Source of the DNA: an uncultured Sphingomonas sp.
Lineage (GTDB): Bacteria > Pseudomonadota > Alphaproteobacteria > Sphingomonadales > Sphingomonadaceae
NCBI RefSeq assembly: GCF_937871615.1
Contig: NZ_CALMPA010000023.1
Span: forward strand, 1 to 64,000
DNA: 64,000 nucleotides
Direction of reading: 5' to 3'
The position numbers were made by a program, and so were the translations under genes. Positions 1 through 64,000 of the stretch are shown here, piece after piece (position 1 is the first letter of the stretch; every line of letters starts with the position of its first letter). The notes below the pieces were generated by a model. It was not told the origin of the DNA and made no database searches. It saw only the letters and a list, made by a program, of their open reading frames with translations.

Positions 1-420
1 CGCCGCCTCGTCGCGGGCGCGGATGCTGCCGGCCTCCTCCCGCACTAGGCTCTCGGCGCGCGTCAGGGCGATGCGGGCGAGCCGCTCCTGCGCTGCCGCC
101 CGGGCGAGTTCCGCATCGGCCGCCGCCTGCTGGCCGCCGATCGCCCGCAGATCGTTCGCGGAGCCGATCGGCACGCCGCCCTCGGTACCAGGCGGCGCGA
201 CGATCTCGCCCGCGACGGCGCGGTGCCTGGCCGCGATGCTCTCACCAACACGCGCGAGCCGGATGCCGAGCCGATGCTGCGCTTCCGGCGCAAGTTTCAG
301 CCGAAGCAGTTCTGATTCGCGCGCGACCGGCTCCGCATGGACCGGTGGAACACCCGGCTTGCCCGGGGTCTCGCCACAACCAAGGAGCAGGAGCACGGGC
401 AAGAACAGCATGGAACGCAT
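1..420 (-). CDS. RND/HlyD-type efflux adaptor lipoprotein, 3'-truncated by window edge
   Basis: This reading frame stays open from an ATG at 420 to the left edge, giving 140 codons with no stop. The N-terminus is a lipoprotein signal (MRSMLFLPVLLLLGCGE) with lipobox Cys16, so the protein should be anchored in the inner membrane facing the periplasm. A Pro-rich stretch follows, then a segment typical of the first beta/lipoyl half of membrane-fusion proteins (residues about 45-85), then the start of an Ala/Glu/Arg-rich coiled coil. It would bridge an RND pump to an outer-membrane channel. The rest of the gene, and probably its pump, lies outside the window. A copy of the recurrent 20-bp operator lies 43-62 bases upstream. 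The family is inferred from architecture only. Confidence 0.72.
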   Translation of the reverse strand, partial: MRSMLFLPVLLLLGCGETPGKPGVPPVHAEPVARESELLRLKLAPEAQHRLGIRLARVGESIAARHRAVAGEIVAPPGTEGGVPIGSANDLRAIGGQQAAADAELARAAAQERLARIALTRAESLVREEAGSIRARDEAA

Positions 421-462
421 GTCACACGCCTATCGCAGCGACGTTGGCGCGCGATGGGCTGG

Positions 463-482
463 GCTATACAATTTCCCAATCT
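463..482 (-). promoter_or_regulatory. Recurrent 20-bp operator, copy 1
   Basis: On the minus strand this reads AGATTGGGAAATTGTATAGC, matching the window-wide element ACATTGGGAAAATACAATGT in its ATTGGGAAA core. It lies in the gap before the RND adaptor gene, where a promoter would be expected. It is nearly identical to the right-hand copy at 24263-24282. Confidence 0.6.
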
Positions 483-539
483 TCACCGCCGTTCAATGGC
501 GTGAGGCTCAATACGCGACAAACCATGAACCTCGCTCGA

Positions 540-557
540 CGGGAACCACGGTTCCCG
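540..557 (-). terminator. Hairpin just after the MscS-type gene
   Basis: CGGGAACC and GGTTCCCG form an 8-bp inverted repeat around a 2-base loop (or a 6-bp stem with a 4-base loop), starting 3 bases beyond the stop codon. No clear U-tract follows, so termination strength is uncertain. Confidence 0.4.
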
Positions 558-559
558 CA

Positions 560-3022
560 TCAAGCGGACCGACCCTGCTCCCGAGGCTCGATCGCTCTTT
601 CGCCGATGCCGACATTGACGACAGGGGATGAGGTCGCAAGCGCGATGTTGGATCGCCTGAGCTCGGGGATGATCTGGAACAGCAGATCGCTCTTGATCCG
701 ATATGCGTCACGCGCGGACGCTACATAGCCGGTCGCGGCAAATTCGAGCGCGCCGTCCCGGACATCGGTGAGATAAACCACGGGCGCTGGCTCATGCGCG
801 AGTTCGGGATGGTCATCCAGCCGCGCTTTCAGCAAATCCCGCACGAGGATCGGGTCGGCGTCGTCCGAAACGCGCAGCACGATCCTCAGCCGGGCGAGCG
901 TACTACCTCTCGTGACGTTTCTGATCGTCTTGGAGATGAGATCGGTGTTCGGCACGATCAGCTTCGACCGATCGGCCATCTCGATCTCGGTGGCGCGCAC
1001 GCTGATCTTTCGGACATCGCCGTCCAGATCGCCGATCGCGATCCAGTCACCGACTTTCACCGGACGTTCGATCAAGAGTATCAGCCCGGACACGAAATTG
1101 CCGATGATCGATTGCAGGCCAAAACCAATGCCCACCGAAAGCGCGCTCGCAAGAAGCGTGATCCTGTCGAGGCTCAGGCCCAGATAGGCCGATGCCATCA
1201 CGATTGCCAGGATTGCGCCAAGATACGTGATGCCGACACCCAGCGCATTCTGCGCTCCGATGTCCATCGAGGTCGTGGGGAGGTAGCGCGCCTCCAGCCA
1301 GCGGCGCACCGCGCGCGTCACCACAAGACCAAGAAGGAACACCAGGAACCCGATCACGATCGTCGCCGGCGAGATCGTGACCTGCCCAAGGTGAAGGATC
1401 AGGTCACTTGTCGACAACCGGCCAAACAGATTCTCAGCCGTCGCTCCAAAAGGGGCCCAGATCGCCAGCCAGGCGAGCAGGAGAAGGCCGAGGCGAGCGC
1501 AGCCCGACAACAACACGCCGCCCTGGCGTAGCGCAGCCGGCGAAAGGCCAAGCGAAGATCGGAGAAAAGCTCCAGTGCGGGTGGCTGGATCGAGCAGGCT
1601 CGGCAGGGCTTCATCGACCAGGATGGTGAAGAGGAAAAGCCAACCCAGCACCGTCGCGATCCAGATCACCTCCCTCAGGATGAAGGAGCCGAACGCGACA
1701 TAGCCGAGCAGCGTCGCGGCCAGGGCACTGAGCAACGCGCCCCAGCTTGCGATCAGCGCGATCGCCCATGGCAATCGTGATGTGCGTGCGACCCGGACGA
1801 TCGGATAATCCGACACGGCCTGCGCCGTGTGCGCAATGGTCAGCAGCGTGCCGCCAATGGTTCCCAGGAGGATAAGGTTTGCAACGCACTGTAGCGCCGA
1901 CGACACCGGGGCGCTGAACCCGAGGGCCGCATCGCCGCCGAGTGTAAAGCCGGTAATGGCAAAGGTTAGCCCGAGCATGTCGGGAAAGCGTCGGATTCGC
2001 GTGACCAATCCGTCGGGGAGAGGCGCCAGGCGCCATGCCGGCCATCGGGGCTGGAGGAGCGCGCGGCCTAGCGAAGCGAACACGGACGCGAACACGACTA
2101 CCCGCGCGAGAATCGCGAGCAATGCGGTGACAATCGGCCTTCCACCAGATAGCGCCCCCAGACAAGTCTGTAGCACCATTCCGACACACGATGCGGCGAG
2201 CATCGCGGCCGCGATGAGGCCAAGCGCAAGGATCGCCCGACGCAGTTGGCTCGGCGCAGATGCCCTTGCCCAGCGCGCGATCACCAATCGCTCAAGCAGC
2301 AGGCGGCCCAAGGCGAGGGCTAGATAGGCAAGCGCGCAAATCAGCGCGCCTGCCGCCAGAGGCATTGCGCCCGTGCCCATCGGGATGGGCGCGCCATCAA
2401 ATTGCGCTTCCGCGCGCTTGGCATCGTGGGGCCACGCCGCCCCGACGCTCGTCCAGAAGCGAAAGTCCAGCGGTGACCGGGTTCGCTGCCATAATTGTTC
2501 GAGAAAGAGATTGCGTCGGCGGGTCTGGAGATAGGTTTCGAGCTGGTCGATCTCGACGCTGATCAGATGAGCCTGTTTGACCTCTGTATCGATCGTCCGG
2601 CGCGCGGTGGTGATTTTCGAACGCTCCTGAGCGATCTCGGGGTCTTCTGCCGGCTGTCCGGGTCCGGGCGGTGGCCCGAGCTCGGCCAAGCGCGCGTCGG
2701 CAAACTTCAGCCGTGGCTCCAACGCCGCTAGCGCGTCGTCGATTTCGCTTCTCACCGCGGGAATCGCGGCAAGTCGGGTTTGAAGATCTGCATCGTCGAT
2801 GCCGCGCAGGTGGGCGCCTGCCCCGATGCGCTGGGCCTCGGCATCGGCCCGGTCGACCTGAAGCGCCAGCGATGTGATTGTCGGCGGAGTCGGCGCGGCA
2901 TGGACCGGCGACAGGGACAAGGTGGTGGCCGTCGTCTGGCCTTGCGCTGCCGAGCCGACCAACAGGCAGGGAATAAGCAAAACCACCGCACGACGCAGCG
3001 AGCTGTCGAGGAATCGTTGCAT
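560..3022 (-). CDS. MscS-family mechanosensitive channel, large form with signal peptide
   Basis: A protein of about 820 residues that should release osmolytes when membrane tension rises. A signal peptide (about residues 1-28) and a helical periplasmic region rich in Ala, Glu and Gln come first. A block of many hydrophobic helices follows (about 200-560). The MscS core sits near residues 570-700: a Gly/Ala-rich pore helix ending in GIGFGLQSIIGNFVSGLILL, then the beta domain with RPVKVGDWI and VPNTDLI. Length and layout resemble the MscK/DUF3772 class more than the 286-residue MscS. ATG 3022 is preferred to the upstream 3049 because it is preceded by a GAAGGG stretch and starts the signal peptide directly. 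Confidence 0.85.
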   Translation of the reverse strand: MQRFLDSSLRRAVVLLIPCLLVGSAAQGQTTATTLSLSPVHAAPTPPTITSLALQVDRADAEAQRIGAGAHLRGIDDADLQTRLAAIPAVRSEIDDALAALEPRLKFADARLAELGPPPGPGQPAEDPEIAQERSKITTARRTIDTEVKQAHLISVEIDQLETYLQTRRRNLFLEQLWQRTRSPLDFRFWTSVGAAWPHDAKRAEAQFDGAPIPMGTGAMPLAAGALICALAYLALALGRLLLERLVIARWARASAPSQLRRAILALGLIAAAMLAASCVGMVLQTCLGALSGGRPIVTALLAILARVVVFASVFASLGRALLQPRWPAWRLAPLPDGLVTRIRRFPDMLGLTFAITGFTLGGDAALGFSAPVSSALQCVANLILLGTIGGTLLTIAHTAQAVSDYPIVRVARTSRLPWAIALIASWGALLSALAATLLGYVAFGSFILREVIWIATVLGWLFLFTILVDEALPSLLDPATRTGAFLRSSLGLSPAALRQGGVLLSGCARLGLLLLAWLAIWAPFGATAENLFGRLSTSDLILHLGQVTISPATIVIGFLVFLLGLVVTRAVRRWLEARYLPTTSMDIGAQNALGVGITYLGAILAIVMASAYLGLSLDRITLLASALSVGIGFGLQSIIGNFVSGLILLIERPVKVGDWIAIGDLDGDVRKISVRATEIEMADRSKLIVPNTDLISKTIRNVTRGSTLARLRIVLRVSDDADPILVRDLLKARLDDHPELAHEPAPVVYLTDVRDGALEFAATGYVASARDAYRIKSDLLFQIIPELRRSNIALATSSPVVNVGIGERAIEPREQGRSA

Positions 3023-3203
3023 GCCCGCGCCCTTCAACCTTCCGGTCATCTCGTCATGCGCGCGGAGATACGGTTACCCCACGATCTGCCGCAAGTTAAG
3101 GTTCTATAATGTTGCGATTTCGGGAGGATGGTTCCACGCGCCGCTACCCATCCAGTGCGGAAGCTTGGTGCCCGACAGGCCCCTGCCTACCTGGTCCTTC
3201 CAT

Positions 3204-3644
3204 TCATCTGGCGAGGCAGGATGAGCATTTTCCACTCGCCTCAAGCGAGAGTTCGCTTACCGCGAATTGCTGACCGGCAATGGCCCGGCGCAAAGCTTCA
3301 TGCTGGTCGGGAACGGCTATCGAGATCGTATCGCCGCATTCGGTGCAGATCGCGAGCACGCATTGCGGCTTGTCCCTGACGCGATAGGCCGAAAGCATCT
3401 GGACCCGCTCCACCGCTCCGCTCAGTTCGAGACGGTCGATCGAACGATAGATCGACATCGCCGGAAGCTGGTATCCGCGATCGGCGACCAACGCCACGAG
3501 CTGATAGACGCTGAGCGGCTTCTGGCTCGTGACCAGCGCATCGAGGACAATCGCATCGAGCGTTGCTCCGGGAAGAATTGTCGCTCTTTTTCCGAAACCG
3601 CCCTTTCCCTTCGCGGAACCGCGATGACCAGTTGAACGCCTCAT
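3204..3644 (-). CDS. zur: Fur-family metal-dependent repressor, probably Zur
   Basis: A 146-residue Fur-family protein. An N-terminal winged helix (about residues 20-85) contains the SIYRSIDRLELSGAVERV segment typical of the family's recognition helix and wing. A metal-binding dimerisation domain follows with two CxxC pairs, CTEC and the C-terminal CSSC, the structural zinc site of Fur proteins. ATG 3644 is chosen because GGGAG stands 6 bases before it. The Zur assignment is inference: the repressor lies beside a TBDR, and the window contains a ZigA/DUF1826/ZIP/M23 set that is classically Zur-controlled, with matching palindromes. Fur, Mur or PerR cannot be excluded from sequence alone. Confidence 0.78.
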   Translation of the reverse strand: MRRSTGHRGSAKGKGGFGKRATILPGATLDAIVLDALVTSQKPLSVYQLVALVADRGYQLPAMSIYRSIDRLELSGAVERVQMLSAYRVRDKPQCVLAICTECGDTISIAVPDQHEALRRAIAGQQFAVSELSLEASGKCSSCLAR

Positions 3645-3737
3645 GACCTGCTCCCAATCCATCGGCGCGACGGCCCCTTGAGCGAACGGGAGGCGACCGA
3701 TGGTTTTTCGCGCGACTGGAGCGGGACTTCCCGACCC

Positions 3738-3758
3738 GACGCCGGGATGGCCGGCGTC
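3738..3758 (-). terminator. Hairpin downstream of the 3.8-5.9 kb receptor gene
   Basis: GACGCCGG and CCGGCGTC form a perfect 8-bp GC-rich stem with a 5-base loop, 19 bases past the TBDR stop codon on the minus strand. It fits a terminator, but there is no U-run after it. Confidence 0.45.
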
Positions 3759-3776
3759 AGATCAGTCCGTCCCTGT

Positions 3777-5912
3777 TCAGAAATCCTTGCTCAGACCGAC
3801 GAAGAATCCACGGCGCGGCCCATATTGCGGTGCGCCCACGCCAACGCCGCCGCCATCGCGGATTTCATATATATGATCGCCCACATTGATCACGTCGAAG
3901 CGAACCGTGACCCCGGGCCGCTCAAGCCGATAGCTTGCCGACAAATTGACCTGCACATAGTCCGGGAGCGCGCCGCCGTTGGGGATCGTCGTCGACGTCC
4001 TGAGGCCCGATCCGTAGATAGCATTAGCGCCGACCTTCAGGCCCTTCAGTTCGCCCTGGAAGGCATAGGACAAGCCGCCGGAAGCGGTATAGGTCTGATC
4101 GTGATCGAGATAGATGTAATGGTCATGGATGTAGGCAAGATCGTCCGCGCTGAAGTTGAACTGGCTTGAGACGATGTCCTTCCCCTTGGCGTTCGCATAG
4201 GCGAAGTTGGCATACGCCATCCACGGCCCCTTGACGTAGCTGACGTTGGCTTCGACGCCGTAGATACGCCCGCGGCGATAGTTGAACGGCGTGAGGATGA
4301 TCGGCGCGCCGAACTGGCCCTCGTCGATGAGGTTCTTCGAGCGGCGGTAATAGCCGTCGACACCGAAGGTCAGGCCGCTGTCGCCCACCTTCTGCTGGAA
4401 ACCGACGTCGAAATAATTCTGGCGTTCGGCATAGGGGGTCGTGTTGACGTCGGAAGTCGCCGCCCCGCTCGTGCCGTCGAATTTCTGGATCGTGGTTGTC
4501 GTGACAAGCTCGAAGGGCGGCGGCGAGAAATACCGCGCATAGCCGGCATGGATCGTCGTGTCCGGCGTCGGCTGCCACACGATATTGGCACGCGGGCTGA
4601 ACTGGTTCTCCGAACGATAGCCTTTGTAATAATCGAAGCGGCCGCCGAAATTGAGCGTGACGGTGGGCAGGATCTTCCACTCATCCTGGAGATAGGCCGA
4701 ATAGGTCATCTCGGTCTTGCCGCCATTGTCGACGATGCCGATCGGCTCCCCCGCTTGCGCGCCGGTCACGGGATCGAGCGGGAAGACCTGGGTCGTGGTG
4801 CGGCTCGTCCCCCGATCCCGCGTTATGACGGCGCCGAAACGCAGCGTGTGCGCGTCGCTCAGCCGATAAGCCGCATCGATCTGCCCGCCGATCGTGAAAT
4901 CATGCTTGATCGCGCGCTGGGCCTGCCCGTTGAACAACAGCTCGCCGAGCACATCGGGATAATAATCGAGCGTCGAATAGCGCGCGAACAGCGAGGTCTG
5001 GATGGTCAGCGGGCCGCTGTCGTGGAGGAAGGAAAGCTGGCCGAAGGCGGTTTGCTCGACCTGCCGCTCGTCAAGCGCCTCGCTCGCGAAGTCGCCCACG
5101 CCGCCGACCGAGAAGCCGCCCGACGCGAAGCCGTCGACCGCCGCCGTGAGGCCGCGCGGATTGGGGATCTGGAAATGCTGGTTGGAATAGCCGCCGACGA
5201 ATGAAATGCGGTTGTTGGCGTCCATGATGTGATCGACATAGACGAACGCCTGTCCCTGATCGGTGCGGTCATGCAGCGGAGTGGAGGAGCCGTCGACGCT
5301 CTCGATCCCGAGATTGCTGTGGCGATAATCGCCGGACACGAAGAAATTGGTCGAGCCCGACGATCCGCCATATTCGAATGAAGGCTCGATCATGTCGTGG
5401 CTGCCGCCATAGATCGAAACCGAGCCGCCATTGTTGAAGAGGCCGCTCTTGGTGGTGATGTCGATGATGCCGGCGGTCCTCAGGCCATATTGCGCCGGCA
5501 ACGCGCCGGTCACGAGATTGAACTTCTCGACCAGCCGTGGACTCAGCGTCTGCCCGAACACCGCGATGCCTTCGGGCAGGATCGTGCCGTTGATGCGATA
5601 TTGGAGATTGTTGTGGTCGTCGCGGACATGGAACTGGCCGAAGCCGTCCTGCACGACGCCGGGGAGTTGCAGGATCACCTGATTGAACTGCTGGTTGTCG
5701 CCGCCAGGCAGGGCCTGGATGGTCGCATTGGTGATCGTGTACGATGTGGCGCCGAGGCTTGGCTGGATGGACGCTCGCGCCGCGTCGAGCTTCTCCGCGG
5801 TGACGACGATCGTCCCGCGATCATCCGTCGCGTTCGATGGCGCATCCTGCGCATGGGCGACGGACGAAGCGAGCGCGGCCGAGGCCACGCCGATCAGATA
5901 ATAGGCACGCAT
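3777..5912 (-). CDS. TonB-dependent outer-membrane receptor, putative metal uptake
   Basis: A 711-residue receptor. It has a signal peptide (about 1-21, ending AHA), a TonB-box-like start of the plug (TIVVTAEKLD, about 33-42), a plug domain, then a beta-barrel of about 22 strands ending in the aromatic terminus VGLSKDF. The barrel has many Asp/His segments but no diagnostic ligand motif. GGAGA lies 5 bases before the ATG. The gene follows a DUF2946 gene on the same strand with an 84-base gap, and the pair shares a GATAT/ATATC palindrome upstream. The repressor gene at 3.2-3.6 kb is just downstream. A zinc or copper receptor is inferred from this context, not shown by the sequence. Confidence 0.85.
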   Translation of the reverse strand: MRAYYLIGVASAALASSVAHAQDAPSNATDDRGTIVVTAEKLDAARASIQPSLGATSYTITNATIQALPGGDNQQFNQVILQLPGVVQDGFGQFHVRDDHNNLQYRINGTILPEGIAVFGQTLSPRLVEKFNLVTGALPAQYGLRTAGIIDITTKSGLFNNGGSVSIYGGSHDMIEPSFEYGGSSGSTNFFVSGDYRHSNLGIESVDGSSTPLHDRTDQGQAFVYVDHIMDANNRISFVGGYSNQHFQIPNPRGLTAAVDGFASGGFSVGGVGDFASEALDERQVEQTAFGQLSFLHDSGPLTIQTSLFARYSTLDYYPDVLGELLFNGQAQRAIKHDFTIGGQIDAAYRLSDAHTLRFGAVITRDRGTSRTTTQVFPLDPVTGAQAGEPIGIVDNGGKTEMTYSAYLQDEWKILPTVTLNFGGRFDYYKGYRSENQFSPRANIVWQPTPDTTIHAGYARYFSPPPFELVTTTTIQKFDGTSGAATSDVNTTPYAERQNYFDVGFQQKVGDSGLTFGVDGYYRRSKNLIDEGQFGAPIILTPFNYRRGRIYGVEANVSYVKGPWMAYANFAYANAKGKDIVSSQFNFSADDLAYIHDHYIYLDHDQTYTASGGLSYAFQGELKGLKVGANAIYGSGLRTSTTIPNGGALPDYVQVNLSASYRLERPGVTVRFDVINVGDHIYEIRDGGGVGVGAPQYGPRRGFFVGLSKDF

Positions 5913-5996
5913 GGGTTTCTCCGAGAACCTTGGGATTGGCGCCGGCAGGTCGACGACATGCGGTCGCCCGAATGCCGGCCATGGGATTTTTTCGTT

Positions 5997-6455
5997 TCAG
6001 CGGGCTTGGAGAGGCTCGGGAGGACCGCGGCTGCGGCGCACAAGCGGAAACGCCAGTAGGCGATGCCGCGGCAAAGGCCGGATCGCCATAAACGCGATCT
6101 GCGCGATGATAACGGGAACCACCGCGATCGGAGGGAGCAGGTAGTTGCCGGCGTGAGCCATCTCGCGGCAGATCGGGCAATCGAAGGGATCGTCGCCGGG
6201 CGTGGGGACACCGGGCAAGCGACTGATGAACGTTTCGCGCTGGGCGAATTCCTGGGTGGTCTGTCGACCGCGCGCATGGACGTGGCCCTGAACGACGAGA
6301 CTTTGAAACGTGAGCGCGGCCAGCGCGAGGATAAGCATGATCCGCCGACCAAGGCCGGAGAAGGTCCGGTCGCGCTTGCGCGTCTCCTGGCCGCTCGCCC
6401 CCGGTCTGCCTTCGGCTTCCCGGAATACAATGGCGGCCACCTGCGGCCGATACAT
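5997..6455 (-). CDS. DUF2946-type small membrane protein
   Basis: About 152 residues with two hydrophobic helices: one near the N-terminus (LILALAALTFQSLVVQGHVH) and one in the C-terminal half (LPPIAVVPVIIAQIAF). Between them is the family's DCPICREMAHAG Cys/His motif, and the end carries a basic RSRGPP segment. DUF2946 proteins often sit next to metal-related TBDRs. The CPxC and His residues could bind a metal, but no function is proven. It is followed by the TBDR at 3.8-5.9 kb in a likely two-gene operon. The start is uncertain: GTG 6464 and ATG 6338 are alternatives, and no strong ribosome binding site marks any of them. Confidence 0.65.
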   Translation of the reverse strand: MYRPQVAAIVFREAEGRPGASGQETRKRDRTFSGLGRRIMLILALAALTFQSLVVQGHVHARGRQTTQEFAQRETFISRLPGVPTPGDDPFDCPICREMAHAGNYLLPPIAVVPVIIAQIAFMAIRPLPRHRLLAFPLVRRSRGPPEPLQAR

Positions 6456-6508
6456 CGAAACCACGGTCTATAAGCCTTTGATGCCAGCGGACATGGTCAC
6501 GAGACAGC

Positions 6509-6524
6509 GATATGGTATAATATC
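6509..6524. promoter_or_regulatory. GATAT/ATATC palindrome upstream of DUF2946-TBDR operon, putative Zur box
   Basis: GATAT-GGTATA-ATATC is a perfect 5-bp inverted repeat in an AT-rich patch, 54 bases before the DUF2946 start. Similar palindromes occur before the small-protein/zigA cluster (31382) and before the M23 peptidase (35027), so a shared metal repressor is plausible. Confidence 0.45.
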
Positions 6525-6661
6525 ACTCGATCGCAAGTGATTTTGAACGGACCAGCGCAAGATAAGGAAAAAGTTTGCAACGTTCGCGACGCAAGATCCC
6601 ATTTAACCACGCGGAAGCCAAGGATTTACCGCGTACAATGGTCCAAATCTGGCGATGTTGT

Positions 6662-6693
6662 TAATCTACATTGCAAAAATTCAATATAGATTA
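6662..6693. promoter_or_regulatory. Variant of the recurrent operator inside a TAATCTA/TAGATTA inverted repeat
   Basis: A perfect 7-bp inverted repeat (6662-6668 and 6687-6693) encloses ACATTGCAAAAATTCAATAT (6668-6687), which keeps the ACATTG-8-CAAT spacing of the window-wide element. The left flank AATCTACATT is also found at 35224-35233. The site lies about 200 bases before the DUF2946 gene. The rest of the gap 6465-6808 holds the palindrome at 6509 and the hairpin at 6719, and I see no gene in it. Confidence 0.45.
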
Positions 6694-6718
6694 CTTTGCC
6701 GCAATCTGAGCGGAGATG

Positions 6719-6751
6719 ACCGCTTCGCGATCAAAAACTTCGCGAAGCGGT
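6719..6751 (-). terminator. Perfect 12-bp hairpin downstream of the FecA-type receptor
   Basis: ACCGCTTCGCGA and TCGCGAAGCGGT pair perfectly around a 9-base AT-rich loop, 58 bases beyond the receptor stop codon. There is no U-tract, so it may be a factor-assisted terminator or an mRNA-end stabiliser. Confidence 0.5.
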
Positions 6752-6808
6752 GGATATACCTGAAACCACTCCGCTGGCAGATATCGCCGCATTTCGCGAT
6801 ACAAATGT

Positions 6809-9220
6809 CTACCAGTTTCGCGTAATCGAAACGGTAATCGCACGCGGCCGCAACGGCGTGAATTGACGGCCCGACATGAAGGAGAAAGGATTTCCGAAAG
6901 CGAAGCTGTCGCCGTTGATGTCGAACAGGTTATCCAGCCGCGCGGTCAGAATAAGATGATCCCGCGAGATGGTGGCCGCAGCCGCCACGATCGCATAATC
7001 GCCCATTCGCCGGTCGAGACGCGGATCAAAGGTCAATCGTGCGGGCCCGATGTAATTGCCCTGCGCGTTCAACCAGACCTTCCACGACCCCATGTCGAAC
7101 CGGTAATCCGCGACAGCTCGAAACGTCACGTCGGGCGTCACCGGAAGCCGCCGGTCGAGGCGGTTGGCACCGATGCGCGAGCGGATGAGCTCGGCATCGA
7201 CATAGGTTCCCCCTCCCGTGATCGCGAGGCGTGGCGTGAGTTGCCAGGATGCGGTCACCTCGATCCCGGAAATGCGCGCGACACCGACATTTTGCGTCGC
7301 GACCAGCCCGGACGGAAGCAGCGCATCGCTCTGGACGTGATGCCAGGTCGAGTAGAAGCCCGCCAAGCTGCCGGACAGCCGGCCGCTTCCGGATGCCCAT
7401 CGAACGCCGGTGTCGATCGAATCCAGCGCGTCGGAGTGAAAGCTGCGCGGTCCCCCGTCCGCAGCGGGCGTAAGCCCGCCCGGACGCACTGCGCGGGCAT
7501 AGCGCGCATAGATCGTCGTCCGCTCGTTCGGTCGCCAATTCAGCGCGGCGCTCGGGGAAAGCACGAGTTGGGCTGTGCGACGGCTTGCCGCGCCATCCTC
7601 TTCCACGGCTTCGTCATCGGAAACGGTATTCGAGAGCCTCGCACCCAGAACCGCGTCGAGCGAACTGGTCAGGGGAATGCTCCCCTCGCCGAAGGCCGCG
7701 ACCTCCGAGACATGCCGATCGCTCGTTTCAACGACCCGGCTCGCGGTCTCACTTGCGATCGCCGCGTGATTCTCGCTGCGCGCCCGCATATAGGAAAGCC
7801 CGACGATCCATCGCGATGAACCGGCCGGTCCCAATCGAATTTCATGGTTCTCGATCTCGTATCCACGGTCGTCAGAAAATTGCGAGGGGCCGGTCAGCCC
7901 GAATAGCGGCGAGGCATCGCTGGAATCATAGATATAGCTTATACTGTGCCGGACAACGCTGGAGGCCGCGACGACCGAAAGTGGACCGATCCTGCCCTGA
8001 AGCGTCGCGGACACCAGCTTGAAATCATTGTCGGCAGGCTCGGCGATCCGCGACTTCCGCCGCAAGGTCTCGTCGGAGGCCATCACATATTGGCTGTCGC
8101 GTGTGTTCACGTCCTGCAGCATCGCCGACACATCGAGCGTCCAGTCGTTGTCCGGATGCCAGCGCGCCGCCAGCCGGACCCCGTTTATCGTCGTGCCATT
8201 CGCGTCGCGGTTGCGCCCGATATTGTCGACCCACCCCCCTTCACGATTGGCATAGCCCACGGCACGAACGGCCAGCACATCCGGGACCAGCGGGAGGTTG
8301 ACGACGCCATCGATTCCGCCACCGGCCGCGCCGTGTTCGACCGTCTCGCCGCCGAGCCGCAGGCTTCCGCTGAAGCTCGACAGGTCCGGCTTGCGTGTCA
8401 CGACATGGTAGATTCCCCCCAACGCGCCGGAACCATAGAGCGGCCCCTGCGGCCCCTTCAGGATCTCGACGCGGGCGACGTCCACAAGGCGAAGATCGGG
8501 ATCGGGAGCATCGAACGTGACGCGGGCATCGTCGACGACGACCGCGACGGTCGACTGGCTCGAACCGTTGAACGGGCTGTCGGCGACGCCACGGATGAAC
8601 TGGCGGTTGCGCCCCGGCCCCAGATTGGTGACCGCCAGGCCATCCGTGGATTCCGCGATATCGCGACTGCCCGGCGACAATCTGCCTGGTTGGGACCGTA
8701 TCGGATCGATGACCACGATCGAGCCGGGCACCTCCGGCAAGGTCTGCGACCGCTTCTGGCCGGTCACCAGAATATCGTTCGCCTGATCCGTGCCTGCGGC
8801 TGGTTCGCTCGGAGGTTCCCGGTGAACAGGTGTATGGCGCGGAGAACGCGGTTCCTTCGAAATCTCGACCAGACGGAACGTGGCGTCCCCTACCCGCATC
8901 GCGCGAAATCCGGTCCTTGCCAGCACGCGCGACAAGGCCCGTTCGACCGTCATCGTGCCGCGAACCGGCCTGGTGGTGATCCGCAGCGGCCGGCCCACCC
9001 ATCCGATTGAAACCCCGGCGGTCTGGGCGATCTGCATCAGCGTCGTCGAAATATCGGCGGCGGGCAAAGTGAATTCGATCTTCCGGTCGCGCGCGAGCGC
9101 CGGGGACGCCGCACCGATGGCTTCAGCGGTGATGCACGCCAGAAAGGTGAACCTCGCGCCCCTGCTCCGAAATCCCCGCACCAAGGATCTCTGCGAGATT
9201 TTGAAATGCCCTTGAGCCAT
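6809..9220 (-). CDS. FecA-type TonB-dependent receptor with STN signalling domain
   Basis: About 803 residues. A long N-terminus with a hydrophobic signal segment ends near SPALA. An STN (secretin/TonB N-terminal) domain follows (about 48-118, starting KIEFTLPAADI), which talks to FecR. The plug begins near NDILVTGQKRSQ and the barrel ends RAITVSITRNW. It is the third member of a sigma/FecR/receptor set on the same strand. Its start overlaps the 3' end of fecR by 98 bases if ATG 9220 is used. GTG 9181 would give a more compact signal peptide and less overlap, so the start is uncertain. The ligand is unknown. Confidence 0.87.
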   Translation of the reverse strand: MAQGHFKISQRSLVRGFRSRGARFTFLACITAEAIGAASPALARDRKIEFTLPAADISTTLMQIAQTAGVSIGWVGRPLRITTRPVRGTMTVERALSRVLARTGFRAMRVGDATFRLVEISKEPRSPRHTPVHREPPSEPAAGTDQANDILVTGQKRSQTLPEVPGSIVVIDPIRSQPGRLSPGSRDIAESTDGLAVTNLGPGRNRQFIRGVADSPFNGSSQSTVAVVVDDARVTFDAPDPDLRLVDVARVEILKGPQGPLYGSGALGGIYHVVTRKPDLSSFSGSLRLGGETVEHGAAGGGIDGVVNLPLVPDVLAVRAVGYANREGGWVDNIGRNRDANGTTINGVRLAARWHPDNDWTLDVSAMLQDVNTRDSQYVMASDETLRRKSRIAEPADNDFKLVSATLQGRIGPLSVVAASSVVRHSISYIYDSSDASPLFGLTGPSQFSDDRGYEIENHEIRLGPAGSSRWIVGLSYMRARSENHAAIASETASRVVETSDRHVSEVAAFGEGSIPLTSSLDAVLGARLSNTVSDDEAVEEDGAASRRTAQLVLSPSAALNWRPNERTTIYARYARAVRPGGLTPAADGGPRSFHSDALDSIDTGVRWASGSGRLSGSLAGFYSTWHHVQSDALLPSGLVATQNVGVARISGIEVTASWQLTPRLAITGGGTYVDAELIRSRIGANRLDRRLPVTPDVTFRAVADYRFDMGSWKVWLNAQGNYIGPARLTFDPRLDRRMGDYAIVAAAATISRDHLILTARLDNLFDINGDSFAFGNPFSFMSGRQFTPLRPRAITVSITRNW

Positions 9221-10064
9221 CGCCAATTATCAATACTCCCGAGAATGTTTTCCCGCGAAGCTCGGGATCGATCGTCACGTTGTGATTGGTGAAACGGGCC
9301 AGATCAGCCGCGACATCCGGCAATGGAGCATCGGCATATACCAGCCGGCCATGGCGCCAGCTTCCCACGTCCTCCTTGTGGACCGCGAGAATATTGCCAC
9401 CCGATCCATCATAGCGCCCGTTCAGCAATTGCCCGGCGGCCAATCGGGTTGGTTCAAGTCGGTCCGCATCGACCGCAACCTGCCCGGCGGCGACGGCAAC
9501 GGAGACGTTCCCGCCGCCGATCTTCACTGCGAACTCGGTGCCGATGTCGTGGATCTCATATCCGCCGGCCGCGATCGACAAGGTCCGCGCGGGATCGTGC
9601 CGGACCGAGAAATACCCTTCGCCGCGATCGAGCCGCAAGCGGTTCGATTTTCCTTCCAACGCGGTCAGTTGCGATCCGGGCGCGAGGTCGACCGCTACGC
9701 CGCCGGTGAGGACGATCCGCCGCGAACTGGCCGCGTCCGCGGCATAGACCTGATCGCGGTCCTGGCCGAGATAAGTCCCGGCGCCGACAGCCAGGAGCAG
9801 CCCTGCCGCCACGCCCGCGCACGCGCGAAGCCAGCGGCTTCGCCTTGACGCCATTGCGCCGGCATCCGGGGCCCGGAGGACCTCCCCATGCTCATCGATG
9901 GCGCGATCGAGAAGCGCCAGTTGATCCACGGCGCGGCGATGCCGCGGGTCGGCCTCCAGCCAGCCCATATAGGCATCCCAGTCCGGATCGTCCCCGGCGA
10001 GCGCGTGCTGCCACGCAATCGCCTGATCGAACGATTCGTCGTTTTCCTTCCCCGCCCCGTTCAT
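9123..10064 (-). CDS. FecR-family anti-sigma/sigma-regulator
   Basis: A 313-residue inner-membrane protein. The cytoplasmic N-terminus has the DUF4880-like segment (FDQAIAWQHAL, then YMGWLEADPRHRRAVDQL). One transmembrane helix follows (ACAGVAAGLLLAVGAGTYLG), then the periplasmic FecR domain with RIVLTGGVAVDLAPGSQL and the GYEIHDIGTEFAVKIG segment. It should relay receptor occupancy (6.8-9.2 kb) to the ECF sigma factor encoded just upstream. ATG 10064 starts at the family's usual N-terminus. A GTG at 10121, 4 bases from the sigma stop, is the alternative. Confidence 0.88.
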   Translation of the reverse strand: MNGAGKENDESFDQAIAWQHALAGDDPDWDAYMGWLEADPRHRRAVDQLALLDRAIDEHGEVLRAPDAGAMASRRSRWLRACAGVAAGLLLAVGAGTYLGQDRDQVYAADAASSRRIVLTGGVAVDLAPGSQLTALEGKSNRLRLDRGEGYFSVRHDPARTLSIAAGGYEIHDIGTEFAVKIGGGNVSVAVAAGQVAVDADRLEPTRLAAGQLLNGRYDGSGGNILAVHKEDVGSWRHGRLVYADAPLPDVAADLARFTNHNVTIDPELRGKTFSGVLIIGDGSRAFQNLAEILGAGISEQGREVHLSGVHHR

Positions 10065-10124
10065 CACGCTTGACCAGTTTCCAGATCCATATGTTGCAAA
10101 GGACGTCGCGCGACGTCCCACACC

Positions 10125-10667
10125 TCAGTCGAGCAGGATACGGCGCAGGTGTTTCATCGCCACCGACATATGCTTCTCGACGGCGCTGATGGAAATCGAC
10201 AAATCGCGCGCGACTTCCGCATGACTCATTCCTCGCAGTTTGTGCAGCTCAAACGCGCGGCGGGCACGCTCCGGAAGGGTCGCGATCGCCGCCCTGACCA
10301 CCTGACCTTCCTCGCGCGCGATCAGAGCCTCCTCGGGCGTCGGTGCGGGATCGGCCCGGTCGATGAGTCCTGCGTCGTCGCCGTGCCGCTCATCGGACCA
10401 TCGACGATCGCGCCGCATCCGGCGTTGCTGTGCACGCAACCGATCGACGATCAGATTGTGCGCCATGCGATAGAGGTACGACCTGCCGTCACCCACCGGC
10501 CCCGCATGGGCGCGCGCCCTGATCCAGAGCTCCTGCAGGAGGTCATCGGCCTCGGCCCGGTCGCCGGTCCGCGCCGTAAGGAAACGGAGCACCTCACGGC
10601 GATGCACGCCATAGAGGGTCTCAAGCGTCGGGTTGGGCGGAACGGACCTGACTGCTTCAGCAGACAC
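10125..10667 (-). CDS. FecI-type ECF sigma factor
   Basis: An ECF sigma-70 protein. Region 2 carries VLRFLTARTGDRAEADDLLQ and YLYRMAHNLIVDRLR. Region 4 carries LPERARRAFELHKLRGMSHAEVA followed by the helix-turn-helix ISISAVEKHMSVAMKHLRR. The FecI class is indicated by the fecR and STN-receptor genes directly downstream. No ATG lies near the family's normal start. GTG 10667 gives a typical 180 residues, while a TTG at 10787 would add 40 residues of poor similarity. It probably directs transcription of the receptor gene in response to an external ligand. Confidence 0.85.
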   Translation of the reverse strand: MSAEAVRSVPPNPTLETLYGVHRREVLRFLTARTGDRAEADDLLQELWIRARAHAGPVGDGRSYLYRMAHNLIVDRLRAQQRRMRRDRRWSDERHGDDAGLIDRADPAPTPEEALIAREEGQVVRAAIATLPERARRAFELHKLRGMSHAEVARDLSISISAVEKHMSVAMKHLRRILLD

Positions 10668-10870
10668 GGGGAGTTTCGCCCGGTCCCCGTCCACGATAGC
10701 GCCCCGCGCTGCACGGGTGCCGACAAATCCGTCTCGACCGGCGGATCTCGTTGGAGAATCCCATTCCAAAATCAACCTCGCCGGCAAAACCCCGACAAAC
10801 GAAATTGTCCGGCCCGGATTTTAGGCACGCTGTCCGATCGAGACAACATTCGCCATGCGTTTCCACGGCA

Positions 10871-10890
10871 ACATTGGGATTTCTCAATCT
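10871..10890. promoter_or_regulatory. Recurrent 20-bp operator, copy before PAP2 gene
   Basis: ACATTGGGATTTCTCAATCT lies in the divergent gap between the sigma-factor gene and the PAP2 gene, 43 bases before the PAP2 ATG. Half-sites ACATTG and CAATCT match the window-wide consensus in 11 of 12 positions. Confidence 0.6.
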
Positions 10891-10932
10891 TCGCGCCACT
10901 TTCCCTCCACTGACGGGAATTATTCAGGCTCC

Positions 10933-11652
10933 ATGGCAACGATCTGGTCAGTTCCGCGAATCCGGCGACTTGCGCGCGCACGACCGGATATCGTCCTGTC
11001 GGCCACGGTCGCTTTCACCGTACTCGCCGCGCTGCTCGTCACCTGGCTCGGATCGGAGATACTCGAAGGCGAAACGCATGCCTTCGACCGCGCCGCGCTC
11101 CTGTGGATCAGACACAATCTCGGCGCCGTGCCGGGACTGAGGCCGCTGATGCTCGATCTCACGGCGCTCGGCGACACCACGACGCTGATCCTCGTCGTCC
11201 TGGCGGTCATGGGATATCTTTTCGCCTCGGGTCGCGCCGCGCAGGCAATCCGCCTCGCGGTCATGATCGCGCTCGGCACCTCGCTTTCATTCATCATCAA
11301 GCCATTGTTCGGAAGGACGAGGCCGGATGTCGTGGCCCATTGGGCGCCGTTCAGCGACGCCAGCTTCCCGAGCGGTCATGCCGCGAACTCCGCGATCGTT
11401 TATCTGTCGCTCGCCGCGTTCGCAGCCGCCCATGTCTCGCGCGCTGGGAGCCGCTTTTATCTGATGGCGCTGGCGTTCATGATCGCTGTGCTGATCGGCC
11501 TGTCCCGGCTCTATCTCGGAGTCCATTGGCCGACCGACGTCTTTGCCGGATGGCTGATCGGCGCGGCCTGGGCGCTCGTGGTGGCGTTCACTGATCGCAG
11601 GATACGTGTCACGATCCGTCGGGCGAGGCGAAAGCGCCGCACGGGATCATGA
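10933..11652 (+). CDS. PAP2-family membrane phosphatase
   Basis: A 239-residue integral membrane protein with about six helices. It carries the three-part PAP2 active site: KPLFGRTRPD, then SFPSGHAANS, then SRLYLGVHWPTD. Such enzymes hydrolyse phosphatidic acid, undecaprenyl pyrophosphate or related lipid phosphates on the periplasmic face; the substrate cannot be chosen here. ATG 10933 is preferred to an upstream start at 10855, whose extension would run across the operator at 10871. Its 3' end overlaps the convergent membrane-protein gene by 6 bases. Confidence 0.87.
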   Translation: MATIWSVPRIRRLARARPDIVLSATVAFTVLAALLVTWLGSEILEGETHAFDRAALLWIRHNLGAVPGLRPLMLDLTALGDTTTLILVVLAVMGYLFASGRAAQAIRLAVMIALGTSLSFIIKPLFGRTRPDVVAHWAPFSDASFPSGHAANSAIVYLSLAAFAAAHVSRAGSRFYLMALAFMIAVLIGLSRLYLGVHWPTDVFAGWLIGAAWALVVAFTDRRIRVTIRRARRKRRTGS

Positions 11653-12093
11653 CCGCCGCAAGCGCCGGCCACGCCGATAATGCAGGACGAAGACCGGCAA
11701 TGCGGCAAGCCCGAGCATCCAATGGACAAGGCTCGCTCCGGCGCGCGTTTTCTCGTCTCCCACATAGTAGAGGCAATAGCCGGTAAGGATCAGCACGATG
11801 ATCAGACCACCGAGCAGCGCCCCGAGCCAGCGTTGGCTGCGGTAGGTCCAGCCGCGCCAGATATGGACCACCAGCAGGCTGCCCGACCCGAGCAGCGCGA
11901 CAATCATCGCCGCGCCGTGGATGCGCATCATCCATGGCTCGAAGGGGCTGGTTTCCGGGCCGAACTCACCCTTCACCTGCCCGAAATAATGCAGCCACAG
12001 CCATGCGGCCCCGGTCACCCACAGGAGACCGCCGCTCCAGCACAAGGAATGGATCTGCCAGCGCGCCAGCTTCGCTGTCTTGAGATGGATCAT
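11647..12093 (-). CDS. Four-helix membrane protein, possible b-type cytochrome
   Basis: A 148-residue protein with four predicted transmembrane helices. Histidines sit in or near them: HSLCWSGG at the start of helix 1, RIHGAAM and LLVVHIW around helix 2, and LVHWMLGL and VFVLHYR around helix 4. Paired helix-borne His residues suggest heme b ligation, as in cytochrome b561 or PepSY-type reductases. The start codon overlaps the apbE stop as TGATG, so it is translationally coupled as the last gene of the flavin operon. It may feed electrons to the FMN-binding protein encoded two genes upstream. The heme assignment is inference. Confidence 0.68.
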   Translation of the reverse strand: MIHLKTAKLARWQIHSLCWSGGLLWVTGAAWLWLHYFGQVKGEFGPETSPFEPWMMRIHGAAMIVALLGSGSLLVVHIWRGWTYRSQRWLGALLGGLIIVLILTGYCLYYVGDEKTRAGASLVHWMLGLAALPVFVLHYRRGRRLRRS

Positions 12094-12932
12094 CAGGCGG
12101 CACACCTGCGCGATGGGCAAGCGATCACCTCGGCGCCAAACCGGCTTGCCAGCATCGCGCCGCGAACAGGGTCGGCGAGCACAACCTTGGTAAGCGCGTC
12201 GGCGACCACGCACCGATCGGCGACGATCGATACTGCTTCGCCAACGTCGATCGGGCGGCGATCGCGCCCGATATAGGGACTGATCGCGCCATCGTGCCCT
12301 GATCGAACCAGATCCGCGTCTCCCGAACTCGCCAGTGCTGCGTCGGCTATTTCCACGCTGAAGGCTATGCTCCCGTCCGCTTCCCTTAGGTGGATCGTCT
12401 CGGCACGGTCTCCGAGCACGCGCAGATCGCCGCCGGCATTGACAATCGCGCTGGTCACGCCCGCGTCCGCCAGAACACGCACGGCCCGATCAACCGCATA
12501 TCCCTTCGCAATGCCTCCCAGGTCGATGAGGAGCGGCGCGTCGCACCGGACATGGCCGGTATCGACGATCACGATATCACGGCCTGTTCCCCGGCCTGGA
12601 TGTGCTTCGACTCCGACAGGCCGCGGAAGGAAATGATGTTCCACAAGTTCAACGCCGATCGTCACGTCGAACAGGCCGTCACTCAGCACGAACATTTCGC
12701 CCGCCAGCGCAAGGACTTCCACCGTTGCCGGATCGACTGCGACCGTCTCTCCAGGCGGAGATCGTCGAAGCGCGGCAAGATCGCTGCCTTCATCGTGGAA
12801 GGACATGAGCGCATGCAGGCGGCCAATCTCGGCATAGGCTGCCTCGATCGCGCGCTCGGTCCCTGCCGGCGCGGCGATCTCGACGAATGTGCCGAGCAAC
12901 GGCCTGCAACGCCGTATCCCAGCCTCATCCAT
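12093..12932 (-). CDS. apbE: ApbE-type FAD:protein FMN transferase
   Basis: 279 residues of the ApbE family, which transfers FMN from FAD to a Thr in target proteins. Family motifs are visible: PLLGTFVEI near the N-terminus, MSFHDEGSDLAAL, the DLGGIAKGYAVDRA signature and VNAGGDLRVLG, then a C-terminal DALTKV segment. There is no lipoprotein signal, so it may work in the cytoplasm or need a partner for export. ATG 12932 overlaps the end of the FMN-binding gene by 8 bases (ATGGATGA). Its obvious substrate is that neighbour, which carries an SGAT flavinylation motif. Confidence 0.9.
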   Translation of the reverse strand: MDEAGIRRCRPLLGTFVEIAAPAGTERAIEAAYAEIGRLHALMSFHDEGSDLAALRRSPPGETVAVDPATVEVLALAGEMFVLSDGLFDVTIGVELVEHHFLPRPVGVEAHPGRGTGRDIVIVDTGHVRCDAPLLIDLGGIAKGYAVDRAVRVLADAGVTSAIVNAGGDLRVLGDRAETIHLREADGSIAFSVEIADAALASSGDADLVRSGHDGAISPYIGRDRRPIDVGEAVSIVADRCVVADALTKVVLADPVRGAMLASRFGAEVIACPSRRCAA

Positions 12933-13446
12933 GCGCCAGCACGATTGCATAGGTGGCGAGCACACGCCGCACGCCATCCGTGATGTGCTTGGATGACAAG
13001 GTGGCGCCAGAAATGTTCTTTATATCGGTCCCGAGCTTCAGCGATTGCCCCGCCTTCTTGCCGACAAACTGTTGCCGCCAGCGGGGGTCGCGGACCTGAT
13101 TGCCGTAGCTCTCCCGATAGTCGAGGATCTCGATCCCGCGAACCGCTCCGTCGGCAGACAGGGCAACGGCGTAGGTGATGAATTCATGCTTGCCGACGAC
13201 CTCGTCGGCAATGAACCAGCCCCCGTCGGCCGCACGCCAGGATTTCAGCGATTTCGAGAGCGGACTTTCCCCCGACGCCTTGCGAATGGCGGCGACCTGT
13301 TGCGCCGTCAGTTCGTGAAACGCCGAGGTGAGTTGTTCACCGGGGAACATCGCCGCCTGCGCCTGCTGAACGGACATATAGGTCACCGCCCATCCCGGCG
13401 ACGAGATCGCGGCCGGAACGAGCGCCATGAGCGCAATGCGACGCAT
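12925..13446 (-). CDS. Exported FMN-binding domain protein, ApbE substrate
   Basis: 173 residues with a signal peptide (MRRIALMALVPAAISSPGWA). A C-terminal FMN_bind domain contains GIEILDYRESYGNQV and the motif NISGATLSS, where the Thr is the expected site of covalent FMN attachment. This is the domain used in RnfG/NqrC subunits and in extracytoplasmic flavin reductases. The gene is coupled to the barrel gene before it (TGATG) and to apbE after it. The operon order of barrel, flavoprotein, flavinylating enzyme and membrane helices suggests electron transfer across the envelope, for example for metal reduction. Confidence 0.87.
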   Translation of the reverse strand: MRRIALMALVPAAISSPGWAVTYMSVQQAQAAMFPGEQLTSAFHELTAQQVAAIRKASGESPLSKSLKSWRAADGGWFIADEVVGKHEFITYAVALSADGAVRGIEILDYRESYGNQVRDPRWRQQFVGKKAGQSLKLGTDIKNISGATLSSKHITDGVRRVLATYAIVLAHG

Positions 13447-14369
13447 CAGAAACTCCGACCTACGATCAGCCGGATCCCGTCCCACGTCGTGTGCTCGTTT
13501 CCGTAGAGACGGCCGTGATAGATCTGCGCCCGTTGATCGTCCGTGAAGCCGGTCGCGCCCAATTGACGCAGCACCGCGAGCGTGGCGAACCAGTGCTCGC
13601 CGCCGTAATGGATATTCGGCCCTAGGAAGAAGGCGGTGTGCTGCTGATCGCTTCCGGCAATTGACCAGTTGGCGAATTCGTTGTGATTGCGGAATTCAAG
13701 CCCGACCGCGAAGTTGCGCCGGAACCGATAGGAGACGCCGACATCTTCCTCGAGATAGGTCGCCTTGGTGCCAGCGAAGCTAGGAGGCGCGGACGAGGCG
13801 ATCGCGCCCAGATTGGTGCCGCGCTCCTTGTCGAATTCGATCCAGCCGTTCGCTGCGACGATCAGACGATCATCGAGGAAATTCTTCTGGACGATCGCCC
13901 GCAGCTCAAGGCCGCTTTCGCGCGGGCCGATCGAAGGCTCGATATAGAAAGCGAGGCCGACGGGCTTTGTATACGGACTCATCACGCGCCATAGCAGTTC
14001 GGCCGAAACGCCATCGAAATGGGCGCTTGCCTGCCGCTTGTAGGGGTTGTGATCGGGCGAGATATCGAGCCCTTCCGTCAGGTGATCGACGCTGTTGTTG
14101 TGCGCAGCGATATACGCCGCGTTGACATAGACCGATAATTGAAGGTCGTCCGTCAAGCCGTGTTCGATCTCGCTCCGTGTATAGATGCCGTGATAATAGC
14201 CGTGCGCCTGCCCCTCCCGGTCGGTCACCCACTGCTCCACCTCGGTCTTCCCTTTGGGAGCCGTATCAGTGGTGTAAACATACCCGAACATCGCTTCCGA
14301 AGCGCTGGCCTGCGGGCTCCACGCCAGCACCGTCGCCGCGACAACTGCCGCGCCCAAACGCCGTTTCAT
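13446..14369 (-). CDS. Outer-membrane beta-barrel of DUF6662 type
   Basis: 307 residues with a signal peptide ending near ASA. Alternating beta-strands follow and the C-terminal aromatic residue (IRLIVGRSF) is typical of outer-membrane barrels. The N-terminal mature segment (EAMFGYVYTTDTAPKGKTEVEQWVTDREG) resembles the DUF6662/transporter-like barrels. An AAAGGGG stretch precedes ATG 14369. It is the first gene of the four-gene flavin operon and shares its upstream gap, with the recurrent operator at 14565, with the divergent TBDR. A passage or docking site for substrates of the flavoprotein is possible but speculative. Confidence 0.72.
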   Translation of the reverse strand: MKRRLGAAVVAATVLAWSPQASASEAMFGYVYTTDTAPKGKTEVEQWVTDREGQAHGYYHGIYTRSEIEHGLTDDLQLSVYVNAAYIAAHNNSVDHLTEGLDISPDHNPYKRQASAHFDGVSAELLWRVMSPYTKPVGLAFYIEPSIGPRESGLELRAIVQKNFLDDRLIVAANGWIEFDKERGTNLGAIASSAPPSFAGTKATYLEEDVGVSYRFRRNFAVGLEFRNHNEFANWSIAGSDQQHTAFFLGPNIHYGGEHWFATLAVLRQLGATGFTDDQRAQIYHGRLYGNEHTTWDGIRLIVGRSF

Positions 14370-14564
14370 GCTTGCCCCTTTGATTGCTATTGCGAGTTAT
14401 TCGCCTAATTGTGCGGCAATTGGCGTGCAAGATCGCGGTGTTCAGATTCAGACGCCGCGCAATAGAACCGCCAAGCCAGAATCTGGGGAAGCTGGTCGAA
14501 TAAATCGCATATTTATAAATGGATATGACGAAAAGCACTTGCACCAAAATGCTCTCGTTAAGGA

Positions 14565-14584
14565 ATATTGTATTTTCTCAATCT
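14565..14584 (-). promoter_or_regulatory. Recurrent 20-bp operator in the divergent barrel/TBDR gap
   Basis: On the minus strand this reads AGATTGAGAAAATACAATAT, which matches ACATTGGGAAAATACAATGT at 17 of 20 positions. It stands 85 bases before the TBDR ATG at 14670 and could also serve the flavin operon on the other strand. I see no gene in the rest of the 300-base gap. Confidence 0.6.
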
Positions 14585-14669
14585 TCGTTCCGACCCACAA
14601 CCGCAATCGATCTGTCACAGACCTTTACTAGCGCGCCACCAGCCGATTACGGCAAAGGGGCGATATCCG

Positions 14670-16976
14670 ATGAAGTTTGCGTTCTCCGCGCGCCGACTGC
14701 TGGCGGCCACTGCTGTTGCACAGTTCCTGACGATCGCCTCCCCCGCGCTCGCGGCGCCGGGTGAAGAGCCGGCCGCCGATGGGGTCGCGGCCGACGCCGT
14801 GGGCGGGCAGGCGTCGAACGGCATCGCCGAGGGTTCGGACATCGTCGTCACCGGCACCAAGGCGAACGAGATCGCGCCCGTCACCGCCTCGCTCAAGACC
14901 ACGCAGCCGCAGTCGATCGTCTCGCGCTCCTTCATCGAGGATTCGCTGCCCGCGACCGCCGACTTCAACCAGATCGCGCTGATCGCGCCGAGCGTCTCCA
15001 ACTACGGCAACGCCAACGGCACGGGCCTCTCCGAGAGCAAGGCGCAGATCCGCGGCTTCCAGGACGGCGAATATAACGTCACCTACGATGGCGTGCCGTT
15101 CGGCGACACCAACGATCCGACGCACCATTCGAACACCTTCTTCCCCTCGAACACCGTGGAGACGCTGATCGTCGATCGCGGCCCCGGCAACGCCGCGACG
15201 CTGGGTCAGGCGACGTTCGGCGGGAACATGAACCTGTTCAGCCGCGCCACGCGCGAGGACGCCAGCTTCGAGGGCAAGGCGGCTTATGGCAGCTTCAACA
15301 CCTATCTGCTGCGCGGCGTCGCGCAGACCGGCGCGATCGACAAGCTTGGCGGCACGCAAGCCGTGTTCAGCACCCAGTGGATCAAGTCCGACGGCGCGCG
15401 AACCTACAGCCCGTTCCGCTCGTGGAACATCTTCGGCAAAGTGATGGTGCCGCTGGGCGACCGTGCGCGGCTGACGTTCCTCGGCACCTATAACGTCAAC
15501 CGCTTCAACCAGCCGGACAAGGACGGCGCGACGCAGGACCAGATCGCGAAATACGGCAAATATTACAGCCTGAACGACGATCCGAAGAGCCAGGGCTATT
15601 GGGGCTACAACCACACCCGCAAGACCACCGATTTCGAGATCATCAAGTTCGAGACCGATTTCGGCGAGCATTCCGGCTTCGAGAACCGAGCCTATACCTA
15701 CAGCTACGACAATGAGACGCTGAGCGGCAGCGACGCCACCGCCTACGGCCATGCCACGCCCGAGGTGAACACCGTGACGCTCACCCCCGGCTCCAAGACG
15801 ACGGCGCCGGGCGTGCCCGGCTACACCAAGACGAACAAATACCGGATGTACGGCGATATCGCCAAGGTCCACCTCGATTTCGGCTTCGGCACGCTGACGA
15901 CCGGCGCGTGGATCGAATGGTCCGACACCTATCGCCAGCAGCGCGACGTCGATCTGGTGACGATGCTGCCCAATTACGTCGAGAAGAAGGTGACCAATCC
16001 GGCCACCGGCGCGGCCACGCCGCAGGACATCAAATTCGACCAGAACAGCAACACCAACCATACCGAGGAATTCGTCGAGCTGGAGTTGCGGCCGATCCCG
16101 AACCTGAAGATTACGCCGGGCTTCAAGCATGTCGATTTTGGCCGCAGTATCGATGCGGCCTACAACCAGACGACGCGCTACGCCCAGCGGCTGAACAGCA
16201 ACTACAGCGCCAACCTGCCGTTCGCGACGATCAATTATGCGATCACCCCGGCGCTGGCGGTCTATGGGCAATATGCGCGCGGCTTCCTCGCGCCCGCGCT
16301 CAGTGTGCTCTATGTCAATATCCCCGGCCGCTCGACAGTGGAGCCGGAGAAGTCGACCAACTATCAGGCGGGCGTGGTCTATCATGGCGAGCGGCTGAGC
16401 ATCGACGCGGACGTGTACAAGATCGACTTCTCGAACAAGTTCGCATCGATGACGTCGCCCATCCCCGGCGTGGGCACCGTGTGGTTCAACCAGGGCTCGG
16501 TGCAATACAAGGGCATCGAGGGCCAGATCACCTACGCCTTTCCCGGCGGCCTCGCGGTGTTCGCCAACGGCTCGCGTAACTATGCGAAGACGCAAAACGA
16601 CGGCTTCATGGCGCTTCAGGTCGCCAATGCGCCGGAATGGACGGCGGCGGGCGGCGTGCTGTTCAAGCATGGCCCGATGGTCTTCTCGCTGATCGACAAA
16701 TGGACCGGGCGGCAGTGGTTCACTGATCCCAGCCAGATCGCCCCTAGCGACGCGAAGTCGCTCGGCAGCTACAATTTCTACCGCAGCAACGGCTACAATA
16801 GCGCAATCCTTTCCGCACGCTACGATCTGGGCAAGATCCGCTTCGGCGTGGAGGTGAACAACCTGTTCAATTCGCAGCGCGTCACCAATATCAACACCGG
16901 CAAGACGACCGCGTCCGATCAGTATTTCTATCAGGTCGGCCGCACGGTGACGGGCGATATCACGGTGAAGTTCTGA
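14670..16976 (+). CDS. TonB-dependent receptor coupled to an acid phosphatase gene
   Basis: 768 residues with a signal peptide (MKFAFSARRLLAATAVAQ to SPALA), a plug start at SDIVVTGTKANE and a barrel ending GDITVKF. ATG 14670 is chosen because it begins a clean signal peptide after a GGGG-containing ribosome binding site. Long Asn/Asp/Thr-rich loops are typical of sphingomonad receptors and do not reveal the ligand. The stop codon overlaps the next ATG (TGATG), so receptor and phosphatase are made together. That suggests uptake of, or processing linked to, a phosphorylated compound. Confidence 0.88.
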   Translation: MKFAFSARRLLAATAVAQFLTIASPALAAPGEEPAADGVAADAVGGQASNGIAEGSDIVVTGTKANEIAPVTASLKTTQPQSIVSRSFIEDSLPATADFNQIALIAPSVSNYGNANGTGLSESKAQIRGFQDGEYNVTYDGVPFGDTNDPTHHSNTFFPSNTVETLIVDRGPGNAATLGQATFGGNMNLFSRATREDASFEGKAAYGSFNTYLLRGVAQTGAIDKLGGTQAVFSTQWIKSDGARTYSPFRSWNIFGKVMVPLGDRARLTFLGTYNVNRFNQPDKDGATQDQIAKYGKYYSLNDDPKSQGYWGYNHTRKTTDFEIIKFETDFGEHSGFENRAYTYSYDNETLSGSDATAYGHATPEVNTVTLTPGSKTTAPGVPGYTKTNKYRMYGDIAKVHLDFGFGTLTTGAWIEWSDTYRQQRDVDLVTMLPNYVEKKVTNPATGAATPQDIKFDQNSNTNHTEEFVELELRPIPNLKITPGFKHVDFGRSIDAAYNQTTRYAQRLNSNYSANLPFATINYAITPALAVYGQYARGFLAPALSVLYVNIPGRSTVEPEKSTNYQAGVVYHGERLSIDADVYKIDFSNKFASMTSPIPGVGTVWFNQGSVQYKGIEGQITYAFPGGLAVFANGSRNYAKTQNDGFMALQVANAPEWTAAGGVLFKHGPMVFSLIDKWTGRQWFTDPSQIAPSDAKSLGSYNFYRSNGYNSAILSARYDLGKIRFGVEVNNLFNSQRVTNINTGKTTASDQYFYQVGRTVTGDITVKF

Positions 16977-17653
16977 TGCTGCCGCTCCTCGCGCTACTGC
17001 TCGCGGCCGGCGAGGCGAAGCCCGCGCCGCTGCTGACGCAGGCCGATCTCGATCCGGCGCTGGTGCTCCCGCCGCCGCCCGTGCAAGGCAGCGTGCAGGC
17101 GCGCGCGGAAATGGACGAACTGCACATGGTCGAGCGTGCGCGATCGGCGGCGGAGAAGGCCGATGCGGCGCTGGATGGCGAGACGAAGAACGCCACGATC
17201 TTCGCCGTCGCGATCGGCCCGGCGTTCGACCTGAACGCGCTTCCGGCGACCAAGCGGCTGATGAAGCTGGTGCGCGCCAGCGGCAAGGATGCGTCCGATC
17301 GCGGCAAGGATGAGTTCAGGCGCCATCGCCCATGGGATATCGACACGACGCTCCAGACCTGCACGCAGGGGCGCAGCGATCCCCTGTCGAGCTATCCCAG
17401 CGGGCACACCACCATGGCCTTTTCGATGGGCGCGGTGCTCGCGCGGCTGGTCCCGGCGAAGGCGCCCGCGATCATGGCGCGCGCCGCCCGCTACGGGCAG
17501 AGCCGCGTCGTCTGCCTCCAGCATTTCCGCAGCGATGTGACGGCCGGCGAGGCGCTGGGGATGCTGGTGGCGGAACGGCTGATGGCGAAGCCCGATTTCC
17601 GCGCCGCTTATGACGCTGCGGCGGCGGAGCTGGCGGTCGCCGGGATCAGGTGA
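16976..17653 (+). CDS. Class A non-specific acid phosphatase (PhoN-like), periplasmic
   Basis: 225 residues with a short hydrophobic signal (MLPLLALLLAAGEA). The PAP2/PhoN active-site triplet is present: KDEFRRHRPW, YPSGHTT and SRVVCLQHFRSDVTAG. Soluble class A acid phosphatases cleave phosphomonoesters in the periplasm. The gene is coupled to the upstream TBDR (TGATG) and overlaps the convergent PCMT gene by 8 bases. The pairing suggests that phosphate is removed from a ligand brought in by the receptor. Confidence 0.87.
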   Translation: MLPLLALLLAAGEAKPAPLLTQADLDPALVLPPPPVQGSVQARAEMDELHMVERARSAAEKADAALDGETKNATIFAVAIGPAFDLNALPATKRLMKLVRASGKDASDRGKDEFRRHRPWDIDTTLQTCTQGRSDPLSSYPSGHTTMAFSMGAVLARLVPAKAPAIMARAARYGQSRVVCLQHFRSDVTAGEALGMLVAERLMAKPDFRAAYDAAAAELAVAGIR

Positions 17654-18488
17654 GCGCCGCACCGTAGCAGAATGGAATGGAGCGGTCGGTGAGGCCATGC
17701 ATCGCCGTCGGTCGCGCACCACGTCCCGTCAGCGGCACGAAACCCGTCACGCCGAGGGTGCAGCGCTGCAATGCCCCATCCGGCTGCCTGATGCCGACGA
17801 CAAGCTGTTCCTGGAAGGTGCCCGGACCTATCGGCATCACGATACGCCCGCCAACCTTGAGTTGCGCGATCAGGGGCGCAGGGATTTCAGAAGCGCCGGC
17901 GGCGACCACAATGCCGTCGAAAGGGCCGCGATCGGACGCACCTGCGAAGCCGTCGCCGGCGATCACCGTCACGTTGCGATAGCCCATCGCCGCGAGCCGC
18001 ACGCGCGCCTGATCGGCCAGCGGCTTCACGATCTCGATCGACGTGACGCTCTTTGCGAGCGGCGAGAGCACCGCCGCCTGATAGCCCGAGCCGGTGCCGA
18101 CATCGAGCACGTTCGCGCTCCTATCCGTCGGCAGGTCGAGCGCCGCGGTCATCAGCGCGACGATATAGGGATCGGAGATCGTCTGGTCGTAGCCGATATC
18201 CTGTGGCGCATCGACATAGGCCAATGCTCGGCCTTTCGCCTGGACGAAATCCTCTCGTGGCAATTGTCCGATCACGGCGAGTGCGCGATCCAGAGCCTGC
18301 GTCAGCGCCGACGGCGCGGACCGTCCGACCGACGCCCGGATGCGCTTCACCATCCGCGCGCGTTGCTTCGTCGGGGGCAGGTTCAGGGCGGCATACGCCG
18401 GAGGGAAGACCGTCGCGCCACTCGAGACCGGCCGCGGCATACAGCCGCATAGCAGCAGCATCGCAAATGGGATCGAGACGCGTCTCAT
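17646..18488 (-). CDS. PCMT-family methyltransferase with a lipoprotein signal
   Basis: 280 residues of the protein-L-isoaspartate O-methyltransferase (PCMT) family. The SAM-binding motif I is VLDVGTGSGYQAAVLS, and the PYIVALMT and QLVVGIR segments also fit. Unusually, the N-terminus is a lipoprotein signal with lipobox LLLCGC, which would place the enzyme in the periplasm, where SAM is not normally available. ATG 18488 overlaps the kinase stop as ATGA, making it the last gene of a PepSY-RR-HK-PCMT operon. Either it is periplasmic and repairs envelope proteins, or the signal is misread and a downstream start is used. Confidence 0.82.
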   Translation of the reverse strand: MRRVSIPFAMLLLCGCMPRPVSSGATVFPPAYAALNLPPTKQRARMVKRIRASVGRSAPSALTQALDRALAVIGQLPREDFVQAKGRALAYVDAPQDIGYDQTISDPYIVALMTAALDLPTDRSANVLDVGTGSGYQAAVLSPLAKSVTSIEIVKPLADQARVRLAAMGYRNVTVIAGDGFAGASDRGPFDGIVVAAGASEIPAPLIAQLKVGGRIVMPIGPGTFQEQLVVGIRQPDGALQRCTLGVTGFVPLTGRGARPTAMHGLTDRSIPFCYGAALT

Positions 18489-19831
18489 CGGGCCAGCGGG
18501 AGGCGAAGCACCACCTCAAGCCCCGGCCGCGCGTCGCCGATCGAAAGCGAGCCGCCATGCGCGCGCGCGATCGTTTCCACGAGGTTGAGGCCGAGGCCGT
18601 GGCCGGCTGCCGAGCGTGCGCGATCCAGCCGCACGAACCGCTCGGTGATGCGTCCGCGATCTTCCGCGGGGACGCCCGGCCCGTCGTCGATCACCGCGAG
18701 CCGCGCCATGCCCGCTTCTTCGCGCACCATCAATCCGATGCGCGTGCCGGGCGGCGTGTGCGCCTGCGCGTTGTCGAGCAGGTTGATGAGCGCCTGTGCG
18801 ATCAGTTCCCGGTCCCCGGGCACGATCATTCCGGGTGCGATATCGCTGGCAAGGCTGCGCCCGCCGTCGGCGATCGCCGGCGCATAGCTTTCGCATAGGT
18901 CGGCGGCGAGCGCGCTGACGTCGACCGGCACGAAGCCCTGCCGGATCTCGCCGCTGTCGACCTCGACGATCCGCAGGATCGAGGCAAACAGCGTGAGCAG
19001 AGCATCGCCCTGCTCGACGGCCTCCTCGATCGCGCGTCGCTGCGCGACAGAATCCGCTTCGTCGAGCGCCATCTCCAACCGTCCGCGCAAGCGCGCCAGC
19101 GGCGTGCGCAGGTCATGCGCGACGTCGGCCGACACCTGCCGGAGGTTCTCCAGCAGTCGGCCGATCCGCTCCAGCATCAGGTTGACGACGATGCCGAGCT
19201 GGTCGAACTCGTCTCCGCGATCCGAGACGGGAACGCGACGCGAAAGGTCTCCCTCGACGATGGCCTGCGCCGTGCCGCTCACCCGGGCGAGGCGGCGGCG
19301 CAAGTATCCCCCGAGCAGCACTGCGCCGACGGCGCCGATCACCAGAATCAGCGCGAGAGCGCCGGTGAACAGCGAGAGCACCACATGATCGATCCGCTCG
19401 AGGGCCTGTGAATCGATCCCGACAACCAGGATATGATCGCGATCGAGTACCGTGGTGAGCGCGCGCGCGGCATCGGCGCCCTCGACCGGGTCGTTGAAGA
19501 TGACATTCGAATAACCGGGCTGCGGAAGCGGCAGGTCGAAGTCCCCGACGAGGCGATGGCCTTTCGCGTCGAACAGCGCATAGCCGAACGTGACGACGCC
19601 GTCCGGCGCGCGCCGCTGCCGGATCGCGTCGACCAGATCATCATAGCCCTCGTTGCGATGAACCTGGACGAGATAGGCCGTCGCCTCGGCCAGCGACACG
19701 TCCTGTTGCGCGCGGAACGCCCGGTCTGCGGCGAAATAGACCATCACCCCGAGCAGCACGACCGCGAGCGCGAACGCCCCCGAATAGACGAAGGCAATGC
19801 GATAGGCGGCGCTGCGCCGCCGGTCAGTCAC
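18485..19831 (-). CDS. Two-component sensor histidine kinase
   Basis: 448 residues. There are two transmembrane helices (about 12-34 and 152-174) around a periplasmic sensor of about 115 residues. A HAMP linker follows, then HisKA with His239 in SADVAHDLRTPLARLRG, then the HATPase domain with N box (NLLDNAQAH), DDGPGVP and GHGLGLNLVE. It should phosphorylate the response regulator encoded just upstream. The GTG start overlaps the RR stop by 8 bases. The sensor shows no recognisable domain. The neighbouring PepSY protein could be a sensor partner or a target. Confidence 0.92.
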   Translation of the reverse strand: MTDRRRSAAYRIAFVYSGAFALAVVLLGVMVYFAADRAFRAQQDVSLAEATAYLVQVHRNEGYDDLVDAIRQRRAPDGVVTFGYALFDAKGHRLVGDFDLPLPQPGYSNVIFNDPVEGADAARALTTVLDRDHILVVGIDSQALERIDHVVLSLFTGALALILVIGAVGAVLLGGYLRRRLARVSGTAQAIVEGDLSRRVPVSDRGDEFDQLGIVVNLMLERIGRLLENLRQVSADVAHDLRTPLARLRGRLEMALDEADSVAQRRAIEEAVEQGDALLTLFASILRIVEVDSGEIRQGFVPVDVSALAADLCESYAPAIADGGRSLASDIAPGMIVPGDRELIAQALINLLDNAQAHTPPGTRIGLMVREEAGMARLAVIDDGPGVPAEDRGRITERFVRLDRARSAAGHGLGLNLVETIARAHGGSLSIGDARPGLEVVLRLPLAR

Positions 19832-20501
19832 CGTCGCGCATCCGGTAGCCGACGCCGCGCAACGTCTCGATCGGGTCGGTGTCGAAGCCCTCGTTGAGCT
19901 TGCTGCGCATCCGGCTCAAATGGCTCTCGACAATGTTGGTCTGCGGATCGAAGTGGAATCCCCACACCGTCTCCAGCAGCATCGCCCGCGTGACGACGCG
20001 CCCGGCGTTGCGCATCAACTGCTCGAGGATGCCGAACTCGCGCGGCGGCAACCGGATTTCGCGTCCGCCGCGCCGCACCTCGCGCCGCAGCACGTCGAGC
20101 GTCACGTCGGCGACCTGGAAGCGGGTCTGGACCTCCGACAAAGGCGGACGGCGCAGCAACGCACCGACGCGCGCCGAAAGCTCGGCCAGCGCGAACGGCT
20201 TCACCAGATAATCGTCCGCCCCAGCGCCCAGCCCCGACACGCGGTCGCCGATGCTGCCGAGGGCGGTCAGCATGATGACCGGCAACTTGACCCCGCCCGC
20301 CCGCCAACGCCGAACGATATCGAGTCCGTCCATTTCGGGCAGCATCCGATCGACGATGGCGAGATCGAAACCGTCCTCCCTGCCGGCGCGCAGCGCCTCG
20401 TCGCCGCGACCATAGACTTCCACCGCATGGCCCGCCGCACTCATCCCGCGGACCACCTGCGCTGCGGTTTCCCTATCGTCTTCGGCAAGGAGGATGCGCA
20501 T
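19824..20501 (-). CDS. OmpR-family response regulator
   Basis: 225 residues. The receiver domain has the acidic pair near residue 8, phospho-acceptor Asp51 (FDLAIVDRMLPEMDG) and the YLVKPF lysine. A C-terminal winged helix of the OmpR/PhoB class follows (REFGILEQLMRNAGRVVTR through SHLSRMRSKL). It forms an operon with the kinase, a PepSY protein and a lipoprotein PCMT. Members of this class bind tandem repeats with 10-11 base spacing. The triple GATT repeat at 46341-46373 and the degenerate operator pair before this operon make it a candidate regulator of the window-wide motif. Confidence 0.93.
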   Translation of the reverse strand: MRILLAEDDRETAAQVVRGMSAAGHAVEVYGRGDEALRAGREDGFDLAIVDRMLPEMDGLDIVRRWRAGGVKLPVIMLTALGSIGDRVSGLGAGADDYLVKPFALAELSARVGALLRRPPLSEVQTRFQVADVTLDVLRREVRRGGREIRLPPREFGILEQLMRNAGRVVTRAMLLETVWGFHFDPQTNIVESHLSRMRSKLNEGFDTDPIETLRGVGYRMRDGD

Positions 20502-20512
20502 CGCCGGCCCGT

Positions 20513-20788
20513 TCAGTCCTTGTCGCCGGGACGTTCGAATTTGTCCTCGACGATCCGGCCGGTGTTCGCATCGACCCCGATCTCGTGAATGCGGGCGCCC
20601 TGTTTGATGTCGAACGAATAGCGCCAGCCACCGCCCTCTTTCTCATATTCGCCTTTCGTGACGGTGCCGGGCGCCTTCTTCAGCGCGATCGCCCGCGCCT
20701 GCGCCATGCTCAGCTTCGCGTGGGGCGCCGCTGTCGCACCGGTGGCGGTCACCAGCAACGCGGACGTCAGAAGAACCGTGCGTAACAT
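20513..20788 (-). CDS. Small periplasmic PepSY-domain protein
   Basis: 91 residues: a signal peptide (MLRTVLLTSALLVTATGATA) and a single PepSY domain (LSMAQARAIALKKAPGTVT to the IHEIGVDANTGRIVED segment). AGGAG is well placed before ATG 20788. PepSY domains are thought to modulate proteases or sense peptides or metals at the envelope. As the first gene of the PepSY-RR-HK-PCMT operon, it is probably an accessory sensor for the kinase. This arrangement is common in proteobacteria. Confidence 0.87.
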   Translation of the reverse strand: MLRTVLLTSALLVTATGATAAPHAKLSMAQARAIALKKAPGTVTKGEYEKEGGGWRYSFDIKQGARIHEIGVDANTGRIVEDKFERPGDKD

Positions 20789-20844
20789 CGTGAACTCTCC
20801 TTCAACGACTCCATCATGGAGCCGGGGAAGGTGTAGGCCCCTGC

Positions 20845-20886
20845 ACATTGGGCCAGCGTTGCGGCACGGTTCCATTTTCCCAACCA
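20845..20886. promoter_or_regulatory. Degenerate inverted pair of the recurrent operator before the PepSY-RR-HK operon
   Basis: ACATTGGG (20845-20852) and, on the other strand, TTGGGAAAATGG (20883 down to 20872) face each other as in the stronger pair at 24241-24282. The outer half-sites are poorly kept. The location, 57 bases before the PepSY ATG, would suit autoregulation. Confidence 0.35.
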
Positions 20887-20890
20887 AGGC

Positions 20891-21895
20891 TCAGGAGGGC
20901 TTCACTACCAGCACATGGAAGCTGCCCGGAACGACGCGAGGCCGCGCGCCGGCCGCTGCCGGCGCCAGCTTCGCGGTCGGCAGATAGATCGCGCCCGTCA
21001 AGGGATCGAGCGCGCCGGTACGCGCGCCAACCCCGGTGCGGATCGCCGCCTTGTGCGTGACCTTCTTCGCGTCGGACAGGTCCAGCACATCGAGCACTCC
21101 GTCCTTGCCCGCCGGGATGAACGCAAGCGATCGCGCGGCGTCGAGGATAACGGCATCCGGCCCGTGCCCGATCGCGACAAGCTGGCTCAGCCGGCGCGAT
21201 GCGACATCGGTGACGGCCGCCGTGCCGTTGGCGCAGGCGCTGATCAGGCGTCCATGCACAGCATCGAGCGCAAGCCCGCTCGGCTCCTCGCAACCGGTCA
21301 ATTTGATCGGCGCGCCAGTCACACCCTTGTCGAGGTCCACCACCTCGATCTCGTTCCTGTCCTCATTGTTGATGAACAGGGTGCGCCCCGAGATCGCGGC
21401 GAACTCGAGGCCGGGGACGACCGAGATGGTCCGCACCACGCGATGCGCCTGCGGGTCGATCTCCGATATCGTCCCCGATACGGCATTGACGGAGAGCAGG
21501 TGCCCCGTTGCCGGATCGACCACGGCGGCGTCGGGCTTTTTCCCCACCGCCAGCGTCGCGATCTGCCGATTGGCCTTGGTGTCGAAGAAACGCACCGTCG
21601 CGTCATCGCCGCTCGTCACGGCCAGTTCGCCCGCAGCAAGAGGCACGACCGCATGACCCTTGGCGACCGGACCGAGCGCGGGCAACGGCTTGCCGGATGT
21701 GAGATCAACAACGCTCACCTCATTGCCGTGCGCGACATAGAGCCGGCGCGCCGCGCTATCGACGCTGGCGTAATCCCATGCTCCGTCGCCCGGGACAGCG
21801 ATCGGGTTGCCAGCGTGATATTCCTGCGCCGACACGGCACCCGCGAGACAAAGCGAAAGCGCGGCAAGGCCACGCATGCAGATCGGGAACGACAT
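20891..21895 (-). CDS. Exported YncE-like beta-propeller protein
   Basis: 334 residues with a signal peptide (MSFPICMRGLAALSLCLAGAVSA) and repeated YVTN/NHL-type blades of about 40 residues, such as RRLYVAHGNEVSVVDLTSGK and RSLAFIPAGKDGVLDVLDLS. AAGGAG precedes ATG 21895. Such propellers are periplasmic or surface binding proteins, and some take part in metal or quinone chemistry. No catalytic residue is evident. The gene is monocistronic, on the same strand as the PepSY operon, and has a near-perfect copy of the recurrent operator 64 bases before its start. Confidence 0.8.
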   Translation of the reverse strand: MSFPICMRGLAALSLCLAGAVSAQEYHAGNPIAVPGDGAWDYASVDSAARRLYVAHGNEVSVVDLTSGKPLPALGPVAKGHAVVPLAAGELAVTSGDDATVRFFDTKANRQIATLAVGKKPDAAVVDPATGHLLSVNAVSGTISEIDPQAHRVVRTISVVPGLEFAAISGRTLFINNEDRNEIEVVDLDKGVTGAPIKLTGCEEPSGLALDAVHGRLISACANGTAAVTDVASRRLSQLVAIGHGPDAVILDAARSLAFIPAGKDGVLDVLDLSDAKKVTHKAAIRTGVGARTGALDPLTGAIYLPTAKLAPAAAGARPRVVPGSFHVLVVKPS

Positions 21896-21958
21896 TCGAG
21901 TCTCCTTCGGGGAGAGCATTGAATGCACCGCGCCGGGGCTTGCCAGAGTCTTTTTGCA

Positions 21959-21978
21959 ACATTGGGAAAATACAATGT
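21959..21978. promoter_or_regulatory. Recurrent 20-bp operator, best-conserved palindromic copy
   Basis: ACATTGGGAAAATACAATGT is a perfect ACATTG/CAATGT inverted repeat with an 8-base spacer. It lies in the divergent gap between the beta-propeller gene (64 bases away) and mlaA (104 bases away). TACAAT within it could be a -10 element for rightward transcription, so binding would block polymerase. Confidence 0.65.
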
Positions 21979-22081
21979 TTGTGACGAATCAAAGCTACTG
22001 CGGGGAGCGCGCCACGGCGTCGTCCTCCTTCCAACTGGTCAGGAATTGTCGCTCACGCGGTGACGACAATCCACGATCCGA

Positions 22082-23167
22082 ATGCGGTTGGAGAAATTGC
22101 CCTTGTCGTTTCAGGTCATCCTGTTCGTGGCCCTGCTTCCCTCGCCCATGCAATCCGCGGCAACCATCCCCCCGGATACGGGAATTCGCGATGCCGTTTC
22201 GCTGGATGTCCCCTTTCCGCCGCTCCCGACACCTGATTTCAAGGCGACATCCGTAACTGATACCGCCGATCAAACGTCGGTTTCAGAAATCACCATCCCC
22301 TCCTCCGCTGGCGCCGAAAATCAGCCGGGGATAGCGACGCAGGCGACGCAGCCGGTCCAGGCAGCGCAGGGCGATATCGTGGTCGAGGCGCACCGGCGAA
22401 ACGATGCGGGAGATCCACTGCACGCGCTGAACGAAAAGTCGTTCGAAGCGACACAAGCAGTTGACCGCGCCCTGGTCGCGCCCGTGGCGTTTGCGTACAA
22501 GCGGCACGTCCCGGAGCCGGTACGAGACGGCTTGCGGAATTTCCTCAAGAACCTTCGCGAGCCGATCGTGTTCGTGAACTTCCTCTTGCAGCTCAAGCCG
22601 GGGAAAGCGGCGGAAACGGCGGGCAGGTTCGCACTCAACTCGACGGTCGGCGTTGCCGGTCTCGTCGATATCGCGAAGCGGCGCCCGTTCAATCTGCCCC
22701 GGCGGCCCAACGGGTTCGCCGACACGCTCGGCTATTATGGAGTAAAGCCGGGGCCATTCTTCTTCCTGCCGCTGATCGGGCCGACAACGCTCCGCGATGC
22801 GATTGGAGGCGTCGCCGACCGCGCGCTGCTGCTTGGCGCGATCGGCGCGCCGTTCAACCGGCCAACCTATACGGTTCCGGCAACCGTGTTGGGGACGTTG
22901 GACCGGCGTATCGAGTTTGACGAGGATCTGAAGCGGATTCGCGACGACACCGCGGATCCGTATCTGTCCCGCCGCACCTTCTACCTCTGCAAGCGGCAAG
23001 CCGAAATCGACGCGCTTCACGGGCATCGCAAATCCACCGTGATCACGCGGCTACAAGCCGAGACGCATAACGACACGTCGTCTTCGGCGCGATCGCGCCT
23101 GCAATGCGACAGGTTCCTGACGCACGAAGCCGACGTCTCCGCCGATCGGGCGATCACTCAACGTTGA
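22082..23167 (+). CDS. mlaA: MlaA/VacJ-family outer-membrane lipid-asymmetry protein
   Basis: 361 residues. A hydrophobic signal segment and a Pro/Thr/Ser-rich linker lead to the MlaA domain (about 115-300). Family hallmarks are DPLHALNEKSFEATQAVDRA, NFLKNLREPIVFVNFLLQLK, FALNSTVGVAGLVDIA, DTLGYYGVKPGPFFFLPLIG and PTTLRDAIG. MlaA removes mislocalised phospholipids from the outer leaflet. There is no lipobox Cys, unlike the enterobacterial protein, but the long linker with DIVVEAHRR is a form seen in sphingomonads. The C-terminal 60 residues are polar and specific. The PCMT-like gene follows 16 bases downstream. Confidence 0.9.
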   Translation: MRLEKLPLSFQVILFVALLPSPMQSAATIPPDTGIRDAVSLDVPFPPLPTPDFKATSVTDTADQTSVSEITIPSSAGAENQPGIATQATQPVQAAQGDIVVEAHRRNDAGDPLHALNEKSFEATQAVDRALVAPVAFAYKRHVPEPVRDGLRNFLKNLREPIVFVNFLLQLKPGKAAETAGRFALNSTVGVAGLVDIAKRRPFNLPRRPNGFADTLGYYGVKPGPFFFLPLIGPTTLRDAIGGVADRALLLGAIGAPFNRPTYTVPATVLGTLDRRIEFDEDLKRIRDDTADPYLSRRTFYLCKRQAEIDALHGHRKSTVITRLQAETHNDTSSSARSRLQCDRFLTHEADVSADRAITQR

Positions 23168-23183
23168 AGGATGGAGGTGAGCA

Positions 23184-24110
23184 ATGGAAGAGCATTCCCG
23201 TGGCGCGCAAACTCAGGGTGATAGGGGGCTTCGGGAGGCGATCGAGACCTATCGCCAACTTCGTGACGAGCTTTCACGGGATCATCCCCTGCCCGCCGAC
23301 GCCATGCCGGTCATTGTCGGACCACTGTCCGAGCTTTTCGAGCTGCTTGTCGAACAACCTGCGGGCTTTTTCGCGCGGCGAGAAGCGATGGTCAGGCGCA
23401 TCCGTCAAGCGTGGAGGGAATCTGGTGCGATCCTGGATCCAGAGCGCAGCGAAGCGGTGCTCGACGCGATATCCCGCGTCCCGCGCGAGCTGTTTGTTTC
23501 CGAGGAGGCACGCGAGCTCGCCTATCTTCCGACACCCCTCTCGATCGGCCATGAGCAGACCATCTCCAGTCCGCTCGTGGTGGCGACACTCGCGCTCGCC
23601 GCCGGCTCGAACAAGAACGGATGCGTCCTCGATGTCGGGACGGGGTGCGGCTATCAGGCGGCCGTCCTTTCGCTCCTCTACAACCGGGTGGTGTCGGTCG
23701 AGATCATCCCGGAACTCGCATCTGCGGCGGCGGCACGCCTGCGCCGCCTCGGATACACCAATATCGAGGTTTTTGAGGGCGACGCGGTTACGGCAATTAC
23801 CGATGCGCAGCGCTTCGATGCGGTCGTCATCGCGGCGGGATCGTCGGGTATTCCCCTCACCCTTCTCCAATCCCTGAAGATCGGCGGGCGACTCGTCGCA
23901 CCGGTCGGCCCCGAGACAGGCGATGAGCAACTTGTCTGTATTTCCCGGACGAGCGAGCGCGAATTCGTCCGCGGCTCGCTCGGTCCCGCGCGCTTCGTCA
24001 GCTTGCAGGGGGTGGCAGCGCGCGCGTCCCGCCATGAAAACGGCTCGATGACCAGGCTCCCCTATTGCTTCGGCGCTCCCATCCTCACGACGCAATCCGA
24101 TACCGAGTAA
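23184..24110 (+). CDS. PCMT-family methyltransferase, cytoplasmic form
   Basis: 308 residues. An N-terminal helical extension of about 85 residues precedes the PCMT domain. SAM motif I is VLDVGTGCGYQAAVLS, preceded by LPTPLSIGHEQTISSP, the usual PCMT substrate-side segment. GGAGG lies 7 bases before ATG 23184, and there is no signal peptide, unlike the lipoprotein paralogue at 17.6-18.5 kb. Both share the VLDVGTG(S/C)GYQAAVLS core. It probably repairs isoaspartyl residues or methylates an unknown target. It is co-transcribed with mlaA. Confidence 0.87.
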   Translation: MEEHSRGAQTQGDRGLREAIETYRQLRDELSRDHPLPADAMPVIVGPLSELFELLVEQPAGFFARREAMVRRIRQAWRESGAILDPERSEAVLDAISRVPRELFVSEEARELAYLPTPLSIGHEQTISSPLVVATLALAAGSNKNGCVLDVGTGCGYQAAVLSLLYNRVVSVEIIPELASAAAARLRRLGYTNIEVFEGDAVTAITDAQRFDAVVIAAGSSGIPLTLLQSLKIGGRLVAPVGPETGDEQLVCISRTSEREFVRGSLGPARFVSLQGVAARASRHENGSMTRLPYCFGAPILTTQSDTE

Positions 24111-24240
24111 GGCGTCCTCTTCGCTTCAGGTGCGGCCGCATCTAGGCCATGGGCTTGAGACGCAGCGCGCGCGGTCACTCGCGACGCGCCGAGGCGATCC
24201 AGGCGCGTTCACTGAAGACGATGGATACGCGCATCGGCCA

Positions 24241-24282
24241 ACATTGGGATTAGATTACGTTTCCTATACAATTTCCCAATGC
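24241..24282. promoter_or_regulatory. Two head-to-head copies of the recurrent 20-bp operator
   Basis: ACATTGGGATTAGATTACGT (24241-24260) is followed after two bases by CCTATACAATTTCCCAATGC (24263-24282), an opposite-strand copy reading GCATTGGGAAATTGTATAGG. This is the densest occurrence in the window. It lies in the 351-base gap 24111-24461, which otherwise shows no gene, and could control the gene at 24462. Confidence 0.62.
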
Positions 24283-24461
24283 TTCAAGAGGCGGATTGCG
24301 CCCAGCACATGCGACGATAACGGGAGAAGCGCAGCGATTGAAAATCAATCGCAATAAAGGCGCGGCTTGTTGCATGATCACCTCCTATTACGCCTGCGGT
24401 TGTCGGGCAGGACCCGCCGAATCGGCGAAAGTGAGCGAACATCCGGACCGTGAGAGTAGCC

Positions 24462-25079
24462 ATGCGCGTCCCGCTGGTCGGTAGACTCGGCACGCGCGAG
24501 CGGCCTGCGCTGAGGCTACTCCGCGGCGGCGATCGCGGTGGGACGGCGAGCGCAACGAGCGAAGCGTTCTCACGATTGCGGAAGATCGCGCGCGCCCTTG
24601 GCGCCGACATCCATGACCTGGGCAGCACCTACGCGAGCCAGGGCGAGCTTTGCCTCCTGGGGTTGTTGGCGCTCTATCAGCGGAGCCATCCCGACCTCAC
24701 ATGCACAATCGACGAGCGCCTGCGAAAAGCCATCCAGGATTGCGCGATTTGTCTCAGCGGAGAGGGGCTCGAACTGGGATATAGCGCCGCGATGCGGCTG
24801 ACCTCGGTCGCCAACGAGAAGCTGGTGCGCGACGTGCGCCCGATACCAAGGGAGAAGTTGCGGAGCGCGGTCGAATCACCCGTCGCCATGGCGCCCGCGC
24901 AACTTGGTCCTTCGTTCGTCACCGCGCTTGCGCTTGTCCGGAAGAAGGGACTCGCCACCGCACACGATCTTCAGCGGCTGGGCGTGCCCCGGCAGATCAT
25001 CGGCCAGATGCACCGCAAGGGCCTTCTGCGGTGCCTGCGCACCGGCGTCTATTACACCACCGTCGACATGCGAGGCTGA
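24462..25079 (+). CDS. Unrecognised protein with a C-terminal winged-helix-like segment
   Basis: 205 residues, mostly helical, with no signal peptide. The N-terminal 40 residues are basic. The middle (about 45-120) contains two Cys in DCAICLSGEGLELG. The last 50 residues (FVTALALVRKKGLATAHDLQRLGVPRQIIGQMHRKGLLRCLR, cited in two overlapping pieces: LATAHDLQRLGVPRQIIGQM and MHRKGLLRCLRTGVYYT) resemble the winged helix at the start of AbiEi-type antitoxins. No partner toxin is adjacent. ATG 24462 is chosen over GTG 24450. It might be a regulator. The double operator 180-221 bases upstream suggests control with the rest of the regulon. Confidence 0.5.
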   Translation: MRVPLVGRLGTRERPALRLLRGGDRGGTASATSEAFSRLRKIARALGADIHDLGSTYASQGELCLLGLLALYQRSHPDLTCTIDERLRKAIQDCAICLSGEGLELGYSAAMRLTSVANEKLVRDVRPIPREKLRSAVESPVAMAPAQLGPSFVTALALVRKKGLATAHDLQRLGVPRQIIGQMHRKGLLRCLRTGVYYTTVDMRG

Positions 25080-25134
25080 GTGATCGCCGGCGTCGGATTG
25101 CCTAGTCCTTCAAGAAATGCGCGTAATCGCTTTT

Positions 25135-25160
25135 GAATCGCAATATCATATACGAATCGC
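25135..25160. promoter_or_regulatory. GAATCGC direct repeat flanking an ATATCATAT segment before the 25 kb receptor
   Basis: Two exact GAATCGC copies (25135-25141 and 25154-25160) are 19 bases apart. Between them lies AATATCATATAC, which recalls the ATATGATAT part of the palindrome at 35027. It ends 24 bases before the chosen TTG start, where a repressor would cover the promoter. Confidence 0.3.
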
Positions 25161-25184
25161 GCCGTGCGCGGCTGGAGACTGTCA

Positions 25185-27308
25185 TTGAGGAAATGGACGA
25201 AATGCTGCGCTTCGCTTGTCGCGATATGCGCCGCGACAGGGGCATGGGCGCAGGATCGACCGCCGGCGGCGCAGCCCGGCACGGCGGAAAAGCAGCTCGA
25301 CGTCGATGACATCACCGTCACCGGCAAGCGAGAGACCATGAAAGCGGATATCATCCAGATCGGCGGCTTTCAGAACCAGTCCATCCTCGACACGCCGCTG
25401 TCGGTGCAGGTCATGCCGCACTCGCTGCTGGAAGCGCAGGCGGCAACCGGTCTGGCCGACGCATTGCGTAACACGCCCGGCGTCAGCCAGTTCAACACCA
25501 GCCCGCTCTCGATCAGCAACTTCATTGTCCGAGGGGTCTATGTCGAGCCACGCACGAACTACCGTCTGAACGGTTCTCTGCCGATCATCAATCTCGCGAA
25601 CGTTCCCCTTGAGGACAAGGAGCGTGTCGAGGTTCTTAAAGGGGTTTCGGCGCTCTATTACGGCTTCACCTCGCCGACCGCGGTCTTCAACTTCGTGTCC
25701 CGGCGTGCCGGCCCCAATCCCCTTCTCAGCCTTACGCTGTCAGGCGATGGCCTTGGCAGCGTCACCGGGCAGGTCGATGCGAGCCGGACCTTCGGATCTG
25801 ATGGCCAGTTCGGCGCGCGCTTCAACATGCTTCAGGGCCACATCGGCACGTATATCGACGGAGTGGACGGCAGGCGCAGTCTCTATTCCGGCGCCTTCGA
25901 TGTGCGTGCAACCGATCGCCTGTCCTTCCGGTTCGACGTCGAGCATTATGAGCGGGACATCGGCGATGCGGGCTCGATCACAATCCCCGCGGCCGTCAAC
26001 GGGGTCATCGCCCTTCCCAGGGTTCCGTCACCATCCACCCGCACATCGCCTTACGGCACCAGATATTACGGCGAAGCGACCAATGTCCTCGCCCGGGCCG
26101 ACTACAAGATCGGGTCGAACTGGTCGGCCATCGTCGAAGCCGGCGTCGCCACCACAACGCGCTCCCGCACTATTTCCACTTTCACGTTCACGAACGTCGC
26201 CACCGGCGCCGGCACGCTCTCGGGCAACTATCAAGCCGGGCAGCTCTATCGGAACCGCAACCTGCGCGGAGAGCTGCGCGGGCGCCTGACGACAGGTCCG
26301 GTCGAACACAATCTGACCATCGGCTACACCTATAATTCGCAGTTGCAGACCGCGGTGCCGTCCTATGGCTTCCCGACCGGCAAGTCGGCCATCGTCCAGA
26401 ATCTGTATGATCCGATTCATATCGATCTCTCCTCGATAGCCCTGAAGGCGCCAACCCGAGGCACCAACAGCACGAATATCGACAGGGGCGCCTATCTGCT
26501 GGACCGGATGGTGTGGGGGCCGGTCTCGGTCATCGCCGGCATTCGCCATGCCGACTTCTCCTATCGCCAGACAGGCGCGAACTACGACACCCGCACGAAC
26601 ACGCCGATGGGCGCGGTGATCGTCAAGCTCGCGCCCCGCGTCAGCCTCTACGGCACCTATATCGAAGGGCTAGAGACCAGCGGCACCGCGCCGGACACCG
26701 CGGCGAACGCCAATCAGATTCTACCGCCCTCGATGAGCAGGCAGTACGAGGCTGGCGTCAAGGCGGAGTTCGGCAATCTGCTGCTGACTGCCGATTATTT
26801 CAACATCGATCGCGCCCTGACCTATACCAACGCCGCCAATGTCTATGTCCTCGACGGACGGGCGCGCTATCGCGGTTTCGAACTGTCGGCTCAGGGACAG
26901 GTGACGCGTAACCTTACGATCGCGGCCACGTTTGGACATACCGACGCACGCCAGACGAAGACCGCAGGCGGCCTGCTCGACGGCAAAAGCGTCGAGGCCA
27001 CACCGCGTTATTCCGGCTCGCTGTTCGCAGAATATAGCCCGCCCATGATCGAGGGCTTCGCGATCAACGGGGGCGTCTATTATCAAGGCAAGAGCTGGCT
27101 CGATCCGCTGAACCAGGGCACCCAATCGCCCTACGCATTGTTGAGCGCCGGCCTGCGCCAACAGTTCACGCTCGCCAACGGCAACCGCCTTACCCTGCGC
27201 CTCAACGCCGATAATCTCGCCAACAAGCGCTACTGGATGGCAGGCAATCGCCAACTGAACATCGGCGCGCCGCGAACCGTGAAATTCTCCCTCCGCTACG
27301 ATCTCTAG
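25185..27308 (+). CDS. Siderophore-type TonB-dependent receptor, TTG start
   Basis: 707 residues. GGAGA at 25174-25178 stands 6 bases before TTG 25185, which begins a signal peptide (RKWTKCCASLVAICAATGAWA). A GTG at 25164 is possible but has no ribosome binding site. The plug follows (DDITVTGKRETMK, then LDTPLSVQVMPHSLLEAQ and VEVLKGVSALYYGFTSP). The barrel ends LNIGAPRTVKFSLRYDL. This layout is that of ferric-siderophore receptors of the FhuA/FpvA class. A substrate-binding protein and a PepSY-diflavin reductase follow on the same strand with short gaps, forming an uptake-and-reduction operon. Confidence 0.87.
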   Translation: MRKWTKCCASLVAICAATGAWAQDRPPAAQPGTAEKQLDVDDITVTGKRETMKADIIQIGGFQNQSILDTPLSVQVMPHSLLEAQAATGLADALRNTPGVSQFNTSPLSISNFIVRGVYVEPRTNYRLNGSLPIINLANVPLEDKERVEVLKGVSALYYGFTSPTAVFNFVSRRAGPNPLLSLTLSGDGLGSVTGQVDASRTFGSDGQFGARFNMLQGHIGTYIDGVDGRRSLYSGAFDVRATDRLSFRFDVEHYERDIGDAGSITIPAAVNGVIALPRVPSPSTRTSPYGTRYYGEATNVLARADYKIGSNWSAIVEAGVATTTRSRTISTFTFTNVATGAGTLSGNYQAGQLYRNRNLRGELRGRLTTGPVEHNLTIGYTYNSQLQTAVPSYGFPTGKSAIVQNLYDPIHIDLSSIALKAPTRGTNSTNIDRGAYLLDRMVWGPVSVIAGIRHADFSYRQTGANYDTRTNTPMGAVIVKLAPRVSLYGTYIEGLETSGTAPDTAANANQILPPSMSRQYEAGVKAEFGNLLLTADYFNIDRALTYTNAANVYVLDGRARYRGFELSAQGQVTRNLTIAATFGHTDARQTKTAGGLLDGKSVEATPRYSGSLFAEYSPPMIEGFAINGGVYYQGKSWLDPLNQGTQSPYALLSAGLRQQFTLANGNRLTLRLNADNLANKRYWMAGNRQLNIGAPRTVKFSLRYDL

Positions 27309-27319
27309 GACACGCCTCC

Positions 27320-28783
27320 ATGCGAAAGACCCTTGCCGCCTGCCTGCTTGCCGTCACGCTCGCCGCGCTTCCGGCGGCCTCCGCTACGGCCAACGAACCC
27401 GCATCCTCACCCGTCACGCTTTCCAGCATGGGTGACGCCGCCATGGGGTCACTGATGGACGCCCTGTTCGCCGGTTATCACGCCCGCCACGCCAATGTCG
27501 AAAAGGGGTTGTGGGTCCATCGCAGCGACACCGCATCGCCGGACGGGTTGGCGAATTACGTGGCTGATGTCGCGCCGATCGTCGGGAAGCCGGACAAGAT
27601 GATGTATCGCGTCCGCTTCCAGCGCAACGGCGTGACCGTTCCCTTCATCGTCAGGATCGGATCGATCGTCCGGGATGGCGTGCCCGTGCCCTTGCAGCTC
27701 GCCGCCAACGGCGGAACCGGGCGGCCGCTTGATCCCAAGGTCGCCGATTTCCTCGGCTATGTCGTCGGCCCGGAGGGGCAGGCGATCGTGGCGAAGCTCG
27801 GCGCCACCCCGCTCGCGCCGGCGGAGGTAGAGCAGGCGCGCGCCGCCCTCGCCGCTAATCCCTATATCCAGTCGGAGGCGCCGGCCTATCGCGCGAAGGG
27901 GGAGGTCTCCGGGCCGATATCCAGCGTCGGCTCGATCCAGATGGTCGAATGGATCGACCGCGCGCTGCTGCGCTTTCAGGCGATCCATCCGGGGGTCGTG
28001 CGTGGTGCCCACTGGCGGCATCCGGGCAGCTCGGCGGCGATTTCCGGCCTGCTCGCCGACGTGTCGGATATCGCCCCGCTCGGCCGCGAGGTGTCGCGCG
28101 GGGAGAAGGACGCCTATCGCGCGCGCTTCGGAGTGGAGGGACCGACCGAAATCCGCATCGCCCACGGCGCGCGTAAGTCCGAAATCCGCACCAACGCCGT
28201 CGCGATCTACGTCAACGCCGCCAACCCGATCGCCAGCCTGTCGGTCGCGCAGCTCGACGCGATCTTCAGCGCCGTGCCGCATGCCGGCGCATCCGCCCCG
28301 ATCCGTACATGGGGGGACGCGGGACTGAAGGGGGAATGGCGCGATCGCCCGATCAAGCCTTTGCTCTATGGCGATTCCGGCGCGCCCGGCTCGATCCAGC
28401 GCGAGAATTTCAAGAACGACCGCTGGGCGGAAACAGTCAGGACGCTCGACATGAAGGAAGTGTCGGCCACCGTGGCCACCGATCCAGCCGCGATCGGCTT
28501 CGGGGCGTTCGACGATTCGACGCCGGGGATACGCGTGCTGCCCCTGTCCTTCACCGGCAAAGGCCCGGCGTCCTCGGGTTCGTGGGACGATGTGATGCGC
28601 CAGCGTTATCCGCTGACCCGGCACGTCTATATCCTCGTCCGCCGGAATCCCTCGCCCCAGACGCGCGAGTTCCTCCGCTTCCTGCTCAGCCGGGAGGGAC
28701 AGGAGATCGGGGTGCTGGAAGGATATGCGCCGCTGACCCGCGCCGAAGCCGAAGCCGGCTTGGCGCAGATCGACGCGCTCTGA
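27320..28783 (+). CDS. Exported tandem PstS-like substrate-binding protein
   Basis: 487 residues with a signal peptide (MRKTLAACLLAVTLAALPAASA). Two related PBP-like halves are visible. The first runs about 30-190 and holds VTLSSMGDAAMGSLMDALFA, LQLAANGGTGRPLDPKVADF and GYVVGPEGQAIVAKLG. The second, fuller half (about 205-480) runs from SSVGSIQMVEWIDRALLRFQ through ADVSDIAPLGREVS to FLLSREGQEIGVLEGYAPL. Both halves end in the 'EGQ' helix motif of the family. The first half seems shortened in its middle. It lies 11 bases after the receptor and 27 before the reductase. It probably binds the imported ligand in the periplasm, although the PstS resemblance alone would suggest an anion. Confidence 0.75.
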   Translation: MRKTLAACLLAVTLAALPAASATANEPASSPVTLSSMGDAAMGSLMDALFAGYHARHANVEKGLWVHRSDTASPDGLANYVADVAPIVGKPDKMMYRVRFQRNGVTVPFIVRIGSIVRDGVPVPLQLAANGGTGRPLDPKVADFLGYVVGPEGQAIVAKLGATPLAPAEVEQARAALAANPYIQSEAPAYRAKGEVSGPISSVGSIQMVEWIDRALLRFQAIHPGVVRGAHWRHPGSSAAISGLLADVSDIAPLGREVSRGEKDAYRARFGVEGPTEIRIAHGARKSEIRTNAVAIYVNAANPIASLSVAQLDAIFSAVPHAGASAPIRTWGDAGLKGEWRDRPIKPLLYGDSGAPGSIQRENFKNDRWAETVRTLDMKEVSATVATDPAAIGFGAFDDSTPGIRVLPLSFTGKGPASSGSWDDVMRQRYPLTRHVYILVRRNPSPQTREFLRFLLSREGQEIGVLEGYAPLTRAEAEAGLAQIDAL

Positions 28784-28810
28784 TCCCGCGCGCCTCTGTG
28801 ACTTGCTGAC

Positions 28811-31231
28811 ATGACGCGGCGCATCCTGTTCCAGATCCACTGGGCGCTCGGCATCACGGCGGGCCTCGTGCTGGTGGTGATGGGCGTCACCGGCGCGATG
28901 ATGTCGTTCGAGGACGAGATCATGCGGGCGATGAGCCCCGGCATCGTCACCGTCACGCCGCCGCCGGGCGCGCAACGACTATCACCCGATCGACTGGTCG
29001 AGGCCATCAGGCAGCAGCGCCCCGATCGCGGGATCGACATGCTGACGATCGCCGCCTCCCCCGGCGAGAGCGACACCGTGTTCTTCACGCGCGATCGCGG
29101 GAAAAGAGGCGGCGAGCGGCGCAGCTATGTCGATCCCTATAGCGGCCGGTTGCTGGGGCAGGCGAACGGCCAGGGTTTCTTCGATACGGTGCGCGCATTG
29201 CACCGCTGGCTGCTGCTGCCGGGAAACGGCAACGGCATCGGCCGGCAGATCACCGCGATCGCGGCGATATCGCTGATCTATTTTGCGCTGTCCGGCCTGT
29301 GGCTGCGCTGGCCGCGTCGGCCGCTCGACTGGCGGCAATGGTTCGTGCTGGATTTCAGGCGGCGCGGGCGCAGCCTCAACCGTGCACTTCATGCGGTGAT
29401 CGGCACATGGCTGCTGGTCTTCTACCTGTTGAGTGGCGTCACCGGCCTGTGGTGGTCCTATGACTGGTATCGCGCCGGGGCGACCCGCCTGCTGACGGGC
29501 AAGGCTCCGGCCGAGGAAGGCGACGGTCCGGCGCGCGGAGGCAAGCGCAAGAAAGCGAAGGGCCATGCCGCACCCGCATCGCTCGCGCCGGCCTTCGCCG
29601 CGATCGTCCGCGAGACCGGGGGCCGCTTTGCGCAGGTGACGCTCCCGCTCCCCAAGAGTGACAAGCCGCTCCGAGTCCGCGTCTTGCCGCTCGACGCGCG
29701 CCACGATCGCGCGCTCGACGAATATCGCGTCATCCCCTCCACCGGCGCGATCGTCGAGCGCCGGCCGTATGCCGAACTGGGCGTCGGACCGTCGATTGCG
29801 GCGAGCATGCTGGAGGTGCATCGCGGCGCCTATTGGGGGCTGCCGGGGCGCATCCTGATGCTCCTGTCCAGCGCGGCGATGCCGCTGTTCGCGGTGACGG
29901 GCTGGCTGCTCTATCTCGACCGGCGGCGGCGGAAGCGCGAATTGCGCGCGATCGAAACGCCGGCCGCCCTCCCCCCGCGCGATCTGGAGGCGGGCGGCAT
30001 CCTGATCGCCTATGCCAGCCAGACCGGCACCGCCACCCGCCTCGCCCGGCTGACGGCGGCGGGTTTCGAGGCGGCCGGTCGGGCGGTGTCGCTCCAGCCC
30101 CTGTCGGCCGTGTCGGCGGAGGATCTGGCGAAGGCCGGCGAGGCGCTCGTCATCGCGAGCACCTATGGCGACGGCGAGCCGCCCGACACCGCCCGCGCCG
30201 TGCCGCGCAACCTGTCGCGCGCCGCACCTGCCGGGCTGGAGGGGCTATCCTATGCGGTGCTGGCGCTCGGCGACCGCACCTATGATGATTTCTGCGCGTT
30301 CGGCCGCCAGATCGATCAGGCGCTGCACGCCGCCGGGGCGCAACGCCTGTTCGACCGGATCGAGGTCGATCGCGAGGATGCCGCCGCGCTCAGGCATTGG
30401 CAGCAGCAGACGATCGGCATCGGCGCAACCTTCGACGAGGCGGACTGGATTCCGGCGGCCTATGCCCCTTGGCGGTTGGCGGAACGCCGATGCCTCAACC
30501 CCGGCGGCCCCGGCGACGCGGCGTGGCATATCGCGCTGGAGCCGGTGAGCGAAACGCCCACATGGCAGCCGGGCGATATCGCCGAAGTGGTGCCTGAGGA
30601 GGATGCGGCCGGGATCGCGCACGCACCCGTCCACCATCGCGAATATTCGATCGCGTCGCTTCCGTCGTCAGGCCGGATCGAGCTGATCGTGCGCTTGCGC
30701 CGCCATGCGGACGGCACGCCGGGGCTCGGCTCCGGCTGGCTCACCGAAACGGCGCGGATCGGCGCGGTCTTCCCCGCGCGCATTCGCGAGAACCCCTCCT
30801 TCCGGCCCGATCCCGAGGACGGCCCCGTCATCCTGATCGGCAGCGGCACCGGGCTGGCCGGTCTGCTCGCGCACCTGCGCGATCGCGCCGCGCGCGGGGT
30901 GAAGGATGCGTGGCTGATCTTCGGCGAGCGCAGCCGCGCGCACGATTTCTTCCACCGCGACGAGATCGAGGCGATGCGCGCCGACGGCACGCTGGCGCGG
31001 CTCGACCTCGCCTTCTCGCGCGATCAGCAGGAGCGGCTCTACGTGCAGCACAGGATCGACGCCGCTGCGGACGATATCAGCGAGTGGGTGGGTCGCGGCG
31101 CGGCGATCCTCGTCTGCGGCGGGCTCGCCTCGATGGCCCCGGCGGTCGATCACGCGCTGCGCCGCATCCTGGGCGATGAGCAGGCGGAAGAGATGGCGCG
31201 ATCGGGACGATATCGGCGCGACATCTACTGA
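28811..31231 (+). CDS. PepSY-TM / diflavin (sulfite-reductase-like) membrane reductase
   Basis: 806 residues. The N-terminal half is a PepSY_TM unit with helices near 12-35, 140-165, 185-210 and 345-370 and His residues suited to heme (FQIHWALG, LHRWLLLPG, ALHAVIGTWLL, EVHRGAYWG). The C-terminal half has a flavodoxin-like FMN domain (ILIAYASQTGTATRLARL, ASTYGDGEPPDTA, LALGDRTYDDFCAFG), then an FAD domain (HREYSIASLPSS) and an NAD(P)H-binding domain (PVILIGSGTGLAGLL, LIFGERSRAHDFFHRDEIE). It should pass electrons from NADPH through FAD and FMN to the membrane, probably to reduce ferric iron or a siderophore delivered by the two preceding gene products. Confidence 0.88.
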   Translation: MTRRILFQIHWALGITAGLVLVVMGVTGAMMSFEDEIMRAMSPGIVTVTPPPGAQRLSPDRLVEAIRQQRPDRGIDMLTIAASPGESDTVFFTRDRGKRGGERRSYVDPYSGRLLGQANGQGFFDTVRALHRWLLLPGNGNGIGRQITAIAAISLIYFALSGLWLRWPRRPLDWRQWFVLDFRRRGRSLNRALHAVIGTWLLVFYLLSGVTGLWWSYDWYRAGATRLLTGKAPAEEGDGPARGGKRKKAKGHAAPASLAPAFAAIVRETGGRFAQVTLPLPKSDKPLRVRVLPLDARHDRALDEYRVIPSTGAIVERRPYAELGVGPSIAASMLEVHRGAYWGLPGRILMLLSSAAMPLFAVTGWLLYLDRRRRKRELRAIETPAALPPRDLEAGGILIAYASQTGTATRLARLTAAGFEAAGRAVSLQPLSAVSAEDLAKAGEALVIASTYGDGEPPDTARAVPRNLSRAAPAGLEGLSYAVLALGDRTYDDFCAFGRQIDQALHAAGAQRLFDRIEVDREDAAALRHWQQQTIGIGATFDEADWIPAAYAPWRLAERRCLNPGGPGDAAWHIALEPVSETPTWQPGDIAEVVPEEDAAGIAHAPVHHREYSIASLPSSGRIELIVRLRRHADGTPGLGSGWLTETARIGAVFPARIRENPSFRPDPEDGPVILIGSGTGLAGLLAHLRDRAARGVKDAWLIFGERSRAHDFFHRDEIEAMRADGTLARLDLAFSRDQQERLYVQHRIDAAADDISEWVGRGAAILVCGGLASMAPAVDHALRRILGDEQAEEMARSGRYRRDIY

Positions 31232-31362
31232 AGCCGTTGCCAAGGCCGCGTCGGCGTCGGCTACTCACGGCGACAGAATATCACCACCGCTGCCGCGGCG
31301 ATCGGCATTTCGAGGAGAAGCGGGTCGTAAGCCGGACAGGCGGGAACCGGGAAATCACGATG

Positions 31363-31398
31363 TTGCGCCACCGCAATCGCGATGATATAATGTATCAT
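31363..31398 (+). promoter_or_regulatory. Sigma-70-like promoter with a perfect palindrome over the -10 box, putative Zur operator
   Basis: TTGCGC (31363-31368), a 17-base spacer and TATAAT (31386-31391) form a good promoter. The -10 lies inside the perfect palindrome ATGATA-TAATG-TATCAT (31382-31398). The small-protein gene starts 24 bases later and the zigA-DUF1826-ZIP operon follows. A bound repressor would block the promoter. The TGATA/TATCA arms resemble the palindromes at 6509 and 35027. Confidence 0.6.
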
Positions 31399-31422
31399 TG
31401 ATTATTGCGAAAGGACGACGTG

Positions 31423-31683
31423 ATGAAGGTCGCAGCGGGTTCGACGCTGGTTCTGCTTTCCGTGGTGACCGCAATCCCGGCGATCGCCATGACAAGGGAC
31501 GATGCCCGGATGAACCTGGGCGGTGCGGCGGCGATCGCCGATCCCGACGCGCATCTGGACCGGCTCGCGGCCGCCGCATCCGGCAACGACCTCGGTCATA
31601 GCAAGCCGCAAAAGAGCGTCCGCAACCTGCTGCGCGACGATCCCTATCTCCGCGCCGCGTTCGGGTGGATCGACAACAAATAG
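31423..31683 (+). CDS. Small secreted protein, unrecognised, in front of the zinc island
   Basis: 86 residues. The signal peptide is MKVAAGSTLVLLSVVTAIPAIA, and the mature part is a polar chain of about 64 residues with no Cys and one His in each half (DAHLDRLAAAA, GNDLGHSKPQ), ending LRAAFGWIDNK. AAGGACG is the likely ribosome binding site. The gene begins just after the palindromic promoter at 31363 and ends 42 bases before zigA, so it is probably the first gene of the zinc operon. The function is unknown. A periplasmic partner of the ZIP/ZigA system is a guess from position. Confidence 0.65.
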   Translation: MKVAAGSTLVLLSVVTAIPAIAMTRDDARMNLGGAAAIADPDAHLDRLAAAASGNDLGHSKPQKSVRNLLRDDPYLRAAFGWIDNK

Positions 31684-31725
31684 CCCGCGCTCGATCGCCG
31701 GGTTGCCTTCACACAGAGTAGCAAT

Positions 31726-32943
31726 ATGACCCTTCCCCTTCCCGTCACCGTGCTGTCCGGCTTCCTCGGCGCGGGCAAGACGACGCTGCTCAACCACATC
31801 CTCGCCAATGGCGAGGGGCGGCGCGTGGCGGTGATCGTCAACGATATGTCCGAGGTGAACATCGACGCGGACCTCGTGCGCGGCGGCGACGCGGCCTTTT
31901 CCCGCAGTGAGGAGACATTGGTCGAGATGACCAACGGCTGCATCTGCTGCACCTTGCGCGACGACCTGCTGCGGGAGGTGCGTGCACTCGCCGAGGCTGG
32001 GCGGTTCGATTATCTGGTGATCGAGAGCACCGGCATCTCCGAGCCGCTGCCGGTCGCCAGCACCTTTTCCTTCCGTGACGAGGCAGGCGCGTCGCTGGGC
32101 GATGTCACGCGGCTCGACACGATGGTCACGGTGGTCGATGCGATCAACCTGCTCAGGGACTATTCGAGCCGGGACTTCCTTGCCGATCGCGGGGAATCCC
32201 TCGGCGAGGATGACGAACGCAGCCTCGTCGGCCTGCTGGTCGAGCAGATCGAATTCGCCGATGTCGTGGTGGTCAACAAGGCGTCGTCGGTCTCGCCCGA
32301 CCAGCTCGCCGTGGTGAAGAAGCTCGTCGCCAGCCTCAACGCCGATGCGCGGATCGTCACTTGCGATCAGGGAAGGGTCGCGCCCGATGCGATCCTCGAC
32401 ACCGGGCTGTTCGACGAGGCGAAGGCGGCGCAGCATCCGTTATGGGCCAAGGAGCTCTACGGCTATGCCAGCCACCAGCCCGAGACGGAGGAATATGGCA
32501 TCGAGAGCTTCGTCTATCGCGCCCGCCGCCCATTCGACCCCGTGAAGCTCCATCGTTTCCTGACCACCGACGGGCTCGATCACGTCGTGCGCGCCAAGGG
32601 CCATTTCTGGCTCGCGACGCGGCCCGACTGGGTCGGCGAGCTGGCGGTGGCGGGCAGCCAGACGATGACCGCGCGGATGGGCCGCTGGTGGGCAAGCATC
32701 CCGAAACACCATTGGCCCGACGATGACCGCTTCGAGCGTTTTGTGGCGCATCACTGGGACGATCCATGGGGCGACCGGCGGCAGGAGCTGGTGTTCATCG
32801 GCATCGGCATGGACAAGGGCCGCCTCCGCGATGGCCTGGATGCGTGTCTGCTGCCGGCCGAAGCCCTCACTCCCGAGGCATGGGCCGCCCTGCCCGATCC
32901 CTTCCCGCTGTGGGGCGAGCCGGCGATGGCGGTCGCGGAATGA
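31726..32943 (+). CDS. zigA: COG0523 zinc-chaperone GTPase (ZigA-like)
   Basis: 405 residues of the G3E GTPase family. The Walker A motif is [15 protein letters not shown] (about 11-25), the metal-binding CICCTLR is near 67-73, ESTGISEP is the switch region, and VVVNKASSV is the NKxD-type base-specificity loop. The C-terminal CobW_C domain holds GHFWLATRP and the YciC/ZigA-type segment [18 protein letters not shown]. Members of this branch deliver zinc to proteins during deficiency and are typically Zur-repressed. The stop overlaps the DUF1826 start as ATGA. ZIP transporter and M23 peptidase genes complete the zinc context. Confidence 0.9.
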
Positions 32944-33551
32944 GCGTCGCGGCACTGGAGGCGGGCTTGGTGGCCGAGGGGCGCGATGCCGCGATCCTGA
33001 ACCAGATCATCGAGGATACCACGCACCTCGCGATCTGGCATCGCGCGGCCACACCGGGCCTCGACGGGATCGGTGCGCTGGACTGGAACGCGATCGACGA
33101 CCTCGATTTCTCCACGCCGGTCGCGGAACTGGACGGCGAGATCGCCGAAGGACTGGCCGAGGCAGGTTATCCGGCGGCGCTGTGCCCCGCGCTGCGGGAC
33201 GAGATCGCGATGCTCGCGCGCCGCTTCGCCGCAATCATGGCGTGCGACGCAGTGACGATCCGGCTGGAGATCATCGAAACCGATGCCTGCCGCCGATTCC
33301 ATACGGACAACGTCGCTGCGCGCCTGCTGACCACATTGCACGGCCCGACCACTCAATGGATCGTCGCGGATGCGCCCGACACGATCCGCCAGTTGCCCGC
33401 TTATGGGGTCGCCGTGTTCAAGGGACGGCGACTGGCGGAGCGGCCGGAAATCCTCCATCGCTCCCCGCCGATCGCCGGCACGGGCGACACCCGGCTACTG
33501 CTCGTCATCGACCCGTTCGATCCCGCCGCCGATGAGGCCCGCGTTCCTTGA
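32940..33551 (+). CDS. DUF1826 protein of the zinc operon
   Basis: 203 residues, cytoplasmic, matching DUF1826 in length and in the central [20 protein letters not shown] segment, which holds the conserved His/Asp and Arg residues. The late [17 protein letters not shown] segment also fits. The fold may resemble the double-stranded beta-helix of iron enzymes, but that is uncertain. DUF1826 genes repeatedly accompany COG0523 genes and are predicted Zur targets in other bacteria. Here it overlaps zigA by 4 bases (ATGA) and ZIP by 4 bases (TTGA), so the three genes are translationally coupled. Confidence 0.82.
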
Positions 33552-34300
33552 GCACGATATGGCCGCTCCTTTCCGGATCGATCGCCGGGCTGGCGACCTA
33601 TGCCGGCGGCCTGCTGGCGATGCGGCTGAGCCGCCATCGCCTGCTGATCTTCGGCCTCACCGCCGGGCTGCTGATCGGCCTGTCGCTGTTCCATCTCCTG
33701 CCCGAAACGTTGCATTCAGGCGACCTTTCCCGCCCCCGGGCATGGGCGGCGATGACGGCGGGCTTCCTCGCCTTCGCGGGCCTGCACCGGATACCGTCCG
33801 GCGCGTTGTTCGGGCGGCTCTCGATGCTGCTCCACAGCCTGATGGACGGGCTGGGCATCGGGCTGGCGTTCCACGCCTCGTCCTCGGCCGGATGGGCCGT
33901 CACGGCCGCGATCCTCGCCCATAAGCTGGCGGACGGGGCGAACATGGTTGGCCTGGCCATGGCCTCCAGCGCCGCGCACGCCACGCATCGCTGGCTACTG
34001 GCGAGCGCCCTCGCGCCGGTGCTCGGCGCCTGCCTCGGCGCGTGGATGCCGGTCGGGCAGCAGAATCTCGCGCTGATGCTGGCGCTGTTCGCGGGCGGGT
34101 TTCTCTATCTCGGGGCCTGCGAGTTGCTGCCCCGCAGCCGGATCACGGCGAACAGGCCGGGCGGCGCGCTCGCCGCTCTGGCAGGACTGGCGATCATGGC
34201 GGGCGTCATGCACTTCCTCCACCAGGACAGGGAGGTCAGCGCCCGCGATCCCCGCCCGCCGGCGCCTGTTGCTCCTCACAAGCGCCATCCGATAGCTTGA
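33548..34300 (+). CDS. ZIP-family metal transporter
   Basis: 250 residues with about eight transmembrane helices. The metal-binding helix motifs are LLHSLMDGLGIGLAFHA (about 95-111) and AHKLADGANMVGLA (about 123-136), the His/Asp pattern of ZIP transporters, which bring zinc or other divalent ions into the cytoplasm. The start is TTG overlapping the DUF1826 stop (TTGA), so translation is coupled and may be limited. The last 65 bases overlap the convergent M23 peptidase gene, so the C-terminal tail, which is rich in Pro and His, shares DNA with it. Confidence 0.88.
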   Translation: MSTIWPLLSGSIAGLATYAGGLLAMRLSRHRLLIFGLTAGLLIGLSLFHLLPETLHSGDLSRPRAWAAMTAGFLAFAGLHRIPSGALFGRLSMLLHSLMDGLGIGLAFHASSSAGWAVTAAILAHKLADGANMVGLAMASSAAHATHRWLLASALAPVLGACLGAWMPVGQQNLALMLALFAGGFLYLGACELLPRSRITANRPGGALAALAGLAIMAGVMHFLHQDREVSARDPRPPAPVAPHKRHPIA

Positions 34301-34976
34301 GGCATCCCTCTTTGTCCTCCGGACCACCCATCGCCGTCACGATGCCGGCATGCGGGCCGACCACCGCGTTCAGCGCGAGGCGCTCGTCGCCCGGCGCCAT
34401 GAAGGGCAGCGGATTGATCGCCTGACCCGCCACGCGGATCTCGTAATGGAGATGGCTGCCGCTAGAGCGGCCACTGGACCCGACCATGCCGATGGTCTCA
34501 CCGCGCCGGACCCGTTGCCCCGCCTTGACCAATATCCGGGACAAATGTCCGTAGCGGGTCTCGATGCCGGCGCCATGCATCAGGATCACCACATTGCCGT
34601 AGCCGGCAGCCGGTTCGGCCCGGGTGACGATCGCGTCGCCGGTCGCATGGACGGGCGTGCCTGTTGGCGCGGCCAGGTCGACCCCGGCGTGGAAGCTCCT
34701 CTCTCCATGGAAAGGGTCCGCGCGAACACCAAACGGGGAGGTGTAGCGGAAGCTCTCGATCGGGCGCTCGAGCGGGATCGACACCGGCGGCTGCGATCCA
34801 CGATCGCCCCCGGATGTCCATGCATCCAGCAGCGGCCTGAAATTGGCAGCCGGCAGGGACCGCCTGGACATTTCCGTTGGCGGCGCGGCGAACGCCGGGG
34901 TGCCCACCACCGCGCCAAGGCAAAGCATCAGCCGCAATCCACCAGCGATGGCGGCTCGCCTCCCCTTTTTCCCCAT
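34236..34976 (-). CDS. M23 (LytM) metallopeptidase, putative Zur-controlled murein hydrolase
   Basis: 246 residues with a signal peptide (about 1-30, ending AFA). The LytM domain (about 75-190) holds FHAGVDLAAPTGTPVHA, YGHLSRILVKAGQ and the catalytic HLHYEIRV. The zinc ligands His, Asp and the HxH pair are all present, so it should be an active peptidoglycan endopeptidase. It is convergent with the ZIP gene and has a GATAT/ATATC palindrome 51 bases before its start. Zur-controlled M23 endopeptidases that replace others during zinc starvation are known in Vibrio (ShyB). The same logic may apply here. Confidence 0.87.
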   Translation of the reverse strand: MGKKGRRAAIAGGLRLMLCLGAVVGTPAFAAPPTEMSRRSLPAANFRPLLDAWTSGGDRGSQPPVSIPLERPIESFRYTSPFGVRADPFHGERSFHAGVDLAAPTGTPVHATGDAIVTRAEPAAGYGNVVILMHGAGIETRYGHLSRILVKAGQRVRRGETIGMVGSSGRSSGSHLHYEIRVAGQAINPLPFMAPGDERLALNAVVGPHAGIVTAMGGPEDKEGCLKLSDGACEEQQAPAGGDRGR

Positions 34977-35026
34977 TCCATTTCTCCCACCCGCAGACGA
35001 TCAGAAACGAATGGCGTGTTTCACAG

Positions 35027-35041
35027 GATATGATATCTCAT
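35027..35041. promoter_or_regulatory. GATATGATATC palindrome before the M23 gene, putative Zur box
   Basis: GATAT-G-ATATC (35027-35037) overlaps ATGA-TATC-TCAT (35030-35041). It lies in the short upstream region of the M23 peptidase gene and resembles the palindromes at 6509 and 31382. Confidence 0.45.
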
Positions 35042-35227
35042 GTCGATAAGAAGTGCCCCGGTTGCGGCGAACGATCGATCGGGCAAGTTCGTGTTTGAAA
35101 TGATCGCCGCCCGGGCGTGTCCCGCGAGCCGGTCCGAACCTCCGAATGCCGGACCGCTTAACGCGCGTTGATCTTATTCAGTATTACCCTACTTCAAACT
35201 GTCACGAACATTACCTTACCACAATCT

Positions 35228-35247
35228 ACATTATATTTATTCAATGA
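35228..35247. promoter_or_regulatory. Variant recurrent operator before the 35 kb receptor
   Basis: ACATTATATTTATTCAATGA keeps the ACATT-N-CAATG spacing, and its left flank AATCTACATT is identical to that at 6663-6672. It lies 111 bases before the TBDR ATG. The rest of the 316-base gap 35042-35357 is AT-rich and shows no other feature. Confidence 0.42.
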
Positions 35248-35357
35248 AAGATCGAAAGCGAACAATTTCGCAATACTGTCATCCAGCATCGTCATCGAAC
35301 CCCGCACATGAGCAACGCCGAGTCATCGGTAAAAAATCGCGGGGGTTCCGGTCGACC

Positions 35358-37910
35358 ATGCGAATCCGTTTGATGCTGACTACCGCCATCCTGACTGTCA
35401 TCGCCGTGCCGGCGTTCGCGGAGGATCGGGATAACCATGACGACCCCCAGCATGGGCAGGATATCGTGGTATCCGCACGCCGGGCCGATACCGCGAGAAC
35501 CGAGCAGCAGCAGGCCCCCAACCTCGTCAACATCCAGCCGGCCGAAACTATCGCCAAATATCCCGACGTGAATGCGGCCGAGGCCCTTAGCCGTGTCCCT
35601 GGCGTTGCGCTGTCGATCGACACGGGCGAAGGACGCTTCGTCAACATCCGCGGTCTCGACGGCAACCTGAATGGGGCGACGTTCGGTGGCGTGGTACTGC
35701 TCAACACCCAGCCGGGCGGCACCTATTTCAACGCGGCCGGCCGCGCCGTCGAGTTCGATACGGTGCCGATTGGCGCGATCGACCGGATCGTCGTGATCAA
35801 GACGGGGCTGCCCGACCACGACGCCGAGGGACTTGGCGGCTCAATCGAGCTTTCTCCCCGCTCGGCGGTCGGTATCAAACGCCCCTTCGCGGAAATCACG
35901 CTTGGCGGCGGTCTTGAGACCTTCGCCAATACCGGCCTCTATCGCGATGAGGTCGTCGTAGGCGCGCCCTTCGGGGGAACGAACGCCAGCGGCAATTCGA
36001 ACTTCTCGTTCGTGGCGACCCAGTTCCTCTACAATGACCGCCGCACTTTCGATGACCTCGAGGCGGCCTATTTCAACAACCAGCCTGTTACGCCGGACAA
36101 GGCGTTCGACGCGCTCGAGATGCGCAAATACCAATATGACCGCAAGCGCTTCGGCTATAGCGGCGAGCTCGATTTCACGCCCAGCGACAACCACCGCATC
36201 TACGCGCGCGCCAGCATCGCGGGCTATAATGAAAGCGCCCGGCGCAATCGCCTGGAGATTGACGGACTGGGTGATCCGGTCACGGTCGATCCCGCCAACG
36301 CCAACGGACTGATTGCGAGCAACGCTTCAACCGTGAAGACATTGCGCCATTACGACGAGACGCACCGGAATATGGTGTTCCAGCTCGGCGGCGAACACCA
36401 TTTCGGCGAGACGGTCTTCGACTGGTTCGGCGCCTATTCGCGGGCTTCCTACGACAAGCACTACGATTACAATACGACCTTTGCCGGCCCGGGCGGACTG
36501 ACCGTCGGCTATGACAACGCGACCGATCCGAACCACCCTGCGGTCACGGTCACCGGCCCCAGCGTCACCGATTCCGCGAATTACACGCTCGCGTCCATCA
36601 GCAACGTTCGCGAGCCGGACCGCGACCGCGAATGGTCCTATGCCGCCAATCTCGCGACTCCGCTGCGTCTCCTCGACAATGACGAGATCAGGATCGGCGG
36701 CAAGCTGCGCTATCGTCGCAAATATGCGTCGCAGCAGAATTTCACCTACAGCTATAACGGGCCGCCAGTCGGGCTTTCGCAATTCTCCAACGGCACCGTC
36801 GTCGACAACTTCTACGGCGGCCGCTACGCGATCGGCGCGCTGCTGGACCCCAGGAAGCTCGAGGATTTCCTTTCCGCCAACCCCGGCCTTTTCACGCGCA
36901 ACCTCGCACGCGATCTCGCCACCGACGCGCGCGGCTCCTTCGACGACACCGAGAATGTGAGCGCGGGCTACGTCCAGTACAAGGGAGACATCGGCAGTCT
37001 CGGCGTTCTGGCCGGCATCCGGGTCGAACATACGCACGCAATCTACCGCGGGATGTCGCAGCTCACCGCAGCGAACGGCGATATCAACTATGCGCCGGCA
37101 TCGGTGACGCATGACTACACCAATGTCTTTCCGACCTTACAGTTGCGATACGCGATCCAGCCGCAGTTCATCCTCCGTGCAACCTATTCGACCGGTATCG
37201 CGCGGCCCGGCTTCTACCAGACCCTTCAGTCGTCGCGAGTCGACCTAGGCGGCGGTGTGGTCACGACCGGCAATCCCGATCTCAAGCCGACCTATGGGCA
37301 TAATTTCGACCTTTCGTTCGAATATTATCTTCCCGGCAACGGGATCGTCTCGCTTGGCTTCTTCGACAAGGAGTTCCGCAACTACATTGTCGCGCGGTCG
37401 ATACATGGCAGCTATCCTGGCATCAGCGGGATCGCCGTCCTCGACACCTTCGACAACGTCCGCGCCGCCGCGCGCGGCATCGAATTCGGGCTCAACTACA
37501 AGCCCGCGATCTTCCGCGGCTTCGGCGTGGAAGCCAACGCTGCCTATGTGGACAGCGCGGCGCAGGTCCGTGACGGCGAAACCGTGCCGTTGCCCGGCAC
37601 ATTCGAATATAGCGCCAATGCCGCGCTGTTCTATGAAGCCGGCCGGATCAAGGTGCGCGTCGCAGGACAATATGAAGCTCCCGCCCTGTTCGGTGTGGGC
37701 GGCACGCGCGCGACCGACATCTTCCAGGACAAGCGCCTGACGCTCGACATCAACGGCAGCTACGACCTGACGAAGCGCGTCAGCCTCTATGTGAACGCAA
37801 AGAACCTGACGAACGCGCCGCTTCGCTTCTATGAAGGCAGCAGCAATCGGCCGGTGCAGCGGGAATATTACGACATGACGCTGGAGGGCGGCGTAAAGAT
37901 ACGCCTTTAG
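35358..37910 (+). CDS. TonB-dependent receptor of the Xanthomonas/Caulobacter type
   Basis: 850 residues. ATG 35358 opens a signal peptide (MRIRLMLTTAILTVIAVPAFA); an upstream in-frame start at 35244 would add a polar leader without a signal. The TonB box region is DIVVSARRADTAR. The plug has YPDVNAAEALSRVPGVALS and RFVNIRGLDGNLNGATFGG, a form typical of the TonB-Xanth-Caul group, whose members often take up oligosaccharides or other plant and polymer breakdown products. The barrel ends DMTLEGGVKIRL. No degradative genes flank it, so the substrate is open. It stands alone, before the RND efflux operon. Confidence 0.87.
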   Translation: MRIRLMLTTAILTVIAVPAFAEDRDNHDDPQHGQDIVVSARRADTARTEQQQAPNLVNIQPAETIAKYPDVNAAEALSRVPGVALSIDTGEGRFVNIRGLDGNLNGATFGGVVLLNTQPGGTYFNAAGRAVEFDTVPIGAIDRIVVIKTGLPDHDAEGLGGSIELSPRSAVGIKRPFAEITLGGGLETFANTGLYRDEVVVGAPFGGTNASGNSNFSFVATQFLYNDRRTFDDLEAAYFNNQPVTPDKAFDALEMRKYQYDRKRFGYSGELDFTPSDNHRIYARASIAGYNESARRNRLEIDGLGDPVTVDPANANGLIASNASTVKTLRHYDETHRNMVFQLGGEHHFGETVFDWFGAYSRASYDKHYDYNTTFAGPGGLTVGYDNATDPNHPAVTVTGPSVTDSANYTLASISNVREPDRDREWSYAANLATPLRLLDNDEIRIGGKLRYRRKYASQQNFTYSYNGPPVGLSQFSNGTVVDNFYGGRYAIGALLDPRKLEDFLSANPGLFTRNLARDLATDARGSFDDTENVSAGYVQYKGDIGSLGVLAGIRVEHTHAIYRGMSQLTAANGDINYAPASVTHDYTNVFPTLQLRYAIQPQFILRATYSTGIARPGFYQTLQSSRVDLGGGVVTTGNPDLKPTYGHNFDLSFEYYLPGNGIVSLGFFDKEFRNYIVARSIHGSYPGISGIAVLDTFDNVRAAARGIEFGLNYKPAIFRGFGVEANAAYVDSAAQVRDGETVPLPGTFEYSANAALFYEAGRIKVRVAGQYEAPALFGVGGTRATDIFQDKRLTLDINGSYDLTKRVSLYVNAKNLTNAPLRFYEGSSNRPVQREYYDMTLEGGVKIRL

Positions 37911-38030
37911 GACCCCGAAAACCGCGAATCCGCATATCTGCAGAAGCGAATGGCACGCTGCTGTTCCGGCATCGGTTGTGGACGCTTTCGCCTCATTCGT
38001 CGCGAAGGTCTTGCCCGCTTCAATCTGCAA

Positions 38031-38050
38031 ACATTGGGATAATACAATGT
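38031..38050 (+). promoter_or_regulatory. Recurrent 20-bp operator before the RND efflux operon
   Basis: ACATTGGGATAATACAATGT is a perfect ACATTG/CAATGT inverted repeat with an 8-base spacer, 58 bases before the channel gene. TACAAT inside it, with TTCAAT 18 bases upstream, could form the promoter, so occupancy would block transcription. Confidence 0.65.
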
Positions 38051-38108
38051 CCGTTCGCCGCGAAACGCCTCTAAGGAATGGCGGATCGTGACCGATCGCG
38101 GAGCCTTG

Positions 38109-39470
38109 ATGACAATCCTGCCAAGCAACCGCCCGCTGTTGCTCCCGCCGCTGTTCATCGTGACAGCGCTGCTCGGCGGTTGCGCGCACTATGCGGCTGC
38201 CCCCCTTGCCCAGCGCCCGGCGCTGGCCGCGACGCTGGCTGATCTGCCGCAAGTGCCGGCCCGCCCCTTGAGCGTGGAGGATGTCGTCGCGCTCGCCGTC
38301 GCCCGCGCGCCCGATCTGGTCGCGGCGCGGACGAAGCGCGGCGTGGCGGAGGCGCAGCTCGTGCAGGCTGGCGTGTTGCCCAATCCCTCGCTGACCGGCG
38401 CGTTCCTGCCGCTCGTTTCCGGCGCGGGCACAGTGCCGGCGTGGAATTTCGGGCTCACGCAGGACCTGAAGGCGCTCATCATCCGCGGCCCGAAGCTGCG
38501 CGGCGCGCGCCATGCGGCGGCGCAGGTGCGCGCCGACCTGTTGTGGCAGGAATGGCAGGCCGCCGGACAGGCGCGGCAACTCGCGGTCGACCTGATCCAG
38601 CGCGAACAGACGCGCGCGATGCTGGAGGAAGCGGTGGCGTTGCTCGGTCACCGCTATGAAGTGACGCAGAAGGCGCTCGCCGCCGGCAATGCGACATTGG
38701 TGACCGCCGCCCCAAGCGCGATCGGCTATCAGCAGGCGCGCGTCAGCCTTCAGGCGCTCGACCAGCAGCAATTGCAGGACCGGCACAAGCTCAATGCGCT
38801 GCTCGCGCTCGCGCCCGACGTGGTGGTGCCGCTCGCCGCCACCCCGGACATCGCGCCGCTCGACATCCCCGTCGCGCGCGCCAGCCTCGCCACCCTGCCC
38901 GAGCGGCGGCCGGACCTGCTCGCGCTGCGCTTCGGCTATGCCTCGCAGGACGAGGCTTTGCGCGGGGCGATCCTGTCGCAATTCCCCGATTTCATCCTCG
39001 GCGGCAGCGTGTCAAGCGACAACAGCAAGGTCATCAACGCCGGGCCGAACGCGCAGATCGGCCTGCCGCTGTTCGATCGCAATCAGGGCAATATCGCAAT
39101 CGCCCGCGCCACCCGCGAACAGCTCCGCGCCGAATATGCCGCGCGGCTCGATGCGGCTGTGGGCGAGGTCGGCGCGCTTCTGTCGGAAATGGAGCGGATG
39201 CGCGCGCAGCTTGCGATCGTGGAACGCGATCTGCCCGGCGCGCGGCTCGCCGCCGCCCGCGCCGCCGCCGCCTTCGGCAAGTCCGCGCTCGACGAACGCG
39301 CCTATGTCGATCTCGTCACCAACCGCTTCACCAAGGAACAGGAAGTGTATGCGTTGCAACTGAGCCTGCTCGATCGGCAGGTGGCGATCGAGACATTGCT
39401 CGGCACCGGTCTTCCAGGCGTCGATACGCTCGGCCTAGCGGACCCCGGCACGAAAGGAGCCGCACGGTGA
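38109..39470 (+). CDS. TolC/OprM-type outer-membrane efflux lipoprotein
   Basis: 453 residues with a lipoprotein signal (lipobox LLGGC). Two OEP repeats rich in long Ala/Gln/Glu helices follow. Recognisable parts are LSVEDVVALAVARAPDLVAARTKR at the start of the first, VLPNPSLTGAF after it, and RRPDLLALRFGYASQDEAL with SQFPDFILGGSVS in the second. It forms the channel through the outer membrane for the pump encoded next. ATG 38109 is preferred to GTG 38088 because GGAG lies 6 bases upstream. Its stop overlaps the adaptor's GTG start. Confidence 0.88.
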   Translation: MTILPSNRPLLLPPLFIVTALLGGCAHYAAAPLAQRPALAATLADLPQVPARPLSVEDVVALAVARAPDLVAARTKRGVAEAQLVQAGVLPNPSLTGAFLPLVSGAGTVPAWNFGLTQDLKALIIRGPKLRGARHAAAQVRADLLWQEWQAAGQARQLAVDLIQREQTRAMLEEAVALLGHRYEVTQKALAAGNATLVTAAPSAIGYQQARVSLQALDQQQLQDRHKLNALLALAPDVVVPLAATPDIAPLDIPVARASLATLPERRPDLLALRFGYASQDEALRGAILSQFPDFILGGSVSSDNSKVINAGPNAQIGLPLFDRNQGNIAIARATREQLRAEYAARLDAAVGEVGALLSEMERMRAQLAIVERDLPGARLAAARAAAAFGKSALDERAYVDLVTNRFTKEQEVYALQLSLLDRQVAIETLLGTGLPGVDTLGLADPGTKGAAR

Positions 39471-40507
39471 AATCCGGCACGATCTGGCCTGCCATCGCCA
39501 TCTGCCTGCTGAGCGCGTGTGGATCTTCCGGCTCTCCCGACGATACGGCGGCTGGAACCACGCTGGTGACGGCGATAGCCGCTCGCCAGGGCAGCCTGCC
39601 GCGCGTGATCGAGGCTTATGGTCAGGCGACCCCCGCCGCCAACGGCGTAGCGACACTGAGCGTCCAGCAGCCGGGGCAGGTCGTCGCGATCCCCGCCGTC
39701 GCGGGCACGCGCGTTGCAGCCGGCGTGCCAGTGGTGGTGTTCGCCGTCGCTCCCTCGGCGCGCAGCACCTATCTTCAGGCGGAAGGCGCGGTGAAGGCGG
39801 CGGAATCGCAGCGCGCGACGACCGCCCAGCTGGTCACCCAGCAACTCGCGACGCGTGACCAGCTCGTGCAGGCGGAGAAGGTCGTCACCGACGCGCGCGT
39901 CGCGCTGGCCGCCCTGGCGAAGGAAGGCGCGGGTGCGGCGACGCTCACCCTGCGCGCGCCCTTCGCCGGCATCGTCAGCACCTTGCCCGTCGCGCCGGGC
40001 GACCGCACCCAGCCGGGGCAGGCGCTCGCGACGATTGCGCGGACCGGCGCGATGATCGTGACGGTCGGGGTCGATCCCGCCCGGCGCGCGGACCTGCGCG
40101 TCGGCGCGCCCGTCACGCTCGCGCGGCTCGACGGCGGCGCGGATGTGGCCGGCCATGTCCAGCGCGTCGATGCGATGCTCAACCCGCGCACGCGCCAGAT
40201 CGACGTGGACATCGCCTATCCCGCCGGCGCGATCCTGCCCGGCGAGGCGATGCGCGTGGCGATCGAGACGGGCCGCGCCGAGGGCTGGCTCGTGCCGCAT
40301 CGCGCCGTGGTGGTGGACAGCGACGGCAAGGCCAACGTGTTCCAGATCGCCGGCGGCAAGGCGAAGGCGGTGCCGGTCACGGTCGACGTGGCGCGCCCGG
40401 ACAATGATCTTGTCTCCGGAAAGCTTGATGCCCGCGCGCCGCTGATCGTCGACGGCGCGTATCAGCTCGGCGATGGCGACGCGGTGCGGGCGCAGCGCGG
40501 CCGATGA
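39467..40507 (+). CDS. RND efflux adaptor lipoprotein (membrane-fusion protein)
   Basis: 346 residues starting with GTG at 39467 inside the previous stop (GTGA) and preceded by AAAGGAG. The lipobox is LLSACG. A lipoyl half (VATLSVQQPGQVVAIPAVAG), a short coiled coil, a second lipoyl half (LTLRAPFAGIVSTLPVAPGD), a beta-barrel and a C-terminal VPHRAVVVDSDGKANVFQI segment follow in the usual order. It connects the RND pump to the TolC-like channel. The hairpin is short compared with AcrA. It shows no Met/His-rich metal motif. Confidence 0.9.
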   Translation: MKSGTIWPAIAICLLSACGSSGSPDDTAAGTTLVTAIAARQGSLPRVIEAYGQATPAANGVATLSVQQPGQVVAIPAVAGTRVAAGVPVVVFAVAPSARSTYLQAEGAVKAAESQRATTAQLVTQQLATRDQLVQAEKVVTDARVALAALAKEGAGAATLTLRAPFAGIVSTLPVAPGDRTQPGQALATIARTGAMIVTVGVDPARRADLRVGAPVTLARLDGGADVAGHVQRVDAMLNPRTRQIDVDIAYPAGAILPGEAMRVAIETGRAEGWLVPHRAVVVDSDGKANVFQIAGGKAKAVPVTVDVARPDNDLVSGKLDARAPLIVDGAYQLGDGDAVRAQRGR

Positions 40508-43500
40508 GCTACGCCTCGCTGCTTCAGCGCCAGTCGCGGGCGTTCCTCACTATCGCGGTGGCATTGGCGATCGCGGGCGTGGTCGCGGCTTTCTCGCTGC
40601 CGATCGGGCTGTTTCCGCAGGTCTCCTTCCCGCGCGTGGTGGTGGATATCGACGCCGGATCACGTCCCGCCGACCAGACCGCGCTCACCGTCACCACCCC
40701 GGTGGAGCAGGCGCTCCGCGCGGTGCAGGGGGTGCAGAGCGTGCGCTCGGAGACGACGCGTGGCGCGGCGCAAATCTCGATCGACTTCGGCTGGGGCCGC
40801 GACATGGTGGCGAGCACCCTGCTGGTCGAGGGCGCGATGTCGCGCGCCTTGGGCGCGCTGCCGCCCGGCACAACATACAACGTCCGCCGGATGGACCCGA
40901 CGGTCTTCCCGATCATCTCCTATGCGCTCGAATCGCAGCAGGCGACGCCGACGCAATTGCAGGATTTCGCGCGCTATCAGGTCGTGCCGCTGTTGAGCAG
41001 CATCACCGGCCTCGCCCGCGTCGACGTGCAGGGCGGCGAGACGGCGGAGATACAGGTGCTGGCCGATCCCGCGCGCCTCGCCGCGCACGGGCTGGCGATG
41101 GGCGACCTCTCCACCGCGATCGCCAACGGCAACGTGCTCAGCGCGGTCGGCCGCGTGCAGGATCGCGGGCGGCTGTCGCTGGTGATCGCGGACCGCACGC
41201 TCCCGGGCGCGGCGGCGGTCGGCGAGGTGGTGGTGAAGGCCGATCCGGCCGGCGTGGTGCGCGTGCGCGACGTCGCCACCGTGCAGCAGGGGATCATGCC
41301 GCAATGGCTGCGCGTCAGCGAGGACGGGCGGCCGGCGGTGCTGTTCAACATCTACGAGCAGCCGGACGGCAATGCCGTGCAGATCGCGAAGGCGGTCGAG
41401 CAGAAGCTGGCGCATGTGAAGCTGCCGCCCGGCACACGGCTGGTCTGCTGGTATGATCAGAGCCAGCTCGTCACCGAATCCGTCGCCAGCGTGCGCGATG
41501 CGGTGCTGATCGGGCTGGTCCTTGCCGCTTTCGTCCTTCTGCTGTTCCTCAGGAGCTGGCGCATCACCCTCGTCGCCGCGATCGTCGTGCCGGCGACGCT
41601 GGCGACGACCGTGCTGGTGCTGACGATCTGCGGCATGAGCTTCAACATCATGACATTGGGCGGGATCGCCGCCGCTGTCGGCCTGCTGATCGACGACGTG
41701 ATCGTGATGGTCGAGCATATCGTGCGCCGCGCAGGCGCGGAAGGATCGGGCGGGAAGGCGGCGGTGCTGCCGGCCGCACGCGAGTTCATGGCCCCGCTCA
41801 CCGGATCGAGCCTCGCGACGCTGATCGTGTTCCTCCCCCTCTCCTTCCTGACGGGCGTGACGGGGGCGTTCTCCAAGGCGCTGTCGCTGACGATGGGCGC
41901 GGCGCTGGCGATCTCCTGGGCGATGACCGCCTTCGTCGTCCCCGCGCTCACTGCCCGGCTGGTTGATTTCGACACCACGCACGACCCCGCCGCTTCTGGC
42001 GAGGGGCGCCTTCCACGCTGGCACGATCGAGGACTGGACCTATTGCTGACCCGCCCGTGGCTGCTGGCCGCGCTGGCCGTGCCGCTGCTGATCCTCGGCT
42101 ATGTCGGCTACGCCAACGTCCCGACCGGCTTCATGCCCAAGGTGGACGAGGGCGGATTCGTGATGGACTATTATACCCCGCCCGGCACCTCGCTGATCGA
42201 GACCGAGCGGCGGATGAGCCAGGTCGATGCGCTGCTGCGCGCCGACGCGGATGTGCTGACCTTCTCGCGCCGGCTCGGCACCGGCCTCGGCGGCGATCTC
42301 GGGCAGAGCTATCACGGCGATTACTTCGTCCGGCTGAAGCCCGGTCACGCGCGCGGCACCGAGGAGGTCGCCACGGCCATCGCGCATCAGGTGGACGCGC
42401 GGGTGCCCGGCGTCGCGGTCGAGGTGGCGCAATTGATGGAAGACCTGATCGGCGACCTCACCGCCGTGCCGCAGCCAATCGAGATCAAGTTGTTCGCCGC
42501 CGATCCCACGATCCTCACCGATCAGGCGCGCAAGGTCGCCGCCGCGATCGGCAAGGTTTCCGGTGTGGTCGAGGTGAAGGACGGGGTGCAGCTCGCCGGC
42601 GACGCGATCGACGTGCGGATCGACCCGATCCGCGCCGGATTCGAAGGCGTCACCCCGGCGGAGGTGCAGGCCGCGATCGACACCGCGCTGAACGGCGCGA
42701 TCGCCACCACCCTCCCCCAGCCGACCAAGGCGATCAACGTCCGCGTCCGCCTGCCCGAGGCGATGACGCTCACCCGCGAGGGGCTGGCGGACCTGCCGAT
42801 CCGCGCCGGCGACGGCCATGTCTTCGCGCTGTCGCGCGTCGCCGACCTCCGCCCCGTCACCGGCCAGCCGCAGATCGCGCGCGAGAACCTCGAGCCTATG
42901 GCCGCCGTCACCGGCCGGATCGAGGCGCGCGGGCTGGGTGCAACGATCGCGGATATCAAGGCGGTGCTGGCGCAACCGGGAATGCTCGCGCCGGGCGTCC
43001 GCTACGATCTCGGCGGGCTCTACCAGCAGCAGCAAATCGCCTTCGCCGGGCTGACGCGGGTGTTCCTCGCCGCGCTGATCGCGGAGTTCATCCTGCTGCT
43101 GATCCTCTATCGCCGCTTCGCGACGCCTTTGGTCATCATCGGCTGCTCGCTGCTCTCCACCACGGCCGTGTTCACCGCTTTGTGGCTCACCGGCGTCGAC
43201 CTCAACATCACCGCGCTGATGGGGATGACGATGATCATCGGCATCGGCACCGAGATGGCGATCTTCTACGTCAGCGAATATGAGGAACTGGCGCGCCACA
43301 TGCCGCACCGCGACGCCGCGCGCGAGGCGAGCCGCAACCGCCTGCGCCCGATCACCATGACGACGCTCGCCGCGATCCTCACCCTGCTGCCGCTCGCGCT
43401 GGCGATCGGCTCGGGCGCGGGCATCCAGCAGCCGCTGGCGATCGCGATCATCGCAGGCCTGCTGCTGCAATATCCGCTCGTGCTGCTTGCCATGCCGGTA

Positions 43501-43548
43501 TTGATCGGGCTGATCGCCACGCGGGACGATACCTCCCTAACCGCATGA
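40504..43548 (+). CDS. RND-family efflux pump permease
   Basis: 1014 residues with twelve predicted helices and two large periplasmic loops. Helix 4 carries GLLIDDVIVMVEHI, the paired Asp of proton-coupled HAE-type pumps. FLPLSFLTGVTGAFSKAL and the second-half FAGLTRVFLAAL and MIIGIGTEMAIFYV segments fit the AcrB/MmpL architecture. It is slightly short for AcrB (about 1050) and lacks the Met-rich motifs of CusA, so an organic substrate is more likely than copper or silver. The ATG overlaps the adaptor stop (ATGA). The three genes form one operon under the operator at 38031. Confidence 0.9.
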   Translation: MSYASLLQRQSRAFLTIAVALAIAGVVAAFSLPIGLFPQVSFPRVVVDIDAGSRPADQTALTVTTPVEQALRAVQGVQSVRSETTRGAAQISIDFGWGRDMVASTLLVEGAMSRALGALPPGTTYNVRRMDPTVFPIISYALESQQATPTQLQDFARYQVVPLLSSITGLARVDVQGGETAEIQVLADPARLAAHGLAMGDLSTAIANGNVLSAVGRVQDRGRLSLVIADRTLPGAAAVGEVVVKADPAGVVRVRDVATVQQGIMPQWLRVSEDGRPAVLFNIYEQPDGNAVQIAKAVEQKLAHVKLPPGTRLVCWYDQSQLVTESVASVRDAVLIGLVLAAFVLLLFLRSWRITLVAAIVVPATLATTVLVLTICGMSFNIMTLGGIAAAVGLLIDDVIVMVEHIVRRAGAEGSGGKAAVLPAAREFMAPLTGSSLATLIVFLPLSFLTGVTGAFSKALSLTMGAALAISWAMTAFVVPALTARLVDFDTTHDPAASGEGRLPRWHDRGLDLLLTRPWLLAALAVPLLILGYVGYANVPTGFMPKVDEGGFVMDYYTPPGTSLIETERRMSQVDALLRADADVLTFSRRLGTGLGGDLGQSYHGDYFVRLKPGHARGTEEVATAIAHQVDARVPGVAVEVAQLMEDLIGDLTAVPQPIEIKLFAADPTILTDQARKVAAAIGKVSGVVEVKDGVQLAGDAIDVRIDPIRAGFEGVTPAEVQAAIDTALNGAIATTLPQPTKAINVRVRLPEAMTLTREGLADLPIRAGDGHVFALSRVADLRPVTGQPQIARENLEPMAAVTGRIEARGLGATIADIKAVLAQPGMLAPGVRYDLGGLYQQQQIAFAGLTRVFLAALIAEFILLLILYRRFATPLVIIGCSLLSTTAVFTALWLTGVDLNITALMGMTMIIGIGTEMAIFYVSEYEELARHMPHRDAAREASRNRLRPITMTTLAAILTLLPLALAIGSGAGIQQPLAIAIIAGLLLQYPLVLLAMPVLIGLIATRDDTSLTA

Positions 43549-43588
43549 TATTCTCTACCAGGTAAGCTTGCGCATAATCCTTTACCGG

Positions 43589-43608
43589 ACATTGCGAAAT
43601 TACAATGA
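43589..43608 (+). promoter_or_regulatory. Recurrent 20-bp operator before the glycine-zipper gene
   Basis: ACATTGCGAAATTACAATGA matches the window-wide element with half-sites ACATTG and CAATGA. It lies between the pump gene and the glycine-zipper gene, 97 bases before the latter's ATG. Confidence 0.6.
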
Positions 43609-43705
43609 AGGTGAATAACACCTGCGGCCTGTATTCAGCGTTAACTCATGCGGGTCATCTTAAATCTTCCTTATCCGCAGACATCCATGTCGAGGAGATT
43701 GCAAG

Positions 43706-44176
43706 ATGTTACGCAAGATGCTCACCAGCGCAGCGATGGCAGCGACATTCGCCGCTGCGATCATGCCGGCTGCCGCGGTTGCGCAGGACCGCTACTGGAA
43801 CGGCAGAGCGGATGACCGATATGATCACAGCCGTTTCGACGAGCGTGATCGCTATCAGGGTGGCGATAACTGGCGCGACCGGCGCTCATGGGATGATCGC
43901 GGTTATCGCTCGCGCGGTTGGGAAAACGACGGCTATTCGCGAGATCGCGGCTATTATGATCAGACCGGCTACGAGCGCAGCTATTATGCCAGGCCGCAAT
44001 ATCATTATCGCTGCCGCCGCAGCGGCACGACCGGGACGATCGTCGGCGCGATCGCGGGCGGTCTGCTTGGCAATGGCATCGCCGGCGATGGAGATCGCAC
44101 GCTTGGAACGGTCATAGGCGGCGCGGCGGGCGCCCTTGCCGGGCGGGCAATCGAACGCTCCGGCAACGGCTGCTGA
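43706..44176 (+). CDS. Exported glycine-zipper protein with a Tyr/Arg/Asp-rich middle
   Basis: 156 residues. A signal peptide (about 1-27, ending VAQ) is followed by a low-complexity section of Asp, Arg, Tyr and Gly (about 28-105). The end is a glycine-zipper 2TM domain (GTIVGAIAGGLLGNGIAG and GTVIGGAAGALAGRAIE). Such domains insert in or clamp outer membranes, as in SlyB/RickA-type proteins, and respond to envelope stress. A shorter paralogue lies at 48626-48925, sharing the HYRC(R/K)RS approach to the zipper. The recurrent operator precedes the gene. Confidence 0.78.
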   Translation: MLRKMLTSAAMAATFAAAIMPAAAVAQDRYWNGRADDRYDHSRFDERDRYQGGDNWRDRRSWDDRGYRSRGWENDGYSRDRGYYDQTGYERSYYARPQYHYRCRRSGTTGTIVGAIAGGLLGNGIAGDGDRTLGTVIGGAAGALAGRAIERSGNGC

Positions 44177-44232
44177 CGCACCGCAAATGTCGTCACTGCC
44201 CGAATTGTATTTGGACTGACGGGAGAGAGAGC

Positions 44233-44544
44233 ATGTTTCGCAAGATTATGATTCCAGCCGTGATCGGCGCTGCGTCGATCTGCGGCATCTCAACACCGGC
44301 GAATGCCCAGAGTTTCGGCTTCTACGTCGGCTCGGGCTATCCCGCCTATGATGACGGCCCCGGACCCTACGGTTATTATCGCGGGCCAGCCTATGACGAG
44401 GACCGGCGCGAGGCGTGGCTGGCCCATGAGCGGTGGGAAGCACGTCAACGCTGGGAACGCGAGCAGGCTCGCCGTCGATACTGGCAGCACGAACGGTGGG
44501 AACATCGGGGCTACTGGCACGAGGAAGACGAGGACGAGCAATAA
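44233..44544 (+). CDS. Small exported protein rich in aromatic and charged residues
   Basis: 103 residues. The signal peptide is MFRKIMIPAVIGAASICG, extending to ANA. The mature part begins with a Tyr/Gly/Pro-rich stretch (SGYPAYDDGPGPYGYYRGP), then Trp/Arg/Glu repeats (HERWEARQRWEREQARRRYW) and an acidic tail (HEEDEDEQ). It resembles RcnB-like or low-complexity envelope proteins only in composition. GGGAGAGAG lies before the ATG. It follows the glycine-zipper gene by 56 bases and may share its promoter. The function is unknown. Confidence 0.65.
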   Translation: MFRKIMIPAVIGAASICGISTPANAQSFGFYVGSGYPAYDDGPGPYGYYRGPAYDEDRREAWLAHERWEARQRWEREQARRRYWQHERWEHRGYWHEEDEDEQ

Positions 44545-44596
44545 TATCCCGCAAGCGGCAGATTTATTCTGGCTATCAGCCGGCTCCCGACGGGCT

Positions 44597-44634
44597 GCAA
44601 GCGGCGAATGGATCATCCATCCAGCGCCGCTTGC
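44597..44634. terminator. Bidirectional hairpin between convergent genes
   Basis: GCAAGCGGCG (44597-44606) pairs with CGCCGCTTGC (44625-44634). Inside, ATGGAT-C-ATCCAT adds a second stem. It lies between the small exported-protein gene (+) and the HU gene (-) and could end both transcripts. Confidence 0.55.
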
Positions 44635-44666
44635 CGCTGCCGAGATATCGATCAACTCGGCGCAGA

Positions 44667-44942
44667 CTAGCCGTTGAGCTTGTCCTTCACGGCTTTCGCT
44701 GGAGTGAAGACCAGCTTCTTCGAAGCCTTGATGGCCATACGTTCGCCGGTTCTTGGATGGCGTCCATCTCGAGCGGGCGTGGCTTTGACACGAAACTTCC
44801 CGAAGCCGTTGAGTGAGGTCTCCTCGCCCCTGGCGCCGGCATCGGCAATCGCCGTCAGCACCGCGTCCAGGATCTTGCGCGCCGCCGCCCTCGACAGGCC
44901 ATGTGCGGCCGCTACCTGCTCGGCGAGGTCGTTATTGTTCAT
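44667..44942 (-). CDS. HU-family DNA-binding protein
   Basis: 91 residues, the normal HU length. N-terminal helices (MNNNDLAEQVAAAHGLSRAA) are followed by the HU core SLNGFGKFRVKATPARDGRH and the arm with RTGERMAIKASKKLVFTPAK, including the Pro-containing tip region. It bends DNA and compacts the nucleoid. Its ATG overlaps the stop of the upstream 142-residue unknown gene (ATGA), an unusual coupling for hup genes, which are usually alone. That may mark a specialised paralogue rather than the main HU. Confidence 0.92.
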   Translation of the reverse strand: MNNNDLAEQVAAAHGLSRAAARKILDAVLTAIADAGARGEETSLNGFGKFRVKATPARDGRHPRTGERMAIKASKKLVFTPAKAVKDKLNG

Positions 44943-45367
44943 GAAGGAATTCCCTTTCTTCTGATGGTGGCGAGATCACCCGTAACAGGCCTTGTCAGCG
45001 CTTCCACCGCCCGGCGTTCGGCCTCCTCGAACGAGCCGGCGAATGCAGTCGGATAAGGCCACGCTTTCGCGGCACGCGCGCTTCTCCGCTCCATCTCCAC
45101 CCGCTCGCCGGGATCCGTAACGACGTAAACCGCAAGCCTCACCTTTGTCGCGAGCATTTCACGTCGCGCCTTGAGCCATAGCGCCAGCGGCTTACCCGCT
45201 TCAGGTCCGGGCCGTTGCGTCGCGTCCAGTATGAGAACAAGCTGATCGTTCTTCTCGAGCAGATGATCGTAGGCGCGGGTCCATGCATGGGCATCCCGTT
45301 CGCTTCGCATCGGTCGGGATCCGGACCGGTAGATGCCGGGACTCAGGGGAATGAAAAAGTCGGCCAC
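44939..45367 (-). CDS. Unrecognised cytoplasmic protein coupled to HU
   Basis: 142 residues, no signal peptide, no clear family. It reads as an alternating alpha/beta chain: DQLVLILDATQRPGPEAG (beta strand then loop), a helical LALWLKARREMLATKVRL segment, VYVVTDPGERVEM, then PYPTAFAGSFEEAERRAVEA. The pattern recalls STAS/SpoIIAA-like domains, but that is only a structural guess. It overlaps HU by 4 bases (ATGA), so the two are made together. The perfect palindrome at 45402 lies 35 bases before its start, in the divergent gap with the methyltransferase gene. Confidence 0.6.
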   Translation of the reverse strand: MADFFIPLSPGIYRSGSRPMRSERDAHAWTRAYDHLLEKNDQLVLILDATQRPGPEAGKPLALWLKARREMLATKVRLAVYVVTDPGERVEMERRSARAAKAWPYPTAFAGSFEEAERRAVEALTRPVTGDLATIRRKGIPS

Positions 45368-45401
45368 GGCAAAGCCTTTTGCGAGTCGCTCTCAGCACTA
45401 A

Positions 45402-45418
45402 TTGCGAATAGTTCGCAA
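45402..45418. promoter_or_regulatory. Perfect 17-bp palindrome in a divergent gap
   Basis: TTGCGAA-TAG-TTCGCAA is a perfect 7-bp inverted repeat with a 3-base spacer. It is placed between the unknown-HU pair (minus) and the methyltransferase gene (plus, 49 bases away). Such a compact dyad is typical for a dimeric repressor, and no regulator gene is adjacent. Confidence 0.55.
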
Positions 45419-45466
45419 ATATCGTATCCCGGATCAAGCCGCGTTTCGCGGATTTGGAGGATCGCG

Positions 45467-46150
45467 ATGGCCGACAAGCAGCGTTCGATGATGACCAGCC
45501 TGCCCGCGGTAGCGACCATGCTCCTGGGAATCGCCTTGCTGGTCCTCGCCGCATTGCGCTGGCGCGAGAATGGCTGGGGCTCCCTGGTCTGGCTGTTGGT
45601 CATGGTCGCGATGTTCGTGATCCGCACCCCGCACTCGCTGCGCAATCGCGCCAATGTTGTCGTCGATGCGCGCAAGGACGGCATGGAGATCGCGCTGCTG
45701 GCGGGCATGTTCCTCGCCATGATGGTGCTGCCGCTCCTCTATCTCGCGCTCGGCCTGTTCCGCTTCGCCGATTACGACATGCCGGAATGGGCGACGTGGA
45801 TCGGGGCGCTGGCGCAAATCCCCTATCTCTGGCTGTTCTGGCGCAGCCATGCCGATCTCGGCCGCAACTGGTCTCCGGGGCTGGAGGTGCGGGAGGATCA
45901 TGCGCTGGTGACGAACGGCGTCTATGGTTGCATCCGCAACTCGATGTATGCCGCCATCTGGATTTCGGCGCTGGCGCAGCCGCTGCTCATCCACAACTGG
46001 ATCGCGGGGTTCCTCGTCGTTCCCGCTTTCGCCGCCATGTGGTTCATCCGCGTGCCCAATGAGGAAGCGATGATGCGCGCCCGTTTCGGCGCGGCATGGG
46101 ATGCTTATTGCGCTCGGGCCGGAAGGCTGTTCCCGAAACGCCCGAAATAA
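45467..46150 (+). CDS. Isoprenylcysteine-carboxyl-methyltransferase-like membrane protein
   Basis: 227 residues with about five hydrophobic helices. The C-terminal half has the ICMT/PEMT signature: LGRNWSPGLEVREDHALVTN, then GVYGCIRNSMYAAIWI, and the terminal VPNEEAMMRARFGAAWDAYCARAGRLFP, cited here as NEEAMMRARFGAAWDAYC. Bacterial members methylate lipids or small molecules using SAM, and the substrate is unknown. GGAGG lies 6 bases before ATG 45467. The palindrome at 45402 probably controls it. Confidence 0.8.
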   Translation: MADKQRSMMTSLPAVATMLLGIALLVLAALRWRENGWGSLVWLLVMVAMFVIRTPHSLRNRANVVVDARKDGMEIALLAGMFLAMMVLPLLYLALGLFRFADYDMPEWATWIGALAQIPYLWLFWRSHADLGRNWSPGLEVREDHALVTNGVYGCIRNSMYAAIWISALAQPLLIHNWIAGFLVVPAFAAMWFIRVPNEEAMMRARFGAAWDAYCARAGRLFPKRPK

Positions 46151-46339
46151 CCGTCATCTACTTCGCGAAGTGCCGTGGAAGGTTGAATCGCAGGCGCGCG
46201 GGGCGCTGCGGCCGGCTACCTCGTGCCACGTCTTTATCGCATCGGCTGCCCGGATCGATGCTCATCGTCCGGAACGCGGGCTTCCGATCGCGCGAATCAA
46301 TATCCCCCACAGCGCTCCCCCATCTGACCGACGGCGGTT

Positions 46340-46373
46340 AGATTGGGATAAGATTGGGATTTGATTACATCTG
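46340..46373 (+). promoter_or_regulatory. Recurrent operator as a triple 11-bp direct repeat before the 46 kb receptor
   Basis: GATTGGGATAA (46341-46351), GATTGGGATTT (46352-46362) and GATTACATCTG (46363-46373) are exact 11-base steps. The 20-mer AGATTGGGATTTGATTACAT (46351-46370) matches the window-wide element. Helical-turn spacing suits OmpR-class regulators. A TTGCAA pair follows at 46421 and 46432, just before the ribosome binding site. The 303-base gap 46151-46453 shows nothing else. Confidence 0.6.
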
Positions 46374-46453
46374 CGGCGTCCCCCTTGCCCCCGTAATTCG
46401 TGATCGCTACCCGGCCGCTATTGCAAGTCGTTTGCAAATACCGGGAGGACAAT

Positions 46454-48577
46454 ATGAGATCGACTTCGAGGCAGCGCGCGCTGCGCGGACTGCTGGCGGG
46501 CACCGCGCTTTTAGGTTGGGCGAGCCCCGCCCTCGCGGACGAGCAGCACAATCCGGACGACGTCATCGTCAACGGCCAGCGGATCAATGCCTATACGCCG
46601 CAGGAAACCATGACCGGCGCGAAAACCGATGTTCCGCTGATGGACATTCCGGCGGCCGTCGTCGTCATCCCCGATGAGGTGCTGCGCGATCAAGGCGCGC
46701 AGAACATGGACGACGCGCTGACCAACGCCAGCGCCATCGCGCCCAATTTCGGCGGCGGCTACGGGCTGGCCGACAATTATGTCATCCGCGGCCTCGCGAT
46801 GCGCTTCCTGCGCGACGGCCTGCCCGACGGCCCCACCTTCATGGGCTATCGCCGCACGCTCGCGGACGTGCAGTCGATCGAGGTTCTGAAAGGCCCCGGC
46901 TCGGCGCTCTACGGCCGCGCGGAGGCGGGCGGCTCAGTCAACATCACCACCAAGGCGCCGCAGGACCGCTTCGCCGCCGAGGCTGCGGCATCGTACAGCC
47001 GCTTCAATAGCTGGGAGCTGACCGGCGACGTGACGGGCCCGCTCGCCAGCGGAATCGACGGCCGGATCATCGCCCATTACGAGCGCAGCGACGGCTATCG
47101 CGGCCTTAAACGGCGGATCACCGAGATACTGCCGACGCTGACCTTCGCGCTCGGCGACCGCAACCTGCTGACGATCGACTATGACTATCGCGATGCGTCC
47201 AACGTGGTCGACAATTTCGGCGTTCCGTTCACGCTCAACCGCAGGCTCGCCAATCTCGATCCCGGCATCCGCATCTACAGCCCGTTCAACCGGGTCGACC
47301 AGACGATCCATCGCGTGACCGTGAAGGACGAGTTCCAGGCGAACGACATCCTCAAGCTGCGGGCGGCGGTGATCTACGACAATCGCAAGATCGATATCGC
47401 GCGCGACGGCGGGGCCAGCCTGCTCAGCGCATCCAATACGATCACCAATCGCAACGGCCGCACCCAATATGACGATTCCGAATATTGGACCGCGCAGTTC
47501 GAGGCGGTCATGACCCCGACGACCGGCACCATCAAACATACCATCCTGTTCGGCACCGAATATGCCTCTGCCGATGTGCGGACGGTGCGACGCACCTACA
47601 ATCTCGGCAATATCACCTTCACGAACGGCGTGCCCGACGTACCCAATACGACGCTGCCGACGGTGAGTACCCTCTCCTTCGATCGTCACATCATGTCGGA
47701 ATCGCTCTCGGTCTATGGCCAGGAGCAGATGGACATCAGCGATGCCTTCAAGATCCGCGCCGGATTCCGATACGACGGGATGCAGCTCGACGATATCAAC
47801 AATGTCGGGGTGACGGCGCCGAGCCGCCGTGGCGCGTCGGACCTTTTCAGCTGGCAAGCTGGCGCGGTTTACCAGCCGAGCCATTGGGTATCGCTCTATG
47901 GCGGCTATTCGGCTGGACAGTTCGTGAGCGTCCAGACGGAATCCGGCTCCCTCTCTCCCATCCCGGAAAAATCGAGTCAGGTCGAGGCTGGGCTGAAGCT
48001 GCAACTGCTGGACGGCAAGCTCAATGCCAATACCGCCCTGTTCGAGACGAGGCGCAGCAACTATTTCGTCACGCTCACGCCCGGCACCGATCCCGTGCAG
48101 GTCGGCAGGCAGCGCTCGCGCGGCATCGAGTTCGATCTCATCGGCGCGCCGATGAAGGGACTGAGCCTCATCGGCAATTTCGCCTATGTCGAGGCGATCA
48201 ATCGCGCCCGCGCGCTGGGGAGCGTCTCCGGCCTCGTGAGCAACCAGTCGGTTTACGGGATGCAGCTTGGCTCGACGCCGAAAACCTCGGGCGCGTTCTG
48301 GGCCAATTACACGCTGACCGACGGTCCCCTGGCTGGGTTCGGTATCGGAGCAGGCGTGGTGTACAAGGGCGCGGTCTATGCCGATGCGCTGGAACTGCTC
48401 AAGGTGCCGTCCTATACGATCTATCGCGCAGCGCTCTCGTGGCGGACGAAGCATTTCGACGCCCAGCTCAGCGTCAACAACCTGACCGACAAGGTCTATT
48501 ATACGGTCCCGACATTCATCGGCGCGCTGCCGGGTGAACCGCGGTCGTTCAAGCTGACCTTGCGCACGCGCTTCTAG
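46454..48577 (+). CDS. Siderophore-type TonB-dependent receptor
   Basis: 707 residues. ATG 46454 is chosen because GGGAGG precedes it and it begins the signal segment (RALRGLLAGTALLGWASPALA). The TonB box region is DDVIVNGQRINAY. The plug has VPLMDIPAAVVVIPDEVLRD and SIEVLKGPGSALYGRAEAGG, and the barrel ends PRSFKLTLRTRF. This is the layout of ferric-siderophore receptors. It stands alone, with a hairpin terminator 9 bases after its stop. The triple operator repeat lies 80-114 bases upstream of the ATG. Confidence 0.88.
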   Translation: MRSTSRQRALRGLLAGTALLGWASPALADEQHNPDDVIVNGQRINAYTPQETMTGAKTDVPLMDIPAAVVVIPDEVLRDQGAQNMDDALTNASAIAPNFGGGYGLADNYVIRGLAMRFLRDGLPDGPTFMGYRRTLADVQSIEVLKGPGSALYGRAEAGGSVNITTKAPQDRFAAEAAASYSRFNSWELTGDVTGPLASGIDGRIIAHYERSDGYRGLKRRITEILPTLTFALGDRNLLTIDYDYRDASNVVDNFGVPFTLNRRLANLDPGIRIYSPFNRVDQTIHRVTVKDEFQANDILKLRAAVIYDNRKIDIARDGGASLLSASNTITNRNGRTQYDDSEYWTAQFEAVMTPTTGTIKHTILFGTEYASADVRTVRRTYNLGNITFTNGVPDVPNTTLPTVSTLSFDRHIMSESLSVYGQEQMDISDAFKIRAGFRYDGMQLDDINNVGVTAPSRRGASDLFSWQAGAVYQPSHWVSLYGGYSAGQFVSVQTESGSLSPIPEKSSQVEAGLKLQLLDGKLNANTALFETRRSNYFVTLTPGTDPVQVGRQRSRGIEFDLIGAPMKGLSLIGNFAYVEAINRARALGSVSGLVSNQSVYGMQLGSTPKTSGAFWANYTLTDGPLAGFGIGAGVVYKGAVYADALELLKVPSYTIYRAALSWRTKHFDAQLSVNNLTDKVYYTVPTFIGALPGEPRSFKLTLRTRF

Positions 48578-48585
48578 CATGACCA

Positions 48586-48611
48586 CCGGGGCGTCGCGGG
48601 CGACGCCCCGG
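48586..48611. terminator. Bidirectional GC-rich hairpin
   Basis: CCGGGGCGTCG and CGACGCCCCGG form a perfect 11-bp stem with a 4-base loop, 9 bases after the TBDR stop and 15 bases beyond the stop of the convergent glycine-zipper gene. There is no U-tract. Confidence 0.6.
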
Positions 48612-48625
48612 GAATCGTTCGGCTC

Positions 48626-48925
48626 TCAGCAGCCGTTGCGCCGATTCTGTGCCGCGTCATGGCGCTTGTCGAGATGGCGGCCGAGCAACGCCCCGCCAAC
48701 GCCGCCTGCGATCGTACCGAGCGTTCCGCCGCCCAGCGCATTGCCGAGCAGAGCACCACCGGCGCCCCCCGCGATCAGACCGGTCGTTCCGTTGCTGCGC
48801 TTGCACCGATAGTGATAGTGGCGATGATATCCGCGATTGTAGCTCTGGGCGTCCGCCGACACCGGCACTGCGACCGGCATTGCCACGGACGCCATGACTG
48901 CCGATATGATCAAGGTCTTGCGCAT
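48626..48925 (-). CDS. Small exported glycine-zipper protein
   Basis: 99 residues. The signal peptide (MRKTLIISAVMASVAMPVAV, continuing to ADAQ) is followed by a short Tyr/His stretch (YNRGYHRHYHYRCKRS) and a glycine-zipper 2TM domain (GLIAGGAGGALLGNALGG, GTIAGGVGGALLGRHLDK). It ends with a Cys (RRNGC), as does the larger paralogue at 43706-44176 (SGNGC). AGGGAGA stands before ATG 48925. It is probably an outer-membrane-associated envelope protein. No recurrent operator was seen before it. Confidence 0.78.
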   Translation of the reverse strand: MRKTLIISAVMASVAMPVAVPVSADAQSYNRGYHRHYHYRCKRSNGTTGLIAGGAGGALLGNALGGGTLGTIAGGVGGALLGRHLDKRHDAAQNRRNGC

Positions 48926-49230
48926 TGCTGTTCTCCCTTTCGTGAATTGCCGGCCCACCTATGAATCCGCGCGCCGTTCTTGTTGCTGAACGCGGTTTGC
49001 AGTTGGCGTTAAGGAACATTGCAACGTGAGCCGAAAGTTTACGCACATCGTAGGAGTGTCGCTGGACTTTGGTATCTTTTAGGATTCACGGCCGGCCGAG
49101 GCGGTTTGCCCTTTCAGCGCCGACGCAACGAATCTCGGATTTGATCATCGTGCATCTCGCCCCTGCGCACGTTTCAGTTGATCGGCGCCGATGGCGCTAT
49201 AGCGTCCGAATGTCGGACGAGGAGATGGAT

Positions 49231-49434
49231 ATGCGCTCGATCATCGCTGCTCTTGCCGCCATGACGCTGATGGCCGGAGCTGCACCGGCCCTCGCGGCAC
49301 CGTGCAAGGATGCCAAGACTGGGAAGTTCGTGAAATGCGCCAACAAGGCCGCTGCCAAGCCGACCAAATGCCGCGACGCCAAGGGCAAGTTCACCAAGTG
49401 CAGCGGCCCCGGTGCCAAGCCGGTCAAGCAATAG
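49231..49434 (+). CDS. Very small secreted Lys/Cys-rich protein with an internal repeat
   Basis: 67 residues. ATG 49231 has GGAG 6 bases upstream; in-frame ATGs at 49210 and 49225 are possible. The signal peptide (MRSIIAALAAMTLMAGAAPALA) is followed by a basic 45-residue mature chain with two repeats of the form CxDAKxGKFxKC: CKDAKTGKFVKC and CRDAKGKFTKC. Four Cys could make two small loops closed by disulfides or bind a metal. Such proteins recur in sphingomonads with no assigned function. Confidence 0.68.
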   Translation: MRSIIAALAAMTLMAGAAPALAAPCKDAKTGKFVKCANKAAAKPTKCRDAKGKFTKCSGPGAKPVKQ

Positions 49435-49525
49435 CCTGTGAGTCGTTGGGTCCGTCGACGAAAACGCCGGCGGGCTCATTCGGCTGCCTGCCGAATCGGG
49501 TCCGATACCTCTACCGTTGATCAGG

Positions 49526-49547
49526 CGCTCGCGGGCGTCCGCGAGCG
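49526..49547. terminator. Hairpin in the 49.4-49.6 kb gap
   Basis: CGCTCGCGG and CCGCGAGCG form a 9-bp stem with a GCGT loop, 92 bases beyond the small secreted protein gene. It may be a terminator, but it lacks a U-tract. Confidence 0.35.
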
Positions 49548-49650
49548 GTTAGCTGATTGCCGCAGGCTTCCTCGCCTGATGCTTATTCCGGCGGGACACG
49601 ATTAATGCAAAGCCTTGGCTTCCTGCTAGGGCGGAGATGGCTGGGCCTTC

Positions 49651-49887
49651 ATGTCCGATGCCGACACCGTAGAAAAGCTGTTCGCCACATTGCGATGGCG
49701 CGAGACGCCGGAAACCGTCGCGAAGATGATCCGGGATGCGCTGCCCGCCGACCGGGCCGCGAAGCTCAGGGCCCCGCTCGCCGAAGTCGTCGGCCAGTCG
49801 CTCAAACGCGTATGCCATAATGCCGGGGGTAAGAATCTCCAGCGTCAGGTCACTGCTATAGGGAGTCGAACAACGCAACCGCAGTAG
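49651..49887 (+). CDS. Hypothetical small protein, weakly supported
   Basis: 78 residues. The first 55 are plausible alpha-helix (DTVEKLFATLRWRETPETVA, KLRAPLAEVVGQSLKRV), while the end is low in structure. No signal peptide and no recognised family. There is no strong ribosome binding site. It is convergent with vapC, 14 bases away. It may be real or a chance frame. Confidence 0.28.
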   Translation: MSDADTVEKLFATLRWRETPETVAKMIRDALPADRAAKLRAPLAEVVGQSLKRVCHNAGGKNLQRQVTAIGSRTTQPQ

Positions 49888-49901
49888 CAGCCGTATGGCC
49901 G

Positions 49902-50288
49902 TCACCAGAATCGATTGACGCCAAATCCGTCGAATAGGGCCTCATTCGAAACGAGCGGGACATTTTCGACCAGCGATTGGGCGATGAGGAAGCGGTCGAA
50001 CGGGTCCTTGTGCGCAATGGCAAGGTTGCCGGCCATCGCGGCATGCTCGATCGAGATCGGCAGCTCGGTGAAGCCCTGTTCCCGGACAAAGGCACCAAGG
50101 TCCGTCGCTAGCAGACCGGCCTCGGGAAGTTTCCCAAGGCGATGTTTGGTGCTGATCTCCATCGCCGACGCGGCGCTCACGAAAATCTCGTTCGCCTCCT
50201 CGGCGATCGCCTCTCGCGCTGGTTTCGTCAGCGTTTCATCGCCCATGAACCACCAGATCAGCGCATGGGTGTCGAGCAGAAGCCTCAT
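49902..50288 (-). CDS. vapC: VapC-type PIN-domain toxin
   Basis: 128 residues, the usual PIN toxin length. The acidic residues of the ribonuclease site are in LLLDTHALIWW (Asp6), SAASAMEISTKHRLG (Glu) and AHKDPFDRFLIAQSL (Asp pair). It should cleave RNA when free of its antitoxin. The ATG overlaps the antitoxin stop (ATGA), the normal coupling of such pairs. It is close to the HigB-unrelated 'Phd/VapC' type found in many alphaproteobacterial chromosomes. Confidence 0.92.
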   Translation of the reverse strand: MRLLLDTHALIWWFMGDETLTKPAREAIAEEANEIFVSAASAMEISTKHRLGKLPEAGLLATDLGAFVREQGFTELPISIEHAAMAGNLAIAHKDPFDRFLIAQSLVENVPLVSNEALFDGFGVNRFW

Positions 50289-50518
50289 TCGCCTTGCCAG
50301 GCGTCCAGTTCATCGGACGGCAGCGGTTCATCGAAGCGGGCGTCGATGGCGATTTTTCCCTTCAGCGATCCAAAGCAACGCTTGCCAGGCTTCTTGACCG
50401 GAACCAGCCGGACGGCAGGAACCGCTCCCCGCGCAATCACGACCTCCCCGCCAGCGAGCGCCTCGGCGATCAGCTTGGAAAGATTGGTTTTCGCTTCATG
50501 GACGGTAACGGTCGTCAT
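50285..50518 (-). CDS. vapB: Phd/YefM-type antitoxin of the VapC toxin
   Basis: 77 residues. The N-terminal Phd/YefM DNA-binding fold has TTVTVHEAKTNLSKLIAEAL and GGEVVIARGAVPAVRLVP. The C-terminal tail (RFDEPLPSDELDAWQGE) wraps and inhibits VapC. ATG 50518 is chosen for the AAGGAG upstream; GTG 50527 is possible. It binds its own promoter with the toxin in similar systems, probably at the TTAGC/GCTAA repeats at 50531. Confidence 0.9.
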   Translation of the reverse strand: MTTVTVHEAKTNLSKLIAEALAGGEVVIARGAVPAVRLVPVKKPGKRCFGSLKGKIAIDARFDEPLPSDELDAWQGE

Positions 50519-50530
50519 CGACTTCACTCC

Positions 50531-50551
50531 TTAGCCAAGATATTAGCTAAT
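50531..50551 (-). promoter_or_regulatory. Putative VapB operator
   Basis: ATTAGCTAAT (50542-50551) is a perfect 10-bp palindrome, and TTAGC at 50531 pairs with GCTAA at 50546. It lies 13-33 bases before the antitoxin ATG, where autoregulatory sites of such modules are found. Confidence 0.5.
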
Positions 50552-50642
50552 CTGCGGGGTTGTTCAAGGCCCGCCAGCAAGGCGATTGCCGTATCGATCT
50601 CCGACTGAAGATCGGAGCCTTGACGAATCTCGCGACTCAATG

Positions 50643-50657
50643 GAACATAATGGGAAC
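50643..50657 (+). promoter_or_regulatory. LexA (SOS) box, direct-repeat type
   Basis: GAAC-ATAATGG-GAAC matches the alphaproteobacterial LexA operator GAAC-N7-GAAC exactly. It lies 26 bases before the imuA ATG and supports DNA-damage control of the mutasome operon. Confidence 0.82.
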
Positions 50658-50683
50658 GAATGAGTCGATGATGACTGATGCCC

Positions 50684-51454
50684 ATGCAACCCGCCTCCCT
50701 CGATCGGCCTCACGCCGAGCAGCTTGCCGCGCTTCGCGCGCAGGTCGCGGCCGCGGGCCTAGCGCGAGGACCGGTATTGCCGTTCGGGCTGGCGCCGCTG
50801 GATGACCAACTCGCCGATTATGGACTCGATGGTGCTGGCCTGCACGAAATCGCGTCGGCTACCGCCGCGCTGAGCGACGACGCGGCGGCGACCCTGTTCG
50901 CCGCGGGGATTGCGGCGCGCTTTGCCGACAAACCGGATTCCACGGTGCTGTGGGCGCTTACCCGGTTCGACCTCTATGCGCCGGGCCTCGAGCAGGCCGG
51001 CCTCGGTCCGGACAAGGTCATCTACGCGCAAGGCCGCAAGGATAGCGAGGTGCTGGCGATGGCCGAAGATGGCCTTCGCGACGGTGCGCTCGCCTGCGTG
51101 ATCGCCGAGGTGAAGGCGGCCGACCAGACCGCGACCCGGCGGCTCCAGCTCGCGGCCTCGGACGGCAGGACGCCCATATTGCTCTATCGGCGCCACCGCT
51201 CGCTCGATCGATGTCCCCTCGATCAGCCATCGGCCGCGATGACGCGCTGGCGGATCGGCTGCACCTCGTCTGCCCGCCTGCCCTGGCCGGGAGTCGGCCG
51301 CGCCCGCTGGGCGGTCGAACTCATCCGCCAGCGCGGCGGCAATCCTTTCTCTCTCGAAGTCGAAGCTTGTGATGCAACGGGTCGCCTCGCTCTACCTGCC
51401 CCAGCTCCCCGTGGAGCGGCTGCGCCGGTCGGAGCGGCCAGCCAGGCCGCCTGA
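50684..51454 (+). CDS. imuA: ImuA, RecA-like mutasome accessory protein
   Basis: 256 residues. A RecA/SulA-like core is visible (LPFGLAPLDDQLADYGLDGA, GLHEIASATAAL, WALTRFDLYAPGLEQAGLGP, VIAEVKAADQTATRRLQLAA), without a canonical Walker A, as in many ImuA proteins. ImuA supports ImuB and DnaE2 in damage-induced translesion synthesis. A LexA box precedes it. The 3' end overlaps imuB by 83 bases. The C-terminus is Ala/Pro-rich. A start two codons upstream (50678) is equally possible. Confidence 0.87.
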   Translation: MQPASLDRPHAEQLAALRAQVAAAGLARGPVLPFGLAPLDDQLADYGLDGAGLHEIASATAALSDDAAATLFAAGIAARFADKPDSTVLWALTRFDLYAPGLEQAGLGPDKVIYAQGRKDSEVLAMAEDGLRDGALACVIAEVKAADQTATRRLQLAASDGRTPILLYRRHRSLDRCPLDQPSAAMTRWRIGCTSSARLPWPGVGRARWAVELIRQRGGNPFSLEVEACDATGRLALPAPAPRGAAAPVGAASQAA

Positions 51455-53060
51455 GCCGGTCGCCAATTCCGGACGGGCATCGCCGGCACCGCCGCTCGAC
51501 CATCACCCCGGTGCCTGCTCGGTGCCCAGGGGTGGCGGCTGGCGTCCCGGCGCGCGCTGGGCGCGCGACGGCGCGCCCGCCCCGGCCACCCCTTCCCTCC
51601 CCGCGCCTGCCCTCACTGGCGGCGATCGCCCGATGATCCTGATCGAACAGTCGGGCCAGAAGGAGGTGGTGACCGCAGCCTGCCCGCTCGCGCTGGAGTT
51701 GGGACTGCATCCGGGAATGGCGGCGGCGCATGCGCGTGCGCTCGTTCCCGACCTCGATGTGCGCAACGCCGAACCGGAGCAGGACCGCGCCTTTCTCGAT
51801 CGGTTGGCGCTTCACGCGGCTGGCCATTGGACCCCGACCGTCAGCGTGTCCGGCGCCGATGGCCTGTGGCTCGATCTCACCGGCACGACGCATTTGTTCG
51901 GCGGCGAGACGCGCTTCTGCCGCCATCTGCTCCGCTTCCTGCGTCGGATCGGCTTCAGCGCGGCGATCGCGATCGCCGGCACGCCGGGGGCGGCGCATGG
52001 GCTTGCCCGCTATGGCAGGAACGCCGTCACGATCCTGCCTCCGGGAACGGAAACCGAGGTGATCGCCGACCTGCCACTCGCCGCGCTGCGCCTGACCCGG
52101 GAGGCGCTCACCGCTGCCTCCAGGTTCGGGCTGGAGCGCGTTGCGGACCTCTATCCGATCGCGCGCGGGCCGCTCGCCAGACGCCTCGGGCTTTCAACCG
52201 TCACGCGGCTCGATCAGGCGCGCGGGCTGGTAGCCGAACCGATCGTGCCGGTTGTCCCGTTCGAGGCGCCGCGCGTGGAACGCCGGCTGCTGGAGCCGAT
52301 CGGCACCGCCGAATCGATCGGGCAGGTGATCGAAGACCTGGTCGATGATCTCGCCGGCGCGTTGCGGGCGCGCGGGCTTGGGGTCCGCGCCGCGATCCTC
52401 ACCTGTCACCGCATCGATGGGGATGAACAGCGGATCGCGATCGGTACGGCGAAAGCGACGCGCGACGCGAGGCATCTCACGCGCATGTTCGCGATGCGGA
52501 TCGAGCGGATCGACCCCGGCATGGGGATCGAGGCGTTGACGCTCGCCGCGCCGCGTGTCGAGGATCTGATTCCCGAAGCGGTCGGCACCGCGTTCGACGG
52601 CGGCGATCGGCCGCGCGACATCGCCCCGCTGGTCGACCAGCTCGCCGGGCGCGCGGGCGAGGATGCGCTGTTCCGGCTGACGGCGCGTGAAAGCGACGTG
52701 CCGGAGCGCGCCGTCGACCGGGCCGGGCCGCTGGCGGTCCCGACCGGCTGGCCTGCATGGAAGCGCCCGGTGCGGCTGCTGCGCCGCCCGGAGCTGCTGG
52801 CGAACGTGGTGGCACTCCTCCCCGACCATCCTCCACGCCGGTTCACCTGGCGCGGAAGGAGCTATCATGTGGTCGCGGGTGATGGACCTGAGCGCATCCA
52901 TGGCGAGTGGTGGCGGACCGCGCGTGAGATGTGGGCGGTGCGGGATTATTTCCGGGTCGAGGCGGAGCGCGGCGAGCGGTTCTGGCTGTTCCGGCGTGGT
53001 GATGGCGTGGAAGCGCCGACCGGCGATCTTAGCTGGTACATCCACGGACTGTTCGGCTGA
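51372..53060 (+). CDS. imuB: ImuB, catalytically inactive Y-family polymerase homologue
   Basis: 562 residues. The N-terminus ([17 protein letters not shown]) is followed by an inserted Pro/Ala/Gly-rich stretch (about 20-85) longer than usual. The Y-family palm and fingers then appear ([40 protein letters not shown]) with little-finger segments near [20 protein letters not shown]. ImuB links DnaE2 to the beta clamp. ATG 51372 is used, one codon after a GTG. The stop overlaps dnaE2 as TGATG. The extended linker may be strain-specific. Confidence 0.88.
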
Positions 53061-56000
53061 TGGCGCGCGCCTCGCCCACTTATGTCGAGCTTCAGCTGAC
53101 CAGCCACTTCTCGTTCCTGCGCGGGGCGAGCTCGCCCGAGGAACTGTTCGCCGCGGCCGCCACGCAGGGGCACCGCGCGCTGGGTCTGGCCGATCGCGGC
53201 AGCGTCGCCGGCGTGGTGCGCGGCTGGGACGGCCAGAAGGCCACCGGCGTTCGCATGATCCCCGGCGCGCGCGTCGACCTTACCGATGGCCGCGCGCTGC
53301 TGCTTTACCCCACCGACCGCGCGGCCTGGGGCCGGCTCACCCGGCTGCTCAGCCTGGGCAAGGCGCGCGGCGGCAAGGGCTGCTGCGTTCTCGACTGGAG
53401 CGACGTCGCGACCTGGGCCGAGGGGCTCATCGCCATCCTGCTGCCGGATGAGCCGGACGACAGCACCGCTGTCCATCTTGCCGAGCTGCGCGACGTGTTC
53501 GGCGCGCGCGGCTATCTCGCGCTTTCGCTGCGGCGCCGGCCCGACGATGCCGGGCGGCTGCACCGGCTCGACGCGATGGCGCGCGCGGCCGCGATGCGCA
53601 GCGTCGCGACGGGCGATGTCCTCTATCACGCACCGGAACGCCGCCCGCTTCAGGACGTGATGACCGCGATCCGCGAGAAGACCACGATTGACGCACTCGG
53701 CTACCGGCGTGAGCGTCACATGGACCGCAACCTCAAGTCGCCCGAGGAGATGGAGCGCCGGTTCGCGTCATTCCCCGACGCAATCCAGGCGAGCGCCGAT
53801 ATCGCCGATCAATCCCGCTTCGATCTCGGCGAGATCCGCTATCAATATCCCTATGAGGAGGTGATGGCGGGGCGCACCGCTCAGGAGGCGCTGGCGGCGC
53901 TCACCGAGGAAGGCGCGGCGCGGATGTTCCCGGACGGCGTCCCCCTGCCCTATCGCCGCCAGATCGATCACGAGCTCCGGTTGATCGGCCAGCTCGGCTA
54001 CGCGCCGTATTTCCTCACGGTCCACGCGATCGTCGCCGAGAGCCGGCGGCGCGGCATCCTGTGCCAGGGGCGCGGCTCGGCCGCCAATAGCTGCGTCTGC
54101 TTCCTGCTCGGCGTCACCTCGATCGACTCGATCAAGCATGAGCTGCTGTTCGAACGGTTCGTGAGCGGGGAACGCAAGGAGCCGCCCGATATCGATGTCG
54201 ACTTCGAGCATGAGCGCCGCGAGGAGATCATCCAGTGGATCTACGAGACCTATGGCCGTCACCGCTCGGCGCTGACGGCGGTGGTGACGCGCTATCGGAC
54301 GCGCGGCGCGGTCGCCGAGGTCGGCAAGGCGCTCGGCCTCCCCCGGGACCTGACGAAGATGCTGACGGGCCTCGTCTGGGGCTTTTCGACCGAGGGCATT
54401 TCGGACGACCAGATCGCCGCGCTCAACCTCAAAGCCGATGATCATCGCCTGCGGCTGACGCTCGATCTCGCCGCGCAGCTCATCGGCATGCCGCGCCATC
54501 TCTCGCAGCATCCCGGCGGGTTTGTCCTGACCCAGGACCGGCTGGACGATCTGGTCCCGATCGAACCGGCGCGGATGGAGGACCGGCAGATCATCGAATG
54601 GGACAAGGACGATATCGATCGGCTCCAGTTCATGAAGGTCGATGTCCTGGGCCTCGGCATGCTCGGCTGCATGAACCGCGCCTTCAACCTGCTGGAGCAG
54701 CACAAGGGCATCCGGGTCGGCATGGCCGACCTGCAGGACGATGATCCTGGCGTCTATGAGATGATCCAGAAGGCGGACACGCTTGGAGTCTTCCAGATCG
54801 AATCCCGCGCGCAGATGTCGATGCTGCCGCGGATCAAGCCGAACAAATTCTACGATCTCGTCATCGAGGTCGCGATCGTGCGGCCCGGCCCGATCCAGGG
54901 TGACATGGTCCACCCCTATCTTCGCCGGCGCGAGGGCAAGGAGAAGCCGGAATACCCCAAGCCCGAATTGCGTGCCGTGCTGGAGAAGACATTGGGCGTG
55001 CCGCTGTTCCAGGAGCAGGCGATGAAGGTGGCGATCGTCGGCGCGGGGTTCACGCCGGCAGAGGCCGATCAGCTTCGCCGCGCGATGGCGACGTTCAAGC
55101 TGACCGGCGGCGTCAGCCATTTCTACGACAAACTGGTCGGCGGCATGGTCGCGCGCGGCTATCCGCGGGATTTCGCGGAGCGGACCTTCAAGCAGATCGA
55201 GGGGTTCGGCTCATACGGCTTCCCCGAAAGCCATGCCGCCAGCTTCGCGAAGATCGCCTATGCAAGCTGCTGGATGAAGCACCATCATCCCGACGTGTTC
55301 TGCGCCGCCCTGCTGAACGCCCAGCCGATGGGATTCTATGCCCCTGCACAGGTCGTCCGGGACGCGCGCAATCACGGCGTCGAGGTGCGGCCGGTGTCGA
55401 TCAACCATAGCCACTGGGACTGCACGCTCGAACCGGCCGGCGGGCGCCATATGGCGGTGCGGCTCGGGTTCCGGCAGGTGCGCGGGCTCGCCAACATCCA
55501 CGGTGCGGCGATCGTCGCGGCGCGCGGCCCGGCGCCCTACGAGAGCGTCGAGGAGGTGTGGCGGCGCGCCGGCGTGCCACGCGCGGCGATCGAGCGTCTG
55601 GCCGAGGCCGACGCGTTCCATTGCATCGCACAGGACCGCCGGCAGGGCCTATGGAAGGTGAAGGGCCTGGCAGAAGCGCCGCTGCCGCTGTTCGCCGCGG
55701 CCGATGAACGCGAGGCGCAATTCTCGCCCGAGGGGCTGGAGCCTGCGGTCGCGCTCAGGCCGATGACCGATGGCCGCGAGGTGGTTGAGGATTACCGTTC
55801 GACCCAGCTATCGCTGCGCGCTCATCCGGTGAGCTTCCTGCGCGGTCAGCTCGAGGCGCTGAACATCGTGCGTTGCGCCGATCTCACCTCGATCCGCGAT
55901 GGCCGCAACATCGAGGTCGCCGGCGTCATCCTCGTCCGCCAGCGCCCGGGTTCGGCCCGCGGCGTGCTGTTCGTAACGATCGAGGATGAGACCGGCATCG

Positions 56001-56326
56001 CCAATGCGATCCTTTGGCCGGATCGCTTCGAAACCTATCGCCGGCAGGTGATGTCCGCCTCGATGGTCGCGATCCGGGGCCGGCTTCAGAAGGAGGGCGA
56101 GGTAATCCACGTCATCTGCGACCGCGTCACCGATCTGGACGCCATGCTGCGTTTGATCGGCCGGATGGACTTTGCGGTGACGCCGGGGCGTGGCGACGGT
56201 ACGAAGAACGGCGGCGGACCCGATCCGCGCGATCCGGCATGGTCGCGTGGCCGAACATTCACGTCCCGGCCCTACGGCAACGAGCAAGAGGAAATGCTGC
56301 GCTTGCGCAGCCACGATTTTCATTGA
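53060..56326 (+). CDS. dnaE2: DnaE2 error-prone DNA polymerase III alpha homologue
   Basis: 1088 residues, the usual DnaE2 length. The PHP domain lies at the N-terminus ([20 protein letters not shown]). The polymerase core has [17 protein letters not shown], the acidic [15 protein letters not shown] active site and [39 protein letters not shown] and an OB-fold region with [16 protein letters not shown] follow near the C-terminus. It carries out SOS-induced mutagenic synthesis with ImuA and ImuB. It is the last gene of the LexA-controlled operon. Confidence 0.95.
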
Positions 56327-56450
56327 TCCATCACCCGACCCGAACGCCACGAGACGCTAAGACCACTCAAAGACGGACATGCTATGCCCCAGCGTCGTCG
56401 AGATTTGCGCGGCCACGAGCTACCTCGGTCATGGGTACTGCCGCGCCCGA

Positions 56451-56468
56451 TTATAATTGGATTATAAA
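56451..56468 (+). promoter_or_regulatory. Perfect TTATAAT-TGG-ATTATAA palindrome, probable lasso-operon promoter/operator
   Basis: A perfect 7-bp inverted repeat with a 3-base spacer (56451-56467) contains TATAAT (56452-56457) and TATAAA (56463-56468) as possible -10 boxes. It is 76 bases before the lasso precursor ATG, in an AT-rich island of a GC-rich region. No good -35 is evident, so an activator or a dimeric repressor may act here. Confidence 0.55.
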
Positions 56469-56543
56469 ATAGAACTTGGTGCGTCGGTCTGTGAATCTCG
56501 GAATGCGGCAAGTGAGTCGCGATCTTTGATATGGAGCTTTACC

Positions 56544-56681
56544 ATGAAAGAGAACGAAGCCCCCGATGACGAAGTCATCGAACTCGGTGTCGCCACTGTC
56601 GAGACCAAGGGCACAGCCAAGATCGACCAAGATCCGAGCGGCGGCCAGTTGCGCTTCGTCATGGGCATCGCGCAGGACTGA
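56544..56681 (+). CDS. Lasso-peptide precursor (A protein)
   Basis: 45 residues with GGAG 7 bases before ATG 56544. The acidic leader (residues 1-22) ends LGVATVETK, with the penultimate Thr21 required by lasso proteases. The predicted core is residues 23-45. It opens GTAKIDQDPS and ends MGIAQD. Gly23 (core position 1) and Asp30 (core position 8) should form an 8-residue macrolactam ring with a 15-residue tail. Arg15 and Phe16 of the core (QLRFVM) are the best steric plug candidates. The C-terminal Gln-Asp recalls astexin-like peptides. A start at 56457 in the same frame adds a leader-incompatible extension and was set aside. Identity rests strongly on the B, C, isopeptidase and receptor genes around it. 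Confidence 0.88.
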   Translation: MKENEAPDDEVIELGVATVETKGTAKIDQDPSGGQLRFVMGIAQD

Positions 56682-56687
56682 CAAGAG

Positions 56688-56712
56688 GGGCGCGCGATAT
56701 TATCGCGCGCCC
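56688..56712 (+). terminator. Strong hairpin between lasso A and B genes
   Basis: GGGCGCGCGAT and ATCGCGCGCCC form a perfect 11-bp stem with a 3-base loop, starting 7 bases after the precursor stop and ending 17 before the B start. With no U-run it should be a partial terminator or RNA-stability element that keeps precursor mRNA above enzyme mRNA, as hairpins at this place do in related lasso operons. Confidence 0.7.
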
Positions 56713-56728
56713 TATCTTGCTTTGACCA

Positions 56729-57382
56729 ATGGAACACGCCCTCCGCTCCGGTTTGTCATTTTGCGAGATCGGTGAAGCCATTATCTTCATCGATATCGTC
56801 GCGGATCGATATTTCCGGCTTCGTGACGACTTAACAGAAAGCTTCAAAGCTCTTGCGGATGGGGGCCAGCCTTCCGAAGACGCCGTGGCAGCGTTATTAC
56901 GACAAAAGATCGTGCAACCAGCCGCTGTCGCGGCAAAGATATCAGCTCCAAGACTTGCGCCAGCAGCCCACGTAAGCGCGGCGATCGATGGAGCCGCAAA
57001 AACGTCTGATCTCGTTAGAGCAGTGGCAGCCGAGGTACGAGCCGAGCGAAAGCTGAAATCCATTGGCTTGGCAGCTTCAGTTGAGGCGCTAACTTTGCTG
57101 AAGCGCCGGCGGGAGATGGCGGCTACAATCGACGATCCGCTCCCAGCGAGGGCGATCCGCGCTTCAGAGGTCGCCAAACTTGTGCGCTCGCCTGCCAACC
57201 GCTGCCTCCCCCGCTCAATAGGTCTTGTGGCGCGACTGGCTCAACTCGGGTGCGCAGTTCACCTCGTCCTTGCTGTTCGATCGGCCCCCTTCGCCGCCCA
57301 TAGCTGGGCACAAGTGGGAGATATCGTGCTCAACGACACTGTCGAGGAGGTCGGGCGATATACCCCGATTTTCGTTGCTTGA
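56729..57382 (+). CDS. Lasso B protein: fused RiPP-recognition element and leader peptidase
   Basis: 217 residues in one chain, as in proteobacterial McjB homologues. The N-terminal part (about 1-80) holds the RRE-like leader-binding fold (GEAIIFIDIVADRYFRLRDD, LLRQKIVQP). The C-terminal part (about 145-217) is a transglutaminase-like cysteine protease with Cys159 (SPANRCLPRS), His191 (AAHSWAQVGD) and Asp203 (IVLNDTVEEVG). It should bind the leader of the 45-residue precursor and cut between Lys22 and Gly23, exposing the amine for cyclisation. The stop overlaps the C-gene start (TTGA). Confidence 0.92.
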   Translation: MEHALRSGLSFCEIGEAIIFIDIVADRYFRLRDDLTESFKALADGGQPSEDAVAALLRQKIVQPAAVAAKISAPRLAPAAHVSAAIDGAAKTSDLVRAVAAEVRAERKLKSIGLAASVEALTLLKRRREMAATIDDPLPARAIRASEVAKLVRSPANRCLPRSIGLVARLAQLGCAVHLVLAVRSAPFAAHSWAQVGDIVLNDTVEEVGRYTPIFVA

Positions 57383-59136
57383 GCGCGCTACGCTTCCTGT
57401 TTGCCATCCCGAAACGGCCTTCGAATTCCGCCTTGCCTTGCCAACAGATCGCCGACCCTTCGGATTGGCGACCAGATTGCATCTCACTGTGGTGCAGCGA
57501 TCCATCACAGCTTGTCTGGATGGGAAGCGATTGCGGCTTAGTCGTTGGGACGTTGTTTTCTCGCGACACATATGCGCGTGTTCGCGACATTAATGCTGAA
57601 GAATTTTCTAACATTGTTACATCCGGCGGCGCTCGGCTGATAGAAAAATATTGGGGCGGATTTGTCGCGATTATTAAAGGTAATCCAAATTCCAAAGTGC
57701 TGATCCTCCGCGATCCGTCGGGATTCTTACCTTGCTACCAACAAGAAAGCGCCAACCATTTCTTCTGGGCATCCGATCTCGCGGCTTTTTCGTCGGCTGG
57801 TATTCGGACAGATGAGATCGACTGGAACTGTCTTTTCGAACACCTGCAATCACCGGACACGCGTCGCGCGGCTACCTGCATCAATGGGTTATCTGAGCTT
57901 CCCCCTGGGACAGTGTCCGTGATCGACGGAGAACATCTTACGGAAAGGCGACTGTGGCGACCGTGGTCATTTACGGATCCAAGCCAGGCGCTCTCCCCGC
58001 AAGCTTCAATCCACGAGCTTCGGGAATCAATCTGCAGATCAGTATCTGCGCTAGCCGGCGCTTTCCGACACGTCGTCGTCGGCGTGTCCGGCGGGCTCGA
58101 CTCATCAATAGTCTGTGCCGCCCTTGGGCGTGGAGGCCACCGATTCAGTTGCCTCACCCTCGCCACCGATGACCCTAGCGGCGACGAACGCAAGTATGCT
58201 GCAAGCGTCGCAACTGCAACCGGAGCATCGCTATCAGCACGAATATACGAGCTGGCCGCGATCGACGTTCGAAGGTCATCATCGGCACATCTCCCGCGCC
58301 CCAATGGCAAGCCATTTATGCAGGAGCTAGAGCGGGCATACAGGTTTGAAATTGAAGCCTACAACGCCGATGCAATTTTCACGGGCAACGGTGGCGACAA
58401 TGTCTTTTGCTACCTTCACTCGGCAACTCCAATCGTCGATCGGCTCCATTTCGAGAGACGGATTGCAAAAGCATGGCGCACCTTGCTCGACATGTGCGCG
58501 ATTACCCAATGCGATGTTCCGACCATGGCCCGCGCGACGCTGTCTCTCCTTCGGCATCCAGAGGGGGCGCTAAACACGCCAAGCGATCAAAGTTTCCTCA
58601 ACCACGATCGCGGCGCGTGCTCAGAAAGCCATTTACTCAACGATTACTTCACGGAAGCTCCAACAAGATATCCAGGGAAAATAGCCCACGTTCAACTCCT
58701 GACCCGAATACAGAATTTCGTGGAAGGGTATGATCGATCAGTTTATCCGTCCGTAATTGCGCCGTTGCTGGCCCAACCCGTTGTCGAGACATGTTTACGC
58801 ATACCGACATGGGTATGGTGCGACGGCGGTATCAACCGATCGGCGGCGCGGCGGGCGTTTTCGGGCTTTCTGCCAAGACAGGTCACCAGACGAACAGCGA
58901 AGTCAGGACCCGACAGTTTCACGGCGGCGGTTTTCGAAAGAAATAAGAGTACCGTTCGCGAACTTCTTCTCGGTGGTCTTCTGCGGCACCACAACATTAT
59001 CGATCCGCTATCGGTAGAGCTGGCGCTATCGGATTCAAACACCGGGCGCGGTCAGTTGCTCTATCGACTGTTAGACATCGTTGATGCCGAAGCGTGGGCG
59101 CGCGAAAGATCGAGCGCCGAACTACCCGCGCACTGA
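57379..59136 (+). CDS. Lasso C protein: asparagine-synthetase-like macrolactam synthetase
   Basis: 585 residues. The N-terminal half resembles a class II glutamine amidotransferase fold without its N-terminal Cys (about 1-200; RDPSGFLPCYQQESANHFFW). The C-terminal half is the ATP-dependent synthetase with PP-loop SGGLDSS at 237-243 and the AFSGFLPRQVTRRTAKSGPD segment. It should adenylate the Asp8 side chain of the core and join it to Gly1. The start is TTG at 57379 inside the B stop, so it is coupled and perhaps under-translated. The last 76 bases overlap the convergent isopeptidase gene. No ABC exporter follows. Confidence 0.92.
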   Translation: MSALRFLFAIPKRPSNSALPCQQIADPSDWRPDCISLWCSDPSQLVWMGSDCGLVVGTLFSRDTYARVRDINAEEFSNIVTSGGARLIEKYWGGFVAIIKGNPNSKVLILRDPSGFLPCYQQESANHFFWASDLAAFSSAGIRTDEIDWNCLFEHLQSPDTRRAATCINGLSELPPGTVSVIDGEHLTERRLWRPWSFTDPSQALSPQASIHELRESICRSVSALAGAFRHVVVGVSGGLDSSIVCAALGRGGHRFSCLTLATDDPSGDERKYAASVATATGASLSARIYELAAIDVRRSSSAHLPRPNGKPFMQELERAYRFEIEAYNADAIFTGNGGDNVFCYLHSATPIVDRLHFERRIAKAWRTLLDMCAITQCDVPTMARATLSLLRHPEGALNTPSDQSFLNHDRGACSESHLLNDYFTEAPTRYPGKIAHVQLLTRIQNFVEGYDRSVYPSVIAPLLAQPVVETCLRIPTWVWCDGGINRSAARRAFSGFLPRQVTRRTAKSGPDSFTAAVFERNKSTVRELLLGGLLRHHNIIDPLSVELALSDSNTGRGQLLYRLLDIVDAEAWARERSSAELPAH

Positions 59137-61235
59137 GCCAGCCCTTGAGGCGCACCTCGCATTTCTCGCCACCGATCATACTGAGACTGCTTGGCGGGTG
59201 AGCAATCCACAATGCCCTGGAGCCAGAAGGCGAACCAGTCGATCACCCGATCGTACATCGCTAATCTATGGGCAGGCTGCCATTTTACGTGCGGCTCGTT
59301 CTTGAAGATGAACATTTCGATCGGCTTTCCACGACGCCGATAAGCGCCCATCACGTCGAGGCCACCTTCATATTCGTCATCGCTGGTCTGAATCAAAATT
59401 GGCACATCAATCTTATCGACATTCTGAACGAGCGAGAGCGGCGCCCAAAAGCAGTCGTCCGCGTTCTCAAACAGCGAATACCCCATCTCTTCAAGGTAAT
59501 GCTCATATCCGATGCCGCCATTCATCGGCAGCGCGATCTTGTCTTCGCAACACGAGCCAAGAGATGCCACTTTGAAAAGGCGGCTATTTATTAGCGCCCA
59601 CTGAGTCGCGGACGAACCCTCGCTGAATCCGCTGATACCTAGCCGGCGGCCATCGACCATTCCCGTATCGACCGCTGCCTTGATCGCTGTCTCGATCGCG
59701 GATTGAACGCTTTTCCGATCGATCCAGTCCTTCCGGACAAGGCGGCGATAGTCCAGTTCGCTCGTCGCACCTTCCGTCCCTGGGGGATCAAAGGGCCGCT
59801 CTATACTTAGAACCGCAAAGCCGCGGCCAGCCAGAACCTGGATTGGCACTTCATCGCCGACCCCGCCTCGAAGAAACCCCTCGCTATAGTATTGAACCAC
59901 GACAAGCGGCAATTTTGCGCCGAGCTTCGAGCCCGGCGGCAGCACTAAATCCGCAAAGCATTCGACCCCATAAGCGTTCCGAAACCGGAGTCTGCGAACA
60001 GGCCCGAGCTTCAATCTCCCGAATTCAGGGTTCGGGTCAAATATCGTTCGCATTCGCCCGTTATCGATATTGATTGCCACCAAGCGCCGAGGAGTTCGAG
60101 ATCCTTCGCGCGCGCAGATGAGTTCGGTCGGGACGGGCTCACATCCGACAAGTGAATCGTCGGTGGTCAGGACACGAACGGGCTGAGCGTCTTCTATTCG
60201 CCAACGATACAGAGACGTTTGGCTGTTCGCCCAGCCCTCACGTGTCACAAAATACAGGGCGTCGCGTGATCTTCCCCACCAGATATGACGGATTCGCGCG
60301 CAGGGATCCGAGAGACAAGATGACCGTCGACCTGTCGACCACGCGACCCGGAGTTGCACTGGTGATAGCAGCTCAAGCGGGTTTCGCTTTTCCGTCCAGG
60401 CCGTTCCTCCGTCCCCATCCACCGCAAATTCGCCAGCGCCGACTGGCCGGCGCGAGTCCGCCTGAGGGTCGATCAGCATCTCTTCTGCTGGCCGCGCTAC
60501 CCGGACGATGTTTCCGGCCAATGCCACATGGAAGAATCGCGTGGGAAATGATCCGGTCGGAAATGGCCGATCCGACATCATCGGGCTGAAACGGTCATCG
60601 AACAGATACCCCTGTCGCGCTTCAACATCGATCGCCGCGTCGGCCCTAGCCAACTCCGGTCTGCCGGAGACGATGAAGCCGCGCCCGTCACTCGCCCACG
60701 TGAAATCCTCAATTTCGAATGGCAAATCGACCGCCGGAACAGCGGGTTTCCCATCAACCTTCACTGTCCAAATCCGGGTTCGACTGTCCGTCCGCTTCAG
60801 ATAGGCAATTGTGCGCCCGTCGGGTGACCATCGCGGCGTGATGACCTGAGCCGTGCCAGCTCGCACCGCTGGCAAATTCCGCAATCCAAAGAGATTGCGG
60901 ATAAGCTCACCACCGCGATCCAACTCACGCGCGACACCGCGACCATTCAGCGGCGCAATCATCAGCCTCTGGCAAAAGGCGTTGACCATCGGATTCGCCC
61001 GCCTAACGACGAACGCAATCCATAGTCCGTCCGGCGAGATGCCGAATGGACTCGCGGAGTCGTGCGGATCGGCACGGCCAATATCCGCCAATTTCGCAAG
61101 GTCGAGCGCCGTTGGGACCTGCGATTCCACCCCTGAGGGCTGAGCGTTCGACTCGAATGCCATACACGGATCTGATGACGGCATGGTACTGTTGGCCCCG
61201 GTCGCGAGTGCGAGCGCGGCAATGCTTGCAAACAT
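59061..61235 (-). CDS. Lasso-peptide isopeptidase (AtxE-like, prolyl-oligopeptidase fold)
   Basis: 724 residues. A short hydrophobic N-terminus (FASIAALALATGANS) suggests export or a weak signal. A seven-blade beta-propeller (about 45-410; ISPDGLWIAFVVRR, TPRWSPDGRTIAYLKR) precedes an alpha/beta hydrolase domain. The Ser nucleophile lies in GISGFSEGSSATQW (about residue 538), Asp in QTSDDEYEGG (about 620) and His in NEPHVKW (about 649). Such enzymes cut the ring isopeptide bond of their own lasso peptide. ATG 61235 shares its A with the receptor stop (TGATG); GTG 61238 is possible. Its gene is convergent with C and overlaps it by 76 bases. Confidence 0.9.
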   Translation of the reverse strand: MFASIAALALATGANSTMPSSDPCMAFESNAQPSGVESQVPTALDLAKLADIGRADPHDSASPFGISPDGLWIAFVVRRANPMVNAFCQRLMIAPLNGRGVARELDRGGELIRNLFGLRNLPAVRAGTAQVITPRWSPDGRTIAYLKRTDSRTRIWTVKVDGKPAVPAVDLPFEIEDFTWASDGRGFIVSGRPELARADAAIDVEARQGYLFDDRFSPMMSDRPFPTGSFPTRFFHVALAGNIVRVARPAEEMLIDPQADSRRPVGAGEFAVDGDGGTAWTEKRNPLELLSPVQLRVAWSTGRRSSCLSDPCARIRHIWWGRSRDALYFVTREGWANSQTSLYRWRIEDAQPVRVLTTDDSLVGCEPVPTELICAREGSRTPRRLVAINIDNGRMRTIFDPNPEFGRLKLGPVRRLRFRNAYGVECFADLVLPPGSKLGAKLPLVVVQYYSEGFLRGGVGDEVPIQVLAGRGFAVLSIERPFDPPGTEGATSELDYRRLVRKDWIDRKSVQSAIETAIKAAVDTGMVDGRRLGISGFSEGSSATQWALINSRLFKVASLGSCCEDKIALPMNGGIGYEHYLEEMGYSLFENADDCFWAPLSLVQNVDKIDVPILIQTSDDEYEGGLDVMGAYRRRGKPIEMFIFKNEPHVKWQPAHRLAMYDRVIDWFAFWLQGIVDCSPAKQSQYDRWREMRGAPQGLAQCAGSSALDLSRAHASASTMSNSR

Positions 61236-63802
61236 CACCAGCTCCGCGAAATCGTCAAACCAATGACGCGCCCGACCGCCGAGAAATTTGTCGAATCGTA
61301 GGGTGTATCGCTCGACCCTGTAGTCCTGATGATGTCGGGCTTCGCATCGAACAGGTTATTGATCGTGAGAGCGAAGGTCATAAACGGCTTCTCGGCCGAG
61401 GAACCGCCAACGCTCAACCGCGCCGAGAAATCCATCGTGGCCATGGACGAGACGCGGCTGGATGGCAGGAAGCGCGCGTCGAGCACGCTCCCGATATAAT
61501 TGACGTAGGTTGCAACCGTGGTTCGTTTGGTTTCCCAAACAGCACCCGCCCGTGCCCGCCAGTTCGGTGGATTGAAAACGGAGCCTGCGAGTTGGATGCT
61601 CGGCAACTCCTGCGTCAGAATCTGATCGCTTCTGAGATAGGTCGCGGACCCGGATAGGCTCAGCTTCTGACCTTTTCCGACGGCAAAGGCGTAGGCCGCG
61701 CCGAAATCGACCCCGTCGATGTCCTGGCGCGCGACATTGCGGTTGCGATTGTCTATGAGCGCATCGACGTTCGCCGGGTCGAATGGCCCATCGGAATAGT
61801 TCGTGAGGCCGTAGAGCGATCCGGCGATCAGCGCGTCGAGCTGAGCCGCAGACGGGCTATGGTTCAGAAGCGCTGCGTAGCCGGGATCGCTGAACGCGGA
61901 TGCAATCGATCCGGCGATCGGTTGAACGACCCGGTCCTTGTATCTGACATTGAAGTAGGTGGCGTTGATCTTGAGGCCAGGAATCCTGTCGGGATGAAAT
62001 TCCAGCCCTGCGGACCAACTGCGCGCCCGTTCCGGTGTCAGGCTCGGATTGCCACCGCTGGTGTATAGGACCGTTCCTGTCGCATCGGGGACGAACCAGT
62101 TTGTCGGGAACAGGTAGGTCTCATAGCCGACATACTGCTGGTAGAGTGTCGGCGCCTTGAATGAGCGGCCCCATGATGCCCGAAATGTGAGATTCTTCTC
62201 CGGCTCATAGACGAGTCCCAGTTTCGGCGTCGTGACGCTCGCCATACCGGGATAGTTCTCGTATCGGGCGGCAGCCGTCAGCGTGAGCCGATAAACCAGC
62301 GGAAATGCTTGAGCCGGACCGACGACTGGAATCTCCGCCTCGCCGAACAGGTAGTGGCTTTTTCGCGCGACGTTGAAGGCGCCCGCCGGCACCGTATCCT
62401 GATAGCGGGTATATCGCATGCTGTTCGATCGGTATCCCCCGCCGAAAGCGACACGCAGTTCACCTGCCGGCAACGAGAAAACCGGGCCATCGATCACAAG
62501 TTCAGCGGTCACCGCTGAGTTGCAATAGCATCCAGTTGTCGCGGTTCCCGTCCCACCAGGAGGCGTAATCAGGGTGTTGTAGTGGCTATCATCCTTTCCA
62601 AAGGCCGTCGAGACGCGCGCCATCCACTGAGCACCAAGCTTCAGGTCGATCTCTGGGGTGACCGAAATGCTTCTCGCTGTCGGGGCCAGGCGGTATTGTG
62701 TGAGGCCGCCTGCGTCTTCATTCCCGCTGATGATCGTAGAACGACGATCACTGAAAAGACCATCGATCTTGAATTCGACCCCCGGAGCGATCGTTTGATG
62801 CCCGGACACGATCACCGAGTGTTGTCGGATGGCCGGATAAAGCGAATTTGCTTGCGGCAGAGCGCCGGTGTAATTGCGCTGCCGCGCCGCAATGCCGGAA
62901 TTATGGGCAAATTGGTAGGCCGCGATGAAGCCACCGGACCCCCAGCTAGTGCCGCCAACGAGATCGACACCCTGCTGGAAGTTGCCCCCGTCGGTCGACC
63001 CGCCGATCCGAAACGAGGTCGTCAGCCCAGAATAGTCTCGCCGGAGGACGACATTCACGACACCCGCGACGGCGTCTGAACCATACTCGGCCGACGATCC
63101 ATCCGGAACGATCTCGAGCCGGTCCACCGCTGCCACGGGAATTGCCGATATATCGATCCCGCCGAACACACCGTCATATGGGAGTCGGTGACCGTTCAGA
63201 AGGGTCAGGGTTGCATCTGGTCCGAGACCACGAAGGTTCATCTGGGAAGAAGAATTCAGGTTGGAATTGATGAGCCCGGCCCCACTTCCGACGCTCGGAT
63301 TCTGGCCGCCGCCGAAATTCTGCGGAATGCTTCGAGCAACGTCTCCGAGATTGACTTGACCAGCATTCCGGATGTCCGAGCGCGTGACGCTGATTAAGGT
63401 CGACGCGGTATTACCACCGCGAATATGCGTTCCGGTCACGATGATGTCGTTCTCGACCGAGCCGTTAGCAGCGGCTACCTCGGATCGCCCCCGGACAATC
63501 ACTGCCCCCTTGTCAAAGCGCACCGATAGACTTGTCCCGCGGACAAGCTGCTCGATCGCTTCCCGAGCGGTGAACGCGCCGTGAAGGCTTGGCGCGGCGA
63601 CGCCGTTCAGATCGTCCGCCGAAGCGTAGAGTTCCCAGCCGGCCTTGGCCGCGACGGCCCGAAGTGCTTCACCGAGATCCTGCGCAGGGAAATCGAATTG
63701 ATAGACCTGCCGATCACGAGCCGTTGCCGACATGGGCGCGATTGAGCAAGCCACGCCCGCCATCAGCACCGCAACCATATGAATTCGTTTGCTCGCCATC
63801 AT
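61235..63802 (-). CDS. STN-domain TonB-dependent receptor of the lasso locus
   Basis: 855 residues. ATG 63802 is chosen because a GGGGACAGG stretch precedes it and the signal peptide starts at once (MVAVLMAGVACSIAPMSATA). An STN domain (about 35-105; QFDFPAQDLGEALRAVAAKA) links it to FecR. The plug starts NDIIVTGTHIRGG, and the barrel ends VGRVIGLTISRSW. It should re-import the mature lasso peptide, possibly with a bound ligand, for cleavage by the isopeptidase encoded next. The FecR gene lies upstream, so import may induce this operon. Confidence 0.9.
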   Translation of the reverse strand: MMASKRIHMVAVLMAGVACSIAPMSATARDRQVYQFDFPAQDLGEALRAVAAKAGWELYASADDLNGVAAPSLHGAFTAREAIEQLVRGTSLSVRFDKGAVIVRGRSEVAAANGSVENDIIVTGTHIRGGNTASTLISVTRSDIRNAGQVNLGDVARSIPQNFGGGQNPSVGSGAGLINSNLNSSSQMNLRGLGPDATLTLLNGHRLPYDGVFGGIDISAIPVAAVDRLEIVPDGSSAEYGSDAVAGVVNVVLRRDYSGLTTSFRIGGSTDGGNFQQGVDLVGGTSWGSGGFIAAYQFAHNSGIAARQRNYTGALPQANSLYPAIRQHSVIVSGHQTIAPGVEFKIDGLFSDRRSTIISGNEDAGGLTQYRLAPTARSISVTPEIDLKLGAQWMARVSTAFGKDDSHYNTLITPPGGTGTATTGCYCNSAVTAELVIDGPVFSLPAGELRVAFGGGYRSNSMRYTRYQDTVPAGAFNVARKSHYLFGEAEIPVVGPAQAFPLVYRLTLTAAARYENYPGMASVTTPKLGLVYEPEKNLTFRASWGRSFKAPTLYQQYVGYETYLFPTNWFVPDATGTVLYTSGGNPSLTPERARSWSAGLEFHPDRIPGLKINATYFNVRYKDRVVQPIAGSIASAFSDPGYAALLNHSPSAAQLDALIAGSLYGLTNYSDGPFDPANVDALIDNRNRNVARQDIDGVDFGAAYAFAVGKGQKLSLSGSATYLRSDQILTQELPSIQLAGSVFNPPNWRARAGAVWETKRTTVATYVNYIGSVLDARFLPSSRVSSMATMDFSARLSVGGSSAEKPFMTFALTINNLFDAKPDIIRTTGSSDTPYDSTNFSAVGRVIGLTISRSW

Positions 63803-63891
63803 CCTGTCCCCTTCCGGCGAGCCCTGACGGCTCACCTTAGGGTCAAGTCTTTGACGCGATTTTTCGAACGACCCCGGCGGGATGGCCAGAT

Positions 63892-64000
63892 CTATCGGCT
63901 CAGGTGTATTCCGTCTTTACGATGGGTCACCCTCAATCCAAACGGCTCGGCGATCCGCGACACGAAGGTCTCGGTGTCGGTAAGCTTGAACCGCCCCGTC
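63892..64000 (-). CDS. FecR-family sigma regulator, 3' end only
   Basis: The last 35 codons of a gene that continues beyond the right edge; its stop is TAG at 63892-63894. The translated end (GRFKLTDTETFVSRIAEPFG, then LRVTHRKDGIHLSR) matches the C-terminal STN-like tail of FecR proteins. It is the expected partner of the STN receptor that starts 90 bases downstream. An ECF sigma gene probably lies just outside the window. Confidence 0.78.
   Translation of the reverse strand, partial: TGRFKLTDTETFVSRIAEPFGLRVTHRKDGIHLSR

What the first reader, a model, noticed from the sequence alone, without database searches (positions are those of the whole stretch)
463..46370. A 20-bp near-palindrome recurs in about ten gaps: a clustered, undescribed regulon
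ACATTGGGAAAATACAATGT or close variants occur at 463, 6668, 10871, 14565, 21959, 24241, 24263, 35228, 38031, 43589 and 46351. All are intergenic and most lie 40-110 bases before a start codon. Targets would include RND efflux, four TBDR units, phosphatases, a propeller, MlaA-PCMT and a glycine-zipper protein. The element is AT-rich in a GC-rich genome, yet the spacing of its arms is constant. I know of no regulator with this site.
Basis: partly seen in the sequence, partly recalled or inferred. Interest (0 to 1): 0.85.

Follow-up and report, generated by a model that had tools for sequence, protein, structure and literature searches.

The report
Operator of an uncharacterised sphingomonad response regulator
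A short DNA sign, repeated in front of about ten membrane-transport and phosphatase operons of a sphingomonad bacterium, is most probably the landing site of a nearby two-component response regulator, because in related species the sign and the regulator tend to occur together.

Summary
A whole-genome model search returns 8 hits, all 8 on this contig. The most likely trans factor is the OmpR-family response regulator at 19824-20501 with its kinase. The evidence: (1) its 79%-identical paralogue has, 90 bp upstream, the same 20-mer as the RND operon here; (2) a matrix from this genome alone finds sites in 30 of 34 orthologous regulator loci, 52 non-coding and 0 coding hits, and in 0 of 8 loci of a 50-51% identical regulator; (3) orthologues of one TonB receptor carry the site in 16 of 18 genomes with a regulator of at least 61% identity and in 0 of 9 without. 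The receptor/acid-phosphatase promoter also holds a Pho-box-like repeat that persists without the regulator. The closest known system is Caulobacter UzcRS (half-site CATTAC; U/Zn/Cu); here the half-site is mainly ATTGGGA. The signal is unknown; metal, cationic or phosphate-linked envelope stress is inferred. Binding is not shown.

The parts
463..482 (-). site AGATTGGGAAATTGTATAGC; 67 bp before the start called for a minus-strand gene (1-396, cut by the contig end) whose product reads like a lipoprotein RND adaptor (by eye; no Pfam or NCBIfam match)
   Evidence: (score 25.4)
6668..6687 (+). site ACATTGCAAAAATTCAATAT (weaker copy at 6688-6707); upstream of a small minus-strand ORF and the TonB receptor 3777-5912
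   Evidence: (25.7; 15.0)
10871..10890 (-). site between ECF sigma/FecR/TonB-receptor operon (minus) and PAP2 phosphatase 10933-11652 (plus)
   Evidence: 27.4
14565..14584 (-). site 85 bp before TonB receptor (called start 14670)-PAP2 acid phosphatase operon; on the other side the DUF6662/FMN_bind/ApbE genes
   Evidence: (31.6)
14601..14618 (+). Pho-box-like tandem repeat CCGCAATCGATCTGTCAC between the site and the start codon
   Evidence: 11 of 14 positions; consensus recalled
21959..21978 (+). site (perfect N8 palindrome) between YncE-like propeller/PepSY/RR/HK genes (minus) and MlaA-PCMT (plus)
   Evidence: 36.5
24241..24260 (+). site with direct second half, paired with 24263
   Evidence: 19.1
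24263..24282 (-). site CATTGGGAAATTGTATAGG, before ORF 24450-25079 and siderophore-type TonB receptor 25164-27308
   Evidence: (19.1)
   Evidence: 20.5
35228..35247 (-). site before TonB receptor 35373-37910 (called start)
   Evidence: 21.2; sites before the receptor's relatives in other genomes
38031..38050 (+). site (perfect N8 palindrome), 58 bp before the called start (38109) of the RND operon; identical 20-mer at contig position 96358 before the paralogous RND operon
   Evidence: 35.4
43589..43608 (+). site 97 bp before glycine-zipper gene 43706-44176
   Evidence: 29.7
46351..46370 (+). site with 11-bp direct repeats (weak copy at 46340) before siderophore-type TonB receptor 46454-48577
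   Evidence: (16.3; 11.7)
19824..20501 (-). OmpR-family response regulator, proposed trans factor
   Evidence: PF00072, PF00486
18485..19831 (-). sensor histidine kinase of the pair
   Evidence: (nearest TIGR01386, below its cut-off)
20513..20887 (-). PepSY-domain protein
20891..21928 (-). YncE-like beta-propeller protein
38088..43548 (+). RND efflux operon (OEP, adaptor, pump), proposed main target
14670..17653 (+). TonB receptor and PAP2 acid phosphatase, proposed target under dual control

Best explanation
The element is the operator of the two-component system encoded in the cluster (response regulator 19824-20501, kinase 18485-19831) and of its paralogue at contig position 94252-96268. 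The regulator, an OmpR/CusR-type winged-helix protein, is inferred to bind as a dimer to one strong half-site ATTGGGA and a second, degenerate, usually inverted half ten bases on. It most likely activates transcription from just upstream of, or overlapping, the -35 region of RND efflux, TonB-receptor, phosphatase, PepSY and propeller operons when the kinase is switched on by an envelope signal (metal, cationic compound or phosphate-related). Shown by computation: the sites, their clustering, their non-coding position, their co-occurrence with the regulator, and narrow spacing to the target genes. Inferred: binding, dimer geometry, activation, signal.
For: A matrix from the 12 sites of this genome, at score >16, finds 52 non-coding hits (129 kb) and 0 coding hits (638 kb) in 34 orthologous regulator loci. 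30 of 34 loci are positive (24 of 28 without the 6 loci that the motif itself had led to), against 0.36 per 100 kb in shuffled non-coding DNA (recounted). 0 of 8 loci of a different, 50-51% identical regulator are positive at >16. In reverse, of 250 genus genomes the strict core occurs in 6 besides this one (reversed control 0 in all 250), and all 6 places lie by a 65-81% identical regulator with RND and propeller or PepSY genes. TonB-receptor orthologues: site in 16 of 18 genomes with a regulator of at least 61% identity and 0 of 9 without, Fisher P 1.2e-5; in 4 positives (G353, G457, G443, G300) receptor and regulator are on different contigs. Two RR/HK/RND sets in this genome; the RND promoters share an identical 20-mer. 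The site tracks the regulator tree: 29 of 38 rows of its clade, 17 changes over 106 rows against 33.6 shuffled. Recognition-helix triplet ESH/ETH/DSH: site in 40 of 65 rows; DVH/DAH/DQH: 3 of 29. Spacing to called starts: receptor 85-98 bp in 9 of 11, propeller-matched genes 63-89 in 20 of 25, OEP 58-111 in 10 of 13.
Against: No binding or expression data. The orthologous loci were chosen by the regulator, so kinase, PepSY or propeller genes co-occur too (none of these showed a DNA-binding domain). 4 of 34 regulator loci have no site over 16 (best 11.3, 11.3, 12.8 and 11.5, the last inside a called gene), and 2 of 18 receptor genes lack one (G332 9.7, G334 12.5). Three of the 11 control loci also have sites, at regulators of 52-58% identity (L223, L229, L231); the L231 hit is the same site as one already counted in G365. 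Other label changes on the tree show sites at some distant regulators and none at some close ones. Several genomes are near copies of each other (G353/G457, G423/G462, L196/L197, L200/L201, L215/L217), so counts are not independent events, and 9 of the 16 positive receptor genes lie in loci already seen. Searches scored only part of their first-look candidates (10 per genome, 150 of 363 for this genome). Sites 463, 6668, 43589 and 46351 were not checked in other species one by one.
Confidence: 0.83

Rival explanations
1. The sites belong to another local transcription factor, such as the ECF sigma factor at 10125-10787, or to a one-component repressor.
For: An ECF/FecR/TonB-receptor set lies in the window and next to one site, and ECF relatives occur in 5 of 34 orthologous loci.
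Against: 29 of 34 loci have no ECF relative at the same cut-off, whereas the site follows the OmpR regulator. A sigma factor's promoter has a fixed direction, but these sites lie both ways round relative to their genes and serve divergent pairs. One-component regulators were not searched for systematically.
Confidence: 0.06
2. The sites are PhoB (phosphate) operators.
For: Phosphatases and a PstS-like protein are in the cluster, and a Pho-box-like repeat stands beside the site in receptor promoters.
Against: The Pho-box-like repeat is a different element next to the site. It stays in receptor promoters of genomes without the regulator (mean 10.3 of 14 matched in 9, against 10.4 in 19 with it; shuffled 8.2, G392 left out), while no site over 16 is there in 9 of 9. 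OEP, PepSY and RR promoters do not exceed shuffles (8.2, 8.0, 8.0); propeller promoters hardly do (8.8 against 8.3).
Confidence: 0.03
3. The element is a small repeated or mobile palindrome without regulatory function.
For: Many copies in one contig, two of them identical.
Against: No coding hits at >16, narrow distance to starts, similarity confined to about 20 bp, presence in another genus and on a Phenylobacterium and a Caulobacter contig.
Confidence: 0.02
4. The regulator binds here but represses or only tunes the targets, and the second regulator copy (95594-96268) is the main user of the sites.
For: Two 79% identical regulators in one genome and identical sites. Sites upstream of a Pho-box-like promoter could interfere with PhoB instead of helping.
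Against: In OEP promoters the site lies 16-19 bp before a -10-like element (read by eye), where activators of this family usually bind (recalled). The review of Caulobacter UzcR describes it as mainly an activator.
Confidence: 0.2

Closest known systems
UzcRS of Caulobacter crescentus (U/Zn/Cu-responsive two-component system)
   Same: DNA-binding response regulator with a kinase; targets include an RND pump, TonB receptors and secreted proteins; operator described as an 18-bp partly palindromic motif with half-sites CATTAC-N6-TTAA (review passages, PMC8963506; passages and section 13 of PMC12864828). The CATT...AATG arms and spacing seen here look alike. A Caulobacter relative (57% identical) has CATTACGTATCCGTAATG upstream.
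   Different: Half-site here is (C/G)ATTGGGA instead of CATTAC. UzcR is global (57 ChIP regions in the review), whereas hits here lie mostly by the regulator. The C. crescentus protein sequence could not be fetched, so orthology was not tested.
UrpRS of Caulobacter crescentus
   Same: Uranium-responsive system that controls a phytase, thus linking metal and phosphate (review passages); here phosphatases are among the targets.
CusRS/CopRS/SilRS/CzcRS heavy-metal systems
   Same: Best NCBIfam match of the regulator is TIGR01387 and of the kinase TIGR01386; an RND operon with gene order OEP-adaptor-pump lies nearby.
   Different: Both scores are below the curated cut-offs (209 vs 279; 177 vs 293 bits), and the pump fits multidrug models better than CusA/CzcA (497 vs 394 bits).
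PhoB regulon
   Same: Receptor/acid-phosphatase promoter has a Pho-box-like repeat.
   Different: Different element, found with or without the regulator studied.

Membership tests
OmpR/PhoB-family response regulators | receiver domain plus C-terminal winged helix | tested here: met
   PF00072 and PF00486 above cut-off
OmpR/PhoB-family response regulators | cognate kinase encoded next to it | tested here: met
   HisKA/HATPase/HAMP protein 18485-19831; pairing inferred from adjacency
heavy-metal (CusR/CopR/SilR) subfamily TIGR01387 | score over the curated cut-off | tested here: not met
   209 bits against 279; none of 45 matches in the genome over the cut-off
UzcR regulon | operator with CATTAC-N6-TTAA half-sites | tested here: not met
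   consensus is about ATTGGGAWWWTAYAAT; similar geometry only
UzcR regulon | regulator orthologous to CCNA_02842 | not testable with these tools
UzcR regulon | induced by U, Zn, Cu | not testable with these tools
   needs expression data
PhoB regulon (receptor/acid phosphatase operon only) | tandem 11-bp CTGTCAT-type repeats upstream (consensus recalled) | tested here: inconclusive
   mean best match 10.6 of 14 in 10 promoters, shuffled 8.1 sd 0.8; imperfect repeats

The most novel reading that the evidence does not exclude
A mobile envelope-defence module (regulator, kinase, PepSY sensor partner, propeller, RND pump) that spreads among sphingomonads and, wherever it lands, recruits resident phosphate-starvation receptor/phosphatase promoters by gaining its operator next to an older Pho box, so that nutrient uptake answers to both phosphate and a metal or envelope signal.
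Probability: 0.35. Interest if true: 0.7.

Novelty: new variant of a known kind. Interest (0 to 1): 0.57.

Why it matters
It gives a sequence-defined operator and a named candidate regulator for a two-component system that recurs in sphingomonads, has look-alikes in Caulobacteraceae, and is undescribed in the paper listings searched. It ties RND efflux, TonB receptors and phosphatases to one switch. The receptor promoter, with a constant Pho-box-like part and an operator that is found only where the regulator is, offers a clean natural case of promoter rewiring that can be tested directly.

Tried and rejected
Blind counting of spaced 4-mer pairs over whole 20-kb loci was too noisy: its background came from two random replicates, and the top pairs were not the motif. 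So no truly blind motif discovery supports the consensus. The first gene callers missed many genes and were replaced, which still leaves some starts uncertain. Strict upstream palindromes next to each regulator were found in only 12 of 176 rows, because the site usually lies before the propeller, PepSY or pump gene. A lanthanide reading (PepSY, TonB receptor) was considered: two literature searches (listings seen) gave nothing that bears on it. Searches for a prior description of the site or system (26, 0 and 5 papers, listings only, 15 of the 26 shown) listed none by title or abstract start; subscription papers, including Park 2017, are not held, so absence in print is not shown. The Caulobacter genus search held only one genome, so C. 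crescentus UzcR could not be compared.

Rows dropped. Model R1 used 46 of 55 cross-species sites: L223 (3), L206, G213_37511, L198_17893, G362_20261 and two duplicates were left out. The matrix used 52 of 55 (L223 left out). In the TonB-receptor test 30 of 31 orthologues had loci (G393 had none); G043 is cut by its contig end, G392 has only 74 bp upstream, and this genome's own copy is not counted, leaving 27 (the first count, still held G392: 0 of 10, P 5e-6). Regulator identities for that test were typed in from the list. Of the 9 genomes without the site, G423, G462, G279 and G370 have best relatives of 52-58%; G339, G414 and G477 have a best E-value of 2.4e-66 or worse with no identity shown; G390 and G487 are not among the genomes listed with a match at 1e-60.
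Full report
WHAT WAS CHECKED. The window is the first 64 kb of a 225,698-bp contig (C23) of a 3.99-Mb genome in 71 contigs. A genome of its genus group has a contig whose length and regulator coordinates equal those of Sphingomonas sp. FARSPH plasmid NZ_CP029986.1, so the genus is taken to be Sphingomonas (inference). All 11 listed sites are present and lie outside called genes.

IS IT MORE THAN CHANCE? ACATTG-N8-CAATGT with at most one mismatch: 9 places in the genome, 6 on this contig (which is 5.7% of the genome), 5 of them in the window. CATTR-N8-YAATG: 7 places in the genome, 5 on this contig; reversed control 1. A sequence model made from 46 sites of other genomes returned 8 hits at E up to 10 in the whole genome: 21958, 38030, 96357, 43588, 10870, 14565, 464 and 24266, all on this contig (150 of 363 first-look candidates were scored). 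It missed 6668, 24241, 35228 and 46351 at that threshold. In the same of 15 other genomes gave 18 hits. 16 of these lie within about 21 kb of a regulator relative, one is the receptor promoter of G353 on another contig, and one (G362:C73) was not examined. The six genomes without hits were G058, G320, G001, G045, G491 and G492. G491 and G492 do hold sites beside a regulator that the plain matrix scores at 24.9 and 22.9, so the model is not exhaustive. A plain matrix from 52 such sites ranks the 11 sites plus 35208 and 96358 first to thirteenth in the contig, all non-coding. Because the foreign sites had been picked with a matrix from this genome, this step is partly circular; it does suggest that the genome has no comparable cluster elsewhere.

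ANATOMY. Aligned sites read (A)(C/G)ATTGGGAAAATAYAAT(G/C)T. The left half ATTGGGA is nearly fixed (positions T4, T5 and A16 are the same in all 55 foreign sites), while the right half is looser (ACAAT, TATAAT, GTATAG, GTAAC). Some sites are inverted repeats, others direct repeats with 11-bp spacing. In OEP promoters a -10-like GCTAANGC or CTCTA stands 16-19 bp after the site (by eye). In TonB-receptor/acid-phosphatase promoters a Pho-box-like repeat lies between the site and the start.

WHO BINDS IT? The window holds a response regulator, a kinase, a PepSY protein and a propeller. The same contig holds a second regulator/kinase pair (79 and 73% identical) next to a second RND operon (pump 90% identical). 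The gap between them holds the identical 20-mer, 90 bp from the regulator's start. The 250-genome pattern search found the strict core in 6 other genomes, none in the reversed control. All 6 places lie by a 65-81% identical regulator with kinase and RND genes. Then 27 more regulator loci (61-76% identical) and 11 loci of other regulators (50-58%) were fetched. With a matrix from this genome's 12 sites at score >16: 52 non-coding hits in 129 kb, 0 coding in 638 kb, 30 of 34 orthologous loci (24 of 28 when the six found by motif are left out); shuffled non-coding DNA gives 0.36 per 100 kb. Controls: 3 of 11 loci had sites, all with regulators of 52-58% identity. L229 has a propeller and a receptor like the window's; L231 overlaps the G365 region, and its hit is a site already counted there; L223 has three sites by a TonB receptor. 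0 of the 8 loci with a 50-51% regulator had one. The four negative orthologous loci have best scores of 11.3, 11.3, 12.8 and 11.5, the last inside a called gene.

A TEST CHOSEN BY A TARGET, NOT BY THE REGULATOR. Orthologues of the TonB receptor at 14.7 kb occur in 31 of 295 genus genomes. Of 27 evaluable foreign ones, the site stands upstream in 16 of 18 with a regulator of at least 61% identity and in 0 of 9 with a lesser relative or none listed (Fisher P 1.2e-5). In G353, G457, G443 and G300 receptor and regulator are on different contigs of draft assemblies. The exceptions are G332 (9.7) and G334 (12.5); among those without, G423 and G462 (regulator 58%) have 13.5, below the threshold. Nine of the 16 positives lie in loci already seen; seven are new. 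The Pho-box-like repeat is present in both groups (10.4 of 14 matched in 19, this genome included; 10.3 in 9; shuffled 8.2, G392 left out). The two inputs are therefore separable: the promoter core is shared, the operator goes with the regulator. The genomes are related, so the P value is only indicative.

TREE AND HELIX. In a tree of 106 regulators the window's clade (38 rows, support 100/100) has the site within 2.2 kb in 29 rows. Over the tree the label needs 17 changes against 33.6 in shuffles. The recognition-helix triplet is ESH, ETH or DSH in 65 rows (40 with site), DVH, DAH or DQH in 29 (3 with site), and not found in 12 (0 with site).

WIDER REACH. Of 80 named loci, 14 were scanned. 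A Phenylobacterium contig (JANXXA010000179.1) has PAP2-PepSY-RR-HK-propeller-OEP-adaptor-RND with AGATTGGCAAATCCCAATGT (22.9) before the propeller gene. Caulobacter sp. CCUG 60055 has ACATTGAGATTTCTCAATAT (24.9) upstream of a 54% regulator. Acidocella aromatica has a weak ACATTGTCAACAATTAATGT (14.5, under the threshold) between a 53% regulator and an RND operon with a 57% pump. The other 11 gave at most 15.4, except 18.9 at a place inside the kinase match of an AT-rich contig (L036).

MECHANISM. Most likely: an envelope signal activates the kinase; the phosphorylated regulator dimerises on ATTGGGA plus the second half and recruits RNA polymerase at pump, receptor, PepSY, propeller and phosphatase promoters. 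The sign is inferred from the position of the site. The signal is inferred from target types (two PAP2 phosphatases, siderophore-type TonB receptors, RND pump, PepSY) and from the nearest known systems, UzcRS and UrpRS of Caulobacter. For these I read passages of a review (PMC8963506), passages and section 13 of PMC12864828, and passages of PMC11870441 and PMC10133563.

COMPARISON AND NOVELTY. It works like UzcR-type regulation, with the same kinds of targets and a CATT...AATG operator layout, but the half-site differs from the published CATTAC. The family models for heavy-metal regulators are not reached. The listings showed no description of this site or system; most subscription papers are not held. 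Verdict: a real regulon, new variant of a known kind.

Noticed in passing
contig C23 94252-101864 (L011): A second regulator/kinase/RND set (79, 73 and 90% identical) outside the window, with CRISPR-Cas genes that look like type I-C (Cas1, Cas7, Csd1, Cas5, Cas3) directly beside it at about 86.4-94.2 kb.
   Followed up: partly
14601-14618 and orthologous promoters: Pho-box-like tandem repeat in the TonB-receptor/acid-phosphatase promoter, kept in genomes without the regulator.
   Followed up: partly
46340-46370: Three 11-bp direct repeats of the half-site (GATTGGGATAA GATTGGGATTT GATTACAT) instead of an inverted pair.
   Followed up: no
L118, L132, L135: More distant regulators (48-51% identical) in other genera have nearly symmetric palindromes such as ATTGGGAATTCCCAAT upstream.
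   Followed up: no
G491:C1:308228-308245: Perfect palindrome CATTACGTATCCGTAATG about 83 bp before a 57% identical regulator in a Caulobacter genome, resembling the UzcR half-site.
   Followed up: partly
G362:C73:4617 and G373:C2:215245: Model hits away from (or about 20 kb from) the regulator locus, possible further targets.
   Followed up: no
51369-56326: ImuB-like polymerase and DNA polymerase III alpha (DnaE2-like) gene pair in the window.
   Followed up: no
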